The notes beneath the pieces were generated by a model. That model was not told where the DNA came from, ran no database searches, and worked only from the letters and a program-made list of their open reading frames with translations. From Agrococcus baldri (GTDB lineage: Bacteria > Actinomycetota > Actinomycetes > Actinomycetales > Microbacteriaceae), in assembly GCA_007988785.1 (NCBI GenBank), contig BJUU01000004.1, positions 124,001 to 188,000 of the forward strand: DNA of 64,000 bases, read 5' to 3'. The position numbers were made by a program, and so were the translations under genes. Positions 1 to 64,000 of this stretch are shown here, one piece after another; positions within the stretch are counted from its first letter, which is position 1, and each line of letters starts with the position of its first letter.

Positions 1-206
1 CGCCAGTGCGCGATGCCGACGATCTCGCCGTCGAGCTCGGCGACGAGCCCCCGGCTCTCGTGCGCCTCGTCGAGCAGCCAGCCCCAGACGCGCGCGACCA
101 CTGCTTCATCGCGCGCGTTCTTGTAGAAGGTGCGGTAGCCGTGGAAGAGCTCCGCCCACCGCTCCCGGTCATCCGCCGCTACTGCCCGCACGCTGATCTC
201 GCTCAT
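1..206 (-). CDS. GNAT-family N-acetyltransferase, N-terminal part (cut by window edge)
   Basis: Sixty-eight codons are visible, starting at ATG 206 and running off the left end of the window. The translation begins MSEISVRAVAADDRERWAEL and contains HGYRTFYK and GEIVGIAHWR, typical of the first helices and the beta2-beta4 strands of GNAT acetyltransferases, which move an acetyl group from acetyl-CoA to an amine. The acetyl-CoA loop is beyond the edge, so substrate cannot be guessed. A TAGCGT hexamer on the minus strand (218-213) lies 6 nt before the ATG with no Shine-Dalgarno, which suggests a leaderless mRNA and supports this start. Confidence 0.75.
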   Translation of the reverse strand, partial: MSEISVRAVAADDRERWAELFHGYRTFYKNARDEAVVARVWGWLLDEAHESRGLVAELDGEIVGIAHW

Positions 207-240
207 GCGCTCACGCTACGCCCGCCCGGCTCCCGCTCGG

Positions 241-320
241 GGACCCTGTGCACCCACGGGGACCCGGTGCAGCAGGTCCCTGTTGGTGGAACGGGTCCCT
301 GCCTGTGGTGGAAAGGGTTC
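241..320. repeat. degenerate copy of the GGTGCACC-core palindromic repeat
   Basis: This intergenic stretch repeats the pieces of the clearer element at 1404-1459: GGACC, then ACCCGGTGCAGCAGGTCCC (a decayed GGTGCACC core), then two GTGGAA(A/C)GGGT half arms. The symmetry is imperfect, so this looks like an older copy. It lies between the GNAT start and the 3' end of the next leftward gene. Confidence 0.55.
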
Positions 321-349
321 CTGCGGAGCGAGCTTCGGTGCCGCGGCCC

Positions 350-1294
350 TCAGGCGGCCGGCTGCGTCTCGGCGAAGGGACCACGCACCCGCGGGATGCC
401 GTAGGCGGTCAGGATGCGCTCGAGTCGCTCGGGGTGCAGCACGTCGTCCCACACCCAGTGCGCAGGGTCGCCGGTGAAGAGCAGTTCGTCGTCGCGGGCC
501 TTCTCCTGCATCAGCGCATCGGTGCCGCGCCTCCCCTGCTGCGCCGCGAGCTCGCCGTACTTCTGCTTGCCGTCGAACTCGCCGTAGACGGGCCGCCGCC
601 CGGGCCGGTTGAAGCGCATGTCGACGCGCCACCGGTTACCGGTCGGGCCCGTGACCCGCACTTGCAGCTCGGGTGCCGCGAAGCCGAGCTCGAAGACGCG
701 CACCCGGCTCCAGGATTCCCCTACCGACTCTGCGCGCGCATCCGCGAACTCGATCGCCCAGGCCCCCTGGGCGCGGCCGCGCGGGCTCTGGCGCGCCAGG
801 GCCTCGAACAGCTCCTCCTTGGTGACCAGTCGCCGGTGCAGGGCGTTGTCGATCGCTGCCACGGCGTCGACGGCCCGGCTGCGCCGCGCGAACTCCGCGA
901 GCGCATACGCGACCGAGCAGACCTGCAGCCCTCCGACCGAGACGACGTCTGTCTTGTCGAGGATGGCCGGGGCATGCACGACGCCGGCCTTCTTCTTCGC
1001 CGTCGACCTGCTCCCCGTCGTGTACACGGCCGGCGGCTCGAGACCGTAGGGGATGTCGTACTCCGCGAGCGCCGACTCGCGCGCGAAGATCGGCCGGGTG
1101 CGGGCGACGTGCACTGCCCGGATCCGCAGGCGGTAGGCAGCCCGACGGTCGGCGTCGTCGGCGACCGCGGCGTCGACGTAGATGCCGCGGCGCAGCCGGG
1201 AGAATCGTGCATCCCGCTCCGGCCGCGTGCCCGGCGACGAGGCCACCAGATCGCGCTTCGCCCGCACCGCCGCTCGCACCCCATCGTCATCCAT
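350..1294 (-). CDS. AbiEi-antitoxin-like / DUF559-like protein, 314 aa
   Basis: Predicted cytosolic protein of unknown role. The C-terminal third has the pattern EFDGKQKYG followed by ALMQEKARDDEL and a WVWDD segment, the layout of the restriction-endonuclease-like (DUF559/Vsr-like) domain found at the end of many actinobacterial proteins annotated as type IV AbiEi-family antitoxins. The N-terminal part (SRLRRGIYV, then ARTRPIFARESAL) resembles the winged-helix part of those proteins. No AbiEii-type nucleotidyltransferase partner is adjacent, so an antitoxin role is not supported by context. The start at ATG 1294 has GACGAT 7 nt upstream. Family assignment is from memory of the motif layout. 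Confidence 0.65.
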   Translation of the reverse strand: MDDDGVRAAVRAKRDLVASSPGTRPERDARFSRLRRGIYVDAAVADDADRRAAYRLRIRAVHVARTRPIFARESALAEYDIPYGLEPPAVYTTGSRSTAKKKAGVVHAPAILDKTDVVSVGGLQVCSVAYALAEFARRSRAVDAVAAIDNALHRRLVTKEELFEALARQSPRGRAQGAWAIEFADARAESVGESWSRVRVFELGFAAPELQVRVTGPTGNRWRVDMRFNRPGRRPVYGEFDGKQKYGELAAQQGRRGTDALMQEKARDDELLFTGDPAHWVWDDVLHPERLERILTAYGIPRVRGPFAETQPAA

Positions 1295-1403
1295 GGCGTG
1301 GATCGTCGCGGATGAGCGCTCGGGTCGTGGACTCGCGGTACGGCCCCTGTGGAGAAGCGAGCGCGGTTCGGGATCACTCTCCGTGCCGACCCGCCCCCGA
1401 GGA

Positions 1404-1459
1404 GACCCCTTTCACCCGCGGGGACCTGGTGCACCGGGTCCCCGCGGGTGAAAGGGGTC
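1404..1459. repeat. perfect 23-bp inverted repeat with GGTGCACC core
   Basis: The arms 1404-1426 (GACCCCTTTCACCCG...) and 1437-1459 (...CGGGTGAAAGGGGTC) are exact reverse complements, separated by 10 nt containing GGTGCACC. It lies between the divergent genes at 350-1294 and 1570-5691. A full-length transcript would form a very stable hairpin, but there is no T-run after it, so it is not a standard terminator. Related copies are at 241-320 and, inside cydDC, at 59987-60046. Confidence 0.85.
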
Positions 1460-1569
1460 CCGTTCCGCGAGTGGGCGGATGCGCGGGCGGGCGAGCGGGG
1501 CGGACGCGCGACAGGCGAGCGGTTGCGCGGGGCGCGCAGGCGCGCAGCCCCGTGCGGGAGAATGGCGGG

Positions 1570-4500
1570 ATGCGCATCGAGTACCCGGCCGAGCTTCCGG
1601 TCAGCGAGGCGCGCGACGAGATCACGGCGCTGATCCGCGACCACCAGGTGGTGATCGTCGCGGGCGCCACCGGCTCGGGCAAGACCACCCAGCTGCCGAA
1701 GATGCTGCTCGAGCTCGGCCGCACGAGCATCGGCCACACGCAGCCGCGCAGGCTCGCCGCCCGCACGATCGCCGAGCGCCTCGCCGAAGAGCTGGGCGTC
1801 GAGATGGGCAGCGAGGTCGGCTACAAGGTGCGCTTCACCGACCAGGTGAGCCAGGCGACCCGCATCAAGGTGATGACCGACGGCATCCTGCTCGCCGAGA
1901 TGCATCGCGACCGCGACCTCAAGCAGTACGACGCGATCATCATCGACGAGGCGCACGAGCGCAGCCTCACGATCGACTTCCTCATCGGCTACCTCAAGCG
2001 CCTGCTCCCCCGCCGCCCCGACCTGAAGGTCGTCGTCACGAGCGCGACCATCGACCCGGAGTCGTTCAGCCGCCACTTCGACGACGCCCCCATCATCGAG
2101 GTCTCCGGGCGCACGTTCCCGGTCGACATCCGCTACCGCCCGCTCGTCGCCGAGGCGCAGCCCGGCACGAAGGGGGCGGATGCGTCGGAGGACGACGACG
2201 AGGACGCCCACGTCGATCTCGACCCCGTCGACGGCATCGCGGCGGCGCTGCAGGAGATCGAGCGCGACGACGCGGGCGACGTGCTGGTGTTCCTGCCGAG
2301 CGAGGCCGACATCCGCGACGCGCAGGATCAGCTGCAGGGCCGCCTCGGCCAGCACACCGAGATCCTGCCGCTCTACGGCCGCCTCAGCGCCGCCGACCAG
2401 CACCGGGTCTTCGAGCGCAGCAGCCGCGCCGGCGTGCGGCGTCGGGTCGTGCTCGCCACCAATGTGGCGGAGACGAGCCTGACCGTGCCGGGCATCCGTC
2501 ACGTGATCGACACGGGCACGGCCCGCATCTCGCGCTACTCGGCGCGCTCGAAGGTGCAGCGGCTGCCGATCGAGGCGATCAGCCAGGCGAGCGCCAACCA
2601 GCGCTCGGGGCGCGCGGGGCGCGTGGCGCCGGGCATCGCGATCAGGCTCTACTCGCAAGGAGACTTCGAGAAGCGGCCGGCGTTCACCGACCCCGAGATC
2701 CTGCGCACGAACCTCGCGGCGGTCATCCTGCAGGCGGCGAGCCTGGGGCTGGGGCCGCTCGCCGAGTTCCCGTTCCTGCAGCCGCCGGCCGCGCGCGACA
2801 TCAAGGACGGCAACGACCTGCTGCTCGAGCTCGGCGCCATCAGCCCGGCCGGCAAGATCACGAAGATCGGGCGCGAGCTGGCGCGGCTGCCCGTCGATCC
2901 GAGGTTCGGGCGGATGGCCGTGGCCGGCCGGGACGCGGGCGTCGCCCACGAGGTCATCGCGATCGTCGCGGGGCTGACCATCCAGGATCCGCGGGAGCGG
3001 CCGCTCGAGCGCCGCGAGGAGGCCGACCGGCTGCACGCGCGCTTCGCCGACCCGACGAGCGACTTCATCACGCTGCTGGCGCTGTGGCGGTACCTGCAGG
3101 AGCAGCAGGCGGCGCTGTCGGGGAACGCGTTCCGGCGGCTGTGCAAGCGGGAGCACCTGAACTTCCTGCGGGTGCGGGAGTGGCAGGACGTGGTGCGGCA
3201 GCTGACGCGCGCCTTGGGCCTGAGGCGGGAGGTCCTTTCGGACCTCTCGCGGCCCCATGGCGCCGACGCCCGTCCCGGGCGTCGGGAGACCGTCGATGCT
3301 GGCGAGCAGCCCGCGAGCCGGCAGGTCGAGGAGCGCGCGGCCGAAGGCCGCTCGCGTCACGAGACCGCAGGCGCCGACCGGTCTCGTGACGCGTCGCCGC
3401 TGCGCGACGGCGCTCCTCGACCTACGGAAGGTGCCGCCGACCGGTCTCGTGACGCGTCGGCGCGAAGCGCCGGCGCTCCTCGACCTACGGAGGGGGACGG
3501 CGCTCCTCGACCTGCGATCTCCGTCGACGCGACCGCCGTGCACAAGGCGCTGCTGAGCGGGCTGCTCGGCCGCATCGGCGTGCGCGACGAGACCGGCAAG
3601 GCGCAGCAGGCGCGACCCGGCGAGAGCAAGCGCCAGCACGAGCGCCGCACCCGCCAGCGCGCCGAGTTCCTGGGGGCGCGCGGCGCGCGATTCCAGCTGT
3701 TCCCGGGCTCCGCCCTGGCCAAGCAGCCCCCGCAGGCGGTCATGGCCGCCGAGCTCGTCGAGACGAGCCGGCTCTTCGCCCGCACCGCCGCATCCATCGA
3801 CCTCGCCTGGGCAGAGCCGCTCGCCGGTGACCTCGTCAAGCGCCAGGTGAGCGAGCCCCACTGGGAGCGCAAGCAGGGGGCCGTCGTCGCCTACGAGAAG
3901 GTGACGCTGTTCGGGGTGCCGATCGTCGAGCGGCGGCGCGTGCAGTACGCCCGCATCGATGCCGAGCACGCGCGCGAGCTATTCATCCGGCACGCGCTCG
4001 TCGAGGGCGAGTGGGACAGCCCGCAGGAGTTCGACAGGAAGAACCGTGAGCTGCGGCGCGAGATCGAGCGGCTCGAGGAGCGCCAGCGGCGCCGCGACCT
4101 GCTGGTCGGCGACGAGGCGGTGTTCGACTTCTTCGACGCGCGCATCCCCGCCGACGTCGCCTCGACGCGCGGCTTCGAGGGCTGGTGGCGCACGGCCCGC
4201 GAGGCGACGCCCGAGCTGCTGACCATGACCCGCGAGGATCTCACGGGCGAGGATGCGCGGGTCGACCAGGAGCAGTTCCCCACCAGGTGGGTGCAGGGCG
4301 AGCAGCGGCTGCGGCTCAGCTACCGCTTCGAGCCGGGCAGCGCCGACGACGGCCTCACGGTGCACGTGCCGCTCGCCGTGCTGCCGAGGCTCAGCGAGGC
4401 GGGCTTCGACTGGCTCGTGCCGGGCATGCGCGAAGAGCTGCTGACGGCGATGATCAAGAGCCTGCCCAAGCACATCCGCAAGCACGTGGTGCCGGCGGCC

Positions 4501-5691
4501 GACTGGGCGCGCAGCATGCTGGCCGAGCTGCCGGCGCAGCCCGGCGAGGCGGGCCAGGGCGAGGCAGGCCGGGGCGCGCGCTCGCTCGCCGAGGTGCTCG
4601 CGTCGCGCATCAGCCGCACCGCCTACGTGCAGGCCACGGGCGACGACGTCGACTGGGGACGCATCCCCGAGCACCTCAAGCCCACCTTCGCGGTCGAGGA
4701 TGCCCGGGGTCGCCGCCTCGGGCAGGGCCGGGAGCTCGAGGCGCTCAAGCGGCGCTTCGGGCAGCAGGCGACGGCGCAGGTGGCGAAGGCCGCCGTGAAG
4801 GTGACGAGCGATCTGGAGCGCGACGAGGTGGCCGGCTTCGACACCGACCTGCCCGCCCACATCGACGTCAAGCAGGGCGGCAACACGGTGCGCGCCTATC
4901 CGGGCTACGCGATCACGGGCAAGGGCGGCGCGGGCAAGGGTGGCGGCGCGAGGGTCGGCATCCGGCTCGCGAGCACCCGCGAGGCGCAGCAGCGCGACCA
5001 GCGCGCGGCCGTGCGCGCGCTGCTGCAGCAGCAGGTGCCGAGCCCCGCGCCGTACGTGCAGGCGAACCTGACGGGCGCCGAGAAGCTGGCGCTCGGCGCG
5101 AGCCCCTACCCCTCGACCGACCGGCTCTTCGACGACCTGATGCTCGCGATCATCGACGCCGAGCTCGGTGCCGCGCCGCCCGCGACCTCGCAGGAGTTCG
5201 AGGCGCTGCGGGCGCGGGTCGCCGACGGCCTCGTCGACCGGCTGTTCGCGCTGGCGAGCCAGGTGGCGCGCATCCTCACGGCCGCCCGGAACGCCGACAG
5301 GGCCATCCGCGAGGGCGCGAGCCTGGCGCACATGGCGGCGCTCGCCGACGCCCGAGCCAATCTCGAGCAGCTGATCTTCGACCGCTTCGTCAGCAGCACG
5401 GGGCTCGAGCGGCTGCCGCGGCTCGAGGTCTACGTGCGGGCGATCGGGCACCGCGTCGCGCGGCTGCCCGAGACCGCCAACCGCGACCGCACCTGGATGA
5501 CCGAGGTCGAGCAGGCCACCGCCCTCTACACGGCGGCCGGCGGCACGCTGCCGCTCAAGGACGGTGCGGCGGATGCGCTGGTCGCCGCCCGCTGGATGCT
5601 CGAGGAGCTGCGCGTCAGCCTCTTCGCGCAGCAGCTCGGCACGTCCGGACCCGTCAGCCTCCAGCGCATCCGCAAGACGCTCGCGCCGTGA
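1570..5691 (+). CDS. hrpA: ATP-dependent RNA helicase HrpA, with a repeat-derived insert
   Basis: DEAH-box RNA helicase of 1373 aa, which unwinds RNA using ATP in the cytosol. Walker A GATGSGKTT is at residues 32-40, the DEAH box at 126-129, then SAT and the QRSGRAGR motif VI, followed by the HA2/OB region and the long DUF3418-type C-terminal domain of HrpA (KLALGASPYPS region onward). HrpA proteins are usually about 1300 aa. The excess is explained by a roughly 95-residue low-complexity segment (about residues 554-648) between LTRAL and VHKALLSGLLGRIG, built from palindromic repeats in frame. The reading frame is open upstream, but ATG 1570 has GAGAAT 6 nt before it and starts where the family starts. 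It appears to be transcribed alone. Confidence 0.95.
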   Translation: MRIEYPAELPVSEARDEITALIRDHQVVIVAGATGSGKTTQLPKMLLELGRTSIGHTQPRRLAARTIAERLAEELGVEMGSEVGYKVRFTDQVSQATRIKVMTDGILLAEMHRDRDLKQYDAIIIDEAHERSLTIDFLIGYLKRLLPRRPDLKVVVTSATIDPESFSRHFDDAPIIEVSGRTFPVDIRYRPLVAEAQPGTKGADASEDDDEDAHVDLDPVDGIAAALQEIERDDAGDVLVFLPSEADIRDAQDQLQGRLGQHTEILPLYGRLSAADQHRVFERSSRAGVRRRVVLATNVAETSLTVPGIRHVIDTGTARISRYSARSKVQRLPIEAISQASANQRSGRAGRVAPGIAIRLYSQGDFEKRPAFTDPEILRTNLAAVILQAASLGLGPLAEFPFLQPPAARDIKDGNDLLLELGAISPAGKITKIGRELARLPVDPRFGRMAVAGRDAGVAHEVIAIVAGLTIQDPRERPLERREEADRLHARFADPTSDFITLLALWRYLQEQQAALSGNAFRRLCKREHLNFLRVREWQDVVRQLTRALGLRREVLSDLSRPHGADARPGRRETVDAGEQPASRQVEERAAEGRSRHETAGADRSRDASPLRDGAPRPTEGAADRSRDASARSAGAPRPTEGDGAPRPAISVDATAVHKALLSGLLGRIGVRDETGKAQQARPGESKRQHERRTRQRAEFLGARGARFQLFPGSALAKQPPQAVMAAELVETSRLFARTAASIDLAWAEPLAGDLVKRQVSEPHWERKQGAVVAYEKVTLFGVPIVERRRVQYARIDAEHARELFIRHALVEGEWDSPQEFDRKNRELRREIERLEERQRRRDLLVGDEAVFDFFDARIPADVASTRGFEGWWRTAREATPELLTMTREDLTGEDARVDQEQFPTRWVQGEQRLRLSYRFEPGSADDGLTVHVPLAVLPRLSEAGFDWLVPGMREELLTAMIKSLPKHIRKHVVPAADWARSMLAELPAQPGEAGQGEAGRGARSLAEVLASRISRTAYVQATGDDVDWGRIPEHLKPTFAVEDARGRRLGQGRELEALKRRFGQQATAQVAKAAVKVTSDLERDEVAGFDTDLPAHIDVKQGGNTVRAYPGYAITGKGGAGKGGGARVGIRLASTREAQQRDQRAAVRALLQQQVPSPAPYVQANLTGAEKLALGASPYPSTDRLFDDLMLAIIDAELGAAPPATSQEFEALRARVADGLVDRLFALASQVARILTAARNADRAIREGASLAHMAALADARANLEQLIFDRFVSSTGLERLPRLEVYVRAIGHRVARLPETANRDRTWMTEVEQATALYTAAGGTLPLKDGAADALVAARWMLEELRVSLFAQQLGTSGPVSLQRIRKTLAP
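3229..3512. repeat. cluster of palindromes and REP-like repeats inside hrpA
   Basis: Inside the hrpA frame lie a hairpin (GAGGTCC-TTTC-GGACCTC, 3229-3246), a second hairpin (CCGACGCCCG/CGGGCGTCGG, 3263-3285), then a forward REP-like unit (3324-3366, GGTCGAGGAGCG ... GTCACGAGACC), two inverted units (3380-3422 and 3443-3485) and a partial unit (3499-3512). None introduces a stop. The same unit recurs at 25630-25664, 26387-26466 and 59283-59325. Confidence 0.85.
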
Positions 5692-5705
5692 CGTCCGCGA
5701 CGGCG

Positions 5706-5784
5706 GCCCGGCAGATGCATGCTCCCGAGGCCACAGAGCTGGATCATCCAGCCATGCACGCTCCGCGGACGAGATCTGCCGGGC
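5706..5784. repeat. nested inverted repeat downstream of hrpA
   Basis: Outer arms GCCCGGCAGAT (5706-5716) and ATCTGCCGGGC (5774-5784) are exact reverse complements, and a perfect inner palindrome CTGGATCATCCAG sits at 5739-5751. The 79-bp element fills most of the gap between hrpA and the next gene. It could be an RNA terminator for hrpA or another intergenic repeat family; there is no T-run. Confidence 0.6.
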
Positions 5785-5811
5785 TCCGCGCGGCAATAGC
5801 CTGGAGGCACC

Positions 5812-6159
5812 ATGGATGACACCCGCTACGGCCCGAACTTCCAGCGCAACGCGCTCGCCCCCGGCATCATCGCCGCGCTCGCGCTGGTCGCGGCGCAGCT
5901 GTGGCTGGCGGGCGCGTGGGATGAGGTGCTGCGCTACGTGATCGCGATCCTGGCGCTCATCGTGGCGTGGTTCGCGATCCAGGCGAGGCACTGGTGGTGG
6001 GTGCCGGTGTTCGGCGCGATCGCGGTGATCTGGAACCCGGTCGTGCCCTTCGAGTGGAGCACGCCGGGGCAGGTCGCGTTCTGGTTCTGGGCGCACCTGG
6101 TGGCCGCGGTCCTGTTCGTCGCCGCCGGCTTCCTCATCAAGACGCGCGCCGAGGAGTAG
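5812..6159 (+). CDS. small integral membrane protein (DUF6804-like), 115 aa
   Basis: Short protein with about four hydrophobic helices (around residues 15-33, 40-56, 61-78 and 88-108). The stretch YVIAILALIVAWFAIQARHW followed by WWVPVFGAIAVIWNPV matches the pattern of DUF6804 membrane proteins common in Microbacteriaceae; I rely on memory for that name. Function is unknown. ATG 5812 has GGAGG a few bases upstream and TAGCCT 9 nt upstream, so it may be weakly leadered. It stands alone between hrpA and a lipoprotein gene. Confidence 0.7.
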   Translation: MDDTRYGPNFQRNALAPGIIAALALVAAQLWLAGAWDEVLRYVIAILALIVAWFAIQARHWWWVPVFGAIAVIWNPVVPFEWSTPGQVAFWFWAHLVAAVLFVAAGFLIKTRAEE

Positions 6160-6229
6160 CGGCGGGAAGCCGCGAGGCAGCCGCCCGGCGGTCAGCCGAC
6201 TCGGATGCGGGCCAGATAGCCTCCCGCGC

Positions 6230-6865
6230 ATGTCCCCCGCCACGCGCATCCGCCCCGCACTCCTCATCGCCGCGAGCGCCGCGGCCCTCGTGCTCGTCGG
6301 CTGCGCGCCGCCGGCGACCGAGCCGAGCGAGACGCCGGTGCAGGAGTCGCACGCGCCGCCCGCCGAGACGCAGGCCGAGACCTCCCCGCCCGAGACCACG
6401 GAGAGCGACGCGGCCGAGGAGACGCCCGCCCCCGATGCGCAGGGCGGCACCCTCGAGCAGTGCCCGGACGCGCTCGCCGAGGCCTGGCTGCACCTGGGCA
6501 CGGGCGACGACGTGACGGCGGCCGAGTACGGCCCGCGCGCGATCGAGGCGGGCCTGCAGCCGGGCGGCGACGCCGAGGTCGTGTGCGCCGTCGGGCTCGA
6601 CGACCCCGAGGGCGCCTTCTCGTTCGCGCTCACGGTGCTGCGGGGCGAGGAGGTGCCGGCCGCCGTCGAGTCGGCCGCGCTGGCGGCGGGGCTGACGGCG
6701 CAGGAGGGCGGCCGCAGCGGCGTCATCGCCGAGTACGCGAACGACGACGGCACCGAGCTGCACACGCTGTACGAGCCGGGCGATCAGGTGGTGTCGATGG
6801 GCGGCATCGACGAGCCCGAGGGCGCCTACCTGCTCGAGGGCACGCGGGCCACCGCAGAGCCCTAG
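6230..6865 (+). CDS. secreted lipoprotein, unknown function, 211 aa
   Basis: The N-terminus has a basic start, a hydrophobic core and a lipobox (LVLVGC, Cys about residue 25), so it should be lipid-anchored on the outer face of the membrane. Residues about 27-75 are a Pro/Thr/Glu-rich linker, followed by a roughly 130-residue globular part (LEQCPDALAEAWL ... VVCAVGLDD ... TLYEPGDQVVSM). The two cysteines in the folded part could pair. I do not recognise the family. TAGCCT lies 7 nt before ATG 6230, a leaderless arrangement. The MFS gene follows after 9 nt. Confidence 0.7.
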   Translation: MSPATRIRPALLIAASAAALVLVGCAPPATEPSETPVQESHAPPAETQAETSPPETTESDAAEETPAPDAQGGTLEQCPDALAEAWLHLGTGDDVTAAEYGPRAIEAGLQPGGDAEVVCAVGLDDPEGAFSFALTVLRGEEVPAAVESAALAAGLTAQEGGRSGVIAEYANDDGTELHTLYEPGDQVVSMGGIDEPEGAYLLEGTRATAEP

Positions 6866-6868
6866 GAT
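6863..6868 (+). promoter_or_regulatory. -10 element overlapping a stop codon
   Basis: TAGGAT starts with the TAG stop of the lipoprotein gene and ends 6 nt before the GTG start of the MFS gene. If used, the MFS mRNA would be leaderless and independent of the upstream gene although the two look like an operon. Confidence 0.45.
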
Positions 6869-6874
6869 CTCCTG

Positions 6875-8077
6875 GTGCGCACATATGCCGAGGTGCTGAG
6901 GGTTCCGGGGCTGGCGCGCATCATCTTCGCGCAGCTGATCGCCCGGTTCCCGGCGGGCATGCTCTCGCTCGGCATCCTCATGCACATGGAGCACCAGCAC
7001 GGCTCCTACACGGCCGCCGGCCTCGTGCTCGCGGCGTTCTCGATCGGCATGGCCGTCGCCGGGCCCTTCGTCTCGCGCCTCATGAGCCGCTTCGGCACCA
7101 CCACGGTGCTGCTGGTGACGGCGCTGGTCTCGAGCGCGGCGCTGCTGGCGATGGCGGTGCTCGAGGTGTCGTTGTGGGCGGATGTGGTGGCGGGCGTCGT
7201 GGCCGGAGCCGCCATGCCGCCGGTGGTGCCGACCGTGCGCACGCTGTACCCGCGCATGGTGCCGCAGCGGCTGCTGGCGCCGCTGTTCTCGTTCGACGCG
7301 GCGCTGCAGGAGATCATCTGGGTGTTCGGGCCGGTGCTGCTGACGCTGTTGGTCGCGGCCGTCGGCACGGGGCCGGCGCTGCTGGTGACGATCGGCATCC
7401 AGCTGGCGGGCGCGGCCCTGTTCATCGCCTCCCCGCAGGTGCGCAGGCTGCGCATCCCGCCGACGACGCGCAAGCTGGGCCGGGTGCTGCGCAAGCCGCC
7501 GGTGCTGCTCTCGGTGGTCGTCTCTGCCATGTTCATCGGCGGCTTCGCGGCGGTCGAGGCGGGCGTGGTGGCGACGTTCGGCGAGGGCGCGCTCGAGGCG
7601 GGCGTCGTGCTGGGCGTCTCGGCGATCGGCTCGCTCATGGGCGGCTTCGCCGTCGGCAGCCGCGGCATCACGCCGTGGTCGGTGGCGATCCGGCTGTCGA
7701 TCGTGCTGCTGGGCATGCTGATCGCGCTGCCGATGACCGAGGTGGTGGGCCTGTCGATCGCACTGTTCATCGCGGGGCTCGGCACGGCGCCGGCGCTCGC
7801 GGCGTTCTCGGCGATCATCGCGGGCACCGTGAAGTTCGCTGACACCCCCGAGGCCTATGCCTGGATCGGCACCGGCCAGCTGCTGGGCGCGGCCGTCGGC
7901 TCGGCGGTCGCGGGTGTCGCGATCGACGCGGTGGGCGGCGTCGGCGGCGTCTGGGTGGGTGCGGTGATGGTGGCGATCGCGGCGGCCGTCGCCGCGATCT
8001 TCCGCCGCCACCAGCCCGACCTGCGGCACGGCATCGGCGAGCCGCCCGACACGGCGCCGGTCGAGCTGCCGCGCTAG
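6875..8077 (+). CDS. MFS transporter, 400 aa
   Basis: Twelve-helix major facilitator of the inner membrane. The first loop has ARFPAGMLSLGILMHM and the 2-3 loop SRLMSRFGTTTVLL, the usual acidic/basic turn of MFS proteins, and hydrophobic segments continue to about residue 375. The cargo cannot be inferred; size and shape are those of drug or metabolite exporters of the DHA1 type. The start is GTG 6875, with TAGGAT 6 nt upstream. No regulator is adjacent. Confidence 0.8.
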   Translation: MRTYAEVLRVPGLARIIFAQLIARFPAGMLSLGILMHMEHQHGSYTAAGLVLAAFSIGMAVAGPFVSRLMSRFGTTTVLLVTALVSSAALLAMAVLEVSLWADVVAGVVAGAAMPPVVPTVRTLYPRMVPQRLLAPLFSFDAALQEIIWVFGPVLLTLLVAAVGTGPALLVTIGIQLAGAALFIASPQVRRLRIPPTTRKLGRVLRKPPVLLSVVVSAMFIGGFAAVEAGVVATFGEGALEAGVVLGVSAIGSLMGGFAVGSRGITPWSVAIRLSIVLLGMLIALPMTEVVGLSIALFIAGLGTAPALAAFSAIIAGTVKFADTPEAYAWIGTGQLLGAAVGSAVAGVAIDAVGGVGGVWVGAVMVAIAAAVAAIFRRHQPDLRHGIGEPPDTAPVELPR

Positions 8078-8128
8078 GTCGCGCCCCGCCACCGCGCCGT
8101 GCCGGATGCGGCGCGTAGGGTGGGCCGC

Positions 8129-8689
8129 GTGAGTGCACTCCGCGAGCGCCTCCGCGCGCTGCCCACCTTCCCCGAGACCATGCCGAGCCTCGACGCCGAG
8201 GCCGTGCCGACGCATCCGCTCGCGCTCTTCACCGATTGGCTCGACGACGCGATCGGCAGCGGCGAGCGGCAGCCGAGCGCCTTCGCGCTCAGCACGATCG
8301 GCGACGACGGAGCGCCCGCGAGCCGCACGCTGATCGTCAAGGACGTCGACGAGCGCGGCATCCAGTTCTCGTCGAACCGCGGCTCGCGCAAGGCGGGCGA
8401 GCTCGAGCGCAACCCGGTGGCGACGGCGCTGTTCTTCTGGCGTCCGCTCGGCCGCCAGGTCGAGGTCTCGGGCTTCGTCACCGAGCTGGGGGCGGATGCG
8501 TCTGCCGCAGACTGGCGGGAACGCCCCAGCTACGCCGGCGAGCCCAACCCCGACTGGGTGCTGTGGGCGCTGGAGCCGACGCGGTTCGTCTTCCTGCAGG
8601 CGACGCTCGACCGCAAGCACGTGCGGGTCGAGTACCTGCGCGACGGCGACGGCTGGAACCACCGGCAGCCGACGACGCCCGCCGGCTGA
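8129..8689 (+). CDS. pyridoxamine 5'-phosphate oxidase family protein (PdxH-like)
   Basis: FMN-binding split-barrel protein of 186 aa. PSAFALSTIGDDGAPASRTLIVKDVDERGIQFSSN (in segments) is the FMN-binding strand pair of PdxH, and the N-terminal domain has the DPLALFTDWLDDAI-like helix. The C-terminal segment (DRKHVRVEYLRDGDGWNHRQ) resembles the PdxH tail, but the canonical RLSP motif is not obvious, so it may act on another pyridoxine-like or flavin substrate. The frame is open 10 codons upstream, but GTG 8129 has TAGGGT exactly 7 nt before it and was chosen. Its TGA overlaps the next ATG by one base. Confidence 0.8.
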   Translation: MSALRERLRALPTFPETMPSLDAEAVPTHPLALFTDWLDDAIGSGERQPSAFALSTIGDDGAPASRTLIVKDVDERGIQFSSNRGSRKAGELERNPVATALFFWRPLGRQVEVSGFVTELGADASAADWRERPSYAGEPNPDWVLWALEPTRFVFLQATLDRKHVRVEYLRDGDGWNHRQPTTPAG

Positions 8690-9309
8690 TGGCGGAGGGC
8701 ACCGTCACGGTCGCTCGCGGCGACGAGCTCGGCGAGGCGTACCGGCGGCGCATCACCGAGATCTACGTGCGCGCCTTCGCCGACGACTTCCGGGCGTTCT
8801 CGCGCGACACGACGAAGCTCGCCGATGCCTTCGAGCACATGCTGCTGCTCGAGCGCTTCCACGTGGCGCTGCTCGACGGCGACCCCGCGGGCCTGGCCTC
8901 GCTCACCGAGGGCGACGAGCAGCTGTTCGCGCCGGATGCGCGGCGGATCCGCCGCTACCTCGGGCCGCTGCGGGGACGGCTCGCGACCTCGGTGATCCGC
9001 CGCTGGTTCATGGCGGTCGGCGACGAGGCGCGGCCGGGTCGCGGCGAGATCGGCTTCGTCGCGACCGAGCCCGCCTTCCAGGGGCGCGGCGTCGCGACCG
9101 CACTGCTGCGGCACCTGATCGCCCAGCCCGGCTACGACGAGTTCGTGCTCGAGGACATCAAGGACACGAACGCGGCGGCGCTGGCCGTCTACGCCAAGCA
9201 CGGCTTCGAGATCTATAGGCGCCGCCCGCAGCGCTTCGCGCGCGCGGCCGGCTTCACCGAGCTCGTGTCGATGCGGCGGGCGGCGGGCGAGGCCCCCGAA
9301 CCCGGATGA
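8689..9309 (+). CDS. GNAT-family N-acetyltransferase, 206 aa
   Basis: The translation contains EIGFVATEPAFQGRGVATALLRHLI, where the QGRGVA segment is the acetyl-CoA pyrophosphate loop (R/Q-x-x-G-x-G/A) of GNAT enzymes, followed by NAAALAVYAKHGFE, the conserved 'friend or cousin' strand. Substrate is unknown. ATG 8689 overlaps the stop of the PdxH-like gene (TGATG), so the two are translationally coupled and probably act in the same process or are at least co-expressed. Confidence 0.85.
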   Translation: MAEGTVTVARGDELGEAYRRRITEIYVRAFADDFRAFSRDTTKLADAFEHMLLLERFHVALLDGDPAGLASLTEGDEQLFAPDARRIRRYLGPLRGRLATSVIRRWFMAVGDEARPGRGEIGFVATEPAFQGRGVATALLRHLIAQPGYDEFVLEDIKDTNAAALAVYAKHGFEIYRRRPQRFARAAGFTELVSMRRAAGEAPEPG

Positions 9310-9360
9310 TTCCTCGCGCGGACTCTGGACCGCGGTGACGGCTGCCAAGGGTAGACGTCG

Positions 9361-9407
9361 CCTTTCCAGGCCCTGGAGAAGCGCGGCCGGGGCCGACCTG
9401 GAAGGGG
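9361..9407. terminator. inverted repeat between convergent genes, possible terminator
   Basis: CCTTTCCAGG (9361-9370) pairs with CCTGGAAGGG (9397-9406) with one mismatch, and CCAGGCCCTGG sits inside the left half. The hairpin lies between the ends of the rightward GNAT gene and the leftward LLM gene. No T-run is present, so intrinsic termination is uncertain. Confidence 0.4.
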
Positions 9408-9462
9408 CTCAGAAGCGTCGCAGGTCGTGGCGGTACGCCGCAGCCGGCGCCTGCCGCGAACG

Positions 9463-10329
9463 CTAGCTGCGAAGCCCGAGCTCGCCCGCGAGCGCCTCGA
9501 GGTGCGGCAGCGGGTCCTCGCGCCGCGGCAGCACCTGCACGCAGACGTGGTCGGCGCCGGCGTCGAGGTGCCCCCGCACGGCGGCCGCGAGCTCGGCGGG
9601 CGTGCCGTGCGGCGCGAGCGCATCGACGGCGGCATCCGTCGCCCCGTCGTCGAGCTCGGCGGCCGTGAAGCCGTGCGACTCGAGCGTGCGCCGGTAGTTC
9701 GACAGCGCCAGGTAGTGCTCGAGGAACCTGCGGCCCGCCGCGCGCGCCGCCGCCGCATCGGTGCCGGGCACCAGCCGCTGCTCGGGCGCGATCAGCGGGC
9801 CGGCGCCGAGCCTCTCGCGCGCGAAGCGCGTGTGCTCGGGCGTCGTCATGTACGGATGCGTGCCCGCGGCCCGCTCGGACGCGAGGGCCAGGGTGCGCGG
9901 CCCGAGAGCCGAGATGATGCGCCGCGCCACCGGCACGCCCTCGGCGTCGAGCACGTCGAGGTAGTCGACGAGCGCCGCGAAGGGCTTGCGGTAGTCGTCG
10001 TTCGTCTCGCGGTGCCCGATGCCGATGCCGAGCAGGAAGCGGCCCGGATGTGTCTGCTCGAGCCGGTGGAAGGATGCGGCCACCTCGGCCGCCGGCGCCG
10101 TCCAGATGTTCACGATGCCGGTCGCGACCATGATGCGCTCGGTCGCCTCGAGCAGCTGCTGCGCGCCGCGCAGCTCGGCCGCGGGCGAGCCGCCGATCCA
10201 GACCGTGCCGTAGCCGAGCCGCTCGGCGCCCGCCGCGAGCTCGGGCGTCAGCAGGTCGCCGCCGCGCCAGAGTCCGAGGCGGCCGAGGTCGGGCGTGGCA
10301 GGAGCGGTCGACGTCATCGTGGTTCCCAT
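9463..10329 (-). CDS. LLM-class (luciferase-like, F420-dependent type) oxidoreductase
   Basis: Soluble 288-aa TIM-barrel protein. VATGIVNIWTAPAAEVAASF, HPGRFLLGIGIGHRE and the closing LDAGADHVCVQVL are the typical strands of actinobacterial 'TIGR03620' F420-dependent LLM oxidoreductases. The GIGHRE loop and the Tyr/Met-rich YMTTPEHTRFARE segment fit this family. It likely reduces an unknown substrate with F420H2 or FMNH2. Two ATGs are possible (10329 and 10317); the longer is given. A TACGGT on the minus strand near 10358 is a possible -10 for a short-leader mRNA. Confidence 0.8.
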   Translation of the reverse strand: MGTTMTSTAPATPDLGRLGLWRGGDLLTPELAAGAERLGYGTVWIGGSPAAELRGAQQLLEATERIMVATGIVNIWTAPAAEVAASFHRLEQTHPGRFLLGIGIGHRETNDDYRKPFAALVDYLDVLDAEGVPVARRIISALGPRTLALASERAAGTHPYMTTPEHTRFARERLGAGPLIAPEQRLVPGTDAAAARAAGRRFLEHYLALSNYRRTLESHGFTAAELDDGATDAAVDALAPHGTPAELAAAVRGHLDAGADHVCVQVLPRREDPLPHLEALAGELGLRS

Positions 10330-10440
10330 CTGCAGGTGTCGCGGGCACTGCCACCGTATCGAGGAGCATCGCGACGCCCGTCGGCCGCGCGAGCGCTGCC
10401 GGGCTGCCCGCGACCCGCGACCCTGCGCTGCGCTGCCGCG

Positions 10441-12744
10441 CTACCCGCTCCCCCGCACCGCGTCGACCAGCTCGTCGGCCCACGGGCTCGCTGCGTCGAC
10501 GTACGCCGCCGGCTGCCCGATCGGCGCCGGCACCGTCACCGTCTGCCCGCCCTCGACGAGCTCACCGGTGAACAGGTGCCGCCACTGCCCCGGCGGCAGC
10601 GTCACCGCCACCTCGTCTGCCCCGGGGCGCAGCACCGGCGCGACGAGCACGTCGTCGCCGAGGAAGAACTGCGTGTCGACCTCCGCCGCCGCCGTGCCCG
10701 GAGCCACGAGCCAGCCGTGCCGCATCACCGGCAGCCCGGTGCGCACCGCCTCGTCGAGCACCTCGGCGCGATACCCCGCGAGCGCCGCGAACACCCGCGT
10801 CATCGCCGCCAGGTGGCTCGCCACCGCCGCGTCCTCGTCGGGCTGCAGGTTCGCCGCCGGCCGGTTCGTCTCGTGCGTGCGCATCATCGGGCCGAAGGCG
10901 GCGAGCTCGGCCCAGCGCTGCAGCAGCTCTGGGCTGCGCACGTAGTCGTGCACGCGCGCGTCGATCGAGGTGTAGCCGCCCAGGTCGCTGTGCACGACCG
11001 GCCAGCCCGAGACGCCGGCCGAGAGGGTGCCCAGCAGCGCCGACTCGAGCCCGTCCTCGCGGCCGAAGTCGACCAGCTGATCGCCCGTCCACGCGAGCGC
11101 CGGCGTGGCGCCCAGCGACCCTGCCCGGAACCACGTGACGCACTCCGGCTCGCCCGCGCGCCGGCACGCATCCGCCACCGTCTCCATCCACAGCCGCGGC
11201 CAGGCGTTGTGCAGCTCGGCGGCCGAGCCCTCGTGCAGCGCGGCGTCGAACGGCAGCCCCTCGGCGAAGTCGGCCATGAAGCCGTCGACGCCTTCGCCGA
11301 GCACCTCCTCGGCGATCACCTCGGCGAACCAGTCGCGGGCGGCCGGGTTCGTCAGGTCGACGAGGTAGGCGGTGAAGCCGCCCTGGTCGATGCCGTACGG
11401 CTGCCCGGATGCGTCGCGCACGAGCAGCTGCGCGTCGCGCGCCTCGGCGTAGAGGTTGCGGATGCCCGGGTCGCCCTTGGGCGCGGCGTCGACGAGGAAG
11501 GGGTTGACGTAGCTCGTGACGCGCGTGCCCTCGGCGTGCAGCTCGTCGACGAGCCGCTGCCAGTCGGGGTAGCGGGTGCGGTCGAGCTGCCACGTCCACC
11601 ACAGCCGCTCACCGAAGTCGGTGGTGCGCTGCCCCACCCAGTCCTGCAGCCACACGCCCGCGATCTCGGTGCCGGCCTCGCGCAGCGCGGCGACGCGCTC
11701 GCGCACGGCGTCGCTGCCGCCCTGCGCGCCGACGAGCATGCCGTGCTGCGTCCAGTCGGCGATCGGCCGGCGCTCGTCGCCCTCGTGCAGCGCGGCGACG
11801 ACGGCCGCGGGCGTGTCGCCGCCGGCGAGCTCGACGGTGACGGATGGGTTCCACACCTCGACGCCGACGCGCCCTGGCGCGCTCAGGTCGGCGACGGCGA
11901 AGGCGTGGGCGGCTGCCGAGCCGGGGGCGACGCGCAGGCCGCGCAGGTCGTCGGTGGCGAAGCTGGGCCAGGCGGCGTAGGTCATGAGATCCGTGCCGCC
12001 GGCGGCGTGGTTGGTGAGGTCGGCGAGGAGCGAGAGCGGCTGCAGCCCGCGGCCGACGCCCTGCTCGCGCACGAGCAGCGGGATGACGCGGCCGTCGAGG
12101 TCGAAGTCGGTGAACTGCTCGCCGAAGCCGTGCACGCCCGCGCGCTCGGTGCGCCCGGAGTGCAGGGCGACCGAGGTCGCGGCGGGCACGGAGGCCGCCA
12201 TCGTCACGCGCGCGCCGTCGTCGACGATCGCGAGCTCGTAGGGGGTCTCGTGCGCGCCGGCGCGCAGTCGCCCCTCGAGCGTCCAGCCCTCGGCCGTCGG
12301 TGTGACGGCGTCGATCGTCTGCTCGCTCCAGACCCGGTCGCGGTGCACGGCGGGCCAGAAGTAGCCGCGGTGCTCCTGCACGTCGAGGGTGCCGGTCGCG
12401 GCGGTCAGGAAGGCGCGGCCGGGCTCGCTCGCCCACACGAGCGCACCGTCGCGCAGCACCCGCACGGCGTCGCCGCTCACCTGCAGCGCCGCCGCGCCCG
12501 ACTCGCCCTCGAAGGGCGCCGCGACCTCGAGCGCGCCGACCGCGATCGGCGCGACGTCGTCGGCGGGCAGACGGGCGAGCTGCACGCCGACCGCACCGAT
12601 GCCGAGCACGAGCAGAGCCGCGGCACCGAGCGCGATGCCGCGCAGGATGCGGCGCGTGCGCGGGCGCGGGCGCGAGTGCGGGCGGGCGCGGGCGCGGCGG
12701 CTCGTCCCGGCGGGACGCGCCGCGGCCTCCCCGTCCCCGAGCAT
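10441..12744 (-). CDS. membrane-anchored GH31 glycosidase, sulfoquinovosidase-like, 767 aa
   Basis: Residues about 30-60 are a basic stretch and one transmembrane helix, so the catalytic part should face the outside. The GH31 domain has the nucleophile in MADFAE (D492) and acid/base in WTGDQ (D555). In E. coli YihQ, sulfoquinovose is recognised by Q288, R301, W304 and Y508; the same spacing is seen here in LQDW (Q367), GERLWW (R380, W383) and LGGYTS (Y591, 36 residues after the acid/base as in YihQ). This suggests cleavage of sulfoquinovosyl glycerides rather than maltosides. YihQ itself is cytosolic and about 680 aa, so the anchor is unusual. It is the last gene of a three-gene operon; its ATG overlaps the stop of the lipid kinase. 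Confidence 0.8.
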   Translation of the reverse strand: MLGDGEAAARPAGTSRRARARPHSRPRPRTRRILRGIALGAAALLVLGIGAVGVQLARLPADDVAPIAVGALEVAAPFEGESGAAALQVSGDAVRVLRDGALVWASEPGRAFLTAATGTLDVQEHRGYFWPAVHRDRVWSEQTIDAVTPTAEGWTLEGRLRAGAHETPYELAIVDDGARVTMAASVPAATSVALHSGRTERAGVHGFGEQFTDFDLDGRVIPLLVREQGVGRGLQPLSLLADLTNHAAGGTDLMTYAAWPSFATDDLRGLRVAPGSAAAHAFAVADLSAPGRVGVEVWNPSVTVELAGGDTPAAVVAALHEGDERRPIADWTQHGMLVGAQGGSDAVRERVAALREAGTEIAGVWLQDWVGQRTTDFGERLWWTWQLDRTRYPDWQRLVDELHAEGTRVTSYVNPFLVDAAPKGDPGIRNLYAEARDAQLLVRDASGQPYGIDQGGFTAYLVDLTNPAARDWFAEVIAEEVLGEGVDGFMADFAEGLPFDAALHEGSAAELHNAWPRLWMETVADACRRAGEPECVTWFRAGSLGATPALAWTGDQLVDFGREDGLESALLGTLSAGVSGWPVVHSDLGGYTSIDARVHDYVRSPELLQRWAELAAFGPMMRTHETNRPAANLQPDEDAAVASHLAAMTRVFAALAGYRAEVLDEAVRTGLPVMRHGWLVAPGTAAAEVDTQFFLGDDVLVAPVLRPGADEVAVTLPPGQWRHLFTGELVEGGQTVTVPAPIGQPAAYVDAASPWADELVDAVRGSG

Positions 12745-13706
12745 CAGCGCGCGACCTGCGGCACGAGCATGGTCAGGGCGCCCGGGCGCACGGTCACCGT
12801 CGCCGAGCCGGTGCCGATGCGCTCGCCGTCGGCGTAGACGACGAGGCCCGGCGCCTCAACGCGCACGCTCGTCGCGCGGAGCGCGGTGGCCTCGGGCCGC
12901 TCGAGGTGGCGGCCGGCGAGCAGCAGCGGGAACAGCCGCAGCAGCCGGATGCGCGAGAGCGGGCCGACGTGGGTGACGTCGAGCTGCCCGTCGTCGGGCA
13001 GCGAGTCGGGGCAGATCGGCATGCCGCCGCCGTAGCTGCCGGTGTTGCCGATGGCGATGAGCGTGCCGGGTCGCGCCCGCGCGGGGCCGTCGTCGACGGC
13101 GACGCGGAACGGCACCGGCCGCAGCCGCGCGAGCTCGATGAGCAGCGCGAGGTAGTAGCGGGCGCGTCCGCGCGGCCAGCGCAGCCGGTTCGTGCGGTCG
13201 CTCACCCGGGCGTCGAAGCCCATCGCGACGACCGTGAGGAAGTGCGCGGCGGCATCCGCCGTCTCGACCCGGCCGACGTCGATCGGTCGCGGCCGGCCCT
13301 GCAGCGCGAGCGCGGCGGCCTCGGCGGCGTGCGAGGGGCCGATCGGCACGCCGATGGCGCGCGCGAAGTCGTTGCCGGTGCCGGCGGGCACGAGCGCGAT
13401 GGGCACGCCGCAGCCGACGAGCGCGTCGAGCAGGGTCGACAGGGTGCCGTCGCCGCCGATGATCACGAGCGCCGCGGGTCGCGCCGCGACGGCCGCGGCG
13501 GCCAGCTGCCGCGACTGCTCGACCGAGCTGCCGACCGAGACGAGCACCTCGGCGCCGAGCTCGCGCAGGCGCGCGACCACCGCATCCGCCGCGTCGCGCC
13601 CGCGGCCCCGGCCCGAGACGGGGTTGACGAGCACGGCGATGCGGGCGGATGCGCCGGCGCCGACAGGTGCGCCGGCGGCGGCTGCGTCGGCGGCGGGGTC
13701 AGCCAT
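12744..13706 (-). CDS. diacylglycerol/sphingosine kinase-like lipid kinase (YegS/DagK type)
   Basis: Cytosolic or membrane-peripheral kinase of 320 aa that phosphorylates a lipid hydroxyl, most often diacylglycerol. The nucleotide-binding motif IGGDGTLS and the following VPAGTGNDFARAIG are diagnostic for the DAGK catalytic domain; the C-terminal half (YVADG-like VVYADGERIG) is the usual beta-sandwich. It overlaps the upstream AGPS-like gene by 8 bp and the downstream GH31 gene by 1 bp, so the three are co-translated. The context (AGPS-like enzyme, GlpD divergent) points to glycerolipid metabolism. Confidence 0.85.
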   Translation of the reverse strand: MADPAADAAAAGAPVGAGASARIAVLVNPVSGRGRGRDAADAVVARLRELGAEVLVSVGSSVEQSRQLAAAAVAARPAALVIIGGDGTLSTLLDALVGCGVPIALVPAGTGNDFARAIGVPIGPSHAAEAAALALQGRPRPIDVGRVETADAAAHFLTVVAMGFDARVSDRTNRLRWPRGRARYYLALLIELARLRPVPFRVAVDDGPARARPGTLIAIGNTGSYGGGMPICPDSLPDDGQLDVTHVGPLSRIRLLRLFPLLLAGRHLERPEATALRATSVRVEAPGLVVYADGERIGTGSATVTVRPGALTMLVPQVAR

Positions 13707-15390
13707 GCCGGCCCGCGGCGCCGTCGGCGATGAGCACGCCAGGGTTGAGGATGCCGGCGGGGTCGAGCTCGGCCTTCACGGCGCGCAGCACGCGGATGCC
13801 GAGCTCGCCGATCTCGCGCTCGAGCCACGGTTGGTGGTCGCGGCCGATGGCGTGGTGGTGGGTGATGGTGCCGCCGCCGTCGACGATCGCGTCGCTCGCG
13901 CGCCGCTTGGCGCGCTCCCAGGCCGCGAGCCGGTCGCCGCCGAGCCCCGCGACGATCGTGAAGTAGAGCGACGCGCCGGTGGGGTAGATGTGCGAGATGT
14001 GGCAGAGCACGAGCGACTTCGCGCCCTCCTCGGCGAGCCCGGCGGTGATCGCCTCGGTGACGGCGCGCTTGAGCGCGGCGAGGTTCGCCCAGGTGGTGGC
14101 GGTCTCGAGCGTCTCGCAGAACACGCCCGCATCGAGCAGCGCGTCGCGCAGGTAGGGGGCGTTGAAGCGGCCCCGCTCCCAGTCGAGGGCGGGCTGCTCG
14201 CCGATGCGGCTGCCGCCGGCGGCCTCGAGCACGGCGGCGGTGCGGGCGCGGCGCTCGGCCGCGACCTCCGGCTCGCCCTCGAAGAGCGTGACGGCGCTGC
14301 AGCCGGAGGCGAGCGCCTTGCCGATCCTGCCGTGCTGGGCGAGGCTGACGGCGGTCTCGGCCTCGTCGGAGAGCCGGATGACCGTCGGCCCGGTCACCGC
14401 CTGACCGCCGCCCAGCTGCGCCACCCGGCGCAGCGCCTCGGCGCCGGACGCGAAGTCGGGGAACCGCCACGCCTCGGCGAGCCGGGCCGCCGGCAGCGGG
14501 TGCACGCGCAGCCGCACGGCGGTGATGACGCCGAGCGCGCCCTCGGAGCCGAGGAAGAGCTGCACGAGGTCGGGGCCGGCGGCCGAGCCGGGGGCGCGGC
14601 CGAGGTCGAGCTCGCCGCTCGGCGTGACGACGCGCAGCCCCGTCACCATGGTGTCGAAGCGGCCGTAGCCGGCCGACGACTGCCCCGAGGAGCGGGTGGC
14701 GGCGAAGCCGCCGATGGTCGCGTAGCGGAAGCTCTGCGGGTAGTGCCCGAGCTCGAAGCCGCGCGCGGCGAGCGCCGCCTCGGCGTCGGGGCCGGTGGTG
14801 CCGGCGAGCAGGGTCGCCTCGCCGCTCAGCTCGTCGAGCGCGACGAGCCCGCGCATGCGGGTGAGGTCGAGGCTGATGACGGCGGGGCGGCCGCCCGCGA
14901 CGGGGTCGACGCCGCCCACGACGGTCGTGCCGCCGCCGAAGGGCACGACGGCGATGCCGTGCTCGGCGGCGAGGCGCAGGATCGCCGCGACCTGCGCCTC
15001 GGTCTCGGGCGAGACGACGGCGTCGGGCGCCTGCTGCCGCGGCTCGCGGCGGCGCAGCAGGTCGGGGGTCGACCTGCCACCGGCGTGGCGGATGCGCGCC
15101 TCGCGGTCGGTGCGCACGTGGTCGTCGCCGACGATGGCGGCGAGCTCGCCGCGCAGCGCCCGGCCCTCGGCGCCCTCGAGCGCGGAGGGCGAGAGCTCGA
15201 CCTCGTCGATCGCGGGTGCGGGCGCCGGCGTGCGGATGCGGCCGAGCTTGAGCGGCAGCAGCGCGCGCAGCGCGGCGGGCAGCGAGCGCGCCTTCGCGGG
15301 GTCGCCCCAGCCGTCCCAGCGCATCGGGGCAGCGGGCTCGGCCTCGTGCTGCGCGGCGCCCGGATCCGGGACGGCGGTGTCGTCGGTCAT
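13699..15390 (-). CDS. FAD-binding oxidase, alkyl-DHAP synthase-like (AGPS family), 563 aa
   Basis: The PCMH-type FAD-binding domain is clear (VVPFGGGTTVVGGV, GHYPQSFRYATIGGFAATRSSG in pieces, LFLGSEGALGVIT). The C-terminal half has HISHIYPTGASLYFTI and GGTITHHHAIGRDHQPW, which match alkyldihydroxyacetonephosphate synthase, including the HHH histidine cluster. AGPS swaps an acyl for an alkyl chain on DHAP, the first ether-lipid step. Many actinobacterial homologues are of unproved activity. The start ATG 15390 is only 20 bp from the divergent TetR start, with no Shine-Dalgarno; a CACACT hexamer lies 7 nt upstream. Confidence 0.8.
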   Translation of the reverse strand: MTDDTAVPDPGAAQHEAEPAAPMRWDGWGDPAKARSLPAALRALLPLKLGRIRTPAPAPAIDEVELSPSALEGAEGRALRGELAAIVGDDHVRTDREARIRHAGGRSTPDLLRRREPRQQAPDAVVSPETEAQVAAILRLAAEHGIAVVPFGGGTTVVGGVDPVAGGRPAVISLDLTRMRGLVALDELSGEATLLAGTTGPDAEAALAARGFELGHYPQSFRYATIGGFAATRSSGQSSAGYGRFDTMVTGLRVVTPSGELDLGRAPGSAAGPDLVQLFLGSEGALGVITAVRLRVHPLPAARLAEAWRFPDFASGAEALRRVAQLGGGQAVTGPTVIRLSDEAETAVSLAQHGRIGKALASGCSAVTLFEGEPEVAAERRARTAAVLEAAGGSRIGEQPALDWERGRFNAPYLRDALLDAGVFCETLETATTWANLAALKRAVTEAITAGLAEEGAKSLVLCHISHIYPTGASLYFTIVAGLGGDRLAAWERAKRRASDAIVDGGGTITHHHAIGRDHQPWLEREIGELGIRVLRAVKAELDPAGILNPGVLIADGAAGRHG

Positions 15391-15392
15391 GC

Positions 15393-15407
15393 GTTACAGT
15401 GTGACAC
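15393..15407. promoter_or_regulatory. operator/promoter in a 20-bp divergent gap
   Basis: The whole gap between two divergent start codons is 20 bp and holds GTTACA-G-TGTGAC (one mismatch) overlapping the near-palindrome GTGTGACAC. TACAGT (15395-15400) can serve as -10 for the TetR gene. The dyad is the probable TetR binding site; binding there would block both promoters. Confidence 0.6.
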
Positions 15408-15410
15408 ATC

Positions 15411-16019
15411 ATGGCAATCCGTCACGCGAAGGCAGACGAGGCGCAGCCCGCCCCTCCGGCCCTCGACGCGAGCGCGCACCGCATCCTCGATGCGGCCGCC
15501 GAGCTGCTCGCCACCCGTGACACGCGCGCCGTGACGGTCGCCGAGATCGCGCGCCTCGCATCCGTCAGCCGCCCCACCGTCTACCGGCGGTGGCCCGACG
15601 CCGACGCGATCGTGCGGGCGGCGCAGCTGCGGGCGATCACGCAGATCCTCGACGAGCTCGGCCCCGCGCCCACGACGCGGGACGAGATCGTGCGCGACGT
15701 GCTGCGGTTCTCGGCGCGCTTCCGCAGCCACCCGCTGTTCGCGCGGCTGCTCGAGCGCGAGCCCGAGTCGTTCTCGCGCTACGCGCTGCAGCGCATCGGC
15801 GCGAGCCAGCGGGCGATGCTGCACTGGCTCGCCGTCGCGATCGCGGCGGGGCAGCGCGACGGCAGCGTGCGCGCGGGCTCGCCGAGCGACATCGCGGTGA
15901 TGCTGCTGCTCATCGCGCAGGCGGCGATCCTGTCGCACGGGATCGTGACGGCGCTCATCGACGAGCAGCACTGGCAGGCAGAGCTGCGGCACGCGATCGA
16001 TCGGCACCTGGCGCCGTGA
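15411..16019 (+). CDS. TetR/AcrR-family regulator of the GlpD/AGPS locus
   Basis: 202-aa DNA-binding repressor. The helix-turn-helix is in TVAEIARLASVSRPTVYRRWPD (about residues 43-65), as in TetR proteins; the rest is a variable ligand-binding helical domain with a long hydrophobic helix near the end. The start ATG 15411 follows the divergent operator directly, so no leader or Shine-Dalgarno is possible. Its stop TGA is overlapped by the GTG of glpD (GTGA). By position it most likely controls both the AGPS-DagK-GH31 operon and its own operon with glpD. Confidence 0.85.
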   Translation: MAIRHAKADEAQPAPPALDASAHRILDAAAELLATRDTRAVTVAEIARLASVSRPTVYRRWPDADAIVRAAQLRAITQILDELGPAPTTRDEIVRDVLRFSARFRSHPLFARLLEREPESFSRYALQRIGASQRAMLHWLAVAIAAGQRDGSVRAGSPSDIAVMLLLIAQAAILSHGIVTALIDEQHWQAELRHAIDRHLAP

Positions 16020-17584
16020 TCGCGGCCGCCGACTCCCCCGCGCTCAGCGCCGCGCGCAGGCGCCGAGAGCTCGACGCGCTCGCGAGCGGCCGCGAGCCGG
16101 TCGACCTGCTCGTGATCGGCGGCGGTGTGACGGGAGCCGGGGTGGCGCTCGATGCCGCCTCGCGCGGGCTGACGGTGGTGCTCGCCGAGGCGCACGACCT
16201 CGCCTTCGGCACCAGCCGCTGGAGCTCGAAGCTCGTGCACGGCGGCCTGCGCTACCTCGCGAGCGGCGACCTGGCAGTGGCGCGCGAGAGCGCCGTCGAG
16301 CGGCACCTGCTGATGACGAGCACCGCCCCGCACCTCGTGCGCGCGCTGCCGCAGCTGCTGCCGCTCGTGCCCTCGGTGACGGCGCGCCAGGCGCTCATCA
16401 GCGGCACGGGGTTCGCGGTCGGCGACGGGCTGCGGCTGCTGGCCCGCACGCCCAGCGCCGCGCTGCCGCGGCCGCGCCGCATCGGCGCCGAGCGGGTGCT
16501 GCGGCTGGCGCCCGCGACCCGGCGCGCGGGCCTGCGCGGCGGGCTGCTGGCGCACGACGGGCAGCTGGTCGACGACGCGCGGCTCGTGGTGGGGCTCGCG
16601 CGCACGGCGGCCGCGCTCGGCGCGAGCGTGCTCACGCGCATGCGCGTGCGGTCGGCGGATGCCTCGGGTGCGGTGCTCGAGGATGCCCTGGGCGGCGGCA
16701 CCCTGCGTCTCGACGCGCGCGCGGTCGTGAACGCCGCGGGCGTCTGGGCGGGCGACTTCGACGAGGGCATCCGGCTGCGGCCGAGCCGCGGCACCCACAT
16801 CGTGCTCGACGCCGCGACGCTCGGGCACCCGACGGCCGCGCTGACGGTGCCGCACCCGGGCTCGGTGAGCCGCTTCGTGTTCGCGCTCCCGCAGCAGCTG
16901 GGCCGCGTGGTGGTCGGGCTCACCGACGAGGATGCGCCCGGCCCCGCGCCGGACGTGCCCGAGCCGACCGAGCGCGAGATCGCCTTCCTGCTGCAGACGC
17001 TCTCGACCGCGCTCGAGGTGCCGCTCGGGCGCGCCGACGTGCTGGGCGCGTTCGCGGGGCTGCGCCCGCTGATCGACAGCGGCGCGGGCGCGACGGCCGA
17101 CATCTCGCGCCGGCACCACGTGGCGGCCTCGCCCGGCGGGGTCGTGACGGTGCTCGGCGGCAAGCTCACCACCTACCGCGCGATGGCCGAGCAGGCGGTC
17201 GATCTGGCCGTGCGGCGGGCCGGCATCGACGCCCCGCGCAGCCGCACGCGCGCGCTGCCGCTCGTGGGCGCCCCGCGCTCGCCGGTGCGCACGGGCGGCA
17301 CGGGGGCGGATGCGCCGCTGCCGCCGTCGCTCGTGGCCAGGTTCGGGAGCGAGGCGGGTGCCGTGCTCGCGCGCGCGGCGTGCGCCGACGCATCCGCCCT
17401 CATCGTGCCGGGCATCGACGTGACGCGCGCGGAGGTCGCCTTCGCGGTGAGCGACGAGGGCGCGCTCGACGCCGACGACGTGCTCGAGCGCCGCACCCGC
17501 ATCGGCCTCGTCGCCGCCGACCGGGAGCGCGCGGCCGAGGCCGTCGCCGAGCTGGTGGCCGAGACGCTCGCCGCCCAGCGCTGA
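16016..17584 (+). CDS. glpD: FAD-dependent glycerol-3-phosphate dehydrogenase (GlpD-like), 522 aa
   Basis: Membrane-associated flavoprotein that oxidises glycerol 3-phosphate to DHAP and feeds electrons to quinone. Residues 33-42 are the Rossmann FAD motif (VIGGGVTGAG), followed by FGTSRWSSKLVHGGLRYL, a hallmark of GlpD. GGKLTTYRAMAEQAVD closes the flavin domain, and a C-terminal helical domain is present. The start is GTG 16016, overlapping the TetR stop by four bases. DHAP made here is the substrate of the divergent AGPS-like enzyme, after acylation, which supports one shared pathway. Confidence 0.88.
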   Translation: MIAAADSPALSAARRRRELDALASGREPVDLLVIGGGVTGAGVALDAASRGLTVVLAEAHDLAFGTSRWSSKLVHGGLRYLASGDLAVARESAVERHLLMTSTAPHLVRALPQLLPLVPSVTARQALISGTGFAVGDGLRLLARTPSAALPRPRRIGAERVLRLAPATRRAGLRGGLLAHDGQLVDDARLVVGLARTAAALGASVLTRMRVRSADASGAVLEDALGGGTLRLDARAVVNAAGVWAGDFDEGIRLRPSRGTHIVLDAATLGHPTAALTVPHPGSVSRFVFALPQQLGRVVVGLTDEDAPGPAPDVPEPTEREIAFLLQTLSTALEVPLGRADVLGAFAGLRPLIDSGAGATADISRRHHVAASPGGVVTVLGGKLTTYRAMAEQAVDLAVRRAGIDAPRSRTRALPLVGAPRSPVRTGGTGADAPLPPSLVARFGSEAGAVLARAACADASALIVPGIDVTRAEVAFAVSDEGALDADDVLERRTRIGLVAADRERAAEAVAELVAETLAAQR

Positions 17585-17641
17585 GGCGGGGCGAGCGCCG
17601 CAGGGCAAGCGCCGCCGGGGGCGCCCTGACACAATCGACGC

Positions 17642-18484
17642 ATGCCCCGCTCCCCCGCGACCGACGAGCTCGCGCTCAACGACGGGCACCGCATCCCGGC
17701 GCTCGGCTTCGGCCTCTACAAGGTGGCCGCCGCCGAGGCGCGGCGGGTGGTCGCCGCGGGCCTCGATGCGGGCTACCGGCTGGTCGACGGCGCCGAGCTG
17801 TACGGCAACGAGCGCGAGGTCGGCGAGGCGGTGCGCCGCGCGGTCGACGAGGGGCTGCCGCGCGGCGAGCTGACGCTGACGAGCAAGTTCTGGGGCGATC
17901 CCGACCAGGGGGCGGATGCGCTGCGGTCGTCGTTCACCGCCTCCGAGTCGGCGCTCGGGTCGCCGATCGACGTCTACATGATCCACTGGCCGCGCCCGGC
18001 CCGCGGGCAGTTCGTCGAGACCTGGCGGGCGATGATCGAGCTGCGCGACGCCGGCCGCATCCGCACCCTCGGGGTCAGCAACTTCACGCAGCAGCACGTG
18101 CAGCGGCTCATCGACGAGACCGGCGTGACGCCGGCGATCAACCAGGTCGAGTCGCACCCGTGGCTGCCGCAGCACGAGCTGCGCGCCTTCCACCGGCAGC
18201 ACGGCATCATCACCCAGGCCTGGAGCCCGCTCGGCCGCGCCCGCGTGCTCGACGACCCGAGCATCCGCGGCATCGCCGAGGCGCGCGGCGTCTCGCCCGC
18301 GCAGGTGATCATCCGCTGGCACCTGCAGCTCGGCGGCGCCCTCATCCCCAAGTCGACGCACGCCGAGCGCCTGCGCCAGAACCTCGACGTCGGCGGCTTC
18401 GCGCTCGGCGACGACGAGATGGCGCAGATCGCGGGCCTCGAGACCGGCGAGCGCACCGGCACCCACCCCGACGACCGCCAGTGA
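17642..18484 (+). CDS. aldo/keto reductase, 280 aa
   Basis: Cytosolic NADPH-dependent carbonyl reductase with TIM-barrel fold. The catalytic set is largely visible: D and Y of the signature region (LVDGAELYGNEREVGEAV, in place of the usual DTAxxYGNE), K in TLTSKFWG, H in YMIHWPRP, and the NADP-binding IPKSTHAERLRQN near the end. The usual Asp of DTA is replaced by DGA, still keeping an Asp. CACAAT lies 6 nt before ATG 17642. The TetR gene follows after 13 nt. Confidence 0.85.
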   Translation: MPRSPATDELALNDGHRIPALGFGLYKVAAAEARRVVAAGLDAGYRLVDGAELYGNEREVGEAVRRAVDEGLPRGELTLTSKFWGDPDQGADALRSSFTASESALGSPIDVYMIHWPRPARGQFVETWRAMIELRDAGRIRTLGVSNFTQQHVQRLIDETGVTPAINQVESHPWLPQHELRAFHRQHGIITQAWSPLGRARVLDDPSIRGIAEARGVSPAQVIIRWHLQLGGALIPKSTHAERLRQNLDVGGFALGDDEMAQIAGLETGERTGTHPDDRQ

Positions 18485-18497
18485 CCGAGAGCAGCCC

Positions 18498-19460
18498 GTG
18501 ACCGACGCCGAGCACCCCGACAGCCCCGCGCTGCCCCACGCGCACGCCGTGACGTGGGGCGTCGCCGCGCTGCCGCACCGCGGGCCGAAGCGCGAGCTCA
18601 GCACCGAGCGCATCGTCGAGGCGGCGATCGAGATCGCCGACGCCGACGGGCTCGAGGCGGTCAGCATGGGCAGGGTCGCGGCGAGCCTCGGCGCGGCACC
18701 CATGAGCCTCTACCGCTACGTCACCGGCAAGGACGGCCTGCTGCTGCTCATGTACGACGCGGCGAGCGAGGTGGTGGTGCCCGGTGCCGGCAGCACGTGG
18801 CGGGAGCGGCTGCGCGAGTGGGCGATGTTCGTGCGCGCGAGCTACGACGCGCACCCGTGGCTCGCCGACCTGCCGCCGAGCTCGATCCCCACCACCCCCA
18901 ACCGGCTGGCGATCCTCGAGGCGGGCCTCGCCGCGATCGAGGACGTCGACGAGCCGTACGATGCGAAGCTGCCCACGCTGCTGCTGCTGCTCGGCTACAT
19001 CGGCCTCTACGCGAAGGCGTCGAGCAACGCGGATGTCGACGATGCGGTGCGGCGCGCCCTGCCGGAGCTCGTCACCGACGAGCGATTCCCGCTGCTCGCG
19101 CCGGCCGTGCGCGCGGGCGTGTTCGAGCTCCGCGACACCGACCGCGACGTGGGCTTCGGCTTCGGCCTCAGCCGCCTGCTCGACGGCATCGAGCGCTGGC
19201 TCGAGCGCAAGGCCGACGGCGACGAGCTCGAGCAGCTGCCCACGGGCATCACGACCGACAAGCACGTGCGCGAGGCAGCGAAGCTCGTCGAGAAGGCGCG
19301 CGCCGAGCTGCGCGATGCGGAGAAGAAGGCGGCGGATGCGGTGGCCAGGGCCGCAGACCGGCTGCGCGCGGCGGAGTCCAAGGCCGAGGCCGCCGCCGAG
19401 AAGGAGGCCGCGAAGGCGGCGGTGAAGGCCGCGAAGGCGGAGGCGAAGGCGAAGAAGTAG
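18498..19460 (+). CDS. TetR-family regulator with a long Ala/Lys-rich C-terminal tail, 320 aa
   Basis: The HTH (GRVAASLGAAPMSLYRYVTGKDGLL region, about residues 55-80) and the TetR_C domain with VVPGAGSTWRERLREW are clear. TetR proteins usually end near 220-240 aa. Here residues about 255-320 form a continuous charged, Ala/Lys/Glu-rich coiled coil (AEKEAAKAAVKAAKAEAKAKK at the end) like histone H1-type tails, which could add nonspecific DNA affinity or oligomerisation. The start is GTG 18498 in an operon with the aldo/keto reductase, its likely target. Confidence 0.85.
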   Translation: MTDAEHPDSPALPHAHAVTWGVAALPHRGPKRELSTERIVEAAIEIADADGLEAVSMGRVAASLGAAPMSLYRYVTGKDGLLLLMYDAASEVVVPGAGSTWRERLREWAMFVRASYDAHPWLADLPPSSIPTTPNRLAILEAGLAAIEDVDEPYDAKLPTLLLLLGYIGLYAKASSNADVDDAVRRALPELVTDERFPLLAPAVRAGVFELRDTDRDVGFGFGLSRLLDGIERWLERKADGDELEQLPTGITTDKHVREAAKLVEKARAELRDAEKKAADAVARAADRLRAAESKAEAAAEKEAAKAAVKAAKAEAKAKK

Positions 19461-19467
19461 CGCCGCC

Positions 19468-19498
19468 TTGACTCCGACGCGACGTCGGAGTGTGCAGT
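19468..19498 (+). promoter_or_regulatory. MerR-type promoter with 19-bp spacer and central dyad
   Basis: TTGACT (-35, 19468-19473) and TGCAGT (-10, 19493-19498) are separated by exactly 19 bp, too long for normal open-complex formation. The spacer and flank hold the perfect dyad ACTCCGAC-GCGAC-GTCGGAGT (19471-19491). This is the classic target of MerR activators, which twist the DNA to realign the hexamers. The ATG at 19505 is 6 nt after the -10, so the transcript starts at or near the start codon. Confidence 0.85.
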
Positions 19499-19504
19499 GG
19501 AGGC

Positions 19505-20710
19505 ATGCACCTCGTCGCCTTCGCCTATCTCGGCTCCCACTTCCTGTCGCTCCTCGGCAACGGCATCGCTGCCGTCGCCCTGCCGCTGATCGTGCTGCAG
19601 ATCACCGGCAGCCCGCTCAGCATGGGCATCATCTCGGCCTCGACGGCCGTGCCCGCGGTGCTGATCGGCCTCCTCGCCGGGTTCGTGCTCGACCGCTGGA
19701 ACCGCCGCAACATCTCGGTCGCATCCGATCTCATCTCGGCCGCAGCCGTCGCCGCCCTGCCCGTGGTCGACATGCTGTGGGGGCTCGAGCTGTGGTGGTT
19801 CGTGGCGCTCGGCATCATCGGGGCGTTCGGGGACGTGCCGGGCGGCACCGCCCGGGAAGTGCTGGTCGCCGCGATCGTGCAGCGCAGCGGCGTCTCGCTC
19901 GAGCGTCTCGTCGGGGTGCGGCAGACGCTCACCTCGGCGGCGCTCGTCGTCGGGCCAGCGATCGCCGGCACGCTGGTGGCGCTGCTGGGCCCGAGCGCGG
20001 TCTTCTTCATCACCGCCGGCACGTCGGCAGCCGCCGCGCTGCTGACCCTCGCCATCCCGCGCGATGCCGGGAGGGTGCAGCAGACCTCCGCGGTGCCGGA
20101 GACGCCCTGGAAGCAGGTGATCGGGGGCTTCACGGTGCTGCGCCACAGCCGCTTCCTGGTCGCCACCATCGTGCTGATCGTCGGCCTGACGACGGTCGCG
20201 GGCGGCATGCAGGGCCTGGTGCTGCCGGTGCACTTCGCGAGGATCGCGCGGCCGGAGCTGCTGGGCCTGACGCTGACGGCGCTGGCGGGCGGCATGCTGC
20301 TGGGCGCACTGATCTACTCGGCGTTCGCGACCCGCATCAGCCGCCGAGCCTGGCTGGCGATCGGCTTCAGCTCGCTCACGATCGGGTTCCTCGCGCTCTC
20401 GACGCTCGCCTCGCTGCCGGTGATCTTCGTCAGCGCCGCCCTGGTCGGCGTGAGCAACGCCGTGCTCGGGGCGGTGCTCGGCGTGCTGCTGGTCGAGAAG
20501 ACGCCCGACCGCGCCCGCGGCCGAGTGCTGGCGCTGCAGAACACGGCGCTGCAGCTGGCGGCACCGCTGGGCATCGGCGGCGCAGGCCTGGTGGCAGAGG
20601 TGCGCGGTGCGACGGTCGCCGGGTTCGCCGTCACGGGCGTCTGGGTGCTCGCGCTGGTCGGCATCCTCGCGACAAGATCGATGCATGATCTCGAACCCGA
20701 GGCAGCCTGA
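19505..20710 (+). CDS. MFS efflux transporter controlled by MerR, 401 aa
   Basis: Twelve-helix MFS protein with the DHA3/macrolide-efflux look: GSHFLSLLGNGIAAVALPLIVLQ at the start, FVLDRWNRRNISVASDLI as the loop 2-3 motif, and PGGTAREVLVAAIV in the middle. It probably exports a toxic small molecule. A longer frame begins upstream, but ATG 19505 lies 6 nt after the -10 of the MerR promoter and is preferred. The MerR gene follows after one base, so exporter and regulator form a self-contained, drug-induced operon. Confidence 0.85.
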   Translation: MHLVAFAYLGSHFLSLLGNGIAAVALPLIVLQITGSPLSMGIISASTAVPAVLIGLLAGFVLDRWNRRNISVASDLISAAAVAALPVVDMLWGLELWWFVALGIIGAFGDVPGGTAREVLVAAIVQRSGVSLERLVGVRQTLTSAALVVGPAIAGTLVALLGPSAVFFITAGTSAAAALLTLAIPRDAGRVQQTSAVPETPWKQVIGGFTVLRHSRFLVATIVLIVGLTTVAGGMQGLVLPVHFARIARPELLGLTLTALAGGMLLGALIYSAFATRISRRAWLAIGFSSLTIGFLALSTLASLPVIFVSAALVGVSNAVLGAVLGVLLVEKTPDRARGRVLALQNTALQLAAPLGIGGAGLVAEVRGATVAGFAVTGVWVLALVGILATRSMHDLEPEAA

Positions 20711-20711
20711 G

Positions 20712-21470
20712 ATGCGCAGCAACGAGCTCGCAGCGCTCGCCGGCGTGAGCGTGCGCACGCTGCGCCACTACCACCAGATCGGGCTGCTCGAGGAGCCCGA
20801 GCGCTCGGTCAACCGCTACCGCAGGTACACCGTGCACCATCTCGCGACGCTGCTGCGCATCGCGAGGTTCACCGAGCTCGGCATCCCGCTCTCCGAGGTG
20901 CAGCGCGTCATCGACGACCCGGTCGCCTCACGGCGACTGCTCGCCGGCATCGATGCCCAGGCCGCCGCCGAGATCGCGCGGCTCGAGCATCGCCGCCGCC
21001 GGATCGCCGAGCTCGGCGACGGCGGCGCGACGCCCGATGTGCCCGAGTCGCTCGTCCCCTACGCCTTCCTGCTGGCGCGGCAGCGGTCGACTGCCGATCG
21101 CGAGAGTCGGTACGAGCGCGAGCAGCTCGCGCTCCTCGCGCACCTCAGCGACGACCCGAGCCTGCCATGGCTGGTCACGGCATCCGCACGGCTCGCGCAG
21201 TCGAGCGATCGCTACCTCGCGCTCGTCGACCGCTTCGCCGGCCTCCCGGCGACCGCCGGGCCGGCCGAGACCGAGCCGCTCGCCGTGGAGATGTCGGCGC
21301 TGCTCGCCGCCGCGATCGACCTCGACGCGGTGCCCGAGCTCAGCCGGCGGGGCACCGAGCTGCTGGTGGCGCACCAGCGCTCGCACCTCAACGAGGCGCA
21401 GCACCTCGTCGTCGACCGCCTCACCGAGCACCTGCGAGCGAGCCTCCCGGAGCCTGACGCGCAGCGCTGA
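20712..21470 (+). CDS. MerR-family transcriptional activator, 252 aa
   Basis: The N-terminal winged helix is complete: MRSNELAALAGVSVRTLRHY, HQIGLLEEPERS and NRYRRYTVHHLATLLRI, then the dimerisation helix. The C-terminal part (about residues 110-252) is a long effector domain without the cysteines of metal sensors, so it probably senses an organic compound, in the TipA/BmrR manner. ATG 20712 is one base after the MFS stop; an in-frame ATG at 20685 inside the MFS gene is an alternative. It should bind the dyad at 19471-19491 and activate its own operon. Confidence 0.88.
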   Translation: MRSNELAALAGVSVRTLRHYHQIGLLEEPERSVNRYRRYTVHHLATLLRIARFTELGIPLSEVQRVIDDPVASRRLLAGIDAQAAAEIARLEHRRRRIAELGDGGATPDVPESLVPYAFLLARQRSTADRESRYEREQLALLAHLSDDPSLPWLVTASARLAQSSDRYLALVDRFAGLPATAGPAETEPLAVEMSALLAAAIDLDAVPELSRRGTELLVAHQRSHLNEAQHLVVDRLTEHLRASLPEPDAQR

Positions 21471-21552
21471 GCGCGCCGGGTAGCGCCGCTGACGCCCAAG
21501 TCGCCGAAAAGGTTGGGCTGTGCTTCTGCGACCGTCCGCGCACAGTGGAAGC

Positions 21553-22524
21553 ATGACCCGCAGACTCCTCTCGATGGCCGGCATCGTCATCGCCGGCACC
21601 GTCCTCCTCACCGGCTGCGGCGCCATGGGCGCCAGCACCGCCGAACCCGAGTTCATGCAGGAATCCGGCACCGCGCCCGAGTGGGCGACCGACGGCCAGG
21701 AGAGCGCGCCGATGCCGCAGGAGGACGCGGGTGGCGGCGACTCCGGTGCCTCCGGTGCCCAAGGTGCCGAAGCGCAGGCCGTCGACGAGGATCGCGCCGT
21801 CATCGTCACCGGCAGCGTCTCCATGCGCGCCGGCGACCCGCTGCAGGCGGCGGATGCCGTCACCGACGCCACCGAGGCCCGCGGCGGCACGATCGATCGC
21901 CGAGCAGAGGGCGCGTCCACCGACTTCGAGCCGGCATGGGCCACGCTCACCGTGCGGGTGCCCGCCGTCGAGGTCGACGGCATGCTCGACGCGCTGCGCG
22001 GCCTGGCAGAGGTCACGACGCTCGACCTCGGCGAGGAGGTCGTCACCAACCAGGTGCGCGATCTCGAGGTGCGGGTGAACGCATCCCGCGCATCCGTCGA
22101 CCGTCTCACCGAGCTGCTCACCACGGCGGCCGACACCGAGACGCTGCTCGAGGTCGAGGCGCAGCTGACGCAGCGCACGAGCGAGCTCGAGAGCCTGCTC
22201 TCGCAGCAGCGGGCGCTCGACGAGCAGGTGTCGATGTCGACGCTCGAGGTGCAGATCCGCTCGACGACCGTCGAGGGCCCGACCGGCACGCCCAGCTTCT
22301 GGGATGGGCTGGTGAACGGCTGGAACGGCTTCCTGGCCTGGGGTGCCACGTTCCTGTTCGGGCTCGGGCAGGCGATGCCGGTGCTCGTGATCCTCGCGCT
22401 GCTGGCCCTGCTGGCCTGGCTCATCGTGCGTCGTGTCGTGAAGCGGATGCCGGCAGGCACGACCCCGAGCGGCCACACGAAGGTGGTCAACCCGGTCGCG
22501 ACGGGATCCGCGCCCGCCGAGTGA
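21553..22524 (+). CDS. DUF4349-domain lipoprotein, 323 aa
   Basis: A signal sequence with lipobox LLTGC is at residues about 17-21. A Ser/Glu/Gly linker is followed by the DUF4349 domain (VIVTGSVSMRAGDP ... VTNQVRDLEVRVNASRASVDRLTELL), a coiled coil (ELESLLSQQRALDEQVSMSTLEVQIRS, in pieces) and one C-terminal transmembrane helix (MPVLVILALLALLAWLIV). DUF4349 proteins are widespread envelope proteins of unknown role. CACAGT is 6 nt before ATG 21553, which excludes the longer upstream start. Confidence 0.85.
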   Translation: MTRRLLSMAGIVIAGTVLLTGCGAMGASTAEPEFMQESGTAPEWATDGQESAPMPQEDAGGGDSGASGAQGAEAQAVDEDRAVIVTGSVSMRAGDPLQAADAVTDATEARGGTIDRRAEGASTDFEPAWATLTVRVPAVEVDGMLDALRGLAEVTTLDLGEEVVTNQVRDLEVRVNASRASVDRLTELLTTAADTETLLEVEAQLTQRTSELESLLSQQRALDEQVSMSTLEVQIRSTTVEGPTGTPSFWDGLVNGWNGFLAWGATFLFGLGQAMPVLVILALLALLAWLIVRRVVKRMPAGTTPSGHTKVVNPVATGSAPAE

Positions 22525-22554
22525 TGGGGTACAGAGATGGGGTACATTCTGGAG

Positions 22555-22800
22555 ATGCAGAACGATCCCCCGAGGCCGTCGGCCTACAGCAGCGCCGACA
22601 TCGCAGCCATCTTGGCCGATCTCCAGGCCACGGTCAGCGGGGCCACGAGCCTCGAGCGCTGGACGAAGTCGAGCACGGTGCCCGTCGACCGCGTCGTCGC
22701 CGGCGCAGACCTCACCTACCTGCGCCTCACCGCGCACGACGCCGAGGGCTCGCCCATCGTGCTGATGCTGCGCGAGCGCGTCTGGCAGCGCGCCATCTGA
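22555..22800 (+). CDS. small hypothetical protein, 81 aa
   Basis: I do not recognise this protein. It starts MQNDPPRPSAYSSADIAAIL, is soluble, and ends VLMLRERVWQRAI. Two in-frame ATGs exist, at 22537 and 22555. TACATT (22543-22548) sits 6 nt before ATG 22555, making it the better start and giving a leaderless mRNA; the upstream ATG would lie inside the promoter. A GATGGGGTACA sequence is directly repeated here (22523 and 22536), perhaps a regulator site. The secreted protease gene follows 101 nt later. Confidence 0.6.
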   Translation: MQNDPPRPSAYSSADIAAILADLQATVSGATSLERWTKSSTVPVDRVVAGADLTYLRLTAHDAEGSPIVLMLRERVWQRAI

Positions 22801-22901
22801 GGAGCGCCGCAGCTCGAGCAGAACCCTCTACCCACGGTTGAACCTTCGGGGTACACTCATCGAAGTCCCTCCCCCAGCCCGATACCGTCACGAGGTCTCG
22901 C

Positions 22902-24221
22902 TTGCGCCGCCGTCCCCTCTTCCTCGCCGTCACCGCCGCCCTCGGCGTCACCGCTGCCGTCACGATCGCGCCCGCGGCACCCACCGTCGCCGCCGACGAT
23001 CTCGCCGAGGTGCAGGAGGCGCACTTCGCGGTCATCGATCAGATCGCCGGGTGGGATGCGCTGACCCCGGTGCCGCGACTCGGCCAGATCGAGGGCGACC
23101 CGGTCGCCGGCACGATCGACATCGGCTGGGTCGGCTTCGTGCCCACCGAGGTGCGGGCGATGGCGGATGCGGCGGCAGAGCAGGGCATCGACGTCCGGTT
23201 CGTGCCGCAGGAGTCGAGCGAGCAGGAGCTGCTCGACATCGCCTACGGCATCGCCGCGAGCATGCCGAGCGACGGCGCCTTCGCGATCGGCCTGGGCGCC
23301 GACACGCTCTCGGTCGAGGTGCCGACCGAGGATGTCGCCGAGTCGATCGGCAGCGAGCACATCGCGCTCGAGGGCGAGGTGCTCGACGTGATCGGCGAGG
23401 CCGAGCAGGCCGCCGCCGAGCTCGGCGCCGCGGTCACGGTCGACGAGACCGAGACCGCCCCGGTCAACGCCGCAGACACCCAGCTGCACGCCGGCACCGC
23501 CGTCGACACGACGCAGGCAGCCAACCTCGCTGCCAGCCGCACGAACGACACGAGCGTGCTCTCCGGTGGCATGCGCGTGCAGACGCAGTGGGCGAGCGGC
23601 GGCTGGGTCAGCTGCACCTCGGGCTTCACCGGCACGTTCGGCCACCGCCCGCTCATCGTCACCGCAGCGCACTGCAGCGACTACGCCGATGGCCGCGCCG
23701 TGCGCAACCAGGCCGGCACCCGCATCGGGACGAGCGATCTGGTGCGCGAGCTCAACGACGGCCAGCGGCCCTACGACCTGGGCGTCATCGCCGCCTCCTA
23801 CGACGCGCGCACGCTCCCCCGCATCTACACGAACAACACCTCGACGGTGAACATCACCCGTTCGCAGGACACCTGGCCGCCCTCGGGCTACCGGCTCTGC
23901 TCATCAGGCCAGGTCACCGGCTGGAAGTGCGACCTCACCGCCGGGGCCGCCTACGTCACCTGCTACGGCACCAGCCGCGGCAGCGAGTGCATGCACGTGC
24001 AGATCGTGCGCTCGAGCGGCGCGAGCGCGTTCTGCCTCGGCGACTCCGGCGGCCCCGTCGTCGGCCTGCCCACCTCACAGGGCGCCGTCGCGGTCGCGGT
24101 GGTCTCCGGCATCAAGACGAAGGTGACCGCGCGCTGCTCGAAGGAGGGCCTCATCGCCCCCATCTCGCAGCTCATGACGGCCGTCCAGGGCCTGCAGCTG
24201 CATACCCTCAACCGCCCGTGA
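22902..24221 (+). CDS. secreted S1-family (chymotrypsin-like) serine protease, 439 aa
   Basis: A Sec signal peptide (residues 1 to about 31) is followed by a propeptide of roughly 180 residues and an S1 protease domain. The triad is visible: H257 in VTAAHC, D292 in PYDLGV and S382 in GDSGGP. Six cysteines in the mature part (CTSGF, AAHC, LCSSG, WKCD, VTCYG, SECMH, FCLGD, RCS) suggest disulfides. The layout is that of streptogrisin/alpha-lytic protease zymogens. The start is TTG 22902 with a GAGGT Shine-Dalgarno, and TACACT (22852-22857) is a likely -10 giving a leader of about 37 nt, so this gene differs from its leaderless neighbours. Confidence 0.85.
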   Translation: MRRRPLFLAVTAALGVTAAVTIAPAAPTVAADDLAEVQEAHFAVIDQIAGWDALTPVPRLGQIEGDPVAGTIDIGWVGFVPTEVRAMADAAAEQGIDVRFVPQESSEQELLDIAYGIAASMPSDGAFAIGLGADTLSVEVPTEDVAESIGSEHIALEGEVLDVIGEAEQAAAELGAAVTVDETETAPVNAADTQLHAGTAVDTTQAANLAASRTNDTSVLSGGMRVQTQWASGGWVSCTSGFTGTFGHRPLIVTAAHCSDYADGRAVRNQAGTRIGTSDLVRELNDGQRPYDLGVIAASYDARTLPRIYTNNTSTVNITRSQDTWPPSGYRLCSSGQVTGWKCDLTAGAAYVTCYGTSRGSECMHVQIVRSSGASAFCLGDSGGPVVGLPTSQGAVAVAVVSGIKTKVTARCSKEGLIAPISQLMTAVQGLQLHTLNRP

Positions 24222-24226
24222 TGCTC

Positions 24227-24259
24227 GTCGAGTAGCGCGCGCAGCGCGCGTATCGAGAC
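24227..24259. repeat. REP-like palindrome, GTCGAGTAGC variant
   Basis: GTCGAGTAGCGCGCGC and GCGCGTATCGAGAC form imperfect arms around a GCGC-rich centre right after the protease stop codon. It is a relative of the GGTCGAGGAGCG units elsewhere in the window and may act as a transcription end signal. Confidence 0.65.
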
Positions 24260-24301
24260 GCCCATAGCCAGCACTCACCCGCACCCGGCATCATGTCCCC
24301 C

Positions 24302-25648
24302 ATGAGCGCCACCGCCCCGACCGCCGCTCCCGACTTCGCCGACCCGCAGGTCGTCGACGCCATCGCTGCCTGGATGCCCACCACCCGCTGGTACCCCCTG
24401 AAGGGCCAGCAGGTCGACGTCACGCTCGAGCGCGCCTACGACCTCGGCGGCGCCGCCATCCTGCTGCTGCGCGCCGGCGACACGCTGCTGCAGGTGCCCG
24501 TCGCCTGGCGCGACGAGCAGGGCGCGGCGCCCATCGCGCAGCTCGACGGCCGCTGGCTCGTCGATGCCTGTCACGATGCGGATGCGGTGCAGGCGCTCAT
24601 CGACGCCGCGACGGGCAGGAGCACGGTCGAGGGCCTCACCGGCGACGCCACCGGCACGCCCGAGGCGGCCGGTGAGATCCGCGTCATCACCGGCGAGCAG
24701 TCCAACACCTCCATCATCGGCGGCGGCGACCACCCGTGGATCGCGAAGGTCTTCCGCGTCGTCTCCCCCGGCGACAACCCCGACGTCGTCGTCACCGGCG
24801 CCCTCACGCGCGCCGGCTGCCGCCCGGTGCCGAGCCTGCTCGCGTCGCTCGCCGCCACCTGGCCGGCTGGCGACGCGTTCGTCTCCGGCCACCTGATGGC
24901 CGTCTCGTCCTTCGTCGCCGGCGGCGAGGACGGCTGGCAGCTCTTCCGTCAGCACGCGCTCGCGACCCTGCGCGGCGAGCAGCGCGCGTTGCCCGATGCC
25001 GCCGCGCTCGGTGCCGCGGTCGCCACCGTGCACCGCGACCTGGCCGATGCGCTCGGCACCGCAGAGGCGAGCGAGGCCGACACCCTGCGCTTCGTCACGG
25101 GGCTCGAGCAGCGCCTCGCCTGGGCGCGCGAGCAGGGCGCCGGTGTGCTCGCCGAGCTCGACGAGCAGCTCTCCGTCGCGAACGACCGACTGCGCGAGAT
25201 CCACGCCCTCGGCGAGCTGCAGCAGATCCACGGCGACCTGCACCTCGGCCAGGTGCTGCGCTCGAGCGACGGGAGCTGGGCGCTGATCGACTTCGAGGGC
25301 GAGCCGCTGCGCCCGATGCACGAGCGCGTGGTGCGCGAGCCGCGGCAGCGCGACGTCGTCGGCATGCTGCGGTCCTTCGACTACGCCGCAGGATCCGCTC
25401 TGCAGGAGGAGCCCGCCGGCGACCCGATTGTCGCCGCCGACTGGGTGACGCAGCGCCGCACCGAGTTCCTGTCGGGGTATGCGGATGCGCTCGGTCCCGT
25501 CGACGAGCAGGATCCGGTGTTCACCGCGCTGCTGCTCGACAAGGCCCTCTACGAGGTCGTCTACGAGCTCGGCAACCGCCCCACCTGGGTCTCCGTCCCC
25601 CTCGAGGCCGTCCGCGCACTGCTTTCGTCGGTCGAGGAGCGGCCGTAG
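24302..25648 (+). CDS. mak: maltokinase (Mak/Pep2 type), 448 aa
   Basis: Phosphorylates maltose with ATP to maltose 1-phosphate, the donor for GlgE in alpha-glucan synthesis (family knowledge). The N-terminal cap domain has TRWYPLKG, the typical 'R(W/F)(Y/F)xxKG' start of maltokinases; later come GEQSNTSI, the kinase HGDLHLGQVL (catalytic Asp) and LIDFEGEPLRPMHER (metal-binding Asp). TreS and GlgE genes are not in the window. Between two in-frame ATGs, 24302 is chosen because CATCAT lies 7 nt upstream. The last four codons (VEERP) and the stop come from a REP-like repeat. Confidence 0.9.
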   Translation: MSATAPTAAPDFADPQVVDAIAAWMPTTRWYPLKGQQVDVTLERAYDLGGAAILLLRAGDTLLQVPVAWRDEQGAAPIAQLDGRWLVDACHDADAVQALIDAATGRSTVEGLTGDATGTPEAAGEIRVITGEQSNTSIIGGGDHPWIAKVFRVVSPGDNPDVVVTGALTRAGCRPVPSLLASLAATWPAGDAFVSGHLMAVSSFVAGGEDGWQLFRQHALATLRGEQRALPDAAALGAAVATVHRDLADALGTAEASEADTLRFVTGLEQRLAWAREQGAGVLAELDEQLSVANDRLREIHALGELQQIHGDLHLGQVLRSSDGSWALIDFEGEPLRPMHERVVREPRQRDVVGMLRSFDYAAGSALQEEPAGDPIVAADWVTQRRTEFLSGYADALGPVDEQDPVFTALLLDKALYEVVYELGNRPTWVSVPLEAVRALLSSVEERP

Positions 25649-25664
25649 GCCGCGTCACGAGACC
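25630..25664. repeat. REP-like unit forming the 3' end of the maltokinase gene
   Basis: A compact unit, GGTCGAGGAGCGGCCG...GTCACGAGACC, spans the last codons and stop of mak and ends 2 nt before the ATG of the next gene. It therefore sets the C-terminus of one protein and the 5' flank of the next. Confidence 0.8.
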
Positions 25665-25666
25665 AG

Positions 25667-26395
25667 ATGTCCCGCCGAGCCTTCACCCTCACCGCCATCG
25701 CCGCGGCGTTCGTCGCCGTGGTCCTCGCCATCGTGCTGTGGCCACGAGCGGCCGCCGATCCCCCGCCGGCCCCGCCCGAGTCCGGCGCATCCGAACCGGA
25801 TGCCACCGAGCAGACGCGCGAGCGCCCCACCGCCGTCTTCATCGGCGACTCCTACACGGTCGGCTCCGGCACTCGCCTCGTCGGCCGCGGCTTTCCCGGC
25901 ATCCTCGGCACCTTCCGTGAGTGGGAAGTCACCAACCTCGGCATCGCCGGCACCGGCTACGCGACGAACCGCGACGAGCTCTGGTGCCCGGCAGGCGGCT
26001 GCCTCGACTACGCCGGCGTCATCCCGCAGGCGGTCGAGCACGACCCCGACATCGTGGTCGTCTCCGGTGGCCGCAACGACCTCGCCATGAACACCGTCGA
26101 CGACATCGAGCCGTTCGTGGTCGACTTCTACACCCAGCTGCGCGAAGCGCTGCCGGATGCGCGCATCATCGTCACCTCACCCATCTGGGACGACCCGCCC
26201 CCGCCCCGCGGCCTGCTCGAGCTGAGCGACGTCGTCGAGCGCGAGGCGAACCGCGTCGGCGCCGAGTACCTCGACCTCGGCGACCCGCTCGAGGGCCGCC
26301 CCGACCTCATCGCCAGCGACGGACTGCACCCCAACGAGGCCGGCCTGCAGATCATCGCCGAGCGCATCGACGAGCTGCTCCCCCCTGCTGGTTGA
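25667..26395 (+). CDS. secreted or membrane-anchored SGNH/GDSL hydrolase, 242 aa
   Basis: Residues 8-28 are a hydrophobic anchor or signal peptide. The SGNH blocks are visible: FIGDSYTVGSG (Ser nucleophile), GIAGTGYATN (block II Gly), SGGRNDLAMN (block III Asn) and SDGLHPNEAG (Asp and His). It is likely an esterase or deacetylase acting on an envelope glycan or lipid. The final codons (PPAG and TGA stop) lie in a REP-like unit that begins at 26387. It follows mak after 18 nt. Confidence 0.85.
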   Translation: MSRRAFTLTAIAAAFVAVVLAIVLWPRAAADPPPAPPESGASEPDATEQTRERPTAVFIGDSYTVGSGTRLVGRGFPGILGTFREWEVTNLGIAGTGYATNRDELWCPAGGCLDYAGVIPQAVEHDPDIVVVSGGRNDLAMNTVDDIEPFVVDFYTQLREALPDARIIVTSPIWDDPPPPRGLLELSDVVEREANRVGAEYLDLGDPLEGRPDLIASDGLHPNEAGLQIIAERIDELLPPAG

Positions 26396-26466
26396 GGAGC
26401 GCTCGCGCGAAGCCCCCCCAGCTGGTTGAGGAGCGCTCGGGCGAAGCCCGACCGCGTCTCGAAACC
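26387..26466. repeat. tandem REP-like units; first supplies the SGNH stop codon
   Basis: A truncated unit (GCTGGTTGAGGAGCGCTCGC, 26387 onward) and a full unit (26421-26466, GCTGGTTGAGG ... GCGTCTCGAAACC) stand head to tail. The arms pair GGTTGAGGAGCGCTCGGGC with GCCCGACCGCGTCTCGAAACC imperfectly. The TGA in GGTTGA is the stop of the SGNH gene. Confidence 0.8.
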
Positions 26467-26487
26467 AATCTGCCCCCAATACGAAGA

Positions 26488-26510
26488 ACGCCGCCCCAAT
26501 AGGGCGGCGT
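26488..26510 (-). terminator. rho-independent terminator of lsr2
   Basis: A perfect 9-bp stem ACGCCGCCC/GGGCGGCGT with a 5-nt loop. Read on the minus strand it lies just after the lsr2 stop codon and is followed by TTCTTCGTATT. Confidence 0.75.
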
Positions 26511-26531
26511 CCTCCTTCACTCCTGCCGGAT

Positions 26532-26867
26532 TCACCGATTCCGATACTGCTCCACGATCTCCGCAGGAATCCGGCCGCGAGTCGCGACCTTCAGCCCCTG
26601 CGACTCTGCCCATTCCCGAATGGCCGCGGTCTCCGAGTTGCCGCCGCTGCGGGCGGGAGAGCCGCCAGTCTTGCGGCGACCAGAGACTCGGCGGGATGCG
26701 CGCACGTAGCGCTCGAGCACGTCCGAGAACTCCTCGACGTGCTCGTTGGTGAGGTCGATCTCATACTCGGCGCCGTCGAATGCGAAGCGAACCGTACGGC
26801 CCTCACCATCCGAGATGCTCTCGCCCGAGAAGTCGTCGACGAGCTGAACGAAAGTCTTCTTAGCCAT
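26532..26867 (-). CDS. lsr2: Lsr2 family nucleoid-associated protein, 111 aa
   Basis: Histone-like protein that bridges AT-rich DNA and silences foreign genes. It starts MAKKTFVQLVDDFSGE, has the N-terminal dimerisation strand pair (VRFAFDGAEYEIDL) and ends with the DNA-binding domain IREWAESQGLKVATRGRIPAEIVEQY, whose RGR is the AT-hook-like motif. ATG 26867 has TATCTT 7 nt upstream (minus strand 26880-26875), a leaderless promoter; the longer open frame lacks any family match. It stands at the border of the lower-GC glycan cluster, whose genes it could silence. Confidence 0.92.
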   Translation of the reverse strand: MAKKTFVQLVDDFSGESISDGEGRTVRFAFDGAEYEIDLTNEHVEEFSDVLERYVRASRRVSGRRKTGGSPARSGGNSETAAIREWAESQGLKVATRGRIPAEIVEQYRNR

Positions 26868-27004
26868 GGCGGAGAAGATACCGCACACTCCTTTGGGTTT
26901 CCGCCGCACTCTGCAATATCCTCCGACGTCCCCCAAACGCGGAGGAAATTCGAGTAGGTGGTCACCACAGTTCCTTCTGGCGCACAGGTGGAACAATCAA
27001 CCCC

Positions 27005-28771
27005 ATGCCCGCCGCCGACCGCCCTCACCGCCGCAGCGCAGTGCAGCGCCTTCCCCGCCTGCTCGGCAACGCCTCGATGGCCGCAACGACGGCTCTGCGC
27101 TCGATCACCGACGATCCGCTCACCTTCGGCATCCAGCTCGCCCGCAGGTTCCCCACCGCGCGTGGTCCGCTGCTCGCGGCTGCCCGCGGCGCACGCGGCT
27201 CTGACCGCGCGCTCGTCGAGACGTGGCTCGAGGGCGACCTCACCTCAACACGTGAGGCGCTCGATGCGCTCGCTGGCCGCGGCGGCCTCAGCCGCCTCGC
27301 TGCCGAAGTCGCCCAGGCTGCCGGCCGCCCCGAGCTCGTCGCCGACGACCTCGCGGCGCATCCCGCCACCCGCGCCCGTGCGGCATGGCAGCTCGGCGAG
27401 GCGAACGAAGCGGTCACCCTGCTTGCCGAGCACGCGCCGCGCTCGCGCCTGCATCGCGCGCTCCGTGCCGAGCTCGCCCTCATGACGCCCGGCACTCGCC
27501 TGCGCTGGACGCTGCGCGGGCAGACACCCTCGAACGCGCCTCGCGACGGCGTCCTGCACCTGCTGACCAACTCCCTGCCCCACACCCAGTCCGGCTACAC
27601 CGTGCGCAGCCACGAGGTGCTGAAGGCACAGCGCGGCGCTGACCTCGCACCGACGGCGATCACCCGAGTCGGCTACCCCGTGGTGGTCGGCGGCCTCGCG
27701 GCGAGATCCGTCGATGTGATCGACGGCATCGCCTATTATCGAGCCCTGCCCGCGCGCCTCGCTCCCACACCAGACGGCCGTCTCGCACAGCAGGCGGATG
27801 CGCTCGCAGCGCTCGCGGGCAAGGTCGCGCCCGCTGTCCTCCAGACCACCACCCATTACCCGAACGCGATCGTCGTGCGTGAGGTCGCTGACGCTCTGGG
27901 GCTGCCATGGGCCTACGAGGTGCGGGGCATGCTCGAGCAGACCTGGATCGCCGGCTTGGGCAGTGAGGAAGCACGTGAGCGTGCCACCGCGAGTGAACGG
28001 TTCCGCCTGACACGCGAGCGGGAGGCCGAGCTCGCGAGCGACGCCGACGCCGTCTTCACGCTCTCAGGCAGCATGCGCGAGGACCTCGTGTCCCGCGGCG
28101 TCCCGCGAGAGCGCATCGAGCTCGTGCCGAACGGCATCGATGCCGCCATCCTCGATCGCACACCCCCGCTCTCCGCCGACGCTCGCGCTGCGCTCGGCCT
28201 GCCCCGCGACGGCTTCTGGGTCGGCTCGACCTCGTCATTGGTCGACTACGAGGGCTTCGACGTGCTGATCGAGGCCGTCCGCCTCGCCCGCGCCGGCGGC
28301 CACGACGTGCGCCTGCTGCTGGTCGGCGACGGCGTCGCCCGGCCAGCGCTCGAGCGCCAGGCGGCGGACGCCGGGCTCGGCGACGCTGCACGATTCACGG
28401 GTCGCGTTGCTCGCGACGCGGTCACGAACTACCGCGATGCGCTCGACGTCTTCGTGGTTCCACGCCACGACCGCGCCGTGACGCGCACGGTTTCCCCGTT
28501 GAAGCCCGTCGAGGCGATGGCGAGCGGCCGGCCGCTGTTAGTCAGCGCGCTTCCGCCGCTCCTGGAGACCATCGGCGCCGAGATGGAGCGACTCGGGAGC
28601 GCCTTCATTGCGTCGAGTCCCGGCAGCCTCGCTATCGAGCTCGTCCGGCTAACGGCAGACGCATCGCGTCGCGCTCAGCTGGTCGACGCTGGACGCAGAC
28701 GTGCCGCTGAGCTGACCTGGTCTGCAGTCGGGTCGACGTCTCGGCGTTCCCTCGACGCAGTCTGCTCGTAA
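27005..28771 (+). CDS. glycosyltransferase family 4 with long N-terminal extension, 588 aa
   Basis: The C-terminal half is a GT-B enzyme: NSLPHTQSGYTVRSHEVL (GT4 N-domain), PWAYEVRG, GVPRERIELVPNGID, and GSTSSLVDYEGFDVLIEAV with LLLVGDG and PLKPVEAMASGRPLLVS (nucleotide-sugar-binding C-domain with the E-x7-E pattern). Residues 1 to about 185 are a helical, Ala/Arg-rich region of unknown role, similar in tone to TPR-like repeats. It opens the surface-glycan cluster. AACAAT is 7 nt before ATG 27005. The ABC exporter genes follow. Confidence 0.85.
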   Translation: MPAADRPHRRSAVQRLPRLLGNASMAATTALRSITDDPLTFGIQLARRFPTARGPLLAAARGARGSDRALVETWLEGDLTSTREALDALAGRGGLSRLAAEVAQAAGRPELVADDLAAHPATRARAAWQLGEANEAVTLLAEHAPRSRLHRALRAELALMTPGTRLRWTLRGQTPSNAPRDGVLHLLTNSLPHTQSGYTVRSHEVLKAQRGADLAPTAITRVGYPVVVGGLAARSVDVIDGIAYYRALPARLAPTPDGRLAQQADALAALAGKVAPAVLQTTTHYPNAIVVREVADALGLPWAYEVRGMLEQTWIAGLGSEEARERATASERFRLTREREAELASDADAVFTLSGSMREDLVSRGVPRERIELVPNGIDAAILDRTPPLSADARAALGLPRDGFWVGSTSSLVDYEGFDVLIEAVRLARAGGHDVRLLLVGDGVARPALERQAADAGLGDAARFTGRVARDAVTNYRDALDVFVVPRHDRAVTRTVSPLKPVEAMASGRPLLVSALPPLLETIGAEMERLGSAFIASSPGSLAIELVRLTADASRRAQLVDAGRRRAAELTWSAVGSTSRRSLDAVCS

Positions 28772-28850
28772 CCTTCGATGTGGGAACATGGAGGTTGGCG
28801 TGCCGAGTGCGCCTGCCTTTTGCTCCCTCACAGATTGCTCAGGACATCGC

Positions 28851-29813
28851 ATGACCTCATCGTCGCAGCGCACTGAGTCTCGGGGACTCCGGACGCAGTG
28901 GCGACGGGCGTGGTCGACGCGCAAGGCAGGCGCTTCAGCGCTCTCAGCGCCGCTGCGTCGAGACTTGGAGACGAAGTACGGAGATCTCTCCCACTTACGC
29001 CGCGTCGGTACAAGACCGCCGCTGCGCGAATACTTCACTGAACTGCTTGATCGACGGCATTTCATCTGGGCGGGCGCGCGTGGTGAGGCGCTCACGCGCT
29101 ATTCGAACGAACGCCTCGGGGCTGCTTGGTATGTCCTCCGCCCACTCCTCGACGCAGCGTTCTATTGGCTGGTCTTTGGCCTGATCCTGAACGTGTCTCG
29201 CGGCATGGACAACTTCATCGCCTTCATCCTCATCGGCGTCTTCATGTTCCAACTCTCATCGCGTGCAATCACCGGCGGCGTGACGCTGGTGCGCGGCTCG
29301 AAGGCCATGATCCGTGCCTTTGCATTCCCGCGCGCGGCAGTCGGCGTATCCACTGTGGTTCGGGATGTGATGAGCTCGATGCCAGCCATCGCAGTGATGT
29401 TTGTCTTGATCATCGCAATCCCGCCCCACGAAGCCCCGAACGTTACCTGGGCCCTGTTCCCTATCCTGTTCGTACTCCAGCTGACGATGAACTTGGGCTT
29501 CGTCTTCTTCTTCGGCTGGATGGGTGCTCTCGTGCCAGACATTGCGCAAGCGATGAGTTTCGTTTCGCGCTTCCTCATGTACGCGTCTGCGGTGATTTTC
29601 CCAATCGAACGTTTCCTCGACCATCCAGTGCTCTTGACAATCATCCAAGCGAATCCGATCTACGTGGTGCTGGATATGTACCGCATGACGCTCATGGACG
29701 GGGCCGTACCGCCCGTCGCGAACTGGTTGCAGCTCGCCGCCTGGGCAATCGGCGCGCTCGTCGTCGGCTTCATGCTGTTCTGGTGGAACGAGGAGCGTTA
29801 TGGTCGCGAGTGA
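28851..29813 (+). CDS. ABC-2 type polysaccharide/teichoic acid export permease (Wzm/TagG-like)
   Basis: Inner-membrane permease of 320 aa with six predicted helices from about residue 95 onward. YSNERLGAAWYVLRPLLDAAFYWLVFG (in pieces) is the N-terminal ABC2 signature, and GMDNFIAFILIGVFMFQL and VIFPIERF fit the TagG/Wzm family. It pairs with the overlapping ATPase gene to flip a lipid-linked glycan across the membrane. An in-frame ATG at 28788 exists; ATG 28851 has AGGA at proper spacing and is preferred. GC drops from here on, and codon use is less extreme than upstream. Confidence 0.85.
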   Translation: MTSSSQRTESRGLRTQWRRAWSTRKAGASALSAPLRRDLETKYGDLSHLRRVGTRPPLREYFTELLDRRHFIWAGARGEALTRYSNERLGAAWYVLRPLLDAAFYWLVFGLILNVSRGMDNFIAFILIGVFMFQLSSRAITGGVTLVRGSKAMIRAFAFPRAAVGVSTVVRDVMSSMPAIAVMFVLIIAIPPHEAPNVTWALFPILFVLQLTMNLGFVFFFGWMGALVPDIAQAMSFVSRFLMYASAVIFPIERFLDHPVLLTIIQANPIYVVLDMYRMTLMDGAVPPVANWLQLAAWAIGALVVGFMLFWWNEERYGRE

Positions 29814-30639
29814 CTTGGAACCCGGTTGGCGCTTGAGCGGTGAGCCGAAGGTCACGATTGCCGCCGAGAACCTACGTTTGCGCTACACCGTTGCTCGTTC
29901 GAGTGGCAGCAATTGGTGGCGTCGAGGCGGCAAGAAGTCCGTGACCGGCCCCGTCCTGCGAGGCATCTCGATGGCGACTCGAGAAGGCGAGATGGTCGGG
30001 CTGGTGGGGTTGAACGGCTCGGGGAAGAGTTCCTTACTGCGAGTGCTGGCGGGCCTGCAGCCAGCGACGTCGGGCACGGTCGTGGCATCCGCTCAACCGC
30101 AACTGCTTGGCGTGAGTGCGGCACTGGTCCCAGAGCTGTCGGGTGCGGAGAACATCTGGCTCGGCACCCTTGCAATGGGGATGACGCCAGACGATGCCTA
30201 TTTTGCTAAGGAACGAATCGAGCAGTTGGCGGGTATTGGCGAAGCCATTCATCAGCCCATGAAGACCTACTCCTCTGGAATGGGAGCTCGGCTGCGCTTT
30301 GCGATCTCGGTCGCGGCAGATCCGGAGATCCTCATGATCGACGAAGCACTGTCGACTGGAGACGCCTCCTTCGCAGAACGCGCGAAGGAGGCGATGCACG
30401 GACTCATCACGCGGGCGGGCACGGTCTTTCTCGTCAGCCACGCAGCGAAGACCATCGAAGACATGTGCACGCGAGCCATTTGGCTCGATGCCGGCACCTT
30501 GATCGCCGATGGGCCTGCGGATGAGGTCGCAAACATGTACCGCTACTACGCGCACAGCATCGCGCTCGGTAAGGACGAGGCCGCCAAGAACGCCCTGGTC
30601 AGCGCCACGGCTTCACACCCGCCAGCTCTGAGCAACTAG
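29800..30639 (+). CDS. ABC transporter ATPase for glycan export (Wzt/TagH-like), 279 aa
   Basis: Cytosolic ATPase partner of the permease. Walker A GLNGSGKSSLLR, signature YSSGMGARLRFAIS, Walker B ILMIDEALSTGDASF and the switch His in LVSHAAKTI are present, with the TagH/Wzt subtype wording. It ends shortly after the nucleotide-binding domain, so it lacks the C-terminal carbohydrate-binding domain that reads O-antigen ends in Wzt; export is then probably coupled to synthesis rather than to a chain-end cap. The start overlaps the permease by 14 bp. Confidence 0.88.
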   Translation: MVASDLEPGWRLSGEPKVTIAAENLRLRYTVARSSGSNWWRRGGKKSVTGPVLRGISMATREGEMVGLVGLNGSGKSSLLRVLAGLQPATSGTVVASAQPQLLGVSAALVPELSGAENIWLGTLAMGMTPDDAYFAKERIEQLAGIGEAIHQPMKTYSSGMGARLRFAISVAADPEILMIDEALSTGDASFAERAKEAMHGLITRAGTVFLVSHAAKTIEDMCTRAIWLDAGTLIADGPADEVANMYRYYAHSIALGKDEAAKNALVSATASHPPALSN

Positions 30640-30671
30640 ATACGCAACCGACCACTCGAACGGAGCAGGAC

Positions 30672-31820
30672 ATGACGCAGCACAAGGTGATGACGGTCTA
30701 CGGCACCCGACCCGAGGCGATCAAGGTCGCGACCGTGATCGAGGCCCTGGAACAGGATGAGCGATTCGTGTCCATCCCGGTGGTTACCGGCCAACACCGC
30801 GAGATGCTCGATCAGGTCAATTCCATGTTCGGAATTACTCCAAGGCACGACCTGAATCTCATGGAGCCGGGCCAGCCGCTGAATGGAATCGTCTCGCGTG
30901 CGATTGCCGGGCTAGACGAGTTGCTCGTAGCCGAAGCTCCCGACGTGGTCGTCGTCCAAGGGGACACCTCGACCGCAATGGCGGCGGCGCTGGCAGCATT
31001 CAACCGCCAAGTGACGGTCGTGCACCTCGAGGCAGGCCTGCGAACCGGCAATATCGACTCACCATTCCCGGAGGAAGCGAACCGAAAGCTGATCGGGCAG
31101 GTCGCGAAGCTCCACCTTGCTCCCACTATGGGCTCGCGCGCGAACCTGCTGCACGAGTCCTTCGACCCGACTTCCATCGTTGTGACGGGTAACACTGTGA
31201 TCGATGCGTTGCTGGAAGCCTCCGCATGGACGACGGTGCCGTCAGACCCTGCTGTCGCAGAAGCAGCGGCCAGTGGTCGCCCAATCATTCTCGCCACGAC
31301 GCATCGCCGCGAGAACCTCGGCGACAGCATGGATGCCATCGGCCGGGCTCTTGCTGCGCTAGCCCGCAAGCACCACGACCACATCGTGATCCTGCCCGTA
31401 CATCGCAATCCTGCTGTGCGCAAGGCTGTCCTGCCGCACCTCGAGGGCCTGGACAACATCATCGTCACAGAACCGATGGCATACGCCGAGTTTACGAAGG
31501 TGATGGCCGCGTCGCGGATCATCCTCACCGACTCCGGCGGCGTCCAGGAAGAGGCCCCGAGCCTCGGCAAGCCGGTGCTCGTGATGCGGGAGAACACTGA
31601 GCGTCCCGAGGCAGTCGATGCGGGAACCGTGCGGCTCGTGGGAACCGACTACGACCGGATCGTGTTCGAGGCGGACCGACTCCTCGATGACCCCGCTGCC
31701 TACGACGCAATGGCGAACGCGGTGAATCCGTATGGCGACGGTCACGCGTCGTCCCGGAGCGTCAGCGCGATCGCCGCGCTGCTGGGCGTCGGCGAGCGCG
31801 CAGCGGACTTCGGCGCGTAA
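30672..31820 (+). CDS. wecB: UDP-N-acetylglucosamine 2-epimerase (non-hydrolysing)
   Basis: Interconverts UDP-GlcNAc and UDP-ManNAc in the cytosol. The 382-aa protein shows GTRPEAIKVATVI, VTGQHREMLDQV, VQGDTSTAMAAALAAF, HLEAGLRT, FPEEANRKL and TDSGGVQEEAPSLGKPVLVMRENTERPE, all family hallmarks. ATG 30672 has a GGAGCAGGA Shine-Dalgarno. The matching UDP-ManNAc dehydrogenase lies in the same cluster on the other strand (42380-43624), so the pair makes UDP-ManNAcA for the glycan. Confidence 0.93.
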   Translation: MTQHKVMTVYGTRPEAIKVATVIEALEQDERFVSIPVVTGQHREMLDQVNSMFGITPRHDLNLMEPGQPLNGIVSRAIAGLDELLVAEAPDVVVVQGDTSTAMAAALAAFNRQVTVVHLEAGLRTGNIDSPFPEEANRKLIGQVAKLHLAPTMGSRANLLHESFDPTSIVVTGNTVIDALLEASAWTTVPSDPAVAEAAASGRPIILATTHRRENLGDSMDAIGRALAALARKHHDHIVILPVHRNPAVRKAVLPHLEGLDNIIVTEPMAYAEFTKVMAASRIILTDSGGVQEEAPSLGKPVLVMRENTERPEAVDAGTVRLVGTDYDRIVFEADRLLDDPAAYDAMANAVNPYGDGHASSRSVSAIAALLGVGERAADFGA

Positions 31821-31872
31821 GCCGGACGGCAACCGTGAGAGCGCGTCCCGTGGGGGGCGCGAACGCACTGAT

Positions 31873-33120
31873 TCAGTTCCGTCGTATCGGCGAGAGGACA
31901 ACTTCCTCGAGCGTCTTGATGTACTCCTGCGCGATGCGATCGTACGAGGCGTTCTCCGTGATCCATCGGCGTCCGCCGTCGCCAACCTGCAGCCTCGTCC
32001 GGTCGCGGGCGATACCCCTCCAGAGCGCGACGAGTGCCTCGATGTCACCAGGCTCGACAATGTCTCCCGACCGGGACTCACGGATGAGGTCGGCAGACTC
32101 CCCCGAGACGATCGCGGTGATGTGCTTGCCCGCAGACATCAGCTCATAGAGCTTCGATGGAACCGTCCAAGCGAAGGGCTCCCAGTCCCGCAGCGACACG
32201 ATCGTCGAGTCCGCCCACTTATACTGCTCGACAACGGCAGCTCCCTCGATCTGGCCCAGTATGTCGACAGGTCCCCCCAGTCTCTGATTCAGCCGCCGGA
32301 GCCGGCCGACATCGGCGCCCTGTCCGACCAGCTTCGCATCGATTGCGATCCCGGTTGCGTGCAGCCGCGCGACGGCCTCGATGACGCGATCAAGACCCTG
32401 GCTGCGGCCAATCGTGCCCATGTAGAGGACCCGCAGAGGAAACTTCCCGTCGCGCACTCTCGTAGGCACGACCTCATAGCGCGCTGGATCGGTGCCGTTC
32501 CGCAATACGGTGACCCTCGAGATCCCACGAGCACGGAGGACCTTGGCGAAGGTCGTGGTCGTAGTGACGACGACATCGGCGTGCCGCTGGAGTCGGGTGA
32601 TGAATTCGTGCACCCGTCGTTTCGCTGCCGACGTCGGAGTCGCGGGTGAACCCAGTCCCGGCGTGTGGGCGACGAGATCGGGCCAGGCATCTCGCATCTC
32701 TGCGACAAGCGGTACCCGGAACTTGCGCGCGAGGGCACGACCTGCGATTAGCGACTCCATGGCTGGCGCCGTCGCGATGATGACGTCCGGCCGCCCGCCC
32801 GGCGCCCTGAAGAGCCTGACACCGCGTCGGTAAGAGTCCATCGCGGCGACGAGGTGATCGAGCGTCCGCGTGGCGACATCTCCTGAGTGGCGAAGGAAGG
32901 CGACTCGATGGACAGTTGCTCCGGATGCGCTCTCGTGGCGCGTGCCCGACGTGAGACCGCGGTGACCGGCGCTCAGGCGACCACTGGGGTAGTGCGGCGG
33001 CGGCGCGAGGACATCGATCGAATGTCCGGCAGACCTGAACCGTGTGATGAGCGCACTCCAACGCCGTTGCGGCGCACCGTTCTCCGGTTCGAAGTAATGC
33101 GTCAGGAGCAGTATCCGCAC
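31873..33120 (-). CDS. glycosyltransferase family 4 (WbuB-like), 415 aa
   Basis: Cytosolic GT-B enzyme. It starts MRILLLTHYFEPENGAPQRR, typical of WbuB/GT4 proteins, then VAEMRDAWPDL, VTVLRNGTDPARY, VLYMGTIGRSQGLDRVIEAV and WAFTVPSKLYELMSAGK-like FAWTVPSKLYELMSAG (acceptor/donor loop). It probably transfers a HexNAc-type sugar to a lipid-linked acceptor. It is leftward, convergent with wecB (52-bp gap containing a GC-rich possible hairpin near 31838-31860) and divergent from the next pair. Confidence 0.85.
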   Translation of the reverse strand: MRILLLTHYFEPENGAPQRRWSALITRFRSAGHSIDVLAPPPHYPSGRLSAGHRGLTSGTRHESASGATVHRVAFLRHSGDVATRTLDHLVAAMDSYRRGVRLFRAPGGRPDVIIATAPAMESLIAGRALARKFRVPLVAEMRDAWPDLVAHTPGLGSPATPTSAAKRRVHEFITRLQRHADVVVTTTTTFAKVLRARGISRVTVLRNGTDPARYEVVPTRVRDGKFPLRVLYMGTIGRSQGLDRVIEAVARLHATGIAIDAKLVGQGADVGRLRRLNQRLGGPVDILGQIEGAAVVEQYKWADSTIVSLRDWEPFAWTVPSKLYELMSAGKHITAIVSGESADLIRESRSGDIVEPGDIEALVALWRGIARDRTRLQVGDGGRRWITENASYDRIAQEYIKTLEEVVLSPIRRN

Positions 33121-33294
33121 ACATCCCCCTCGTCGCAGCTCACCTCATCATTCTGCCACTGCACGCATCGATGCCAGCCGCATGCCAACTTTGTCGTTCT
33201 CACCAGTCGGCTAGGCTGTGCGAGCGGCGCGGTCATCGCAGGGTCTCGCCGGAAGACAGCCGCAGTATTAAGTCGAGGACTGGAGTCTCAGCAC

Positions 33295-33729
33295 GTGAAC
33301 AGGCTACGACTGGTCCGAATCTTCGCTGCGCTCGCGGGTGCTGCTGCAGGCATCGTTCTGGTCTTCGGGCTCTTCCCTCTGTCAGCGATCGCCGGCATCT
33401 CAACCGCGGTGTGCCTCGCTGCCACAGCTGCGGTCATCATCAGTCTCGAATTCTCGCTCCGCGACGAGGCAAGGAGGCGCGGCACCCTTCGCACCGCGAC
33501 GAAGCGGGACGACGCAGCGATCGAGGCACGCCTCGCCCTCATCGAAGAGCGCGTGACGTCGAATCCGACCGAGCGATACATGACCAAGGAGAGCCTCTCG
33601 AGGCTCGATGCCTACCGGCACCAGGCGATGCTCCTGCATCGGCTGGGAGCCGTTGAGCGCGCTCTTGGACTTGGCCCCGAGACCGCTCGACTCGGCGAGT
33701 CGAACCCGAAGGATGATGCTGCACGATGA
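33295..33729 (+). CDS. small membrane protein coupled to a giant glycosyltransferase, 144 aa
   Basis: Two hydrophobic helices (about residues 5-25 and 32-52) are followed by a soluble, partly coiled-coil tail (RDEARRRGTLRTATKRDDAA, then EARLALIEERV). I do not recognise a family. The best start is GTG 33295; the frame is open further upstream on the strand opposite the GT4 gene, which I regard as shadow. The stop TGA overlaps the ATG of the next gene (ATGA), so it is co-translated with it and may anchor or position that enzyme at the membrane. Confidence 0.6.
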   Translation: MNRLRLVRIFAALAGAAAGIVLVFGLFPLSAIAGISTAVCLAATAAVIISLEFSLRDEARRRGTLRTATKRDDAAIEARLALIEERVTSNPTERYMTKESLSRLDAYRHQAMLLHRLGAVERALGLGPETARLGESNPKDDAAR

Positions 33730-36700
33730 GCAAGTTTCCCGTCATAGGCTTCTACGGCCCGGACCAAGTTCCGAACATTTGGATGGTCAGCGATCCCGAT
33801 CGGTTGTCCGTCGGGATCGATCGGGGCGGAAACACGGTCGCTCGATCGGTGAGCGACAAATCGAGTTACCTCATCCACAATGCCACCGTCAAGCAATTCA
33901 AGAAGCTGCGGCCCGGCAGCGGAATCGCAGTCGGCGGTGGCACGAGCCTTTCGCTTGCGGTGGATCTCGAGACCACCAATGAAGCGCGCGCACGGGTGCA
34001 TCTGCTCGAGTATGACGCGATGGGAGAGCGACTTGGTGAGACCAAAGTAGCGGCCAGCGCCTATGTGCACTTCGTGCCCCGAGCGCAAACTCGGCACGTA
34101 GTGCCCACGGTCCGAGTCATCGGGCAGGGGGATGTCGTCATCCGCGACCTCACCGTGCGGCCGGTGCGCTCAGGAGGCAATCTGCCCGCAGGACTTCATG
34201 AGCTGTCTGCAGAGGGGCGTCCGCTGGGTTCGCCCGCTGACGAGGTCGCGGCACTTCGGCGCGACGTCGTCGCGCTGGAAGACGCTGGCCGCAAGATCAG
34301 CCGGCAGGTGGGCGCGCTCCTCTCAAGCGTAGAGGCTGGGACGCATGCGATCGGCAGTTCCACTGCCTCTCAGGCCGCCGCTCACACTGGCCAGGACCTT
34401 GCCAGGGAGCTACTACTGGAGATGGCGAAGTCGCTCCCGGTTAGCAATGGCTCGCACTATTTCTCCCGTAAGTTCGAGCAGCGCGTCGCAATCATCACCG
34501 ACGAGTACATGTTCAACTTCTACAAGGACACGTTCGCCGAAGTGACATACGTCCGACCTGATCGGGTACAGGAAGTGATAGACGCGGGGTTCGATCTGCT
34601 CCTGTACGTGACCTGTTGGAAGGGCTTGATCGGAGAGGAGTGGCGGGGAGTCAAGTTCCGCGAAACGCCCGCGAGAGCCTTGGATGCGCTCCTCGAGCAC
34701 TGCGCCGACAACGGCATCCCCTCGGTGTTCCAATCAATCGAGGATCCGAGCAACTTCGACTACTTCCTCCCGGTGGCGGAGAAGTTCGACTACGTTTTCA
34801 CCTCGGATTCGGACTGTATCGACGACTACCGGCAGGCGCTCGGCCACGATCGCATCTTCTACGGGGAGTACGGAGCGAACCCTCTCCTGAACAATCCGAT
34901 CGGAACGAATCGCTTCACCATCGATCGCGCGTTCTTCGCCGGCTCGTACCCGCAGCGGTACCCCGAGCGCACCGAGGACATGCAGGTGGTCTTCGACTCG
35001 ATCCTACGTTCAGGGCCGTTCCTGCAGATCGCCGACCGGAACGCCGGGGCCGAGGGCCTGGAATTCCCGGAGCGCTTCCAGCCTTACTCAATGGCGCCGA
35101 TTCCCCACGAGCTCCTCCAGCGCGTGCACAAGCTCTTCCGCTACAGCCTGAACTTCAACTCCATCAAGTCGAGCCCGACGATGTGCGCCATGCGCGTCTA
35201 TGAGCTGCAGGCGCAGGGACGCGGCATCGTGTCGAACTACGCACGTTCCGTACTCAACAAGTTCCCTGAGATCCGCATTGTCGCGCATGCTGAGGACCTA
35301 CACGGGTACTTTGGCTCGCCTCCGACCCACGAGGAGCGACGCGTCAACGAGCAATTGGTCCGCAATGTCCTGACGAGCGCGACAAGCTTCGACATCGTCG
35401 CACGAATGCTCGAGGCAATCGGTCTCGAACCAGGTGACCTGACCAAGACGCCAACTGTCGTAGTGATCGCCGACCTCTCCGAAGGCCGTCTGCGAGAGGC
35501 GGTCGCTCGCCAGTCCTACCCAGGCATCACCGCCGTTGACCGCGCATCGCTCGCTGCCGGCACCGCACTCGTGCCCGCTGAGGCACGCTACGTCGCGAGC
35601 TTCGAGTCGGCGTTCGAGTACGACGAGCACTACATCACGGATCGCGTCAACGCCTTCAAGTACGTCGACGTCGACTTCGTGACGCAGGCGAGCATCGCCG
35701 AGGTCGACGGGTCCCTCACCGGCGTCTCGCACGACTTCGTGAGCGGCGAGTTCGAACCGGGTCTCAGCGTCTTTGCCGCCGATGGAGAAGACGTGGTGAG
35801 GCGAGTCGGCGAGGGTTCCATCACCACTTCAGGCATGTCGGGGTACGCGATCCCGCCCTATGGCGCAAGCCGCGCCGAACCACACGAAGCAACGCGCTCC
35901 GTCGATCCCGTCTTCGAGCCCTCACTCGCGGTCATCGTGCCTGTCTACAACAACGGCCGATTCCTTGCGACCAAGTGCTTGCCGAGCATTCAGCGCAACC
36001 CGAGGTGGGCAGAGTACGAGATCATCCTGGTCGACGACGGTTCCGGCGACAACGAGACGCTGGAAATCTGCGATGCCCTTGCGGCAGAGCACCCCAACGT
36101 CCGGTACTTCTCGTTCGGCGACGGCGGAAGCGGCAGCGCGTCGCGGCCACGGAACAAGGGTGTCGAGTTAGCACGCGCCCCGCTCGTCACGTTCCTGGAT
36201 CCGGACAACGAGATCTCCGACGGCGGCTACGACACGTTGGTCGATCTCTTCCATGAAGCGGCGCAACAGCATCCTCGCCTCGGGTTCGTCTCCGGCTATC
36301 AGGTGAAGGTCGCGGGACGAGCGACCATCACCGGTCGACACAGCGCGACTCGTCTGGCGATCATCGACAAGCCGAAGCAGCATTTCTTCGACGCCGGGAA
36401 GTTCCCGGTCATCTCGACACAGGCTGCCGTCATCGCGCGCGCGCTTTTCGATCGCTCCGATCTCACGTTCGTCGAAGGCGCGGCCGGGCAAGATACCCTG
36501 TTCGGCTGGGAACTGCTCCTCGCAGCGGGCACGTGTGCATTCACCGACGCGGCTCATTTGGTCTATTACGCAGAACGGTCGGACTCGATCACGAACGCGG
36601 TTAGTGCACGCTACTTCGAGAAGAAGCTAGTCATGGAAGAGGCACAGGTTCGCGCCCTTCGTGCCCACGGGATCTACGACTCATATGTGAAGTATCACCT

Positions 36701-36839
36701 CGAGAACTTCATCCGAGGCTGGTACCTCAAGAAGATGGAGCAGGTGAAGGACGAAGACCGTGAGGTTTCGGAAGCCCTGCTCCGCCAGATCGTCGGACTG
36801 TACGGTGCCGACTACGACTCGCTCCTGGCACGAGCGTAA
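33726..36839 (+). CDS. giant fused glycosyltransferase: CgeB/DUF3880-like GT-B plus GT2, 1037 aa
   Basis: Three parts. Residues 1 to about 160 are a beta-rich domain (VHLLEYDAMGERLGETK) that looks like a carbohydrate-binding or jelly-roll module. Residues about 250-560 resemble CgeB-type glycosyltransferases (ITDEYMFNFYKDTF, SIEDPSNFDYFLPVAEKFDYVFTSD, NFNSIKSSPTMCAMRVYELQAQG in pieces). Residues about 735-1030 are a GT2 domain (AVIVPVYNNGRFL, ILVDDGSGDNETLEI, VTFLDPDNEISDGG with a DxD-like motif). It could add two different sugars in turn. A paralogous fusion is at 44667-46535. Low GC for the window. Confidence 0.8.
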   Translation: MSKFPVIGFYGPDQVPNIWMVSDPDRLSVGIDRGGNTVARSVSDKSSYLIHNATVKQFKKLRPGSGIAVGGGTSLSLAVDLETTNEARARVHLLEYDAMGERLGETKVAASAYVHFVPRAQTRHVVPTVRVIGQGDVVIRDLTVRPVRSGGNLPAGLHELSAEGRPLGSPADEVAALRRDVVALEDAGRKISRQVGALLSSVEAGTHAIGSSTASQAAAHTGQDLARELLLEMAKSLPVSNGSHYFSRKFEQRVAIITDEYMFNFYKDTFAEVTYVRPDRVQEVIDAGFDLLLYVTCWKGLIGEEWRGVKFRETPARALDALLEHCADNGIPSVFQSIEDPSNFDYFLPVAEKFDYVFTSDSDCIDDYRQALGHDRIFYGEYGANPLLNNPIGTNRFTIDRAFFAGSYPQRYPERTEDMQVVFDSILRSGPFLQIADRNAGAEGLEFPERFQPYSMAPIPHELLQRVHKLFRYSLNFNSIKSSPTMCAMRVYELQAQGRGIVSNYARSVLNKFPEIRIVAHAEDLHGYFGSPPTHEERRVNEQLVRNVLTSATSFDIVARMLEAIGLEPGDLTKTPTVVVIADLSEGRLREAVARQSYPGITAVDRASLAAGTALVPAEARYVASFESAFEYDEHYITDRVNAFKYVDVDFVTQASIAEVDGSLTGVSHDFVSGEFEPGLSVFAADGEDVVRRVGEGSITTSGMSGYAIPPYGASRAEPHEATRSVDPVFEPSLAVIVPVYNNGRFLATKCLPSIQRNPRWAEYEIILVDDGSGDNETLEICDALAAEHPNVRYFSFGDGGSGSASRPRNKGVELARAPLVTFLDPDNEISDGGYDTLVDLFHEAAQQHPRLGFVSGYQVKVAGRATITGRHSATRLAIIDKPKQHFFDAGKFPVISTQAAVIARALFDRSDLTFVEGAAGQDTLFGWELLLAAGTCAFTDAAHLVYYAERSDSITNAVSARYFEKKLVMEEAQVRALRAHGIYDSYVKYHLENFIRGWYLKKMEQVKDEDREVSEALLRQIVGLYGADYDSLLARA

Positions 36840-36868
36840 CCGCGGACAGTCCGCAGAAAAGGTAGAGC

Positions 36869-37855
36869 ATGAAGCGCATCGGAATGGTGGGTTACTTCGG
36901 TTGGGGCAACTTCGGTGATGAGTTGTTCCTGAAGGTGCACCGTCAGCAGCTGGGCGAGACTTACGACCTCAAGGTTGTCCACGACCTGCAACAGGAGCCA
37001 TACCATTCACGACCTCTCGCAGAGGTCGTCGAGGACTACGACGCCTTCCTGATCGGTGGAGGCGACCTCCTTAACCCTTTGCGCGTCAGCGGCCTGTACT
37101 GGCAGATGGAATACCTCAAGAAGCCGGTCTTCATCTATGGCTTGGGCGTACCGAACCAGCCCTATCGGCGCGAGAACGTCCTCGACGTCTATCGAGAGTT
37201 CTTCGACCACGAGAACTGCAAGCTGATCGTCGCTCGCGACATCGAGAGCTACAACTGGATCAAGGAGAACCTCAATCCGGGCGACAAATTGACGTGGTAC
37301 CCGGATCCTGTCTGCGCGATGGATCGTCCCGCGGCCCTCCCGAACACGGAGAAGACGCTTGGCGTCGTCATGCGTGAGCACCGCTCCCTCAATCAGGACA
37401 TGTCCTCGGTGCGCACGATGATCGACACCGCGAAAGGGATGGGCTACAAGATCCGCCACCTCGTGCTTGCCAACATGGAACTCGGCAAGGGTGACTTGGA
37501 ACGCGCGCGGCTGATCGCGGAGCCAGATGAGGAGGTTTTCTACTCGGACGACCTCGACGAGATGTGCCAGCAGATCTCAGCGTGTTCAATGCTCGCGACG
37601 ATCAAATTCCACGGTCTGGTTGTTGCCACGATGTATGGCGTGCCTTCCGTTGCGATGTCCGTCACGCCCAAGAACCGCAACTTCCTGCGCATGATCGAGC
37701 GCCAGGAGATGCTCTGCAGCTATACGAACGAGAAGGTCTTCGAGCGGATCTCGCACTATCCCGCTCGCATCCACCAGCGAGTTCGGGCTGATCTCTATTA
37801 CCGCGCACGCCAGGGCTACGAGCGACTCGCGAGCGAGATGGCAGCGCACGTCTGA
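36869..37855 (+). CDS. polysaccharide pyruvyl transferase family protein (CsaB-like), 328 aa
   Basis: Adds a pyruvate ketal from PEP to a sugar of a cell-wall glycan. It opens MVGYFGWGNFGDELFL, the family's signature G-(W/N)-x-N-x-GDE, followed by AFLIGGGDLLN, VFIYGLGVPNQ, IVARDIESYNWI, and ends with ATIKFHGLVVATMYGVPSVAMS, the conserved 'RxHG'-like substrate loop (here KFHG). ATG 36869 has an AAAGGTAGAG Shine-Dalgarno. Pyruvylated glycans bind SLH-domain proteins in other Gram-positives; no SLH protein is in the window. Confidence 0.88.
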   Translation: MKRIGMVGYFGWGNFGDELFLKVHRQQLGETYDLKVVHDLQQEPYHSRPLAEVVEDYDAFLIGGGDLLNPLRVSGLYWQMEYLKKPVFIYGLGVPNQPYRRENVLDVYREFFDHENCKLIVARDIESYNWIKENLNPGDKLTWYPDPVCAMDRPAALPNTEKTLGVVMREHRSLNQDMSSVRTMIDTAKGMGYKIRHLVLANMELGKGDLERARLIAEPDEEVFYSDDLDEMCQQISACSMLATIKFHGLVVATMYGVPSVAMSVTPKNRNFLRMIERQEMLCSYTNEKVFERISHYPARIHQRVRADLYYRARQGYERLASEMAAHV

Positions 37856-38081
37856 CAAAGGCGAAACAGATCGGTTGGCGCTCGCTTCGATCAGGACCAT
37901 CCACTCGCGGCGCGCGCGGGGAAAGCTGATCAGTCCCAACAAGAACTTCGGTCCCTTCTAGTGCTTGTGCGTGCTGCGACGAGCTCGACACCCGCACGAG
38001 TTGGTTGCAGAGCCGTGTGAGTGATCGAGGCGAAGCCACATCTAACGGGACGGCGCATGCTCAAGCGGGTACTCTCCGGGT

Positions 38082-38648
38082 GTGTGGGAAGATCTGTGGG
38101 CCGAGCACGGCGGCACTTGGATCGCCAGCGTACTCACGCTGGCGGGAGTGATAGCGGGCGTCTTCAGCACCTTCTGGATCGCCGGTCGACAGCGCAAGGC
38201 CGACGGTTTACAACGACAGAAGGATGCAGCCGCTGCACGCGAGGACTCGAGCCGACGACAGGCGCGGGAAGTACTCACTTCGCTCGAGAAGGCTGTCGAC
38301 GCCGTGTTGGCAGATACTGCTGAGCGTCGAAACTTGGGCTTCATCAGGCACGACCCACTGCTGATTCATGCGGCGCGCGCCGCTCACCTGATCCCCGACG
38401 AGCTTGTACGAGGGCTCACCGTGGACGCGATCGACTTCGCCCGCGCCTACCCGAACTTGACCAGGCGATTTACGTCCGAAGGGAGTCAGGTCGCCGTCTA
38501 CTACCGGCAGCGCGACGCGATCCGCGTCGGCGTTCGTGTGCTCCGAGCGCACGCGCGTGGCGACGAGCCCGACGTGCCTGATCAGGCTCGCGTGGGTGAA
38601 CTCCGGAAGGAACTTGTCGCACTCCGGGAAGCGCAGGTTGACGAATAA
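38082..38648 (+). CDS. membrane-anchored hypothetical protein, 188 aa
   Basis: One N-terminal transmembrane helix (about residues 13-34, WIASVLTLAGVIAGVFSTFW) and a long cytosolic helical tail (KADGLQRQKDAAAAREDSSR region onward), as in 'DUF'-type single-pass proteins of unknown function. No family is recognised. TACTCT (38070-38075) lies exactly 6 nt before GTG 38082, so it has its own leaderless promoter. It sits between the pyruvyl transferase and the asparagine-synthase-like unit, in a segment of mixed GC. Confidence 0.6.
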   Translation: MWEDLWAEHGGTWIASVLTLAGVIAGVFSTFWIAGRQRKADGLQRQKDAAAAREDSSRRQAREVLTSLEKAVDAVLADTAERRNLGFIRHDPLLIHAARAAHLIPDELVRGLTVDAIDFARAYPNLTRRFTSEGSQVAVYYRQRDAIRVGVRVLRAHARGDEPDVPDQARVGELRKELVALREAQVDE

Positions 38649-38743
38649 ACCATGTCTGCCTGCTGGATCCTACCGACGACCCCATCCGCGGCCCGGCGGG
38701 GTGATCTCCTCGGGATCATCGAGTCACCAGCGAGATAAGTCGG

Positions 38744-38749
38744 TACAAT
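38744..38749 (+). promoter_or_regulatory. -10 element TACAAT for a leaderless small ORF
   Basis: TACAAT, a near-consensus -10, ends 7 nt before GTG 38757. No Shine-Dalgarno is present, so the mRNA should start at the small ORF, which then couples to the asparagine-synthase-like gene. Confidence 0.6.
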
Positions 38750-38756
38750 CAGGGCC

Positions 38757-38873
38757 GTGAGCGACACTATTTGCACCCATGTCGATTGGGCCGCCGGGGC
38801 CGCCGACGAACTGCGCTGCAGACTCAACGCTAGCCAGCCGGGCGAGTACGAGCTCGCAACGCGCGGCGCCTGA
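38757..38873 (+). CDS. 38-aa leader or small protein coupled to the asparagine-synthase-like gene
   Basis: A short frame starts at GTG 38757 with MSDTICTHVDWAAGAADELR and has two cysteines (positions 6 and 21). It ends in TGATG, so its stop overlaps the ATG of the next gene by one base. A near-consensus TACAAT lies 7 nt upstream. It could be a real small subunit, or a leader that allows leaderless initiation and then terminates-reinitiates on the long gene. No similarity is recognised. Confidence 0.5.
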   Translation: MSDTICTHVDWAAGAADELRCRLNASQPGEYELATRGA

Positions 38874-40561
38874 TGTCGGGCTACGTCCTCGTCGTCACAG
38901 ACAGTGAGCAGGCATCGAAGCTCACTGCGCTCTTCCGCGCGGAGGAGACGACGACGCTCCCGCTCGAAGACGGCCGCACCCTCGTTTACGTCACGAACTC
39001 CGGCGCGATCAGCGACGGAGTGATCTTTCAGGGGTACGGCATCGACCACCACGCGGAGCGCATGACCTTCGCGGGCGCCAGTAGCGGCCGGACACCCGAC
39101 GCGGCGACGCCGCTCGAGGGCAGCTACTTCACCGCCCGCATCGGCGCGCAGCAGATCCGCTGCGGAGCCGACGTCTACGGGTTCGTTCCGATGGTATGGA
39201 CCTCAGGCCAGACGCTCACCGCTGTCTCCGACTCCTACCTCACGCTGATCGCGATGCGGCGCTCCCTCGGCCTGCCCTGCACTCCCGACGAAGAGACCAT
39301 CCGCGGCCGCATGTGGCTGAACTCGATGAGCCTGCAACAACTCGGTCGAGAAACGTACTGCCGCGAGATCCGCTACGCCACCCCCGGCACCGAGCTTCGC
39401 ATCGGTCTTAGCAGCGGCTCGGTCGAGGAACGACCGTTAAACCTCGTCGACTATTACACGGGAGGTTTCGACAGCCACGCCGATGCCGTGACTGTCGCGG
39501 CGTCGCGCATGGTTCGCACGTTCAAGACCTATGCGGAGACGGGGGGCCTCACGACGCTCGGCCTCTCGGGCGGCACCGACTCGCGCGTCTGCCTCGCAGC
39601 GGCCCTCGCCGCCGATATGGACGAGTCACTGCACGTCGCCACGAGGAACAACGGTTCCGCCGACTACCCGATCGCAGTCAGCCTCTCGGAGCGCTTCGGA
39701 TTCCCCCTCAACAAGCAGGACCCACGAGTGCGAGGGACGGTGGAGAAGATTGACGACGCAGCGAGCTGGGCCGGCACCTCCATTGGTCTCTACGACGCGC
39801 TCTACACTCCGCCCGGATTCAGCCGGAGAGAGCTGCCCGTCTTCTCGGTCGGGGGCCAAGGCGCCGAGATCTCGAAGGGTAACTTCGGATGGCGGCCCGT
39901 CACAGACATCGGTATGCCCACAGAAGGCATGGACCAGAGTCTCCGCGCGCTCAAAGTCATCGGGGCAGACCCGGACGACCGGTGGGGGTCGGAGTGGCAC
40001 TACCTCGCGTTCCGCAACGCCATTCACGGCGGCCGAGCCACCCTTTCGAGCGAGTACGTCGCTAGGCCCGCCGCGCAGATTCCGCTGATTGGACTCAGCA
40101 GATCGGCCTTGAACGATTTGCCTGCGCCACGCAAGGGAGCACCCTCGATCGTGCTCGACATGCTCATCAAGCTCAGCCCTGAATTGGCTAGCCTGCCGTT
40201 CGACGACCAGCGCAAGAACGCGAGCGCCGAGTATATCGCTGCCCGTTTGGATCGCGTCGGCGGCCCACTCGATTACGCGGCGCTCAGTCCCTACGCGATC
40301 GCTGGCTCCGGACGCAGTTCGCACGGAATCCTCGGCAGCCACCTCGACATTGCGAAGGCAGCTGGCTTTACCGGCAACCTCGACCCGACGAGTCTCATGC
40401 CGCGCGTGGATGTGCCCTTCCGTCATTTCCACGAGCTCGTACCCGAGGTCGTGCGCGGGTGGCTCGACGCCATTAACCCCAGCAGCGTGAAGCGTTTCGG
40501 TGCCGCGGCCCGCGAAGCGGGCGCCGTCGGCAAGCTGCTGGGGCTGACGACCGTCATGTGA
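38873..40561 (+). CDS. asparagine-synthase-like protein in glycan cluster, 562 aa
   Basis: The C-terminal domain has the PP-loop LGLSGGTDSRVCLAAAL (about residues 225-240), which binds ATP and adenylates a carboxylate, as in AsnB. The N-terminal domain has the Ntn/GATase-II layout but lacks the Cys after Met that hydrolyses glutamine, so the amide donor is unclear. In glycan clusters such proteins (for example WbpS of Pseudomonas O-antigen, from family knowledge) amidate uronic acids, here possibly ManNAcA. It is coupled to the 38-aa ORF and followed by a heparinase-like gene. A second, divergent copy is at 47907-49445. Confidence 0.8.
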   Translation: MSGYVLVVTDSEQASKLTALFRAEETTTLPLEDGRTLVYVTNSGAISDGVIFQGYGIDHHAERMTFAGASSGRTPDAATPLEGSYFTARIGAQQIRCGADVYGFVPMVWTSGQTLTAVSDSYLTLIAMRRSLGLPCTPDEETIRGRMWLNSMSLQQLGRETYCREIRYATPGTELRIGLSSGSVEERPLNLVDYYTGGFDSHADAVTVAASRMVRTFKTYAETGGLTTLGLSGGTDSRVCLAAALAADMDESLHVATRNNGSADYPIAVSLSERFGFPLNKQDPRVRGTVEKIDDAASWAGTSIGLYDALYTPPGFSRRELPVFSVGGQGAEISKGNFGWRPVTDIGMPTEGMDQSLRALKVIGADPDDRWGSEWHYLAFRNAIHGGRATLSSEYVARPAAQIPLIGLSRSALNDLPAPRKGAPSIVLDMLIKLSPELASLPFDDQRKNASAEYIAARLDRVGGPLDYAALSPYAIAGSGRSSHGILGSHLDIAKAAGFTGNLDPTSLMPRVDVPFRHFHELVPEVVRGWLDAINPSSVKRFGAAAREAGAVGKLLGLTTVM

Positions 40562-40639
40562 CCGGTCCGGTTGCGTCGCCGAGTCGATGCTGTATGTGCG
40601 TGTCGAGCGACTCCGAACGGTAGGCATCCACGATGCTGG

Positions 40640-42358
40640 ATGCAGACGACCTCGCAGGGCTCACTGCCCGCTGGCGTCGCTGCGGTCGGAGGCCACTTGT
40701 CGAGCACTATCGAGCAACGCCTCGAGGCCGTGGCGTCGTTGGATCCGCATGCCGCCGATGTTGTTTGGCAAGCAATTTCGGAGTGCGGCTCTCAACGCCT
40801 TGGCCGACCAATCGAATGGCCGGTAGCCGAGTTCCTGAAGCATGCCCAGAGCGCGGCCTTGCAAGCCGCGGAAGGCTATCAAGCCGAGGCCCGGTACGAA
40901 CCGGTGCCTCTCCCGATCGTTTGGGATGCGAACCCGTTCCGGGACAAGCCCTGGATAAACCGGCTGATGTGCCTGCAACCGATGGATGTCTACATCCTCG
41001 CTTGGCGCGCTGGTGACCAGCAATGGCTGCGTCCGGCCGCCGACATCTACTTCAGCTGGTGCGACTTTCACATCGTGCAGCGCAAGAGGGCCTACCTGTC
41101 GTGGTACGACATGCCTGTCGGCTACAGGGCACTCAAGACCGCTCTGCTTGCCGACTGTGCTTTAGAAGGCTCGCTGCACCTGAGCATTGACGAGCGGCGC
41201 CTTCTCGTCGCCTCGGCCGAAGCGCACATGAACGAACTCATGCGGTCCGAAGCGATATCCCAGGGTAACCATGGGATATTTCAGATGCACGGCTTGGCGG
41301 TGCTGGCCGAGATGTTCTGGTCACTCCCGCAAGCTCCGGCGGCACGAACGTTCGCAGCATCGACGATGTCAATGCTGACCAAGAGGCAGTTCAATGACGA
41401 GGGCGTGCACCTCGAGCACAGCCCGCACTATCACCAATGGATGATGCGCGAGCTCGCCTCTATCGAGCAGTCCGGGTGGTTCGACCTCGATTTGACTGCA
41501 ACGTTGCGTCGGGCCGAGGAAGTGCGCGGCTGGCTGATGCAACCCGATGGGGAGCCCGTTCGGGTTGGCGATACACCCATCGGGACAAGGTGGCCTTCCG
41601 CGACCTCTTCGTCACCCGACTTTCAGAACGACCTCTACCGGCTTCGCTGGTACCGGGACGGCGGCTATGCGATCTGCCGTACCGAAAGCGGCCAGTTGTT
41701 CTTCCAAGGCAGTTACCATTCGACCGCGCATAAGCACGCCGATGACCTGAGCTTTGAACTCTTCGACCGCGGAAGACGAATCCTGGTCGATTCCGGGTCG
41801 ACGGGCTACAGCGGCGGGCCGGATCGGGTCTACTTCCTTTCCAGCGCGGCGCACAATACCATTGAGGTCGACGGCACACCGCATCCTCGGAACGGCACCG
41901 ATGCCTACGGCTCCAGCATCCGCAAGGTCGTTACGGCTGACCACCACATCGAGTTAACTGCATACGTCAATCACAAGTCCAGGGACTGGACACACGAGCG
42001 GCACTTGCGCTGGTACCCGGGCGGAGAGCTCGTGATCCAGGACGACGTGCGCGCGGAGTCGTCGAGTGTTTTTGGTGCGTGGCTGCACCTAGCGCCAGCC
42101 TTCGAACGGCGCGTCGGATCCTTATTCTGTGACCAGGAGATTCATGTCGAAGTCGTCAGTCGCCTGACGTACTCCTGGCACCGAGGTGAGGTCGCGCCGA
42201 TGCGCGGCTGGCGCGCCGGGACCTCAGGTCAGAAGATCGCTGCGTGGTCTGGCCGTGCGATCCTTCGGGGCACGAACGCGCAGTTCTTTACGCAGGTGAT
42301 GTTAAGCGGCAACTGCGACTGCGACCTCACGGACCGCATCCAAGCCGAACGACGCTAA
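40640..42358 (+). CDS. heparinase II/III family protein (polysaccharide lyase-like), 572 aa
   Basis: The N-terminal (alpha/alpha) half has PFRDKPWINRLMCLQPMDVYIL-type wording and QGNHGIFQMHGLAVLAEMF, seen in alginate-lyase-like domains. The C-terminal beta-sandwich has YHSTAHKHADDLSFELFDRG and DSGSTGYSGG, typical of the Heparinase_II_III domain. It has no signal peptide, unlike secreted lyases, so it may trim a glycan inside the cell or act as a glycosidase/epimerase. The start is uncertain: ATG 40640 is chosen, TTG 40571 gives 23 more residues. It follows the asparagine-synthase-like gene, and the pairing recurs in other glycan clusters to my memory. Confidence 0.75.
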   Translation: MQTTSQGSLPAGVAAVGGHLSSTIEQRLEAVASLDPHAADVVWQAISECGSQRLGRPIEWPVAEFLKHAQSAALQAAEGYQAEARYEPVPLPIVWDANPFRDKPWINRLMCLQPMDVYILAWRAGDQQWLRPAADIYFSWCDFHIVQRKRAYLSWYDMPVGYRALKTALLADCALEGSLHLSIDERRLLVASAEAHMNELMRSEAISQGNHGIFQMHGLAVLAEMFWSLPQAPAARTFAASTMSMLTKRQFNDEGVHLEHSPHYHQWMMRELASIEQSGWFDLDLTATLRRAEEVRGWLMQPDGEPVRVGDTPIGTRWPSATSSSPDFQNDLYRLRWYRDGGYAICRTESGQLFFQGSYHSTAHKHADDLSFELFDRGRRILVDSGSTGYSGGPDRVYFLSSAAHNTIEVDGTPHPRNGTDAYGSSIRKVVTADHHIELTAYVNHKSRDWTHERHLRWYPGGELVIQDDVRAESSSVFGAWLHLAPAFERRVGSLFCDQEIHVEVVSRLTYSWHRGEVAPMRGWRAGTSGQKIAAWSGRAILRGTNAQFFTQVMLSGNCDCDLTDRIQAERR

Positions 42359-42379
42359 CGTTGACGCCGACCTGCCTGG

Positions 42380-43624
42380 CTACTTGAGCAGTCCTTTGGT
42401 GTCGACAACTGCCTTGCCCTGGAAGACCGTCGCGTCGAGCGACCTAAAACGTTGGTGATCGACCAGGATCAACACCACGTCTGCCCGGCTGATGGCGTCC
42501 TCGGTTTCTGCCAGTTCGACGTTCGAAAGGTCGTCAAGCCCTGCGGGCAGGGTGTCGATGTTCGGTTCGACGACCAAGACCCGGGCGTGCCCCATGTCTG
42601 CCGCGAGCCGTTCCACGATCGTCTTGGACGGCGACTCACGCAGGTCATCGATATCCGCCTTGAACGCGATGCCGAGCGCAGCGATGACGGGCTCGCGGAA
42701 CTTCGCCGCCTTAGCCATGACCTTCTCGAGGACGAACTCGGGCTTGCCGTCGTTGACCTCACGAGCCAGACGCACGAGCTTCGCCTCTTCGGGCGCTGCC
42801 GCGACAATGAACCAGGGGTCGACGGCGATGCAGTGCCCTCCGACGCCTGGGCCGGGCTGCAGGATGTTCACGCGAGGGTGGTGGTTCGCGAGCGCGATCA
42901 ACTCCCACACGTCAATACCGAGTCGATCGCAGATGATCGAGAGCTCGTTGGCAAAGGCAATGTTGACATCGCGGAACGAGTTTTCCGTGAGCTTGGCCAT
43001 CTCAGCCGTACGGGCATCCGTCACCAGGAGGTCACCGCGGCAGAACGTCGCATAGAGGTCGCGAGCCATCATCGCCGCTTCGGGTGTGACGCCACCGATG
43101 ATGCGGTCGTTGTCTGCGATCTCGATCATGATCCGACCGGGGAGGACCCGCTCCGGGCAGTGCGCGAAGTAGAGGCTATTGGGCTTGCCAGCTGCGCCAG
43201 TGAGGTCCGGGCGCGCCTTCAAGATGTAGTCCGCCATGCGCTCGGTGAGACCGGGGGGAGACGTCGACTCAAGGATGATGAGCTCGCCGCCCTCTAGCTG
43301 GGGAGCGATCGCGTCCGACGCCGCGAATATGTACTTCGGGTCAACGTCGTACGACTCCGTGAACGGGGTCGGTACCGCGACGATGTACGAATCTGCGTGT
43401 GGCACCTCTGCCTGCGCCCTCAACCGGCCTTGCGACACGACCCCCGCTACAACGGATTCGAGGTCGGGCTCGACGAACGGCACCCGGCCCGCGTTGATCT
43501 CGTCGACGTGCCTGGGATTGACGTCGACTCCGACCACGTCATTGCCGTTCGCAGCGAGCACCGCCGCCGTCGGCAGGCCGATGTACCCAAGTCCGACGAC
43601 GCAGACAGTGTGGCTGGATTCCAT
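42380..43624 (-). CDS. wecC: UDP-N-acetyl-D-mannosaminuronate dehydrogenase (WecC-type)
   Basis: Oxidises UDP-ManNAc to UDP-ManNAcA in two NAD-dependent steps. The Rossmann motif GLGYIGLPTA is at the start; FAHCPERVLPG, TENSFRDVNIAFANELS and PGVGGHCIAVDPWFIV (catalytic Cys) match WecC rather than UDP-glucose dehydrogenases, and GIAFKADIDDLRESPS is the UDP-binding domain. ATG 43624 has GAGGA 9 nt upstream and is preferred to ATG 43639. With wecB (30672) it completes the ManNAcA pathway. It is convergent with the lyase gene. Confidence 0.9.
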   Translation of the reverse strand: MESSHTVCVVGLGYIGLPTAAVLAANGNDVVGVDVNPRHVDEINAGRVPFVEPDLESVVAGVVSQGRLRAQAEVPHADSYIVAVPTPFTESYDVDPKYIFAASDAIAPQLEGGELIILESTSPPGLTERMADYILKARPDLTGAAGKPNSLYFAHCPERVLPGRIMIEIADNDRIIGGVTPEAAMMARDLYATFCRGDLLVTDARTAEMAKLTENSFRDVNIAFANELSIICDRLGIDVWELIALANHHPRVNILQPGPGVGGHCIAVDPWFIVAAAPEEAKLVRLAREVNDGKPEFVLEKVMAKAAKFREPVIAALGIAFKADIDDLRESPSKTIVERLAADMGHARVLVVEPNIDTLPAGLDDLSNVELAETEDAISRADVVLILVDHQRFRSLDATVFQGKAVVDTKGLLK

Positions 43625-43844
43625 AGTTCGGGTCCTCATTCAAAGATCGCGGGGTTCGCATCGCAGCCCCTCGATTGGCGAGGCCGACTTGGCTCGACTC
43701 ACGACAAGCCAACCACCAATCTACTCAAACTGAGGTAAACGGAAGGTTGCCTGCATCCACGCCGCGCGCTCCAGGCGTCTTGGCACCGGTATCGTGAAGG
43801 CGATCCTCGCAGCACCCGTCGTCGCATTCAACCGTTGGAGCCCA

Positions 43845-44651
43845 GTGTCAGAAAACGAGCGTGCCGCCACGCGAGTGCTGGTCTTCGGTAGTTGCGTGGC
43901 GCGAGACTCGATTGAGTTCGCCGACGCCGAGAGCGTCGACCTGCGCGGATACGTGGCACGACAGTCGCTGATCTCCGCCGGGGACGACGCCACGGCGCAC
44001 CTGCCCGACTCGCTCGGGATCACGTCGAAGTTCCAGGAACGGATGATCCGGAACGACTTCGCCGGCAACCTGCTGGTTCGTCTTGAGAGCATGGCCGACG
44101 AGATCGATGTGCTGCTCTGGGATCTCGCTGACGAACGGCACGGCGTGCACCGCTTCCCCGACGGCAGAGTCGTGACCCGCAGCATCGACACCATCCGTGC
44201 AGCGAGCGTCTCGGAAGTGCTCGAGGCCGCCGAGCACATCCCCTTCGGCAGCGACGAGCACTTCGAGCTCTGGAAGCAGCACGTCGACGCGTTCGACGAG
44301 CGGCTGCGGGCGCTCGGCCTGTTCGATCGCACGGTGGTGCTCGAGGTGCCGTGGGCGCTGCGCACCACCGAGGGCAAGACGACGCCCTGGAGCATGGGCG
44401 TGCGCGCGGGCGACGCGAACAAGCACTACCAGCGCTACTACGACTACCTGCGCCAGACCGGCCACAAGATGGTCGAGCTGCCGGTCGAGGTCGTGCTCGC
44501 CGACCCGAACCACAAGTGGGGTCTCGCGCCATTCCACTACACGCCGGAGGTCTACCGCGAAGTGCTGTGGCAGTTGCGCGAGGTGCACGGCGTCAAGGGA
44601 CTGCTGGCGGCTGACGGTCCCGACGCCGGGGACGAGCCTACGGACGCCTGA
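43845..44651 (+). CDS. DUF6270-like protein of the glycan cluster, 268 aa
   Basis: The protein opens VLVFGSCVARDSIEF, a GSC motif found in DUF6270 proteins, which have an SGNH-like fold (from memory). Later NKHYQRYYDYLRQTGHKM and HKWGLAPFHYTPEVYREVL, with a late Asp/His pair, support an SGNH hydrolase or acetyltransferase. It probably adds or removes an acyl group on the glycan. TATCGT (43790-43795) can be the -10 and GTG 43845 has a GGAG Shine-Dalgarno 4 nt upstream; GTG 43794 is an alternative start that would overlap that promoter. Confidence 0.65.
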   Translation: MSENERAATRVLVFGSCVARDSIEFADAESVDLRGYVARQSLISAGDDATAHLPDSLGITSKFQERMIRNDFAGNLLVRLESMADEIDVLLWDLADERHGVHRFPDGRVVTRSIDTIRAASVSEVLEAAEHIPFGSDEHFELWKQHVDAFDERLRALGLFDRTVVLEVPWALRTTEGKTTPWSMGVRAGDANKHYQRYYDYLRQTGHKMVELPVEVVLADPNHKWGLAPFHYTPEVYREVLWQLREVHGVKGLLAADGPDAGDEPTDA

Positions 44652-44666
44652 TGGTCTGCAGCGCGA

Positions 44667-46535
44667 TCAAAGCTGGACGTGCTCGTTCGCCTTGCCGTAG
44701 CCGTGAACCAGGCCGTTGGCGAGGATGCGCTCGTCCTCGATGTGCCAGGTGTGGCCCGACTTGGCGAGGCGCAGCTGCATGAAGTTGAAGCGGTCGGCGC
44801 TGTAGATACCGCCGCCGGCGGCGAGGATGGCGCGCTGGAAGGCGGTGTCCTCCCCCAGCGTGCGATCCTCGAACGGCGTCGCCTCCCACGTGGCGCGCGG
44901 GCCGACCATGGTCGGGCCGCCGATCAGGTCGGTCCAGCGGTGCTCGCGCTCCGGGCTCTGCAACACCGTCGCATCAATCGACTCGAGGTAGAGGTAGCGG
45001 GCGTGCTTGCCGACCAGCTCGGCGCCCGAGTAGTCGAGCGCGAAGGTCGAGTCGAGCAGGTAGTGGTCGCCGTAGAGGTCGTCGTCGTCGAACTTCGCGA
45101 TCACGTCGCCATCGGTGGCTTGCACCAGCCGGTTGAGGTTAGTGCCCAGCGTCGTGTCGCGCTCGGCGCGCAACACGATCAGCTCGGCAAGGCCCGCCTC
45201 GCGCGCTTGCGCCTGCAGTTCGCCCTCGTCGAGGTCGAAGCCGTGCAGCAGCAGCGCCAACTGCACGTCGACGTCCACCTGCCGACCGGCGGTGGCGATG
45301 ATGCTCGGCACGAGATGCGGGCGAATCGTCGGCGCGATGATGCTCACGCGCGGCCGGCGCCACGCTGCGGGGTCGGCGATGCCGACCGCGTCGAGCACCT
45401 GCGTGGCGCGACGCGAGAAGGTGTGCTCTCGCCAGATGCGTCGCTGCGCCAGGTGCACATGGCGGTCGCGCAGCTCGGGAGAGCGCACGAGCGCACGCAG
45501 CACGAGCGCGGCCTCTTCGCGGTCGTCGACGATCGAGATCTCGGAGTCGTCGAACCAGTGCTCGACCGCGGGGCTGCGGGTGGTCACCACGGGCGTGCCG
45601 CTGGCGAGGATCTCGAACACACGCCTGGCGAGCATCGTCGGGCTGTCGACGACCGAGTTGACGTTGAGCATCACCTTGTAGTCGCGGTAGGCGCTCAGCA
45701 TGCGGTCGTAGTCGAGCGAGCCGCGCACGAACGGCTCGAGCGCCTCCGGGAACCGGTACTTGGGGTCGTTCTCGAAGCGGGAGTAGATGTCGAAGCCGAT
45801 CGGGCGGCGCTCGGCGACGTCGGCGGCGGCGCCCAGCAGCAGATCCATCTGCGCCTGCCGCTCGGGGAACTTGTGCGACCAGTAGCTGCCGCCGAAGGCG
45901 ATGTCCTTGCCCTGATGCAGCCCCTTCTGCCGCATCGGGTGGTGCAGCGCGGGCTGGGCAGCGAATCCGAGCACGTCGACGCGATCGTGGCCGAGCGCCT
46001 CGCGGTAGCGGTCGATGAGGTTGGCGTCGGTGGTGAAGACGTGGTCGAAGAGCTTGGCCGTGGCGAGGAAGTCGTCGAAGTGCGGCGGATCCTCCTTGTT
46101 CCAGAAGACCGTCGGGATGCCGCGCTCGCGGCAGTGCGCCACGAGCGCTCGCAGCGACTCGTGCGGCGCCTTGGGGCCGCTGAGCAGGAACTTCCAGGAG
46201 CCGCGCGAACCCGACCACGCCGACTCGACGAACAGCAGGTCGATGGGCGCCTGCTCGAGCTGCTCACCCCACTCCTTCAGCTTCAGCTCGACGACCTCGA
46301 ACTCATAGCCCCAGGCGCTGGCCGAGAAGGTGTCCATGATCGTGCCCACGCGCAGCCCGGGCCGGCGCGGCTCGCGATCGGCGACCGGCCACACGGGCAT
46401 CAGCTCGCCGGACTTCCGCGGTGCCGCAGCATTGCGCTCGGTCATCCTGCGACGCAGCTGCCAGTCCATGACCTGCCGCATGCCGCCCTTGCGCAGGTGC
46501 CACAGGCCGGTGCGGAGGTTCTGAAGAGGCTTCAC
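44667..46535 (-). CDS. fused glycosyltransferase: CgeB-like GT-B plus GT2, 622 aa
   Basis: Paralogue, without the N-terminal module, of the 1037-aa fusion. The first half (FVESAWSGSRGSWKFLLSG, FWNKEDPPHFDDFLATAKLFDHVFTTD, NVNSVVDSPTMLARRVFEILASGTPVV in pieces) is the CgeB-type GT-B domain with the typical nucleotide-sugar site. The second half (VSIIAPTIRPHLVPSI, VIAKFDDDDLYGDHYL) is a GT2-like domain with a DDDD motif for the metal. GTG 46535 is chosen, 4 nt after the stop of the phosphatase gene; the open frame extends upstream only through the phosphatase. The pair forms a leftward operon. Confidence 0.82.
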   Translation of the reverse strand: MKPLQNLRTGLWHLRKGGMRQVMDWQLRRRMTERNAAAPRKSGELMPVWPVADREPRRPGLRVGTIMDTFSASAWGYEFEVVELKLKEWGEQLEQAPIDLLFVESAWSGSRGSWKFLLSGPKAPHESLRALVAHCRERGIPTVFWNKEDPPHFDDFLATAKLFDHVFTTDANLIDRYREALGHDRVDVLGFAAQPALHHPMRQKGLHQGKDIAFGGSYWSHKFPERQAQMDLLLGAAADVAERRPIGFDIYSRFENDPKYRFPEALEPFVRGSLDYDRMLSAYRDYKVMLNVNSVVDSPTMLARRVFEILASGTPVVTTRSPAVEHWFDDSEISIVDDREEAALVLRALVRSPELRDRHVHLAQRRIWREHTFSRRATQVLDAVGIADPAAWRRPRVSIIAPTIRPHLVPSIIATAGRQVDVDVQLALLLHGFDLDEGELQAQAREAGLAELIVLRAERDTTLGTNLNRLVQATDGDVIAKFDDDDLYGDHYLLDSTFALDYSGAELVGKHARYLYLESIDATVLQSPEREHRWTDLIGGPTMVGPRATWEATPFEDRTLGEDTAFQRAILAAGGGIYSADRFNFMQLRLAKSGHTWHIEDERILANGLVHGYGKANEHVQL

Positions 46536-46539
46536 GTCT

Positions 46540-47190
46540 CTATTGTGTCGCGAGCGCGGCGAGCGCAGCCGCAAGCCGGTCGACGTGCTCGGCCAGCGCA
46601 TCCGCCGACCGCCGGTAGGCGGCGTGCGACCTGCCGTAGGGGTCGTCGATGTCGATGTGCTTCGTCGCGGCGAGCGGCAACAGCCCGCGCGCAGCGGCAG
46701 CTGCCGTGACGACGCGCCGCAGGAAGGCGGCGACGCCGTCGTCGCCGAGCGGCTCGACGCCGCGCGGGGCGTCGTCGGCAGCCAACATCTCGACCACTCG
46801 GGTGAGCTCGATGAGCGTGAATGTGCGGTGATTCGCACGCGGCACGGCGCGCACGGCGGCGCTGCGGTGCTCGTGCGCGAGGGCGATGACGAGGTCGGAT
46901 GCCTCGATCTGGGCGGCCGTGAGGGCGCGAGCACGGTGGGCGGTCGCGTCGTCGATGCCCAGCCGCACGGCCTCGGCGGCGGCCCGCGGCTCCATCGTGT
47001 CGCCGTCGAGCGCCATCGTGCCGGCGCTCGCGACCTGGACCGTCGTCGCGTCGGCGCCGGGGATCGCGAGCGGCAGCCGCACGCGCAGCAGCTGCTCGAC
47101 CTGCGGCGAGCGGCAGATGTTGCCGGTGCAGACCGCGAGGATGCGGAAGACGCTCCCCTGCTCGTGGGGCGACTCGGCGTGCCGCGGCAT
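46540..47190 (-). CDS. low-molecular-weight protein tyrosine phosphatase (Wzb/Ptp-like), 216 aa
   Basis: Cytosolic phosphatase. The P-loop VCTGNICRSP holds the nucleophile C21 and R27 (C-x5-R), and the general acid is in IDIDDPYG. LMW-PTPs of glycan loci dephosphorylate a tyrosine kinase or sugar enzymes; no BY-kinase or Wzz-like protein is in the window. It is larger than the usual 150-180 aa. TAGGTT lies 6 nt before ATG 47190, a leaderless promoter that also serves the fused glycosyltransferase. A catalytically dead relative is at 50913-51467. Confidence 0.9.
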   Translation of the reverse strand: MPRHAESPHEQGSVFRILAVCTGNICRSPQVEQLLRVRLPLAIPGADATTVQVASAGTMALDGDTMEPRAAAEAVRLGIDDATAHRARALTAAQIEASDLVIALAHEHRSAAVRAVPRANHRTFTLIELTRVVEMLAADDAPRGVEPLGDDGVAAFLRRVVTAAAAARGLLPLAATKHIDIDDPYGRSHAAYRRSADALAEHVDRLAAALAALATQ

Positions 47191-47260
47191 GGCTCGAACC
47201 TAGCGCGGGCCATGCCGAACCGCTGGGCGTGGCACAGGAACTCTCGGGAGAATGGTTGCC

Positions 47261-47818
47261 ATGACGACCGCCGAGCACGCCGTGCAGCCCGCGCAGCAGC
47301 GCGGCGCTGCCGTGAGCGCGCACGCGACGCGCGTCGTCTCCCTGCCCCGGACATCCGCACCGCTGCGTCGCCTCGGAGCGATCGGGCTGCTGCTCGCGAT
47401 TCCCGTCGTGGCGATCATGACGCTGTGGCCGACGCACTTCCTGCTGCGCATCAAGCCGCGGGTGGTGCAGGGCATCGAGTGGTTCCACACGCGCGAGATG
47501 TTCGAGTGGCTCTACTGGACGCGGCTCGAGGTGCTCGCGAACGTGGCGATGTTCGTGCCGCTCGCCCTGCTGCTCGTCTTCGTGCTGGGCGCCAGGCGCT
47601 GGTGGGTGGTGCTCGGGCTGTGCCTCGCGATGACCGTCGGCATCGAGCTGACGCAGTACTTCATGCCGGGGCGGGTGGCATCGCTCAAGGACATCGCGGC
47701 CAATGGCATGGGCGCCGTGATCGGCGTGCTGCTCGCGGTGGCGGTGGAAGCGATCGTGCGTCGGGTGCGTCGGGGCTCGTTCGAGAGACGCCGGGCGGCG
47801 CACGGTATCGCGCGCTGA
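47261..47818 (+). CDS. VanZ-family membrane protein, 185 aa
   Basis: Four transmembrane helices (about residues 38-58, 90-108, 110-128 and 145-165). The segment LANVAMFVPLALLLVF followed by ELTQYFMPGRVASLKDIAANGMGAVIG is the VanZ hallmark (N-x-x-x-F-x-P-x-G ... E-x-x-Q-x-F ... R-x-x-D-x-x-x-N). VanZ proteins change envelope permeability to some antibiotics, and their exact role is not known. Of two ATGs, 47261 is chosen because GAGAAT lies 7 nt before it. It stands divergently from the phosphatase operon. Confidence 0.85.
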   Translation: MTTAEHAVQPAQQRGAAVSAHATRVVSLPRTSAPLRRLGAIGLLLAIPVVAIMTLWPTHFLLRIKPRVVQGIEWFHTREMFEWLYWTRLEVLANVAMFVPLALLLVFVLGARRWWVVLGLCLAMTVGIELTQYFMPGRVASLKDIAANGMGAVIGVLLAVAVEAIVRRVRRGSFERRRAAHGIAR

Positions 47819-47906
47819 GCCCGCGATACCCTGCCGGTGACAGGCGATTGCGCGCGGCAATCGACCGCGACCCGCCTCGTTGCGAGCCAGAATGTGGGAG
47901 CCAGAC

Positions 47907-49445
47907 ATGCTTGACGCCTTGCTCGGCAACCGCGACGAGCGCCGGCGGCGGCAGGCGGTCGACGCCTTCACCAAGCGCGAGCAGCAGCTGCGGCCCGGCT
48001 ACAAGGTGTGGGGCTACAAGAACACCTTCGCCAAGGGCTTCGTCGTCACCGACGGGCCGACGCCCTACTCGCCGCGCGAGAGCTGGGAGCACTTGACCGT
48101 CGGCCGCTGGCACGTGCGGCTCGACCCCGTGCTCGAGCGACAGCGCGCCGCCTCGGACGCCATCGAGGTGCTCGTGCTGGGGCAGGCCTTCGACGACGCG
48201 GGGCTCAAGAAGCGCTCGGGCCTCGCCGAGCGCATCCTGCGCGCGGCCACCGCGCACGCGAGCGTGGATGCGCAGACGGATGCGCTCGACGAGGCGATCA
48301 CGTGGGTCTCGGGCCGCTACGTGGTGCTCGTGGCGCGGCGTGACCGGCTCGACGTCTACGGCGACCCGCTCGCGACCCGCTCGGTGTACTGCCACCAGGG
48401 AGCCGACGGGGTGGCGCTCGCCTCTCACTCCGCGATCCTCTCGGAGCTCGCCGGCGGCCTCGCGAGCACCCGCATGCGCTGGATCACCGCGCACCCCGAC
48501 TACAAGGACCCAGCCGGTCGCTGGCTGCCGGGCCTCATTACGCCGCACGACGGGGTCGGCCAGGTCTACGCCAACGCCCGCCTCACCATCCAGGGCAACG
48601 ACGTGACGCACGAGCGATTCTTCCCCCGGGCGGATCGCGTCGAGGCGACGCCGCTCGACGCCGCGATCGCCTTCCGTGACGAGCTGCGCCAGCAGGTGCG
48701 CAACTGGGTCTCGATCGCGCCCGTCACGGTGCTGGCGCTCACCGCCGGCCGTGACTCGAAGGCCATCCTGCAGGCGGGGCTGGTCGACCTGCAGCGCGCC
48801 GATGCGCTGGCGATGACCTACCACGCGTTCCGCGGCACCGGTAAGAGCACCACCATGGACATGATGGGTGCCAGCCGGCTCGCGGCTGCCTCTGGCCTGC
48901 ACCACATCCCCATCGACATCCCGCCGCTGGCGGAGAAGTCGCAGTTCGCGGGCCTCTACCGGGCGACCTTCCCCACCTGGAGCCGCTACGCGAACCTCGC
49001 GAACGCGCTCTACCTGGGCTCGCCCGCCAAGGCCGCGACGATCTTCGGCGTCGGCGGTGCCATCATCACCGGCATGTACCGCAACACCGACGACCGCGAC
49101 CTGCGGCCCGAGCTGCTGGCGAGCAAGTTCACGTACTCGCGGTTCCGCCACGACCCGGAGCTGCATCAGGAGCTCGCGCGATGGATGGCGTTCACCGACT
49201 TCTCCGTCGACTCGCTTCGCGGCTACGACTTCTACGACTTCTTCCACTGGGAGCACCGGATGTCGAAGTGGGCGGCGGCCGGCTACTCGGAGTACGACCT
49301 CGCGACCACGCCCGCACCAGTGCTGTCGTCGCGGCGGCTGCTCGTGGCGGCGCTGTCGCTGCCGAAGGAGCAGCGCGTGGACGCGCTGGTCTACAAGTTC
49401 ATCGCCGAGGGCGAGGCGGCGCTGATCGAGCCTGAGCCCGCCTGA
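47907..49445 (+). CDS. degenerate asparagine-synthase-like protein, 512 aa
   Basis: Remote relative of the 562-aa protein at 38873. The loop VLALTAGRDSKAIL is at about residue 275; the canonical SGG(x)DS is changed to TAGRDS, so pyrophosphatase/ATP binding may persist in altered form. GRYVVLVARRDRLDVYGDPLATRSVY is the AsnB N-domain pattern, and no Cys-2 is present. It probably modifies the same glycan. ATG 47907 has a GGGAG Shine-Dalgarno and ends the cluster. A reading of it as a true asparagine synthetase is unlikely. Confidence 0.75.
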   Translation: MLDALLGNRDERRRRQAVDAFTKREQQLRPGYKVWGYKNTFAKGFVVTDGPTPYSPRESWEHLTVGRWHVRLDPVLERQRAASDAIEVLVLGQAFDDAGLKKRSGLAERILRAATAHASVDAQTDALDEAITWVSGRYVVLVARRDRLDVYGDPLATRSVYCHQGADGVALASHSAILSELAGGLASTRMRWITAHPDYKDPAGRWLPGLITPHDGVGQVYANARLTIQGNDVTHERFFPRADRVEATPLDAAIAFRDELRQQVRNWVSIAPVTVLALTAGRDSKAILQAGLVDLQRADALAMTYHAFRGTGKSTTMDMMGASRLAAASGLHHIPIDIPPLAEKSQFAGLYRATFPTWSRYANLANALYLGSPAKAATIFGVGGAIITGMYRNTDDRDLRPELLASKFTYSRFRHDPELHQELARWMAFTDFSVDSLRGYDFYDFFHWEHRMSKWAAAGYSEYDLATTPAPVLSSRRLLVAALSLPKEQRVDALVYKFIAEGEAALIEPEPA

Positions 49446-49448
49446 CGC

Positions 49449-49796
49449 CTACCGCACGTCGTCATCGAGCCGCCCGAGAAGGTCGACCGCGGCGCGCGCG
49501 TACTCGCTGATCCAGCGGTCGTGAATGCGCTTGATCGGCAGCGGCGCGAGCGACAGGTGCCGCTCGCGGCCGACCCGGCGACCCGTGACGAGCTCGGCCG
49601 CCTCGAGCACCCTCAGATGCTGCAGCACCGTCGTGCGATCGAGCTCTGGCAGCACTGCGCAGAGCGAGCCGGTGGTGTGCGGGGCAAGCTTGAGCGCGTC
49701 GAGCATGCGGCGACGCACGGGAGAGGCGAGCGCCTTGAAGACGCGGTCGTCGTCGCCCTCGATCGCCGACACGCCCTTGCTCCCGTCTGCGCTCAT
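49449..49796 (-). CDS. ArsR-family transcriptional regulator, 115 aa
   Basis: Small winged-helix repressor. DDRVFKALASPVRRRMLDAL, then DRTTVLQHLRVLEAAELVTGRRVGRERHLSLAP, is the standard ArsR HTH and wing. No metal-binding cysteine pair (ELCVCDL) is seen, so it belongs to the group that controls SRPBCC/AHSA1 genes. ATG 49796 lies inside the perfect palindrome shared with the divergent gene; its -10 is TATTTT (49808-49803), 6 nt before the start. It should repress both genes by covering both start sites. Confidence 0.88.
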   Translation of the reverse strand: MSADGSKGVSAIEGDDDRVFKALASPVRRRMLDALKLAPHTTGSLCAVLPELDRTTVLQHLRVLEAAELVTGRRVGRERHLSLAPLPIKRIHDRWISEYARAAVDLLGRLDDDVR

Positions 49797-49815
49797 GTTG
49801 TAAAAATACAACATG
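49794..49815. promoter_or_regulatory. perfect 22-bp palindrome covering both divergent start codons
   Basis: CATGTTGTA-AAAA-TACAACATG: two exact 9-bp arms around AAAA. Its outer triplets are the two start codons, CAT (49794-49796) for arsR and ATG (49813-49815) for the SRPBCC gene. TATTTT (minus) and TAAAAA (plus) can serve as -10 elements 6 nt before each start. It is the evident ArsR operator. Confidence 0.9.
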
Positions 49816-50289
49816 CCTGAATCCACGAAGCTCGACACGCTCTCCTTCACCGTCTCCGGCCGCATCAGCCGGCCCTGCGCCGAGGTGTACGAGGCAGTCG
49901 CCGACCCCGAGCAGCTCTCCCGGTACTTCACCACCGGCGGCGCGCGCGGCCGCCTCGAACCGGGTGCCGACGTCAGCTGGGACTTCGCCGACTTCCCCGG
50001 CCGCTTCCCCGTCACCGTCGTCGAAGCCGAGGTGCCGCGCCGCATCGTCATCGAGTGGGAGGGCGAGGAGTCGGCCGGCACCAGCGGCATGACGCGCACG
50101 GCCTTCGAGTTCGAGCCGATCGACGACGACACCCGCACGCTCGTGACCATCACCGAGGCCGCCTGGCTGCCCACCGCCGCCGGTGCCAAGAGCGCCTTCG
50201 GCAACGCCGAGGGCTGGACGGGCATGCTCGCCGCCATGAAGGCCTGGGTCGAGCACGGCATCAACCTGCGCGAGGGGTTCTACAAGTAG
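49813..50289 (+). CDS. SRPBCC/AHSA1-domain protein, 158 aa
   Basis: Small hydrophobic-pocket protein of the START-like fold. Typical words are ISRPCAEVYEAVADPEQLSRYFT, FEFEPIDDDTRTLVTITEAAW and the closing helix GWTGMLAAMKAWVEHGI. Its divergent ArsR partner is the standard arrangement in actinobacteria, where AHSA1-like proteins bind a small ligand or respond to an unknown signal. ATG 49813 is part of the shared palindrome and has no leader or Shine-Dalgarno. The FMN reductase gene follows 23 nt later. Confidence 0.88.
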   Translation: MPESTKLDTLSFTVSGRISRPCAEVYEAVADPEQLSRYFTTGGARGRLEPGADVSWDFADFPGRFPVTVVEAEVPRRIVIEWEGEESAGTSGMTRTAFEFEPIDDDTRTLVTITEAAWLPTAAGAKSAFGNAEGWTGMLAAMKAWVEHGINLREGFYK

Positions 50290-50312
50290 GGGCGAGGGTG
50301 CATGCTGGCGGC

Positions 50313-50906
50313 ATGGCTGACACCTACCACCACGAGCCCCCGTACACGATCGGCGTGATCTGCGGCAGCATCGCAGCCTCGTCGATCAACCGACGCCTCG
50401 CCAAGGCCCTCATCGCGCTCGCTCCCGAAGCGCTCGAGTGCCGGTTCATCGAGATCGACAAGCTCGACCTCTACGACCGCGACCGTGACGATGCCTATCC
50501 GCCTGAGGCGGTGGCGCTCAAGGAGGCCATCGTCGGCTCCGACGGCATCCTCATCGTCACCCCCGAGTACAACCGCTCGATCCCCGGCGCGCTCAAGAAC
50601 GCCGTCGACTGGGCCTCCCGCCCGTACGGCCAGAACGCCCTCAGCCGCAAGCCGGTCGGCATCATCGGCGCCTCGCCCGGCGGCATCGGCACCGCCGTCG
50701 GCCAGCAGCACCTGAAGACGATCCTCTCCTTCTGCAACGCCCCGATGATGAACGAGATCGAGGCCTACATCACCTTCAAGGACGAGGAGTTCGCCGAGGA
50801 CGACACCGTCACCAACGCGTCGACCCGAGACTTCCTGCAGACCTTCATGGAGACCTACGACGACTTCGTGCGACGCGTGCTGACCGTCATCCCGCAGCAG
50901 CGCTGA
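50313..50906 (+). CDS. NADPH-dependent FMN reductase family protein, 197 aa
   Basis: Flavodoxin-fold reductase. ICGSIAASSINRRLAKAL, then LIVTPEYNRSIPGALKNAVDW and KPVGIIGASPGGIGTAV, are the FMN phosphate loop and the conserved TPEYN segment of the FMN_red family (azoreductase/chromate reductase type). It probably reduces quinones or azo compounds. CATGCT lies 6 nt before ATG 50313, so it has its own leaderless promoter although it follows the SRPBCC gene closely. Confidence 0.88.
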   Translation: MADTYHHEPPYTIGVICGSIAASSINRRLAKALIALAPEALECRFIEIDKLDLYDRDRDDAYPPEAVALKEAIVGSDGILIVTPEYNRSIPGALKNAVDWASRPYGQNALSRKPVGIIGASPGGIGTAVGQQHLKTILSFCNAPMMNEIEAYITFKDEEFAEDDTVTNASTRDFLQTFMETYDDFVRRVLTVIPQQR

Positions 50907-50912
50907 GCCGGC

Positions 50913-51467
50913 TCAGGACGACAGCGCGCGGCCGATCGCGAGCTCGCCGATCGCGCGCGCGAGGCGGCCGGCGTACTCCTCGACGTCGTCGGCGCGCCGC
51001 GGCGCGCGCACCCTCGCGGGCACGATCCCCCGCACCGCGCATGCCACGGCGATCACGCTGCGCGAGAACGCCGGGAGCCCGCGCTCCAGGATCGACACCA
51101 CCGCCCGCCCGTACGACGAGTTCGCGACAGTCTCGAGGGTGAGGGTGAGTTCTTCGAGGGTGAAGACGCGGTGGCGCGCCAGCAGCGGCTGCGCGAGGCC
51201 GTGCAGATGCCGAGCGTCGAGGCCGACGACCAGCTCCGCAGCGCGGCACCGCGCCCGCTGCGCCTTGCGCGACGGCTCGAGCGAGATGTCGAGCTCGCGC
51301 ACCACCACCGCTGCCGCGAACTCCGTGCTCCCCAGCACCGCCCCGAGCTCGTCGACCACGCGCTGCACGACCTGCCGCGAGCGCGCCGCATCGCCGTCGT
51401 AGACGGCGAGCACGCGCACGACGCGCTCGGCGTCGCGCGACCCCGGGGAGCGAGCGGAAAAATGCAC
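50913..51467 (-). CDS. pseudo-phosphatase: LMW-PTP-like protein lacking the catalytic cysteine, 184 aa
   Basis: Aligning by eye with the phosphatase at 46540-47190, VLAVYDGDAARSR replaces VLAVCTGNICRSP, so Cys21 is Tyr23 and the second Cys is Ala, while the Arg is kept. The middle (AAELVVGLDARHL) and VFTLEELTLTLETVA match ASDLVIALAHEHR and TFTLIELTRVVEML. The general-acid DP is not seen. Catalysis by the LMW-PTP mechanism is therefore not possible; a binding or decoy role is inferred. GTG 51467 is preferred because TACGAT lies 7 nt before it; ATG 51476 lies within that hexamer. Confidence 0.65.
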   Translation of the reverse strand: MHFSARSPGSRDAERVVRVLAVYDGDAARSRQVVQRVVDELGAVLGSTEFAAAVVVRELDISLEPSRKAQRARCRAAELVVGLDARHLHGLAQPLLARHRVFTLEELTLTLETVANSSYGRAVVSILERGLPAFSRSVIAVACAVRGIVPARVRAPRRADDVEEYAGRLARAIGELAIGRALSS

Positions 51468-51508
51468 GTACCCCATCGTACGAAGCCGCGACCGCGCGGT
51501 TGACCGGA

Positions 51509-52789
51509 TCAGGTCAGGATCTGCTCAGGGCGCGGCGGCAGCAGCTGCTCGATGAGCGCCGCGGCCCGCTCCGCTCCCCCGAGCTCGTCGAACTCCGCGG
51601 CGATCTCCCGCGCCCGCTCGCGGAACATCGGCTCCCTCAGGACCCTGCGCACGGCGGCCCTGACCCGGATGGGTCGTGGTCGCCCCGTGCGCAGGTCCAG
51701 CCCCGCACCCGACCACGCGACCCGTGCGGCGATCTCGGGCTTGTCGAGCGTGCCCCCGGCGACCACGAGCGGCACGCCCGCCGCCAGCATCTCCAGCACG
51801 CCACCCCATCCGCCGTTCGTCACCCCCGCCGCCGTGTGCGGCAGGACCGTCGAGAAGGGCACGAAGTCGACCAGCCGCGCGTTGGCGGGCACGTGCGCGT
51901 CGACCTCGACGCCTGCGGTGGTGCCGATCACCCGCACCGGGTCGTGCGCGAGGCCGAACAGGGTCGGCTCGAGCAGCTCTGCCGGGTCGGTGTCGAACAG
52001 GCCCTGCGTGACGAGCACGACAGGGCGCGGCTCGTCGGCGAGCGTCTCGGCCCACAGCGGCGGCGGGCCGAGCGGTGCGGCACGGGGCCGCAGCTGCCCG
52101 ACGAACTCGACGTGCGCCGGCAGGTCGCTGCGGGGGAACTCGAGCAGCGGCGAGCCCGTCGCGATCACCAGCTGCGGCGAGTAGATCGCCTCGCGGAACG
52201 GCCGCCCCGCGGGCAGCTCGAGCTGCGCGCGCAGCGCCCGGTAGGCGCGCTCGGCCCGCTCGACCGCCGCCGGCGTGATCGCCCGCAGCAGCCGGTCGCG
52301 CAGCCTGCCGACCGCGCCCCTGCCCGGCTGCAGGCCCAGGCCGTGCGGCGGCAGGTCGCGGCTCGACATCGTCAGCGGCACGAGCGAGACCGTCGCCCAG
52401 GGCAGCGCGAGCAGCTCGGCGGCGAGCCCGGTGCCGATCGCCATCACATCGCCGACCACGGCGTCGAAGCCGCGCCGCGCGTGCGCCGCGACGATGTCGT
52501 CGACCTGCCCGCGCGCGCTCGCGAGGAAGAGCTCGTGCAGCGGCGTGTGGGCGCCGCGGGCTCCGGGCTCGCCGGCGTGCGGCAGCGAGGCGGCCACCTC
52601 GTGCTCCTCGATGTCCTGCGAGTCGCGCCAGAGCACCACCTCGCACCCGAGCTCGTCGAACGCATCCGCGTACTTCGCACCCGTGTAGGCGGTGACGTAG
52701 TGGTTGCGCTCCAGGAGCGCGGCGGCGACCGCCGTCATCGGCCGAGCGTGTCCCGCGAACGGCAGAGCGGTCACGAGCAGGTGTGCCAC
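51509..52789 (-). CDS. GT1-family glycosyltransferase (MGT/UGT type), 426 aa
   Basis: Cytosolic GT-B enzyme of the macrolide/antibiotic glycosyltransferase group. It opens with HLLVTALPFAGHARPMTAVA (the GHxxP acceptor motif) and has the C-terminal donor motif VTNGGWGGVLEMLAAGVPLVVAG, where the usual HGG is NGG, so the key His of the PSPG-like loop is replaced by Asn; this may change donor choice. A possible substrate is a small hydrophobic alcohol or a lipid. TAGCGT is 6 nt before GTG 52789; GTG 52795 is two codons earlier. Confidence 0.82.
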   Translation of the reverse strand: MAHLLVTALPFAGHARPMTAVAAALLERNHYVTAYTGAKYADAFDELGCEVVLWRDSQDIEEHEVAASLPHAGEPGARGAHTPLHELFLASARGQVDDIVAAHARRGFDAVVGDVMAIGTGLAAELLALPWATVSLVPLTMSSRDLPPHGLGLQPGRGAVGRLRDRLLRAITPAAVERAERAYRALRAQLELPAGRPFREAIYSPQLVIATGSPLLEFPRSDLPAHVEFVGQLRPRAAPLGPPPLWAETLADEPRPVVLVTQGLFDTDPAELLEPTLFGLAHDPVRVIGTTAGVEVDAHVPANARLVDFVPFSTVLPHTAAGVTNGGWGGVLEMLAAGVPLVVAGGTLDKPEIAARVAWSGAGLDLRTGRPRPIRVRAAVRRVLREPMFRERAREIAAEFDELGGAERAAALIEQLLPPRPEQILT

Positions 52790-52819
52790 GGCCACACGCT
52801 AGACCCGCGCGGTCGAACC

Positions 52820-52849
52820 TTGAGAGGAATTGTGGAACACTGTTATGGT
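52820..52849 (+). promoter_or_regulatory. promoter TTGAGA-18-TATGGT for a leaderless mRNA
   Basis: TTGAGA (52820-52825) and TATGGT (52844-52849) are 18 bp apart, and GTG 52856 starts 6 nt after the -10. Confidence 0.65.
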
Positions 52850-52855
52850 TCTTGA

Positions 52856-53308
52856 GTGTCTCGAGCCCTGCAGCTCGCGCTCGGCATCGTCGCCGTGGTG
52901 ATCGGCGTCGGGCTCGGCGCGGTCATCGCCATCATCTGGCGACCCTGCGCGAGCGCGCAGATGCCGCTCGACCCGCTCACCGCCCCCGCCTGCGCCGACA
53001 TCGCCAGCGGCCCCAACACCGCCTGGGTGGGGCTGCTGCTGTGGCCGGTGGCGCTCGCCGTCGCCGGCATCGCCGTGGTGCGCACCATCTCGCGCGGCTG
53101 GGGCGTCACCTCGTGGGCGATCGTGATCGTGCTGGGCCTCGTGACCGTGCTGGCCAACCCGCTGCCGGAGTACTGGCTGCTCAACCTGAACGCGCAGTCG
53201 TGGGACGAGCCGCCCTTCACCGGCGCGCTCACCGCCCTCACCCTCGTGCTCGCAGGCTTCGTGCTCATTGCCACCCGCGAGCAGCGGGTGCGCTCTCCCC
53301 TCACCTGA
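52856..53308 (+). CDS. integral membrane protein of unknown function, 150 aa
   Basis: Four hydrophobic segments (about residues 6-24, 55-73, 82-98 and 119-137). It begins MSRALQLALGIVAVVIGVGL and has a conserved-looking cysteine pair (CASAQ and CADIA) in the first outer loop. I do not recognise the family. The start at GTG 52856 is fixed by a good promoter and the 6-nt rule. It lies between the GT1 gene (divergent) and the PLP enzyme gene, 24 nt ahead of the latter. Confidence 0.7.
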   Translation: MSRALQLALGIVAVVIGVGLGAVIAIIWRPCASAQMPLDPLTAPACADIASGPNTAWVGLLLWPVALAVAGIAVVRTISRGWGVTSWAIVIVLGLVTVLANPLPEYWLLNLNAQSWDEPPFTGALTALTLVLAGFVLIATREQRVRSPLT

Positions 53309-53332
53309 GCGCTCGCCTGGCAGAGTGGCGGC

Positions 53333-54529
53333 ATGAGCCTCGACGTCGCAGCGCTGCGCGCCCACTTCCCCTCGCTCGCCTCCGGCCTGGCGCACTTCGA
53401 CGGGCCCGGCGGCACGCAGACCCCCGCGGTGGTCGGCGAGGCGATCGCCCGCACCATCACCGCGCCGCTGTCGAACCGCGGCACCGTCGCGCCGAGCGAG
53501 CGCAACGCCGAGGATGCCGTCGACGGCTTCCGGCACGCCTTCGCCGAGCTGCTGGGCGCCTCGCCGCGCGGCATCGTCTACGGGCGCAGCGCCACGCAGA
53601 TCGCCTACGACATCTCGCGCGCGCTCGCCAAGACCTGGCGGCCCGGCGACGAGGTGGTCGTGACCCGGCTCGACCACGACTCGAACGTGCGCCCCTGGAT
53701 CCAGGCGGCGGATGCGGTGGGCGCCACCGTGCGCTGGCTGCCCTTGGACGCCGGCACGGCAGAGCTCGACCTGCGCGGCCTGGACGACATCGTGAACGAG
53801 CGCACCCGCCTGGTGGCGGTGACCGCCGCATCCAACCTGCTGGGCACCAAGCCGCCCGTCGCCCGCATCGCGGCGCGGGCGCACGAGGTGGGCGCGCTCG
53901 TCTATGTCGACGGCGTGCACTACACGGCGCACGCGGCGGTCGACACCGCGGCGCTCGGCGCCGACTTCTTCGTCTGCTCGCCCTACAAGCTCTACGGGCC
54001 GCACTGCGCGGCGCTCGCCGCCGACCCGGCGCTGCTCGAGAGCCTGCGGCCCGACAAGCTGCTGCCCTCGACCGACGCGGTGCCGGAGCGCTTCGAGCTC
54101 GGCACGCTGCCGTACGAGATCATGGCCGGCGCGACCGCCGCGGTCGACTTCATCGCCAGCCTCGGCACGGGCGGCTCGCGCTGCGAGCGCCTCGTGAGCG
54201 CCAACGAGGCGATCGACCGACACGAGCTGCGGCTGCGCGGCCGCATCGAGCACGGCCTCGCCGACTTCGGCGAGCGGGTGGCGCTGCACTCCATCGCCGC
54301 CGAGCGCACCTCGACGCTGTTCCTCACCTTCGCCGACCGCGACCCCTACGAGGCCTGCCGCTTCCTCGCCGAGCGCGACGTGGTCGCGCCCGCCGGCACC
54401 TTCTACGCGCACGAGCCCTTCGCGGCGCTCGGGCTCGACGTCGAGGCGGGCGTGCGCGTCGGCCTCGCCCCCTACAACGACGACGCCGAGGTCGACCGGC
54501 TGCTGACGGGCCTGGCCGACTGCCTCTGA
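53333..54529 (+). CDS. cysteine desulfurase-like PLP enzyme (class V, SufS-like subfamily), 398 aa
   Basis: Fold-type I PLP enzyme. The PLP lysine is in FFVCSPYKLYGPH; the phosphate-binding and pocket motifs IVYGRSATQIAYDISRAL, VTRLDHDSNVRPW and GALVYVDGVHYTAH are class V aminotransferase features. It belongs to the 'cysteine desulfurase-like' subfamily (TIGR01976 type, by memory), whose substrate is not established; the loop carrying the persulfide cysteine of SufS is not evident. CAGAGT is 6 nt before ATG 53333. It has no Fe-S cluster genes nearby. Confidence 0.82.
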   Translation: MSLDVAALRAHFPSLASGLAHFDGPGGTQTPAVVGEAIARTITAPLSNRGTVAPSERNAEDAVDGFRHAFAELLGASPRGIVYGRSATQIAYDISRALAKTWRPGDEVVVTRLDHDSNVRPWIQAADAVGATVRWLPLDAGTAELDLRGLDDIVNERTRLVAVTAASNLLGTKPPVARIAARAHEVGALVYVDGVHYTAHAAVDTAALGADFFVCSPYKLYGPHCAALAADPALLESLRPDKLLPSTDAVPERFELGTLPYEIMAGATAAVDFIASLGTGGSRCERLVSANEAIDRHELRLRGRIEHGLADFGERVALHSIAAERTSTLFLTFADRDPYEACRFLAERDVVAPAGTFYAHEPFAALGLDVEAGVRVGLAPYNDDAEVDRLLTGLADCL

Positions 54530-54561
54530 GCGCGCGCAGACGCTGGACGCAGTGCTTCTGC

Positions 54562-54580
54562 TGTTCTACGATGTAGCACA
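54562..54580. promoter_or_regulatory. operator/promoter of the Phd-VapC module
   Basis: The dyad TGTTCTAC-GAT-GTAGCACA (one mismatch) overlaps the -10 TACGAT (54567-54572) and the first base of ATG 54580. It is the likely autoregulatory site of the antitoxin. Confidence 0.65.
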
Positions 54581-54843
54581 TGAAGCAGATCGGTATCCGG
54601 GCCCTGAAGCAGAACGCCTCCGCCGTCGCCGCCGAAGCAGCGGCCGGCGAATCGATGCTGATCACCGACCGCGGCCGCCCGGTCGCGCAGATCACTCCAA
54701 TCCCTGAGTCTGCGCTTGAACGACTGCGCCGACAGGGTCGGGTGCGAGACGCGCGCGGCAGCCTGGAGGCGCTGCCTGAGCCGAGCGCCGAGGGTGACCT
54801 GAGCGGAGAGCTCGCCCGGATGCGCGAGGCAGAGCGGTTCTGA
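54580..54843 (+). CDS. antitoxin of the Phd/YefM family, 87 aa
   Basis: N-terminal DNA-binding part MKQIGIRALKQNASAVAAEA followed by SMLITDRGRPVAQITPI, the standard Phd/YefM wording, and an unstructured C-terminal toxin-binding tail (PEPSAEGDLSGELARMREAE in pieces). It neutralises the PIN toxin encoded 4 nt downstream and represses its own promoter through the overlapping dyad. It starts at ATG 54580, 7 nt after the -10, and has no leader. Confidence 0.88.
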   Translation: MKQIGIRALKQNASAVAAEAAAGESMLITDRGRPVAQITPIPESALERLRRQGRVRDARGSLEALPEPSAEGDLSGELARMREAERF

Positions 54844-54846
54844 CCT

Positions 54847-55239
54847 GTGGCTCACTACATCGACACCTCGGCTGCCGCCAAACTCGTACTGAAGGAAGCG
54901 GAATCGACAGCGATGCGGCGATGGCTGCTGGAAGAAACACGGGTGCTCGTGAGCTCCGATCTCACCCGCACCGAACTGCTGCGTGCTGTGAGGCGCATCG
55001 CACCCGACCAGGCGGTGCTGGCGCGTCGCGTGCTCGAAGAGCTGACGCTGCTCACTCTCGCGACCTCAACTTTCGAGGCCGCAGCACATCTCGACCCGGC
55101 GCTGCTTCGCACCCTCGACGCGTTGCATCTCGCATCGGCGCTCGAGCTCGGAGATGACCTCGAGGGTCTCGTCACCTATGACGACCGCATGGCCGCAGCG
55201 GCGCTCGCGCACGGCATCCCGGTGGTCGTGCCGCGGTGA
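54847..55239 (+). CDS. vapC: VapC-type PIN-domain toxin, 130 aa
   Basis: RNase toxin of the PIN fold. The acidic metal site is visible: D6 in YIDTSA, E43 in RTELLRA, D91 in LDALHLA and D112 or D113 in TYDDRM. It is expected to cut tRNA or rRNA when freed from the antitoxin. GTG 54847 follows the antitoxin stop by three bases. Its stop overlaps the GTG of the AraC gene, so the TA module and the AraC gene may be co-transcribed. Confidence 0.9.
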   Translation: MAHYIDTSAAAKLVLKEAESTAMRRWLLEETRVLVSSDLTRTELLRAVRRIAPDQAVLARRVLEELTLLTLATSTFEAAAHLDPALLRTLDALHLASALELGDDLEGLVTYDDRMAAAALAHGIPVVVPR

Positions 55240-55649
55240 GCGAGGCAACGCGCGCCGATGCCGCCCGCCACGCCATCGTCGCGATGCGGCACGTGCGCGA
55301 CCGCATCGACCGGGAGTTCGACCAGCCGCTGAACGTCGAGGCGCTCGCGGCGGGCGCGCACATGTCGGCGGGGCAGCTGAGCCGCGAGTTCGCCCGCATC
55401 TACGGCGAGCCGCCCTACAGCTACCTGATGACCCGCCGCATCGAGCGGGCGATGACGCTGCTGCGGCGTGGCGACCTGAGCGTCACCGAGGTGTGCTTCG
55501 CCGTCGGCTACGGCTCGCTCGGCACCTTCAGCACCCGCTTCAGCGAGCTCGTCGGCGTCTCCCCCAGCGCCTACCGGCGCGACCACTCCCAGGCCGCCGC
55601 GGGCATCCCCGCGTGCCTCGCGAAGCAGGTGACCCGACCCATCCGCTGA
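55236..55649 (+). CDS. AraC-family regulator with HTH_18 domain, 137 aa
   Basis: Two helix-turn-helix motifs of AraC: VEALAAGAHMSAGQLSREFARIYGEPP and VTEVCFAVGYGSLGTFSTRFSELVGVSPSAYRR. The protein consists of little more than the DNA-binding domain. The GTG start overlaps the stop of vapC (GTGA). A VOC gene lies 66 nt downstream; AraC-VOC pairs of this type are common in actinobacteria and presumably the AraC protein controls the dioxygenase/glyoxalase-like gene. Confidence 0.85.
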   Translation: MSEATRADAARHAIVAMRHVRDRIDREFDQPLNVEALAAGAHMSAGQLSREFARIYGEPPYSYLMTRRIERAMTLLRRGDLSVTEVCFAVGYGSLGTFSTRFSELVGVSPSAYRRDHSQAAAGIPACLAKQVTRPIR

Positions 55650-55715
55650 GGCGCGCATCCGTCTCCGTCAGGATCCGAGAAGCGCCGGCGGCCGCCGCGC
55701 CCTAGCGTTGCGGTC

Positions 55716-56129
55716 ATGGACATCAGCATTCACTACGCGTTCCTCCCCCACACCGACGGCGAGGCGGCGCTGGGCTTCTACCGCGACACGCTCGGCTTCG
55801 AGGTGCGGCAGGACGTCGGCTATCGGGACATGCGCTGGATCACCGTCGCGCCCGCCGGCTCGCCCACCGCGATCGTGCTGCACCCGCCGGCCGTCGACCC
55901 GGGGGTGACGGATGCGGAGCGCGCGGTCGTGCTCGACCTCATGGCGAAGGGCGTCTACACCGCGCTCAGCCTCGCGACCGACGACCTCGACGGGCTGTTC
56001 GACCGCGTGCAGGCGGCGGGCGCGGATGTCGTGCAGGAGCCCACCGACCAGGACTACGGCGTGCGCGACTGCGCCTTCCGCGACCCGGCCGGCAACCTCA
56101 TCCGCATCAACCAGCGCGCCGCGGCCTGA
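55716..56129 (+). CDS. VOC (glyoxalase/bleomycin resistance-like) protein, 137 aa
   Basis: Small vicinal-oxygen-chelate protein with the betaalphabetabetabeta repeat: IHYAFLPHTDGEAALGFYRDTLGFEV in the first half, DDLDGLFDRVQAAGADVVQEPTDQDYGVRDCAFRDPAGNLIRINQ in the second, with the closing DPAGN-(L/Y) motif. Function may be binding, lyase or dioxygenase. TAGCGT is 7 nt before ATG 55716. Its 3' end is duplicated in tandem (56082-56185) and again after the next module (56872-56932). Confidence 0.85.
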   Translation: MDISIHYAFLPHTDGEAALGFYRDTLGFEVRQDVGYRDMRWITVAPAGSPTAIVLHPPAVDPGVTDAERAVVLDLMAKGVYTALSLATDDLDGLFDRVQAAGADVVQEPTDQDYGVRDCAFRDPAGNLIRINQRAAA

Positions 56130-56185
56130 CCCGGCCGGCAACCTCATCCGCATCAACCAGCGCGCCGCGGCCTGACCCGGCCGGC
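56082..56185. repeat. 46-bp tandem duplication of the VOC gene 3' end
   Basis: The unit GACCCGGCCGGCAACCTCAT... (46 bp, 56082-56127 and 56128-56173) is present twice plus a 12-bp start of a third copy (56174-56185). The first copy encodes the end of the VOC protein and the second follows its stop. The copies are identical, so the duplication is recent. Confidence 0.92.
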
Positions 56186-56261
56186 GAGGCACACTCGTCG
56201 CTGGACTACGAGGTGTGGACAACGCAGAACGGGCGTATTACCGTTGTCATACGCTTCGGCC

Positions 56262-56564
56262 GTGGCCCGAGTCGTCTGGACTTCAGAAGCAATCGCGCAC
56301 ATGCGCGAACGCCACGGAGTGACTCAAGAGGAGGCCGACGATGCTCTCGCTGATCCGGATGTCTTGTGTCTCTCACCGGATCCGAGCAGTCGCACCGGTA
56401 GCTCCGATCGATACATCGGCCGGAGTCGCGTTCGCGATGAGGTGCTCGTGGTGATCGTGGTGCGACATGGCAGCGGAAGCTTCGGCGCGAGTGCGTGGCC
56501 CGCGAATCGGGCGCATCGCGAGATGTACGAGGGAGGGACTGTCAGTGAGCAAGCGGATTCCTGA
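56262..56564 (+). CDS. BrnT/RelE-like toxin candidate, 100 aa
   Basis: The protein reads VVWTSEAIAHMRERHGVTQEEA, then LADPDVLCLSPDPSSRTGSS and VLVVIVVRHGSGSFGASAWPAN, the pattern of a family of BrnT-like small basic proteins with the RHGVTxEEV and A-(W/N)-x-A-N segments. BrnT toxins are ribonucleases that precede their antitoxin gene, as here. A TACGCT hexamer lies 6 nt before GTG 56262, so this start is favoured over TTG 56244. It overlaps the next gene by 20 bp. Confidence 0.55.
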   Translation: MARVVWTSEAIAHMRERHGVTQEEADDALADPDVLCLSPDPSSRTGSSDRYIGRSRVRDEVLVVIVVRHGSGSFGASAWPANRAHREMYEGGTVSEQADS

Positions 56565-56871
56565 AGCAGCGCGGGATGCGGTGCGCGCCGAGATCGAGGC
56601 CGACACGGTCGACTACCGCGATACGTTGCCGGAGGGTGTGTGGACGAGGCCCAATACCGACCGGCCTCAGATGCTGTCGCTCCGCGTGCCGGGAGAGACG
56701 CTCGAGTCGCTGCAAGCGCTCGCGTCGTCCGACGGAGTGCCGGTCTCAGCCCTCGTCCGCGGGTTCATTCTCGATGGCCTCGCAAGCAGGGGCAACGATG
56801 ATCTGCGACAGGCGGTGGAGCGTCTCGAACGCGACCTTGCGCTCGTGAAGGCGCAGGCGTTGAACAGATAG
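56545..56871 (+). CDS. BrnA/CopG-like antitoxin candidate, 108 aa
   Basis: A helical protein with LSLRVPGETLESLQALAS followed by DGVPVSALVRGFILDGLAS, a ribbon-helix-helix-like pattern common in antitoxins, and a charged C-terminal helix (ERLERDLALVKAQ). GTG 56545 has a GAGGGAGGGA Shine-Dalgarno 8 nt upstream, unlike most genes here, because it lies inside the toxin gene. The toxin-then-antitoxin order and 20-bp overlap fit a BrnTA-like operon. Confidence 0.55.
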   Translation: MSKRIPEAARDAVRAEIEADTVDYRDTLPEGVWTRPNTDRPQMLSLRVPGETLESLQALASSDGVPVSALVRGFILDGLASRGNDDLRQAVERLERDLALVKAQALNR

Positions 56872-56932
56872 CGCGTTCCGCGACCCGGCCGGCAACCTCA
56901 TCCGCATCAGCCAGCGCGACGCGGCCTGATCC
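56872..56932. repeat. diverged third copy of the VOC gene 3' end
   Basis: The stretch starting just after the antitoxin TAG matches 56072-56132 with about five mismatches. It also forms the last codons and stop of the leftward ATP-grasp gene. Together with 56082-56185 it flanks the BrnTA-like module as direct repeats. Confidence 0.88.
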
Positions 56933-58028
56933 GCCGGGCGAGGCGGGCGAGTCGCTTGCCTGCCGGGCTGCGGCGGAAGCGCCGCCAGCGACTGAGGCTC
57001 GCCGTCTCACGCGCCAGCATCGCGTCGACGATCGCGCCGGCCACGTCGACCGGCTCGCCGTAGCCGGGCACGTGGTGGATCGACAGGTTGGCGCCGGTGT
57101 TCGCCTCGAGCACGACCGCGTCGGCCGCCGAGTCGAGCGAGGGCAGCAAGAGATCGATGCCCGCCACGCCCATGCCGGGGATGCTGGCGGCCGCGCGCTC
57201 GGCGATGTGCAGCGCATCCGGGTGCACACGAGCCGTGACGTTCACGTGCTCGCCGCCCTGGGAGAGGTTGGCGGCGCCGTTCATGATGACGATCTCGCCG
57301 TCGCCCGGCACCGACTCGAAGCTGTGGCCAAGTCGGGCCAGCCAGGCCTCGTCGGCCAGGATCGGCAGCCGCGCCAGGTAGGCGTGCCGGCGCCGCAGCT
57401 CGCCCTTTGCCGCGACGAGCGCCTCGACGCTGCTGCGGCCGTCGCCAACGACGAAGGCGGGGATGCGGCTGGCGGCGGCGACCGCGCGGCCCTCCACCAC
57501 CAGCACCCGCACGTCGACGCCAGAGGCCTGCTCCTCCACGAGCACGCCGGCGCTCTCCTTCGACGCCGTGGCCGCGCGCCAGGCGCGCGCGAACCCGTCC
57601 TCGGTCGTGACGCCGACAGTGACCGCCTCGCCGCCCCTGCCCGCATCCGGTTTCAGCACCACCGGGCCCTCTGCGGCGCGCAGCCAGGCGAGCGCGCGCT
57701 CGTACTCGGCCCGCCCGAAGCGCTGCCCGCGCGGCACCGGCACGCCGTGCTGCTGGAAGAGCAGCTTCGAGATGTGCTTGGAGTTCGCCGCCGGCACCGC
57801 GGTGTCGCTCGTGAGCGAGGTGACCATGTTCTTGATGGCGCCGACCGCGCCGTCGGGGCCGAGGAAGCAGTAGTGGTCGCGGCCCACCTGCAGGATGCGC
57901 AGGCCGCGCCGCTCTGCCGCCTCGACGACGTAGGCGGCGTGCCGGCCGGGATCGTCTGTCTCGTTCAGCGGCGTGCCGCGCGCGACGTGCTCACGGATGG
58001 ACCGCTCCACCGGTTGCAACGGAGCCAT
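56907..58028 (-). CDS. ATP-grasp domain protein (cyanophycin synthetase/glutathione synthetase-like), 373 aa
   Basis: Carboxylate-amine ligase fold. The ATP-grasp lysines and loop are seen in GPVVLKPDAGRGGEAVTVGV, with the metal-binding DLLL and LEANTGANLSIHH (Glu/Asn) motif near the end. It resembles the second half of cyanophycin synthetase or GshF, but lacks an amino-acid-binding partner domain, so the product is unknown. TACGAT (58041-58036) lies 7 nt before ATG 58028; ATG 58046 is upstream of that promoter. The last codons pass through the VOC repeat copy at 56872-56932. Confidence 0.8.
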   Translation of the reverse strand: MAPLQPVERSIREHVARGTPLNETDDPGRHAAYVVEAAERRGLRILQVGRDHYCFLGPDGAVGAIKNMVTSLTSDTAVPAANSKHISKLLFQQHGVPVPRGQRFGRAEYERALAWLRAAEGPVVLKPDAGRGGEAVTVGVTTEDGFARAWRAATASKESAGVLVEEQASGVDVRVLVVEGRAVAAASRIPAFVVGDGRSSVEALVAAKGELRRRHAYLARLPILADEAWLARLGHSFESVPGDGEIVIMNGAANLSQGGEHVNVTARVHPDALHIAERAAASIPGMGVAGIDLLLPSLDSAADAVVLEANTGANLSIHHVPGYGEPVDVAGAIVDAMLARETASLSRWRRFRRSPAGKRLARLARRIRPRRAG

Positions 58029-58179
58029 GCCCGGCATCGTAGCCAAGCGGGATGTCCTGCCGGCGGGGTGCGCGGACGGTCCGGCCGCTCCCCGCCGACA
58101 GAGAATGACATCACCGGCTTCGCATCACACCGTCACCCGCTCATGGTCGCTGCATCGCATCGGGTGAGACCATGGATCT

Positions 58180-61100
58180 GTGCCGGCATCCCAGTCCCCG
58201 ACCGTCGATCCGTGGGTGCTGGAGGCCGAGCGCACCGCATCCGCCCCCGGCTTCCGTCGCCCCTCGCTCGGGCCGGTGCCGAAGGCGCGCGTCTACCTGC
58301 TGGGCCTGCTCGCCGCCCTGCGGGCCGCCGGGCTCGTGCTGGTCGCCGAGGCGGTCGCGCGCGGCATCGCGGCGCTCGCCGAGGGTGACCTGAGCGCCGA
58401 GACCACCCGGCTCATCGTCGTGCTCGGCGTCGCGGGCGCGCTGCTGCGCACCGGCGCAGAGTGGGCGAGCTCGGTGCTCGCGCGCCGCATCGCGACCGAG
58501 GTGAAGCGCTCGATCCGCGGCAGGCTGTGGCGGCGCATCGCGGCGGGCGAGGCTTCGGGCGGCGGCACCGCCGTGCTCGCCGCCGACGGGCTCGACGACC
58601 TCGACGACTACTACGTCTCCTCGCTGCCAGCGACGATCGCCGCCGCGGTCGTGCCGCTGCTGATCGGCATCCGCGTGCTGGGCGCCGACTGGCTGAGCGC
58701 CGTCGTCATCGTGCTGACGGTGCCGCTCATCCCCTTCTTCATGGTGCTCATCGGCAAGCACACGCAGCAGCGCACCGACGAGGCGCTCAGCGCCCTCACC
58801 CGGCTCGCCGACCACCTGGCGGAGCTCGCCCGCGGACTGCCCGTGCTCGTCGGCCTCGGCCGCGTCGACGAGCAGGCGGCCGCCCTCGAGCAGCTGCAGC
58901 GCCGCTACCGCGAGCGCACGCAGGAGACCCTGCGCTGGGCCTTCCTCTCGGCCCTCGCGCTCGAGCTCGTCGCCACCATCTCGGTCGCGATCGTCGCCGT
59001 CTTCCTCGGCCTGCGGCTGCTGAACGGCACCATGACGCTCGAGCCCGCGCTGCTCGCGCTCATCCTGGCGCCCGAGGCCTACAACGCCCTGCGCCAGGTC
59101 GGCACCGCCTTCCACGCCTCGCAGGATGGCCTCGCCGCCCTCGAGCGCTCGCAGGCCATCCTCGACCGCCCCGCCGCCCCCACCCCGCTGGCGCCTTCGC
59201 CGGCCGAGGAGCGCGCGGCCACCCCGCCGGTCGAGGAGCGCGCGGCCACCCCGCCGACCGAGGAGCGCGCGACCACCCCGCCGGTCGAGGAGCGCGCGGG
59301 CGAAGCCCGCACGCGTCACGAGACCATCCCGACCATCCGCATCCACGACCTCACCGTCCGCTACGCCGGCCGCGACACCCCCACCCTCTCCGGCCTCTCC
59401 GCCGAGCTCACCGGCATCGTCTCGATCGCCGGCCCCTCGGGCGCCGGCAAGTCGACGCTGCTCGCGGCCCTCACCGGCACGCTGCCGGCCGACGCCGAGG
59501 TGACCGGCAGCATCCACGGCGTGATGACGGATGCGGTGGCCTGGGCCCCGCAAGCCCCTCGCGCGTTCGCCGGCACGCCCCGCGCCGAGCTGGAGCTCTA
59601 CGGCGCCGAGCCGCTCGCCGCGCTCGACGAGCTGGGGCTCGGTCACGTCGCCGACGCCGCGGTGCCGGAGCTGAGCCCCGGCGAGCAGCGCCGGCTCGCG
59701 GTGGCGCGGGCCCTCGCGCGCGTCGATGCCGGCGCCCGCCTGCTCGTGCTCGACGAGCCCACCGCGCACCTCGATCGCGCCTCCGCCGAGCTCGTGCGCG
59801 CCGCGATGCTGCGCCGCGCCGACCGCGCCGTGATCGTGCTGGCGAGCCACGAGCCCGAGACGAGGGCGCTCGCCACGAAGACCGTCCCAGTCGGCCAGGC
59901 GCCCGCGCTCCCCCCGGCCGCCTCCACCGCGCACCCCCCGGCCGCCTCCACCGCGCACCCCCCGGCCGCCTCCACCGCGCACCCCGGGGACCCCCTCGAC
60001 CGCCCGGGACCCGGTGCACCGGATCTCGGACGGTCGATGGGGTCCCGCGCTCGGGCCGATGCTGCGGCGCCCAGCCCCCTCCGGCTCCGCACCCTCCTGC
60101 GCGGCCAGCGCATCCGCTGGGCCGGGGCCATCGCCATGGCCGCGCTCGCCATCGCCTTCGGCCTCGCGCTCACCGCCGTCTCGGGCTGGCTGATCGTGCG
60201 GGCGAGCATCGAGGAGCACATCATGGTGCTGCTCGTCGCCATCGTGGGCGTGCGCGCGTTCGGCATCTTCCGCTCGGTGGGCCGCTACGCCGAGCGGCTG
60301 CTGACGCATGACGCGGCGTTCCGGGTGGTCGACGCGCTGCGGCTGCGGCTGTGGCGGGCGATCGCCGCGCGCGGCGCCGGCTCGCGGCGGCTGCTCGAGG
60401 GCGGCGCCCCGCTCGACTACCTCGTGACGCTCGCCGACGACCTGCGCGAGCAGCTGCCGCGCGTGCTGCCGCCGATCACGGTCGGCGTGCTGATGATCGC
60501 CGGCGCCGTCGTCACCACCGCGCTCGTCGCACCGCAGCTGACGCTCGTCGTGCTGCTGACGCTCGTGCTCGCCACCGCCCTCGCCGCGGCCCTCGCGATC
60601 TGGTCGGAGCGCGGCGCCGCCGCAGCCCGCGTCGCGGCTCGCTCCGAGATCGTGCGCGGCACCGCGGCGCTCGCCACCGCGGCACCCGACCTGCGCGGCA
60701 ACGGCGTCGCCGCGACCGCGCTGTCGCAGCTCGATGCCGCGAGCGAGCGGCTCGCCGCCGCGGAGCGCCGCGCCGCCTGGGCGGCCGGCCTCGGCACGGC
60801 GGTCGTCACCGCGGCGGCGACGGCACTGGCATTCCTCGTGCCCGTGCTGGCTCCCGAGCTGACGGCCGAAGGCGCATCCGTCATCGCCCTCCTCTCGCTC
60901 GCGCTGCTCGAGCCGCTCGTCGACCTCGTCGCGGGCGTGCACCGGGTGCCGTCGATGCGCGCCCTGCTGGGGCGGCTGGGGCCCGTGCTGCGGCCGGCGC
61001 CGCAGCCCGAGTGGGGCGAGGCCGAGCCGCCCAGCCCCGTCGCCGAGCTCGCGCTGCAGGACGTCACCGTGCGCTACCCGCACACGTCGCAGCCGGCGGT

Positions 61101-61758
61101 CGCGGGCGTCGATGCGCGAGCGGATGCGGGCAGCTGGCTCGTGCTGGACGGCCCCTCGGGCTCGGGCAAGTCGACGCTGCTCTCGGCGATCATGGGCGCG
61201 CTGCCGCTCGAGCGCGGCGCGATCCTCGCAGGGAGTAGGCGAACTGCTGGCATCTCGGCTGCCGCAGAGCACATCGACATCTCCGAGCAGCCCGAGCCCG
61301 CCGCGCGCCCGCTCACCGAGCTCGACGAGCGCGCGTGGAAGGCGCGCGTCGCCTGGTGCCCGCAGGATGCCTACGTGTTCGACTCGACGCTGCGCGGCAA
61401 CCTGCTGCTCGCCCGCTCGCGGGAGGACGCGCCCGATGAGGCCACCCTGCGCGAGGCGCTCGCGCAGGCGGGGCTCGCTCCCCTGCTCGGCACGCTCGCG
61501 AAGGGCCTCGACACGCGCGTCGGCGCGGGCGGCTCCGCGCTCTCGGGCGGCGAGCGCCAGCGGCTCGCGGTCGCGCGGGCGCTGCTCACGCGCGCCGACC
61601 TGATCCTGCTCGACGAGCCCACGGCGCATCTCGACGCGCCCACCGCATCCGCCATGATGGCCGACGTGCGCGCCGCCACGGCCGACCGCGTCGTCGTGCT
61701 CGTCTCGCACCGCGCCGCCGACCGCGAGCCGACCGACGCGGTCGTGCGCTTGACCTGA
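58180..61758 (+). CDS. cydDC: fused CydD-CydC cysteine/glutathione ABC exporter, 1192 aa
   Basis: Inner-membrane ABC exporter needed for assembly of cytochrome bd. The first half is CydD-like (IGKHTQQRTDEALSAL, LAELARGLPVLVGLGRV; Walker A GPSGAGKST, signature LSPGEQRR, Walker B LLVLDEPTAHLD). The second half is CydC-like (AVSGWLIVRAS, VVRAFGIFRSVGRYAERLLTHD; Walker A GPSGSGKST, LSGGERQRL). They are usually two genes; here one 1192-aa chain. Two linkers are repeat-derived: residues about 342-382 (27-bp repeats plus a REP-like unit) and about 578-623 (24-bp repeats plus a palindrome). GACCAT lies 6 nt before GTG 58180. Confidence 0.9.
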   Translation: MPASQSPTVDPWVLEAERTASAPGFRRPSLGPVPKARVYLLGLLAALRAAGLVLVAEAVARGIAALAEGDLSAETTRLIVVLGVAGALLRTGAEWASSVLARRIATEVKRSIRGRLWRRIAAGEASGGGTAVLAADGLDDLDDYYVSSLPATIAAAVVPLLIGIRVLGADWLSAVVIVLTVPLIPFFMVLIGKHTQQRTDEALSALTRLADHLAELARGLPVLVGLGRVDEQAAALEQLQRRYRERTQETLRWAFLSALALELVATISVAIVAVFLGLRLLNGTMTLEPALLALILAPEAYNALRQVGTAFHASQDGLAALERSQAILDRPAAPTPLAPSPAEERAATPPVEERAATPPTEERATTPPVEERAGEARTRHETIPTIRIHDLTVRYAGRDTPTLSGLSAELTGIVSIAGPSGAGKSTLLAALTGTLPADAEVTGSIHGVMTDAVAWAPQAPRAFAGTPRAELELYGAEPLAALDELGLGHVADAAVPELSPGEQRRLAVARALARVDAGARLLVLDEPTAHLDRASAELVRAAMLRRADRAVIVLASHEPETRALATKTVPVGQAPALPPAASTAHPPAASTAHPPAASTAHPGDPLDRPGPGAPDLGRSMGSRARADAAAPSPLRLRTLLRGQRIRWAGAIAMAALAIAFGLALTAVSGWLIVRASIEEHIMVLLVAIVGVRAFGIFRSVGRYAERLLTHDAAFRVVDALRLRLWRAIAARGAGSRRLLEGGAPLDYLVTLADDLREQLPRVLPPITVGVLMIAGAVVTTALVAPQLTLVVLLTLVLATALAAALAIWSERGAAAARVAARSEIVRGTAALATAAPDLRGNGVAATALSQLDAASERLAAAERRAAWAAGLGTAVVTAAATALAFLVPVLAPELTAEGASVIALLSLALLEPLVDLVAGVHRVPSMRALLGRLGPVLRPAPQPEWGEAEPPSPVAELALQDVTVRYPHTSQPAVAGVDARADAGSWLVLDGPSGSGKSTLLSAIMGALPLERGAILAGSRRTAGISAAAEHIDISEQPEPAARPLTELDERAWKARVAWCPQDAYVFDSTLRGNLLLARSREDAPDEATLREALAQAGLAPLLGTLAKGLDTRVGAGGSALSGGERQRLAVARALLTRADLILLDEPTAHLDAPTASAMMADVRAATADRVVVLVSHRAADREPTDAVVRLT
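59202..59325. repeat. 27-bp tandem repeats ending in a REP-like unit, inside cydDC
   Basis: Four copies with a 27-bp period (cores at 59205, 59232, 59259 and 59286, each CGAGGAGCGCGCG) encode PPVEERAAT-type repeats; the last is a full REP-like unit (59283-59325, GGTCGAGGAGCG ... GTCACGAGACC). The frame stays open. Confidence 0.85.
59911..59982. repeat. three 24-bp tandem repeats inside cydDC
   Basis: Exact copies at 59911-59934, 59935-59958 and 59959-59982 encode three PPAASTAH units in the linker between the CydD and CydC halves. Confidence 0.9.
59987..60046. repeat. GGTGCACC-core palindrome inside cydDC, in frame
   Basis: Arms GGGACCCCCTCGACCG (59987-60002) and CGGTCGATGGGGTCCC (60031-60046) are reverse complements except one base; the core CCGGTGCACCGG (60011-60022) is a perfect palindrome. 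It encodes part of the linker and matches the intergenic elements at 241-320 and 1404-1459. Confidence 0.85.
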
Positions 61759-61867
61759 CGCACTCGGGTCGTTCTTCAACGGGATGTCCGGCCCACAGCA
61801 GCGCCGCACCGGCTGAACGCCACCGCCCGACAGGCAACCCGCCGGCGGCGCGGCGTCGCGCAGCGCG

Positions 61868-62707
61868 CTACGCCACCAGCCGCCTGAAGCGGTCGCTCCC
61901 CCGCGTCGAGCCGGCCGCGTCGTGCTCGGCGCCGGGCACCCCGCTCGCACCGACCGCGAGGATCGCCCGCGCGAGCACCTCGTCGCGCACCTCGCGCCGC
62001 GCGTGGTCGTCGGCGAGCATCTCGACGAGCGCCGCGACCTCAGCGTCCGCGAGCGCCGCGACCGGGAACCACGGCAGCGCCGAGCGCCAGGCCCGGAAGG
62101 CCAGCAGCAGGATGTCGTGCCGCTGCTCGACGTGCGCGCGCTCGTGCGCGATCACCGCCACCAGCTCATCGGGGTCGAGCCGGTCGAGCAGCCCCTGCGA
62201 GAGCACGGTCACCGAGCCGGCGCCGCGCGGCAGACAGTAGGCGACGGGCACCGCGTCGTCGAGCACGCGCGTGCGCGCGCGGGTCGGATGCGGTGCGCTC
62301 AGCATGTCGAGCAGGGCCAGGTGGCGATGGCGCTGGCGCGTGACCTGCACGATCGTCACCGCCAGGTGCACGAGCAGGTAGATCGCGAACAGCGCCGCCG
62401 GGATCAGCGCCAGCCACAGCGCGGCAGCGCCCGAGACCGCAGCGCCCTGCGCGACCCCCGGCGCGACCGCCAGCCCGGTGAGCGCGAGCGCGCCGATCAT
62501 CGACAGCCCACCGGCGAGCCCGACGCCCTGCCACACGAGCAGCGCGATCACCGGCGCTCGCATCGGCCAGCCGACCCGCGCCAGCCACACCGGCACCGGC
62601 CACGCCAGCAGCAGCGCGACGAGCCACAGCATGGCCGCCGCCCAGACGATCGCGCCGTGCGGGATCACCAGCGCGCCATCCAGCGCGGCAGCGGCCGCCG
62701 GCAGCAC
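61868..62707 (-). CDS. M56/M48-like membrane metallopeptidase (BlaR1-type), 279 aa
   Basis: Several N-terminal transmembrane helices (about residues 15-130) precede a zinc-peptidase domain with VIAHERAHVEQRHD, an HExxH site, and a downstream ADD/E region (LADDHARRE). This is the actinobacterial M56 partner of a BlaI-family repressor; the sensor penicillin-binding domain of true BlaR1 is absent. It may cleave the repressor in response to an envelope or respiratory signal. It lies 2 nt downstream of the blaI-like gene on the same strand. Confidence 0.82.
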   Translation of the reverse strand: MLPAAAAALDGALVIPHGAIVWAAAMLWLVALLLAWPVPVWLARVGWPMRAPVIALLVWQGVGLAGGLSMIGALALTGLAVAPGVAQGAAVSGAAALWLALIPAALFAIYLLVHLAVTIVQVTRQRHRHLALLDMLSAPHPTRARTRVLDDAVPVAYCLPRGAGSVTVLSQGLLDRLDPDELVAVIAHERAHVEQRHDILLLAFRAWRSALPWFPVAALADAEVAALVEMLADDHARREVRDEVLARAILAVGASGVPGAEHDAAGSTRGSDRFRRLVA

Positions 62708-62709
62708 GC

Positions 62710-63075
62710 TCAGCCCCCGCTGCCCGCCGAGCGCAGCAGCTCGCGCAGCACGGCCGCGTCCTCCTCCGACACGCTGCCGACGAACCGCGCGAGCACCGCA
62801 GAGCGGTCGCGCGACTCGCCCAGCACCTCGTGCATCAGCTCGGCCACGTGGTCGGCGCGGGCGGCGACCGCGGTGTAGCGGTAGGGGCGCACCGAGCGAT
62901 CCGAGGCGACGAAGCCCTTCTTCTCCAGCCGCGACAGCACCGTCAGCAGCGTCGTCGCGGCGAGCGATCGGCCGCCGGCCTCGAGCTGCTCCTGCACGTC
63001 GTAGGCGCTCAGCGGCGCCGGGGCATCCCAGACGGCGTCCATCACGGCCCGCTCCAGCTCGCCCAGCGTCGCCAT
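62710..63075 (-). CDS. BlaI/MecI/CopY-family repressor, 121 aa
   Basis: Winged-helix repressor that is cut or released by its M56 partner. MATLGELERAVMDAVWDAPAP, then LAATTLLTVLSRLEKKGFVASDRSVRPYRY, is the BlaI HTH and wing. ATG 63075 has a GGAGG Shine-Dalgarno 6-7 nt upstream, unusual among regulators here, so it has a real leader. It is divergent from cydA, with two dyads in the gap. The M. tuberculosis BlaI (Rv1846c) is known to link such repressors to respiratory genes; that this one controls cydA is inferred. Confidence 0.88.
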   Translation of the reverse strand: MATLGELERAVMDAVWDAPAPLSAYDVQEQLEAGGRSLAATTLLTVLSRLEKKGFVASDRSVRPYRYTAVAARADHVAELMHEVLGESRDRSAVLARFVGSVSEEDAAVLRELLRSAGSGG

Positions 63076-63184
63076 TGGGGCCCTCCGTCTCGTCAGGATC
63101 TGCGGTCGCGACCGTGGTCGCCGTGTCGTGCGACGGCGCGCCCGCGTGCGCCGGCGCATCCGTCTGCCATCGATCCTAGCGCGA

Positions 63185-63244
63185 CTTCTACAACGGGGCG
63201 AAGTTGTTCTATGCTATGTAGAAGTCGTTCTACGGCACGTAGAA
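63185..63244. promoter_or_regulatory. BlaI-type operators and cydA promoter
   Basis: The perfect dyad TTCTACG-GCA-CGTAGAA (63228-63244) and a similar one, TTCTATGCTATGTAGAA (63207-63223), lie between the divergent blaI and cydA genes. A single TTCTAC is at 63186-63191. TATGCT (63210-63215) is a likely -10 for cydA and is covered by the second dyad. Confidence 0.75.
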
Positions 63245-63272
63245 ACCCAAGGCAGCCGAACGGAGAGAACCG

Positions 63273-64000
63273 TGGAAGCGCTCGACATCGCCAGGTGGCA
63301 GTTCGGCATCACGACCGTCTACCACTTCATGCTCGTGCCCCTCACGCTGGGCCTCGGCATGGCCATCGTCGTCATGCAGACGATCTGGGTGCGCACCGGC
63401 GACGAGAAGTTCCTGCGCATGGTGAAGTTCTGGGGCAAGCTCTACCTGATCAACTTCATCCTGGGCGTCGCCACGGGCCTCGTGCAGGAGTTCCAGTTCG
63501 GCATGGCCTGGAGCGAGTACTCCCGCTTCGTCGGCGACGTCTTCGGCGCCCCGCTCGCCCTCGAGGGGCTGCTCGCGTTCTTCGCCGAGTCGACCTTCCT
63601 CGGCATCTGGATCTTCGGCTGGGGCCGGCTGCGCAAGGGCCTGCACCTCGCCGCCCTCTGGTGCGCCGTGATCGGCTCGTGGTTCTCGGCCTACTTCATC
63701 ATCGTCGCCAACTCGTGGATGCAGCACCCCGTCGGCGTCGAGCTGGGCCCCGACGGCCGCCCCGTGATGACCGACATCTGGGCCGTGCTCACCAACAACA
63801 CGGCGCTCGCCGCCTTCACCCACACGATCTTCGGCGCCCTCATCGTCGCCGGCATGTTCCTCATCGGCATCAGCTGGTACCACCTGTGGCAGCGCCGCCG
63901 CGACGGCATCGACACTGTCGCCGCGGTGCCGGTGGGCGAGCGCCGCACGGGGCTCATCGGACGACTGACGGATGCGCCCACGCGCGTCGTGGTGGGCGAG
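63273..64000 (+). CDS. cydA: cytochrome bd ubiquinol oxidase subunit I (cut by window edge)
   Basis: The first 242 codons of a multi-helix oxidase subunit are visible; the reading frame runs off the window. WQFGITTVYHFMLVPLTLGL contains H18, the heme b595 ligand position, and the AWSEYSRFVGDVFGAPLALEGLLAFFAESTFLGIW segment holds the Glu residues of the proton channel. With cydDC upstream it makes a high-affinity oxygen-reducing terminal oxidase. GTG 63273 has GGAGAG 6 nt upstream. Expression is probably controlled by the BlaI dyads. Confidence 0.93.

Follow-up and report, generated by a model that had tools for sequence, protein, structure and literature searches.

In Agrococcus baldri, many genes carry a TANNNT hexamer that ends 6 or 7 nt upstream of the start codon, and these hexamers are very probably the -10 elements of housekeeping (sigma-A) promoters, so placed that the predicted transcription start point coincides with the first nucleotide of the start codon and the mRNAs are predicted to be leaderless and translated without a Shine-Dalgarno (SD) sequence. 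Recognition by sigma-A RNA polymerase would depend mainly on the A at -11 and the T at -7, and additionally on a T at -12 or a TGN ahead of the hexamer; initiation 6-7 nt past the hexamer would land on the A or G of ATG or GTG, and ribosomes would bind directly to the start codon at the 5' end, a mode reported for mycobacteria (Shell 2015, PMC4633059). The leaderless reading, already contained in the original prediction, fits the tests that were run: a fixed gap, the near-exclusion of SD words, the preference for operon-leading over operon-internal genes, the constraint on the second and sixth bases, and a conservation that is anchored to the start codon. Judged from sequence, the predicted leaderless share of the sampled leading genes is about 15% for the strict hexamer (TANNNT) and about 20% if TGN[CG]ANNNT is included.

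The starting point was a window of 64,000 nt (assembly GCA_007988785.1, contig BJUU01000004.1, positions 124,001-188,000, forward strand), which was combined with 40 further stretches of the same genome to a sample of 864 kb from contigs C1-C15 of 48. Start codons were assigned by a simple caller that uses codon usage (coding potential) and is blind to upstream motifs; genes at the edges of stretches were removed (22 of 410 in the first 464 kb, and also in the 864-kb set, where they were not tallied separately). With the gap defined as the number of nucleotides between the end of the hexamer and the start codon, the expected enrichment by offset was found: TANNNT stood at gap 6 or 7 at 66 of 434 operon-leading starts, against a mean of 1.8 at each gap from 12 to 44. 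Internal in-frame ATG or GTG codons had it in only 5 of 7,462 cases (first 464 kb). Counting NANNNT in all its forms gave an excess of about 95 at leading starts, which suggests that the leaderless share could reach about 22% of leading genes. The variants named in the original prediction were likewise recovered at gaps 6 and 7, with an excess of about 15 for CANNNT and about 12 for GANNAT.

The peak has an abrupt edge, with no strict hit at gap 5, 46 at gap 6 and 20 at gap 7, which suggests that selection holds initiation at the start codon. It is unlikely, though the best placed of the alternatives, that the hexamer is a -10 element with scattered start points that yield very short leaders (a few nucleotides) or a mixed population. 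Such scatter would be in line with gap 7 having about half the hits of gap 6, and the four strict hits at each of gaps 8 and 9, compared with a background of 1.8, mean that some transcripts may have one to three extra bases, but the sharp edge argues against it. Transcription from the start codon itself is also consistent with the flanking base, because the pyrimidine over-represented at -1 (56/66 hexamer genes versus 240/368 others, p 0.0014) is what a purine start point downstream would predict. C at -1, considered as an initiator signature, was rejected, since it is frequent in every gene class (46/66 hexamer, 92/148 SD and 125/220 other genes) and therefore not diagnostic. The 66 hexamer genes start with ATG (42) or GTG (24) and never with TTG, a codon which the caller penalises and which is used by 4 of the 368 other genes.

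SD-like words were found at 2 of the 66 hexamer genes and at 148 of the 368 others (Fisher p 8e-11), in agreement with the original claim that SD sequences are missing at these genes, while 220 of the 434 leading genes have neither a strict hexamer nor an SD word. This scarcity, together with the fixed distance to the start codon, could also be expected of a translation signal, i.e. a ribosome site of non-SD type rather than a promoter, yet this is very improbable. The hexamer is 2.7 times more common at operon-leading than at operon-internal starts (66/434 versus 18/317, Fisher p 3e-5), and the two bases under the strongest constraint, an A in second and a T in sixth place, match the pattern of a -10 element. 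Moreover, TGN occurs at the extended -10 position where T at -12 is absent: it precedes 19 of 46 variants with C or G at -12 (23/239 at control gaps), in comparison to 1 of 66 strict hexamers. TANNNT and TGN[CG]ANNNT together account for 85 of the 434 leading genes. A depletion of TGN below background in the strict hexamers is not claimed, as the other ten offsets gave 0-5 of 66.

Chance, excluded already by the motif-blind start calls, was excluded a second time by a scan that requires no gene calls, in which TANNNT-N(k)-RTG was counted for k=0 to 20. It revealed 108 sites at k=6 and 64 at k=7 as the only peaks, compared with a mean of 18.3 (range 9-26) for the other 19 values of k. The motif also acts as the start-codon predictor it was proposed to be, since 125 of the 172 sites at k=6 and 7 coincide with a called start or are close to one in the same frame, whereas the other gaps average about 3.8 such sites each. 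The idea that in-frame TAG or TAA stop codons upstream of open reading frames (ORFs) mimic TANNNT at gap 6, to which the in-frame position of TAG at -12 and the 13 of 24 strict gap-6 hexamers starting with TAG would lend themselves, was rejected and has a negligible probability, because TACNNT peaks at gap 6 as well (9 versus 0-3 elsewhere), TAGNNT peaks (11) at the out-of-frame gap 7, the last T is required (TANNNC, TANNNG and TANNNA show no peak) and the scan needs no ORF.

Within the window, all 17 hexamers listed in the original prediction were recovered exactly, with their gaps, strands and start codons. The claim of 25 or more operon-leading genes was overstated: 27 of 55 starts have a strict hexamer (17) or a CANNNT or GANNAT variant (10), but 7 of these 27 lie close behind a gene on the same strand. 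These counts include starts that were added or moved partly owing to the hexamer, namely five strict starts added because they carry it and seven (six strict, one variant) shifted from the called position to an in-frame codon with a hexamer.

On the plus strand, the strict hexamers at gap 6 are TAGGAT (6863..6868) before GTG 6875 of an MFS gene (Pfam), TACATT (22543..22548) before ATG 22555 of an 81-amino-acid ORF, kept in 4/4 syntenic orthologues, TACTCT (38070..38075) before GTG 38082 of a 188-amino-acid ORF without Pfam match or orthologue in the syntenic stretches, TATGGT (52844..52849) before GTG 52856, and TACGCT (56250..56255) before GTG 56262 of a 100-amino-acid ORF, the last being new to the list. 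The TAG of the hexamer at 6863 doubles as the stop codon of ORF 6230-6865. At gap 7 are TAGCCT (6217..6222) before ATG 6230, which had no orthologue in the syntenic stretches retrieved, TAGGGT (8116..8121) before GTG 8129 of a PNPOx-like gene (Pfam), TACAAT (38744..38749) before GTG 38757 of a 38-codon ORF whose TGA overlaps ATG 38873, TACGAT (54567..54572) before ATG 54580 of a Phd/YefM antitoxin, matched by Pfam from residue 1, and TAGCGT (55703..55708) before ATG 55716 of a glyoxalase gene.

The minus-strand hexamers at gap 6 are TAGCGT (213..218) before ATG 206, with TANNNT at gap 6 in 2/2 syntenic orthologues, TAGGTT (47197..47202) before ATG 47190 of a low-molecular-weight phosphatase (Pfam), TATTTT (49803..49808) before ATG 49796 of an ArsR-type HTH protein (Pfam) and TAGCGT (52796..52801) before GTG 52789 of a UGT-like glycosyltransferase (Pfam), which stands back to back with the hexamer of 52856. 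At gap 7, TATCTT (26875..26880) precedes ATG 26867 of Lsr2, with the Pfam Lsr2 match beginning at residue 1, TACGAT (58036..58041) precedes ATG 58028 of a weak ATP-grasp match, and TACGAT (51475..51480), likewise new, precedes GTG 51467, with TANNNT at the same codon in 2/3 orthologues (rows of 51476).

Several further starts have variants of the hexamer. Two are TGN-extended, TGACACAAT (17627..17635, plus strand) with C at -12 and gap 6 to ATG 17642 of an aldo/keto reductase (Pfam), and TGTCACACT (15398..15406, minus strand) with gap 7 to ATG 15390 of a FAD-linked oxidase (Pfam). Orthologues of 17642 have CANNNT or GANNAT at gap 6/7 in 7/7 cases, three at the aligned start and four at a shifted one; for 15390 no orthologue was found in the syntenic stretches. 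CACAGT (21541..21546, plus) precedes ATG 21553 of a DUF4349 gene and CATGCT (50301..50306, plus) precedes ATG 50313 of an FMN reductase, both at gap 6, and CANNNT is kept at gap 6 in 7/8 and 5/5 orthologues, respectively. For the glycosyltransferase at GTG 46535, preceded at gap 6 by CACAAT (46542..46547, minus), 3/4 orthologues have GANNAT at gap 6/7 of the aligned start. GAGAAT is found at 47248..47253 (plus), gap 7 to the start at 47261 of a VanZ-like gene, with GANNAT in 2/4 orthologues, and at 1558..1563 (plus), gap 6 to ATG 1570 of an HrpA-type helicase with DUF3418 (Pfam). For the latter, GANNAT stands at gap 6/7 in 14 of the 16 genus homologues counted, with the HrpA locus L082 skipped for its position near the locus end. 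TGCAGT (19493..19498, plus), at gap 6 to ATG 19505 of an MFS gene, falls outside the YANNNT or GANNAT form under which it had been listed and is a weak case (TGNNNT 9 at gap 6 versus a background of 3.2); it is kept by the single orthologue found. The variants at 53333 and 1294 are probably due to chance: the two orthologues of 53333 carry SD words, and CANNNT is kept in 2/6 orthologues of 1294.

In the genus, TANNNT at gap 6/7 is kept by 80 of 82 homologues of six window genes, which are related rather than independent sequences; the genus count leaves out L050, L105 and L106. Some control gap pairs are not near zero (9/98 at 20/21 and 19/98 at 24/25). Conservation amounts to 14/14 for Lsr2, 10/10 for the 52789 glycosyltransferase, 23/24 loci for 6875 (L202 and L197 probably being the same gene), 5/6 for 8129, where the sixth has CACCGT at gap 6, and 14/15 at the aligned start for the 55716 glyoxalase, where one is doubtful and at a shifted codon. 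Ten homologues have a displaced start codon, and in these the hexamer moved along with the start. Nine belong to the family of the 47190 phosphatase, which keeps TANNNT in 13/13 homologues; for the tenth (L228), whose start is shifted by -22 codons and which has a further ATG at the aligned position, chance is a possible explanation.

It is conceivable, though we hold this only tentatively, that hexamer and start codon form one evolutionary unit that is selected for leaderlessness, T at -12 and TGN being interchangeable in it. When a protein N-terminus is lengthened or shortened, the promoter would relocate so as to preserve its distance of 6-7 nt to the new start codon, and the unit would follow a two-way code of TANNNT or TGN[C/G]ANNNT, a pattern seen in Agrococcus and in ten other families of the order when pooled. 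In these ten other families, 33 of 220 leading genes have the hexamer, which is concentrated at gaps 6 and 7 in eight of the ten; the other two lack a distinguishable peak (G021 with 2/25 at gaps 6/7 and one each at gaps 1 and 3, and G023 with 1/22). The motif-only scan was weaker here (TANNNT 54 and 42 versus a mean of 26.2), and TGN[CG]ANNNT did not stand out in it (19 and 25, while gaps 17 and 19 gave 25 and 24). Beyond the genus, the hexamer of Lsr2 was found in 0/10 loci from other families of the order, of which L071 and L074 have alignments that begin no earlier than residue 25, and L072 and L075 come from one genome.

Leading genes below 67% GC have the hexamer less often, in 1 of 42 cases versus 65 of 392 for the rest (p 0.011, 864-kb sample). 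SD words showed no excess at low GC (13/42 versus 137/392) and many starts in the low-GC glycan cluster have neither signal; the statement that this cluster mostly uses SD sequences is thus unsupported.

The class itself is already known. Zheng 2011 (PMC3160421) described TA-led genes in Actinobacteria with a TANNNT core about 12 bp before the start, read as a Pribnow box, the middle bases of which carry little information in high-GC genomes, and reported that the SD/TA mode may switch between orthologues. The same spacing of TANNNT is seen in Agrococcus, and the words Agrococcus, Microbacter*, Clavibacter and Leifsonia are absent from the main text of that study. Relative to what that text describes, our analysis adds the motif-only gap scan, the homologues with displaced starts and the relation between -12 and TGN. 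The class was mapped by transcription start sites (TSS) in Mycobacterium and Corynebacterium. In Mycobacterium (Cortes 2013, PMC3898074; Shell 2015, PMC4633059), 73% of primary start sites are reported to have TANNNT 7-12 bp before them, with no conserved -35; about one in four genes that have a primary TSS is leaderless, a 5' ATG or GTG is necessary and sufficient, and 71 of 97 testable leaderless genes are common to two species. There, 5' ends were measured, whereas leaderlessness in Agrococcus is predicted from DNA sequence. TGN accompanies 7% of TANNNT promoters in Mycobacterium in these reports, compared with 1/66 in Agrococcus. Sigma-A promoters of Corynebacterium glutamicum (PMC3890552) have a TAnnnT -10 and a weak -35, with 33% leaderless mRNAs, and in M. 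tuberculosis (PMC5511352) TGNNANNNT was given for 15% of -10 hits. In contrast to the descriptions in these two reports, TGN in Agrococcus is concentrated on leaderless-spaced hexamers without T at -12.

Our literature searches found no TSS map for this lineage, to which the leaderless rule is now extended. For Agrococcus genomes the motif can serve to predict start codons, and corrected starts are indicated for 8129, 22555, 26867, 52789 and 58028. The homologue results raise the questions of whether, within the genus, selection maintains leaderless translation as such in individual genes, and whether it then gives way to SD initiation from one family to another, as the Lsr2 loci suggest.

Pfam scans of the 66 hexamer genes and of 66 genes drawn at random from the 148 with SD words, a set that is impure in that one member, the gene at 1570, has a GGAG overlapping its GAGAAT, gave no family with more than three members, and hence no functional bias is claimed. 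Among 109 divergent gene pairs, both genes have a hexamer in 13, one in 39 and none in 57, and no excess is claimed. A clear -35 element was not seen, only a minority signal: TTG at an 18-nt spacer in 5/90, and TTG-N21-NANNNT with 9 occurrences at gap 6 versus a mean of 2.8.

Sigma-A reads the -10 element, and transcription begins about 6-7 nt downstream. A hexamer that ends at this distance from the ATG or GTG would thus place the transcription start point on the A or G that opens the start codon. A 5'-terminal ATG or GTG suffices for translation in mycobacteria (Shell 2015, PMC4633059).

All 17 hexamers quoted in the original prediction were exact in letters, strand and gap. The surrounding genome comprises 3.16 Mb in 48 contigs. 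Ten Lsr2 relatives in named genomes place it in the genus Agrococcus: the nine closest belong to that genus, and the tenth, with 44% identity, is from Streptacidiphilus. Genes were called with a purpose-written caller that combined codon usage with a start-codon prior and ignored upstream motifs. It called 410 genes in 464 kb (the window and 20 further stretches), and TANNNT at gap 6/7 was present in 24/118 divergent genes, 15/107 same-strand genes separated from the upstream neighbour by 40 nt or more, 8/163 closely following genes and 5/7,462 internal in-frame ATG/GTG codons. The predicted enrichment at these offsets was also found in 864 kb (the window and 40 stretches), where 66/434 leading genes and 18/317 close genes carried the hexamer. 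Among these leading genes, gap 6 accounted for 46 cases, gap 7 for 20 and gap 5 for none, against a background mean of 1.8 per gap over gaps 12-44.

The peak does not depend on the gene calls. A motif-only scan for TANNNT-N(k)-RTG found 108 sites at k=6 and 64 at k=7, and 9-26 at each of 19 other k values. These 172 sites comprise 87 called starts, 22 in-frame upstream alternatives, 16 in frame within the first 50 codons and 12 that lie deep, out of frame or antisense. The other 35 were unassigned, and some of them open long frames overlooked by the caller. Two observations rule out an artefact of in-frame TAG stops: TACNNT peaks as well, and gap 7 is out of frame.

The excess over background at gaps 6/7 was about 62 for TANNNT, 15 for CANNNT and 16 for GANNNT (of which GANNAT contributed 12), 6 for TGNNNT, 5 for TTNNNT and 1 for AANNNT, and there was about none for TCNNNT or TANNNC/G/A. 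Thus, the most important letters are the A in position 2 and the T in position 6, while the first T is replaceable, which agrees with the description of the motif as YANNNT/GANNAT. In forms with C or G as first base, TG occupied precisely the extended -10 position in 19/46 cases, compared with 1/66 for strict TANNNT (p 4e-8) and 23/239 for C/G forms at control gaps. The corresponding numbers for C/G and strict forms were 6/14 and 0/18 in closely following genes, 12/45 and 0/36 in genus relatives, which are not independent, and 8/17 and 1/33 in the pool of ten further families of the order (p 3e-4). When this genome was scanned by motif only, the counts of TGN[CG]ANNNT were highest at gap 6 (38) and gap 7 (29), against 17.5 on average at the remaining gaps, and T[ACT]N[CG]ANNNT had no peak (22 and 26; mean 25.8); gaps 6/7 did not stand out for TGN[CG]ANNNT in the same scan of other families. 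We infer that TGN makes up for the missing T at -12. Extended -10 elements (PMC5511352) and the mixing and matching of sigma-70 promoter elements (PMC5333181) are known in principle.

A translation signal would not require the enrichment of the hexamer at leading over operon-internal starts (p 3e-5). The claimed lack of Shine-Dalgarno sequences held, because SD-like words (GGAG/GAGG/AGGA at gap 4-11) occurred in 2/66 hexamer genes versus 148/368 others. A pyrimidine directly preceded the start codon in 56/66 versus 240/368, and C alone was not diagnostic. The proposal that the low-GC glycan cluster mostly uses Shine-Dalgarno was not borne out: leading genes below 67% GC had SD words in 13/42 cases versus 137/392, and they carried the hexamer less often (1/42 versus 65/392, p 0.011). 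Among 17 candidate starts in and beside this cluster, where start calls are less reliable, few had clear SD words and many had neither signal.

Within the genus, the signal follows the start codon in the genes compared. Among 82 homologues of six strict window genes, 70 had TANNNT at the 6/7 spacing before the aligned start and 10 before a displaced start; one had CACCGT-6 and one had none. Control gap pairs in the homologue set gave 0, 1, 1, 0, 1, 9, 3, 19, 1, 6 and 7 of 98, of which 9 and 19 are unexplained. The low-molecular-weight phosphatase (start 47190) shows this most clearly: the aligned ATG recurs in four homologues, and in nine others the start lies 1-6 codons away, always with a separate TANNNT 6 or 7 nt upstream (TACTCT, TACCGT, TAGTGT, TATCCT, TAGCCT, TATCGT, TAGCAT). 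Lsr2 (26867) kept the signature in 14/14 genus homologues, the HrpA-type helicase (1570, GAGAAT) kept GANNAT in 14/16, and the aldo/keto reductase (17642), a variant gene, had CANNNT or GANNAT at gap 6/7 in 7/7 orthologues, of which four have a shifted start. Alignment of 29 strict pairs at the start codon gave an identity of 0.62-0.83 at columns -13 to -6, 0.97 at -1 and 0.14-0.55 at -40 to -24, although single columns at -23 and -16 were also high.

Beyond the genus, the tested cases did not retain the signature. It was found in 0/10 Lsr2 loci of other families, five of which had an SD word before the aligned start or one close by, and at the aligned start in 0/10 HrpA loci, one of which had a TANNNT 32 codons upstream. 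Other families were covered by two 20-kb stretches from each of ten of the eleven order-level genomes (G028 was left out). TANNNT at gaps 6/7 occurred in 33/220 leading genes, 1 to 7 per family, with a peak in eight of ten families; the data for genomes G021 and G023 were too thin to tell.

Agrococcus is a member of the Microbacteriaceae, for which no study of transcription start sites was found in the open-licence literature; leaderless genes together with Agrococcus returned only a bacteriocin paper there. The signal and its meaning were already described for Actinobacteria (Zheng 2011, PMC3160421), it was measured by Cortes 2013 (PMC3898074) and in the C. glutamicum map (PMC3890552), and promoter patterns of leaderless genes were discussed for gene-start prediction in the StartLink paper (PMC9581028). 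The finding is a sound rediscovery, to which start-anchored conservation and the -12/TGN relation are modest additions.

Several window loci deserve mention. The conserved TAGGAT at 6863-6868 (+) precedes the MFS gene (6875), of which two genus members have tandem copies (L202 in G016, L203 in G003). The TAG of this hexamer is also the stop codon of the ORF at 6230-6865; this ORF has no orthologue in the syntenic stretches fetched from relatives, and the hexamer is conserved nonetheless. Seven relatives share an almost identical block, AAAGGTTGGGCTGTGCTTC (about 21508-21526, +), upstream of 21553. It precedes the CACNNT-6 of a DUF4349 gene, and the sequence separating block and hexamer diverges; the block may be a -35 element or a regulator site that belongs to another sigma factor. 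At 52789-52856, two leaderless-type promoters lie back to back, with 66 bp between the divergent start codons. The ArsR-type start codon at 49796 (-) and the called divergent start at 49813 (+) are 17 bp apart, so that one promoter would sit inside the other gene, or the plus-strand start was miscalled.

A 38-codon ORF at 38757-38873 (+) has its own TACAAT-7, and its TGA overlaps the ATG of a 562-aa ORF at 38873 (TGATG). This small ORF is a candidate for leaderless expression and for coupling to the gene that follows, by analogy with those described in mycobacteria (PMC4633059). Toxin-antitoxin pairs of M. tuberculosis are rich in leaderless mRNAs (PMC3898074). In the window, strict hexamers precede a Phd/YefM antitoxin gene (54580-54843, +; Pfam) and a 100-aa ORF (56262-56564, +) with an overlapping ORF downstream, which by eye looks toxin-antitoxin-like.
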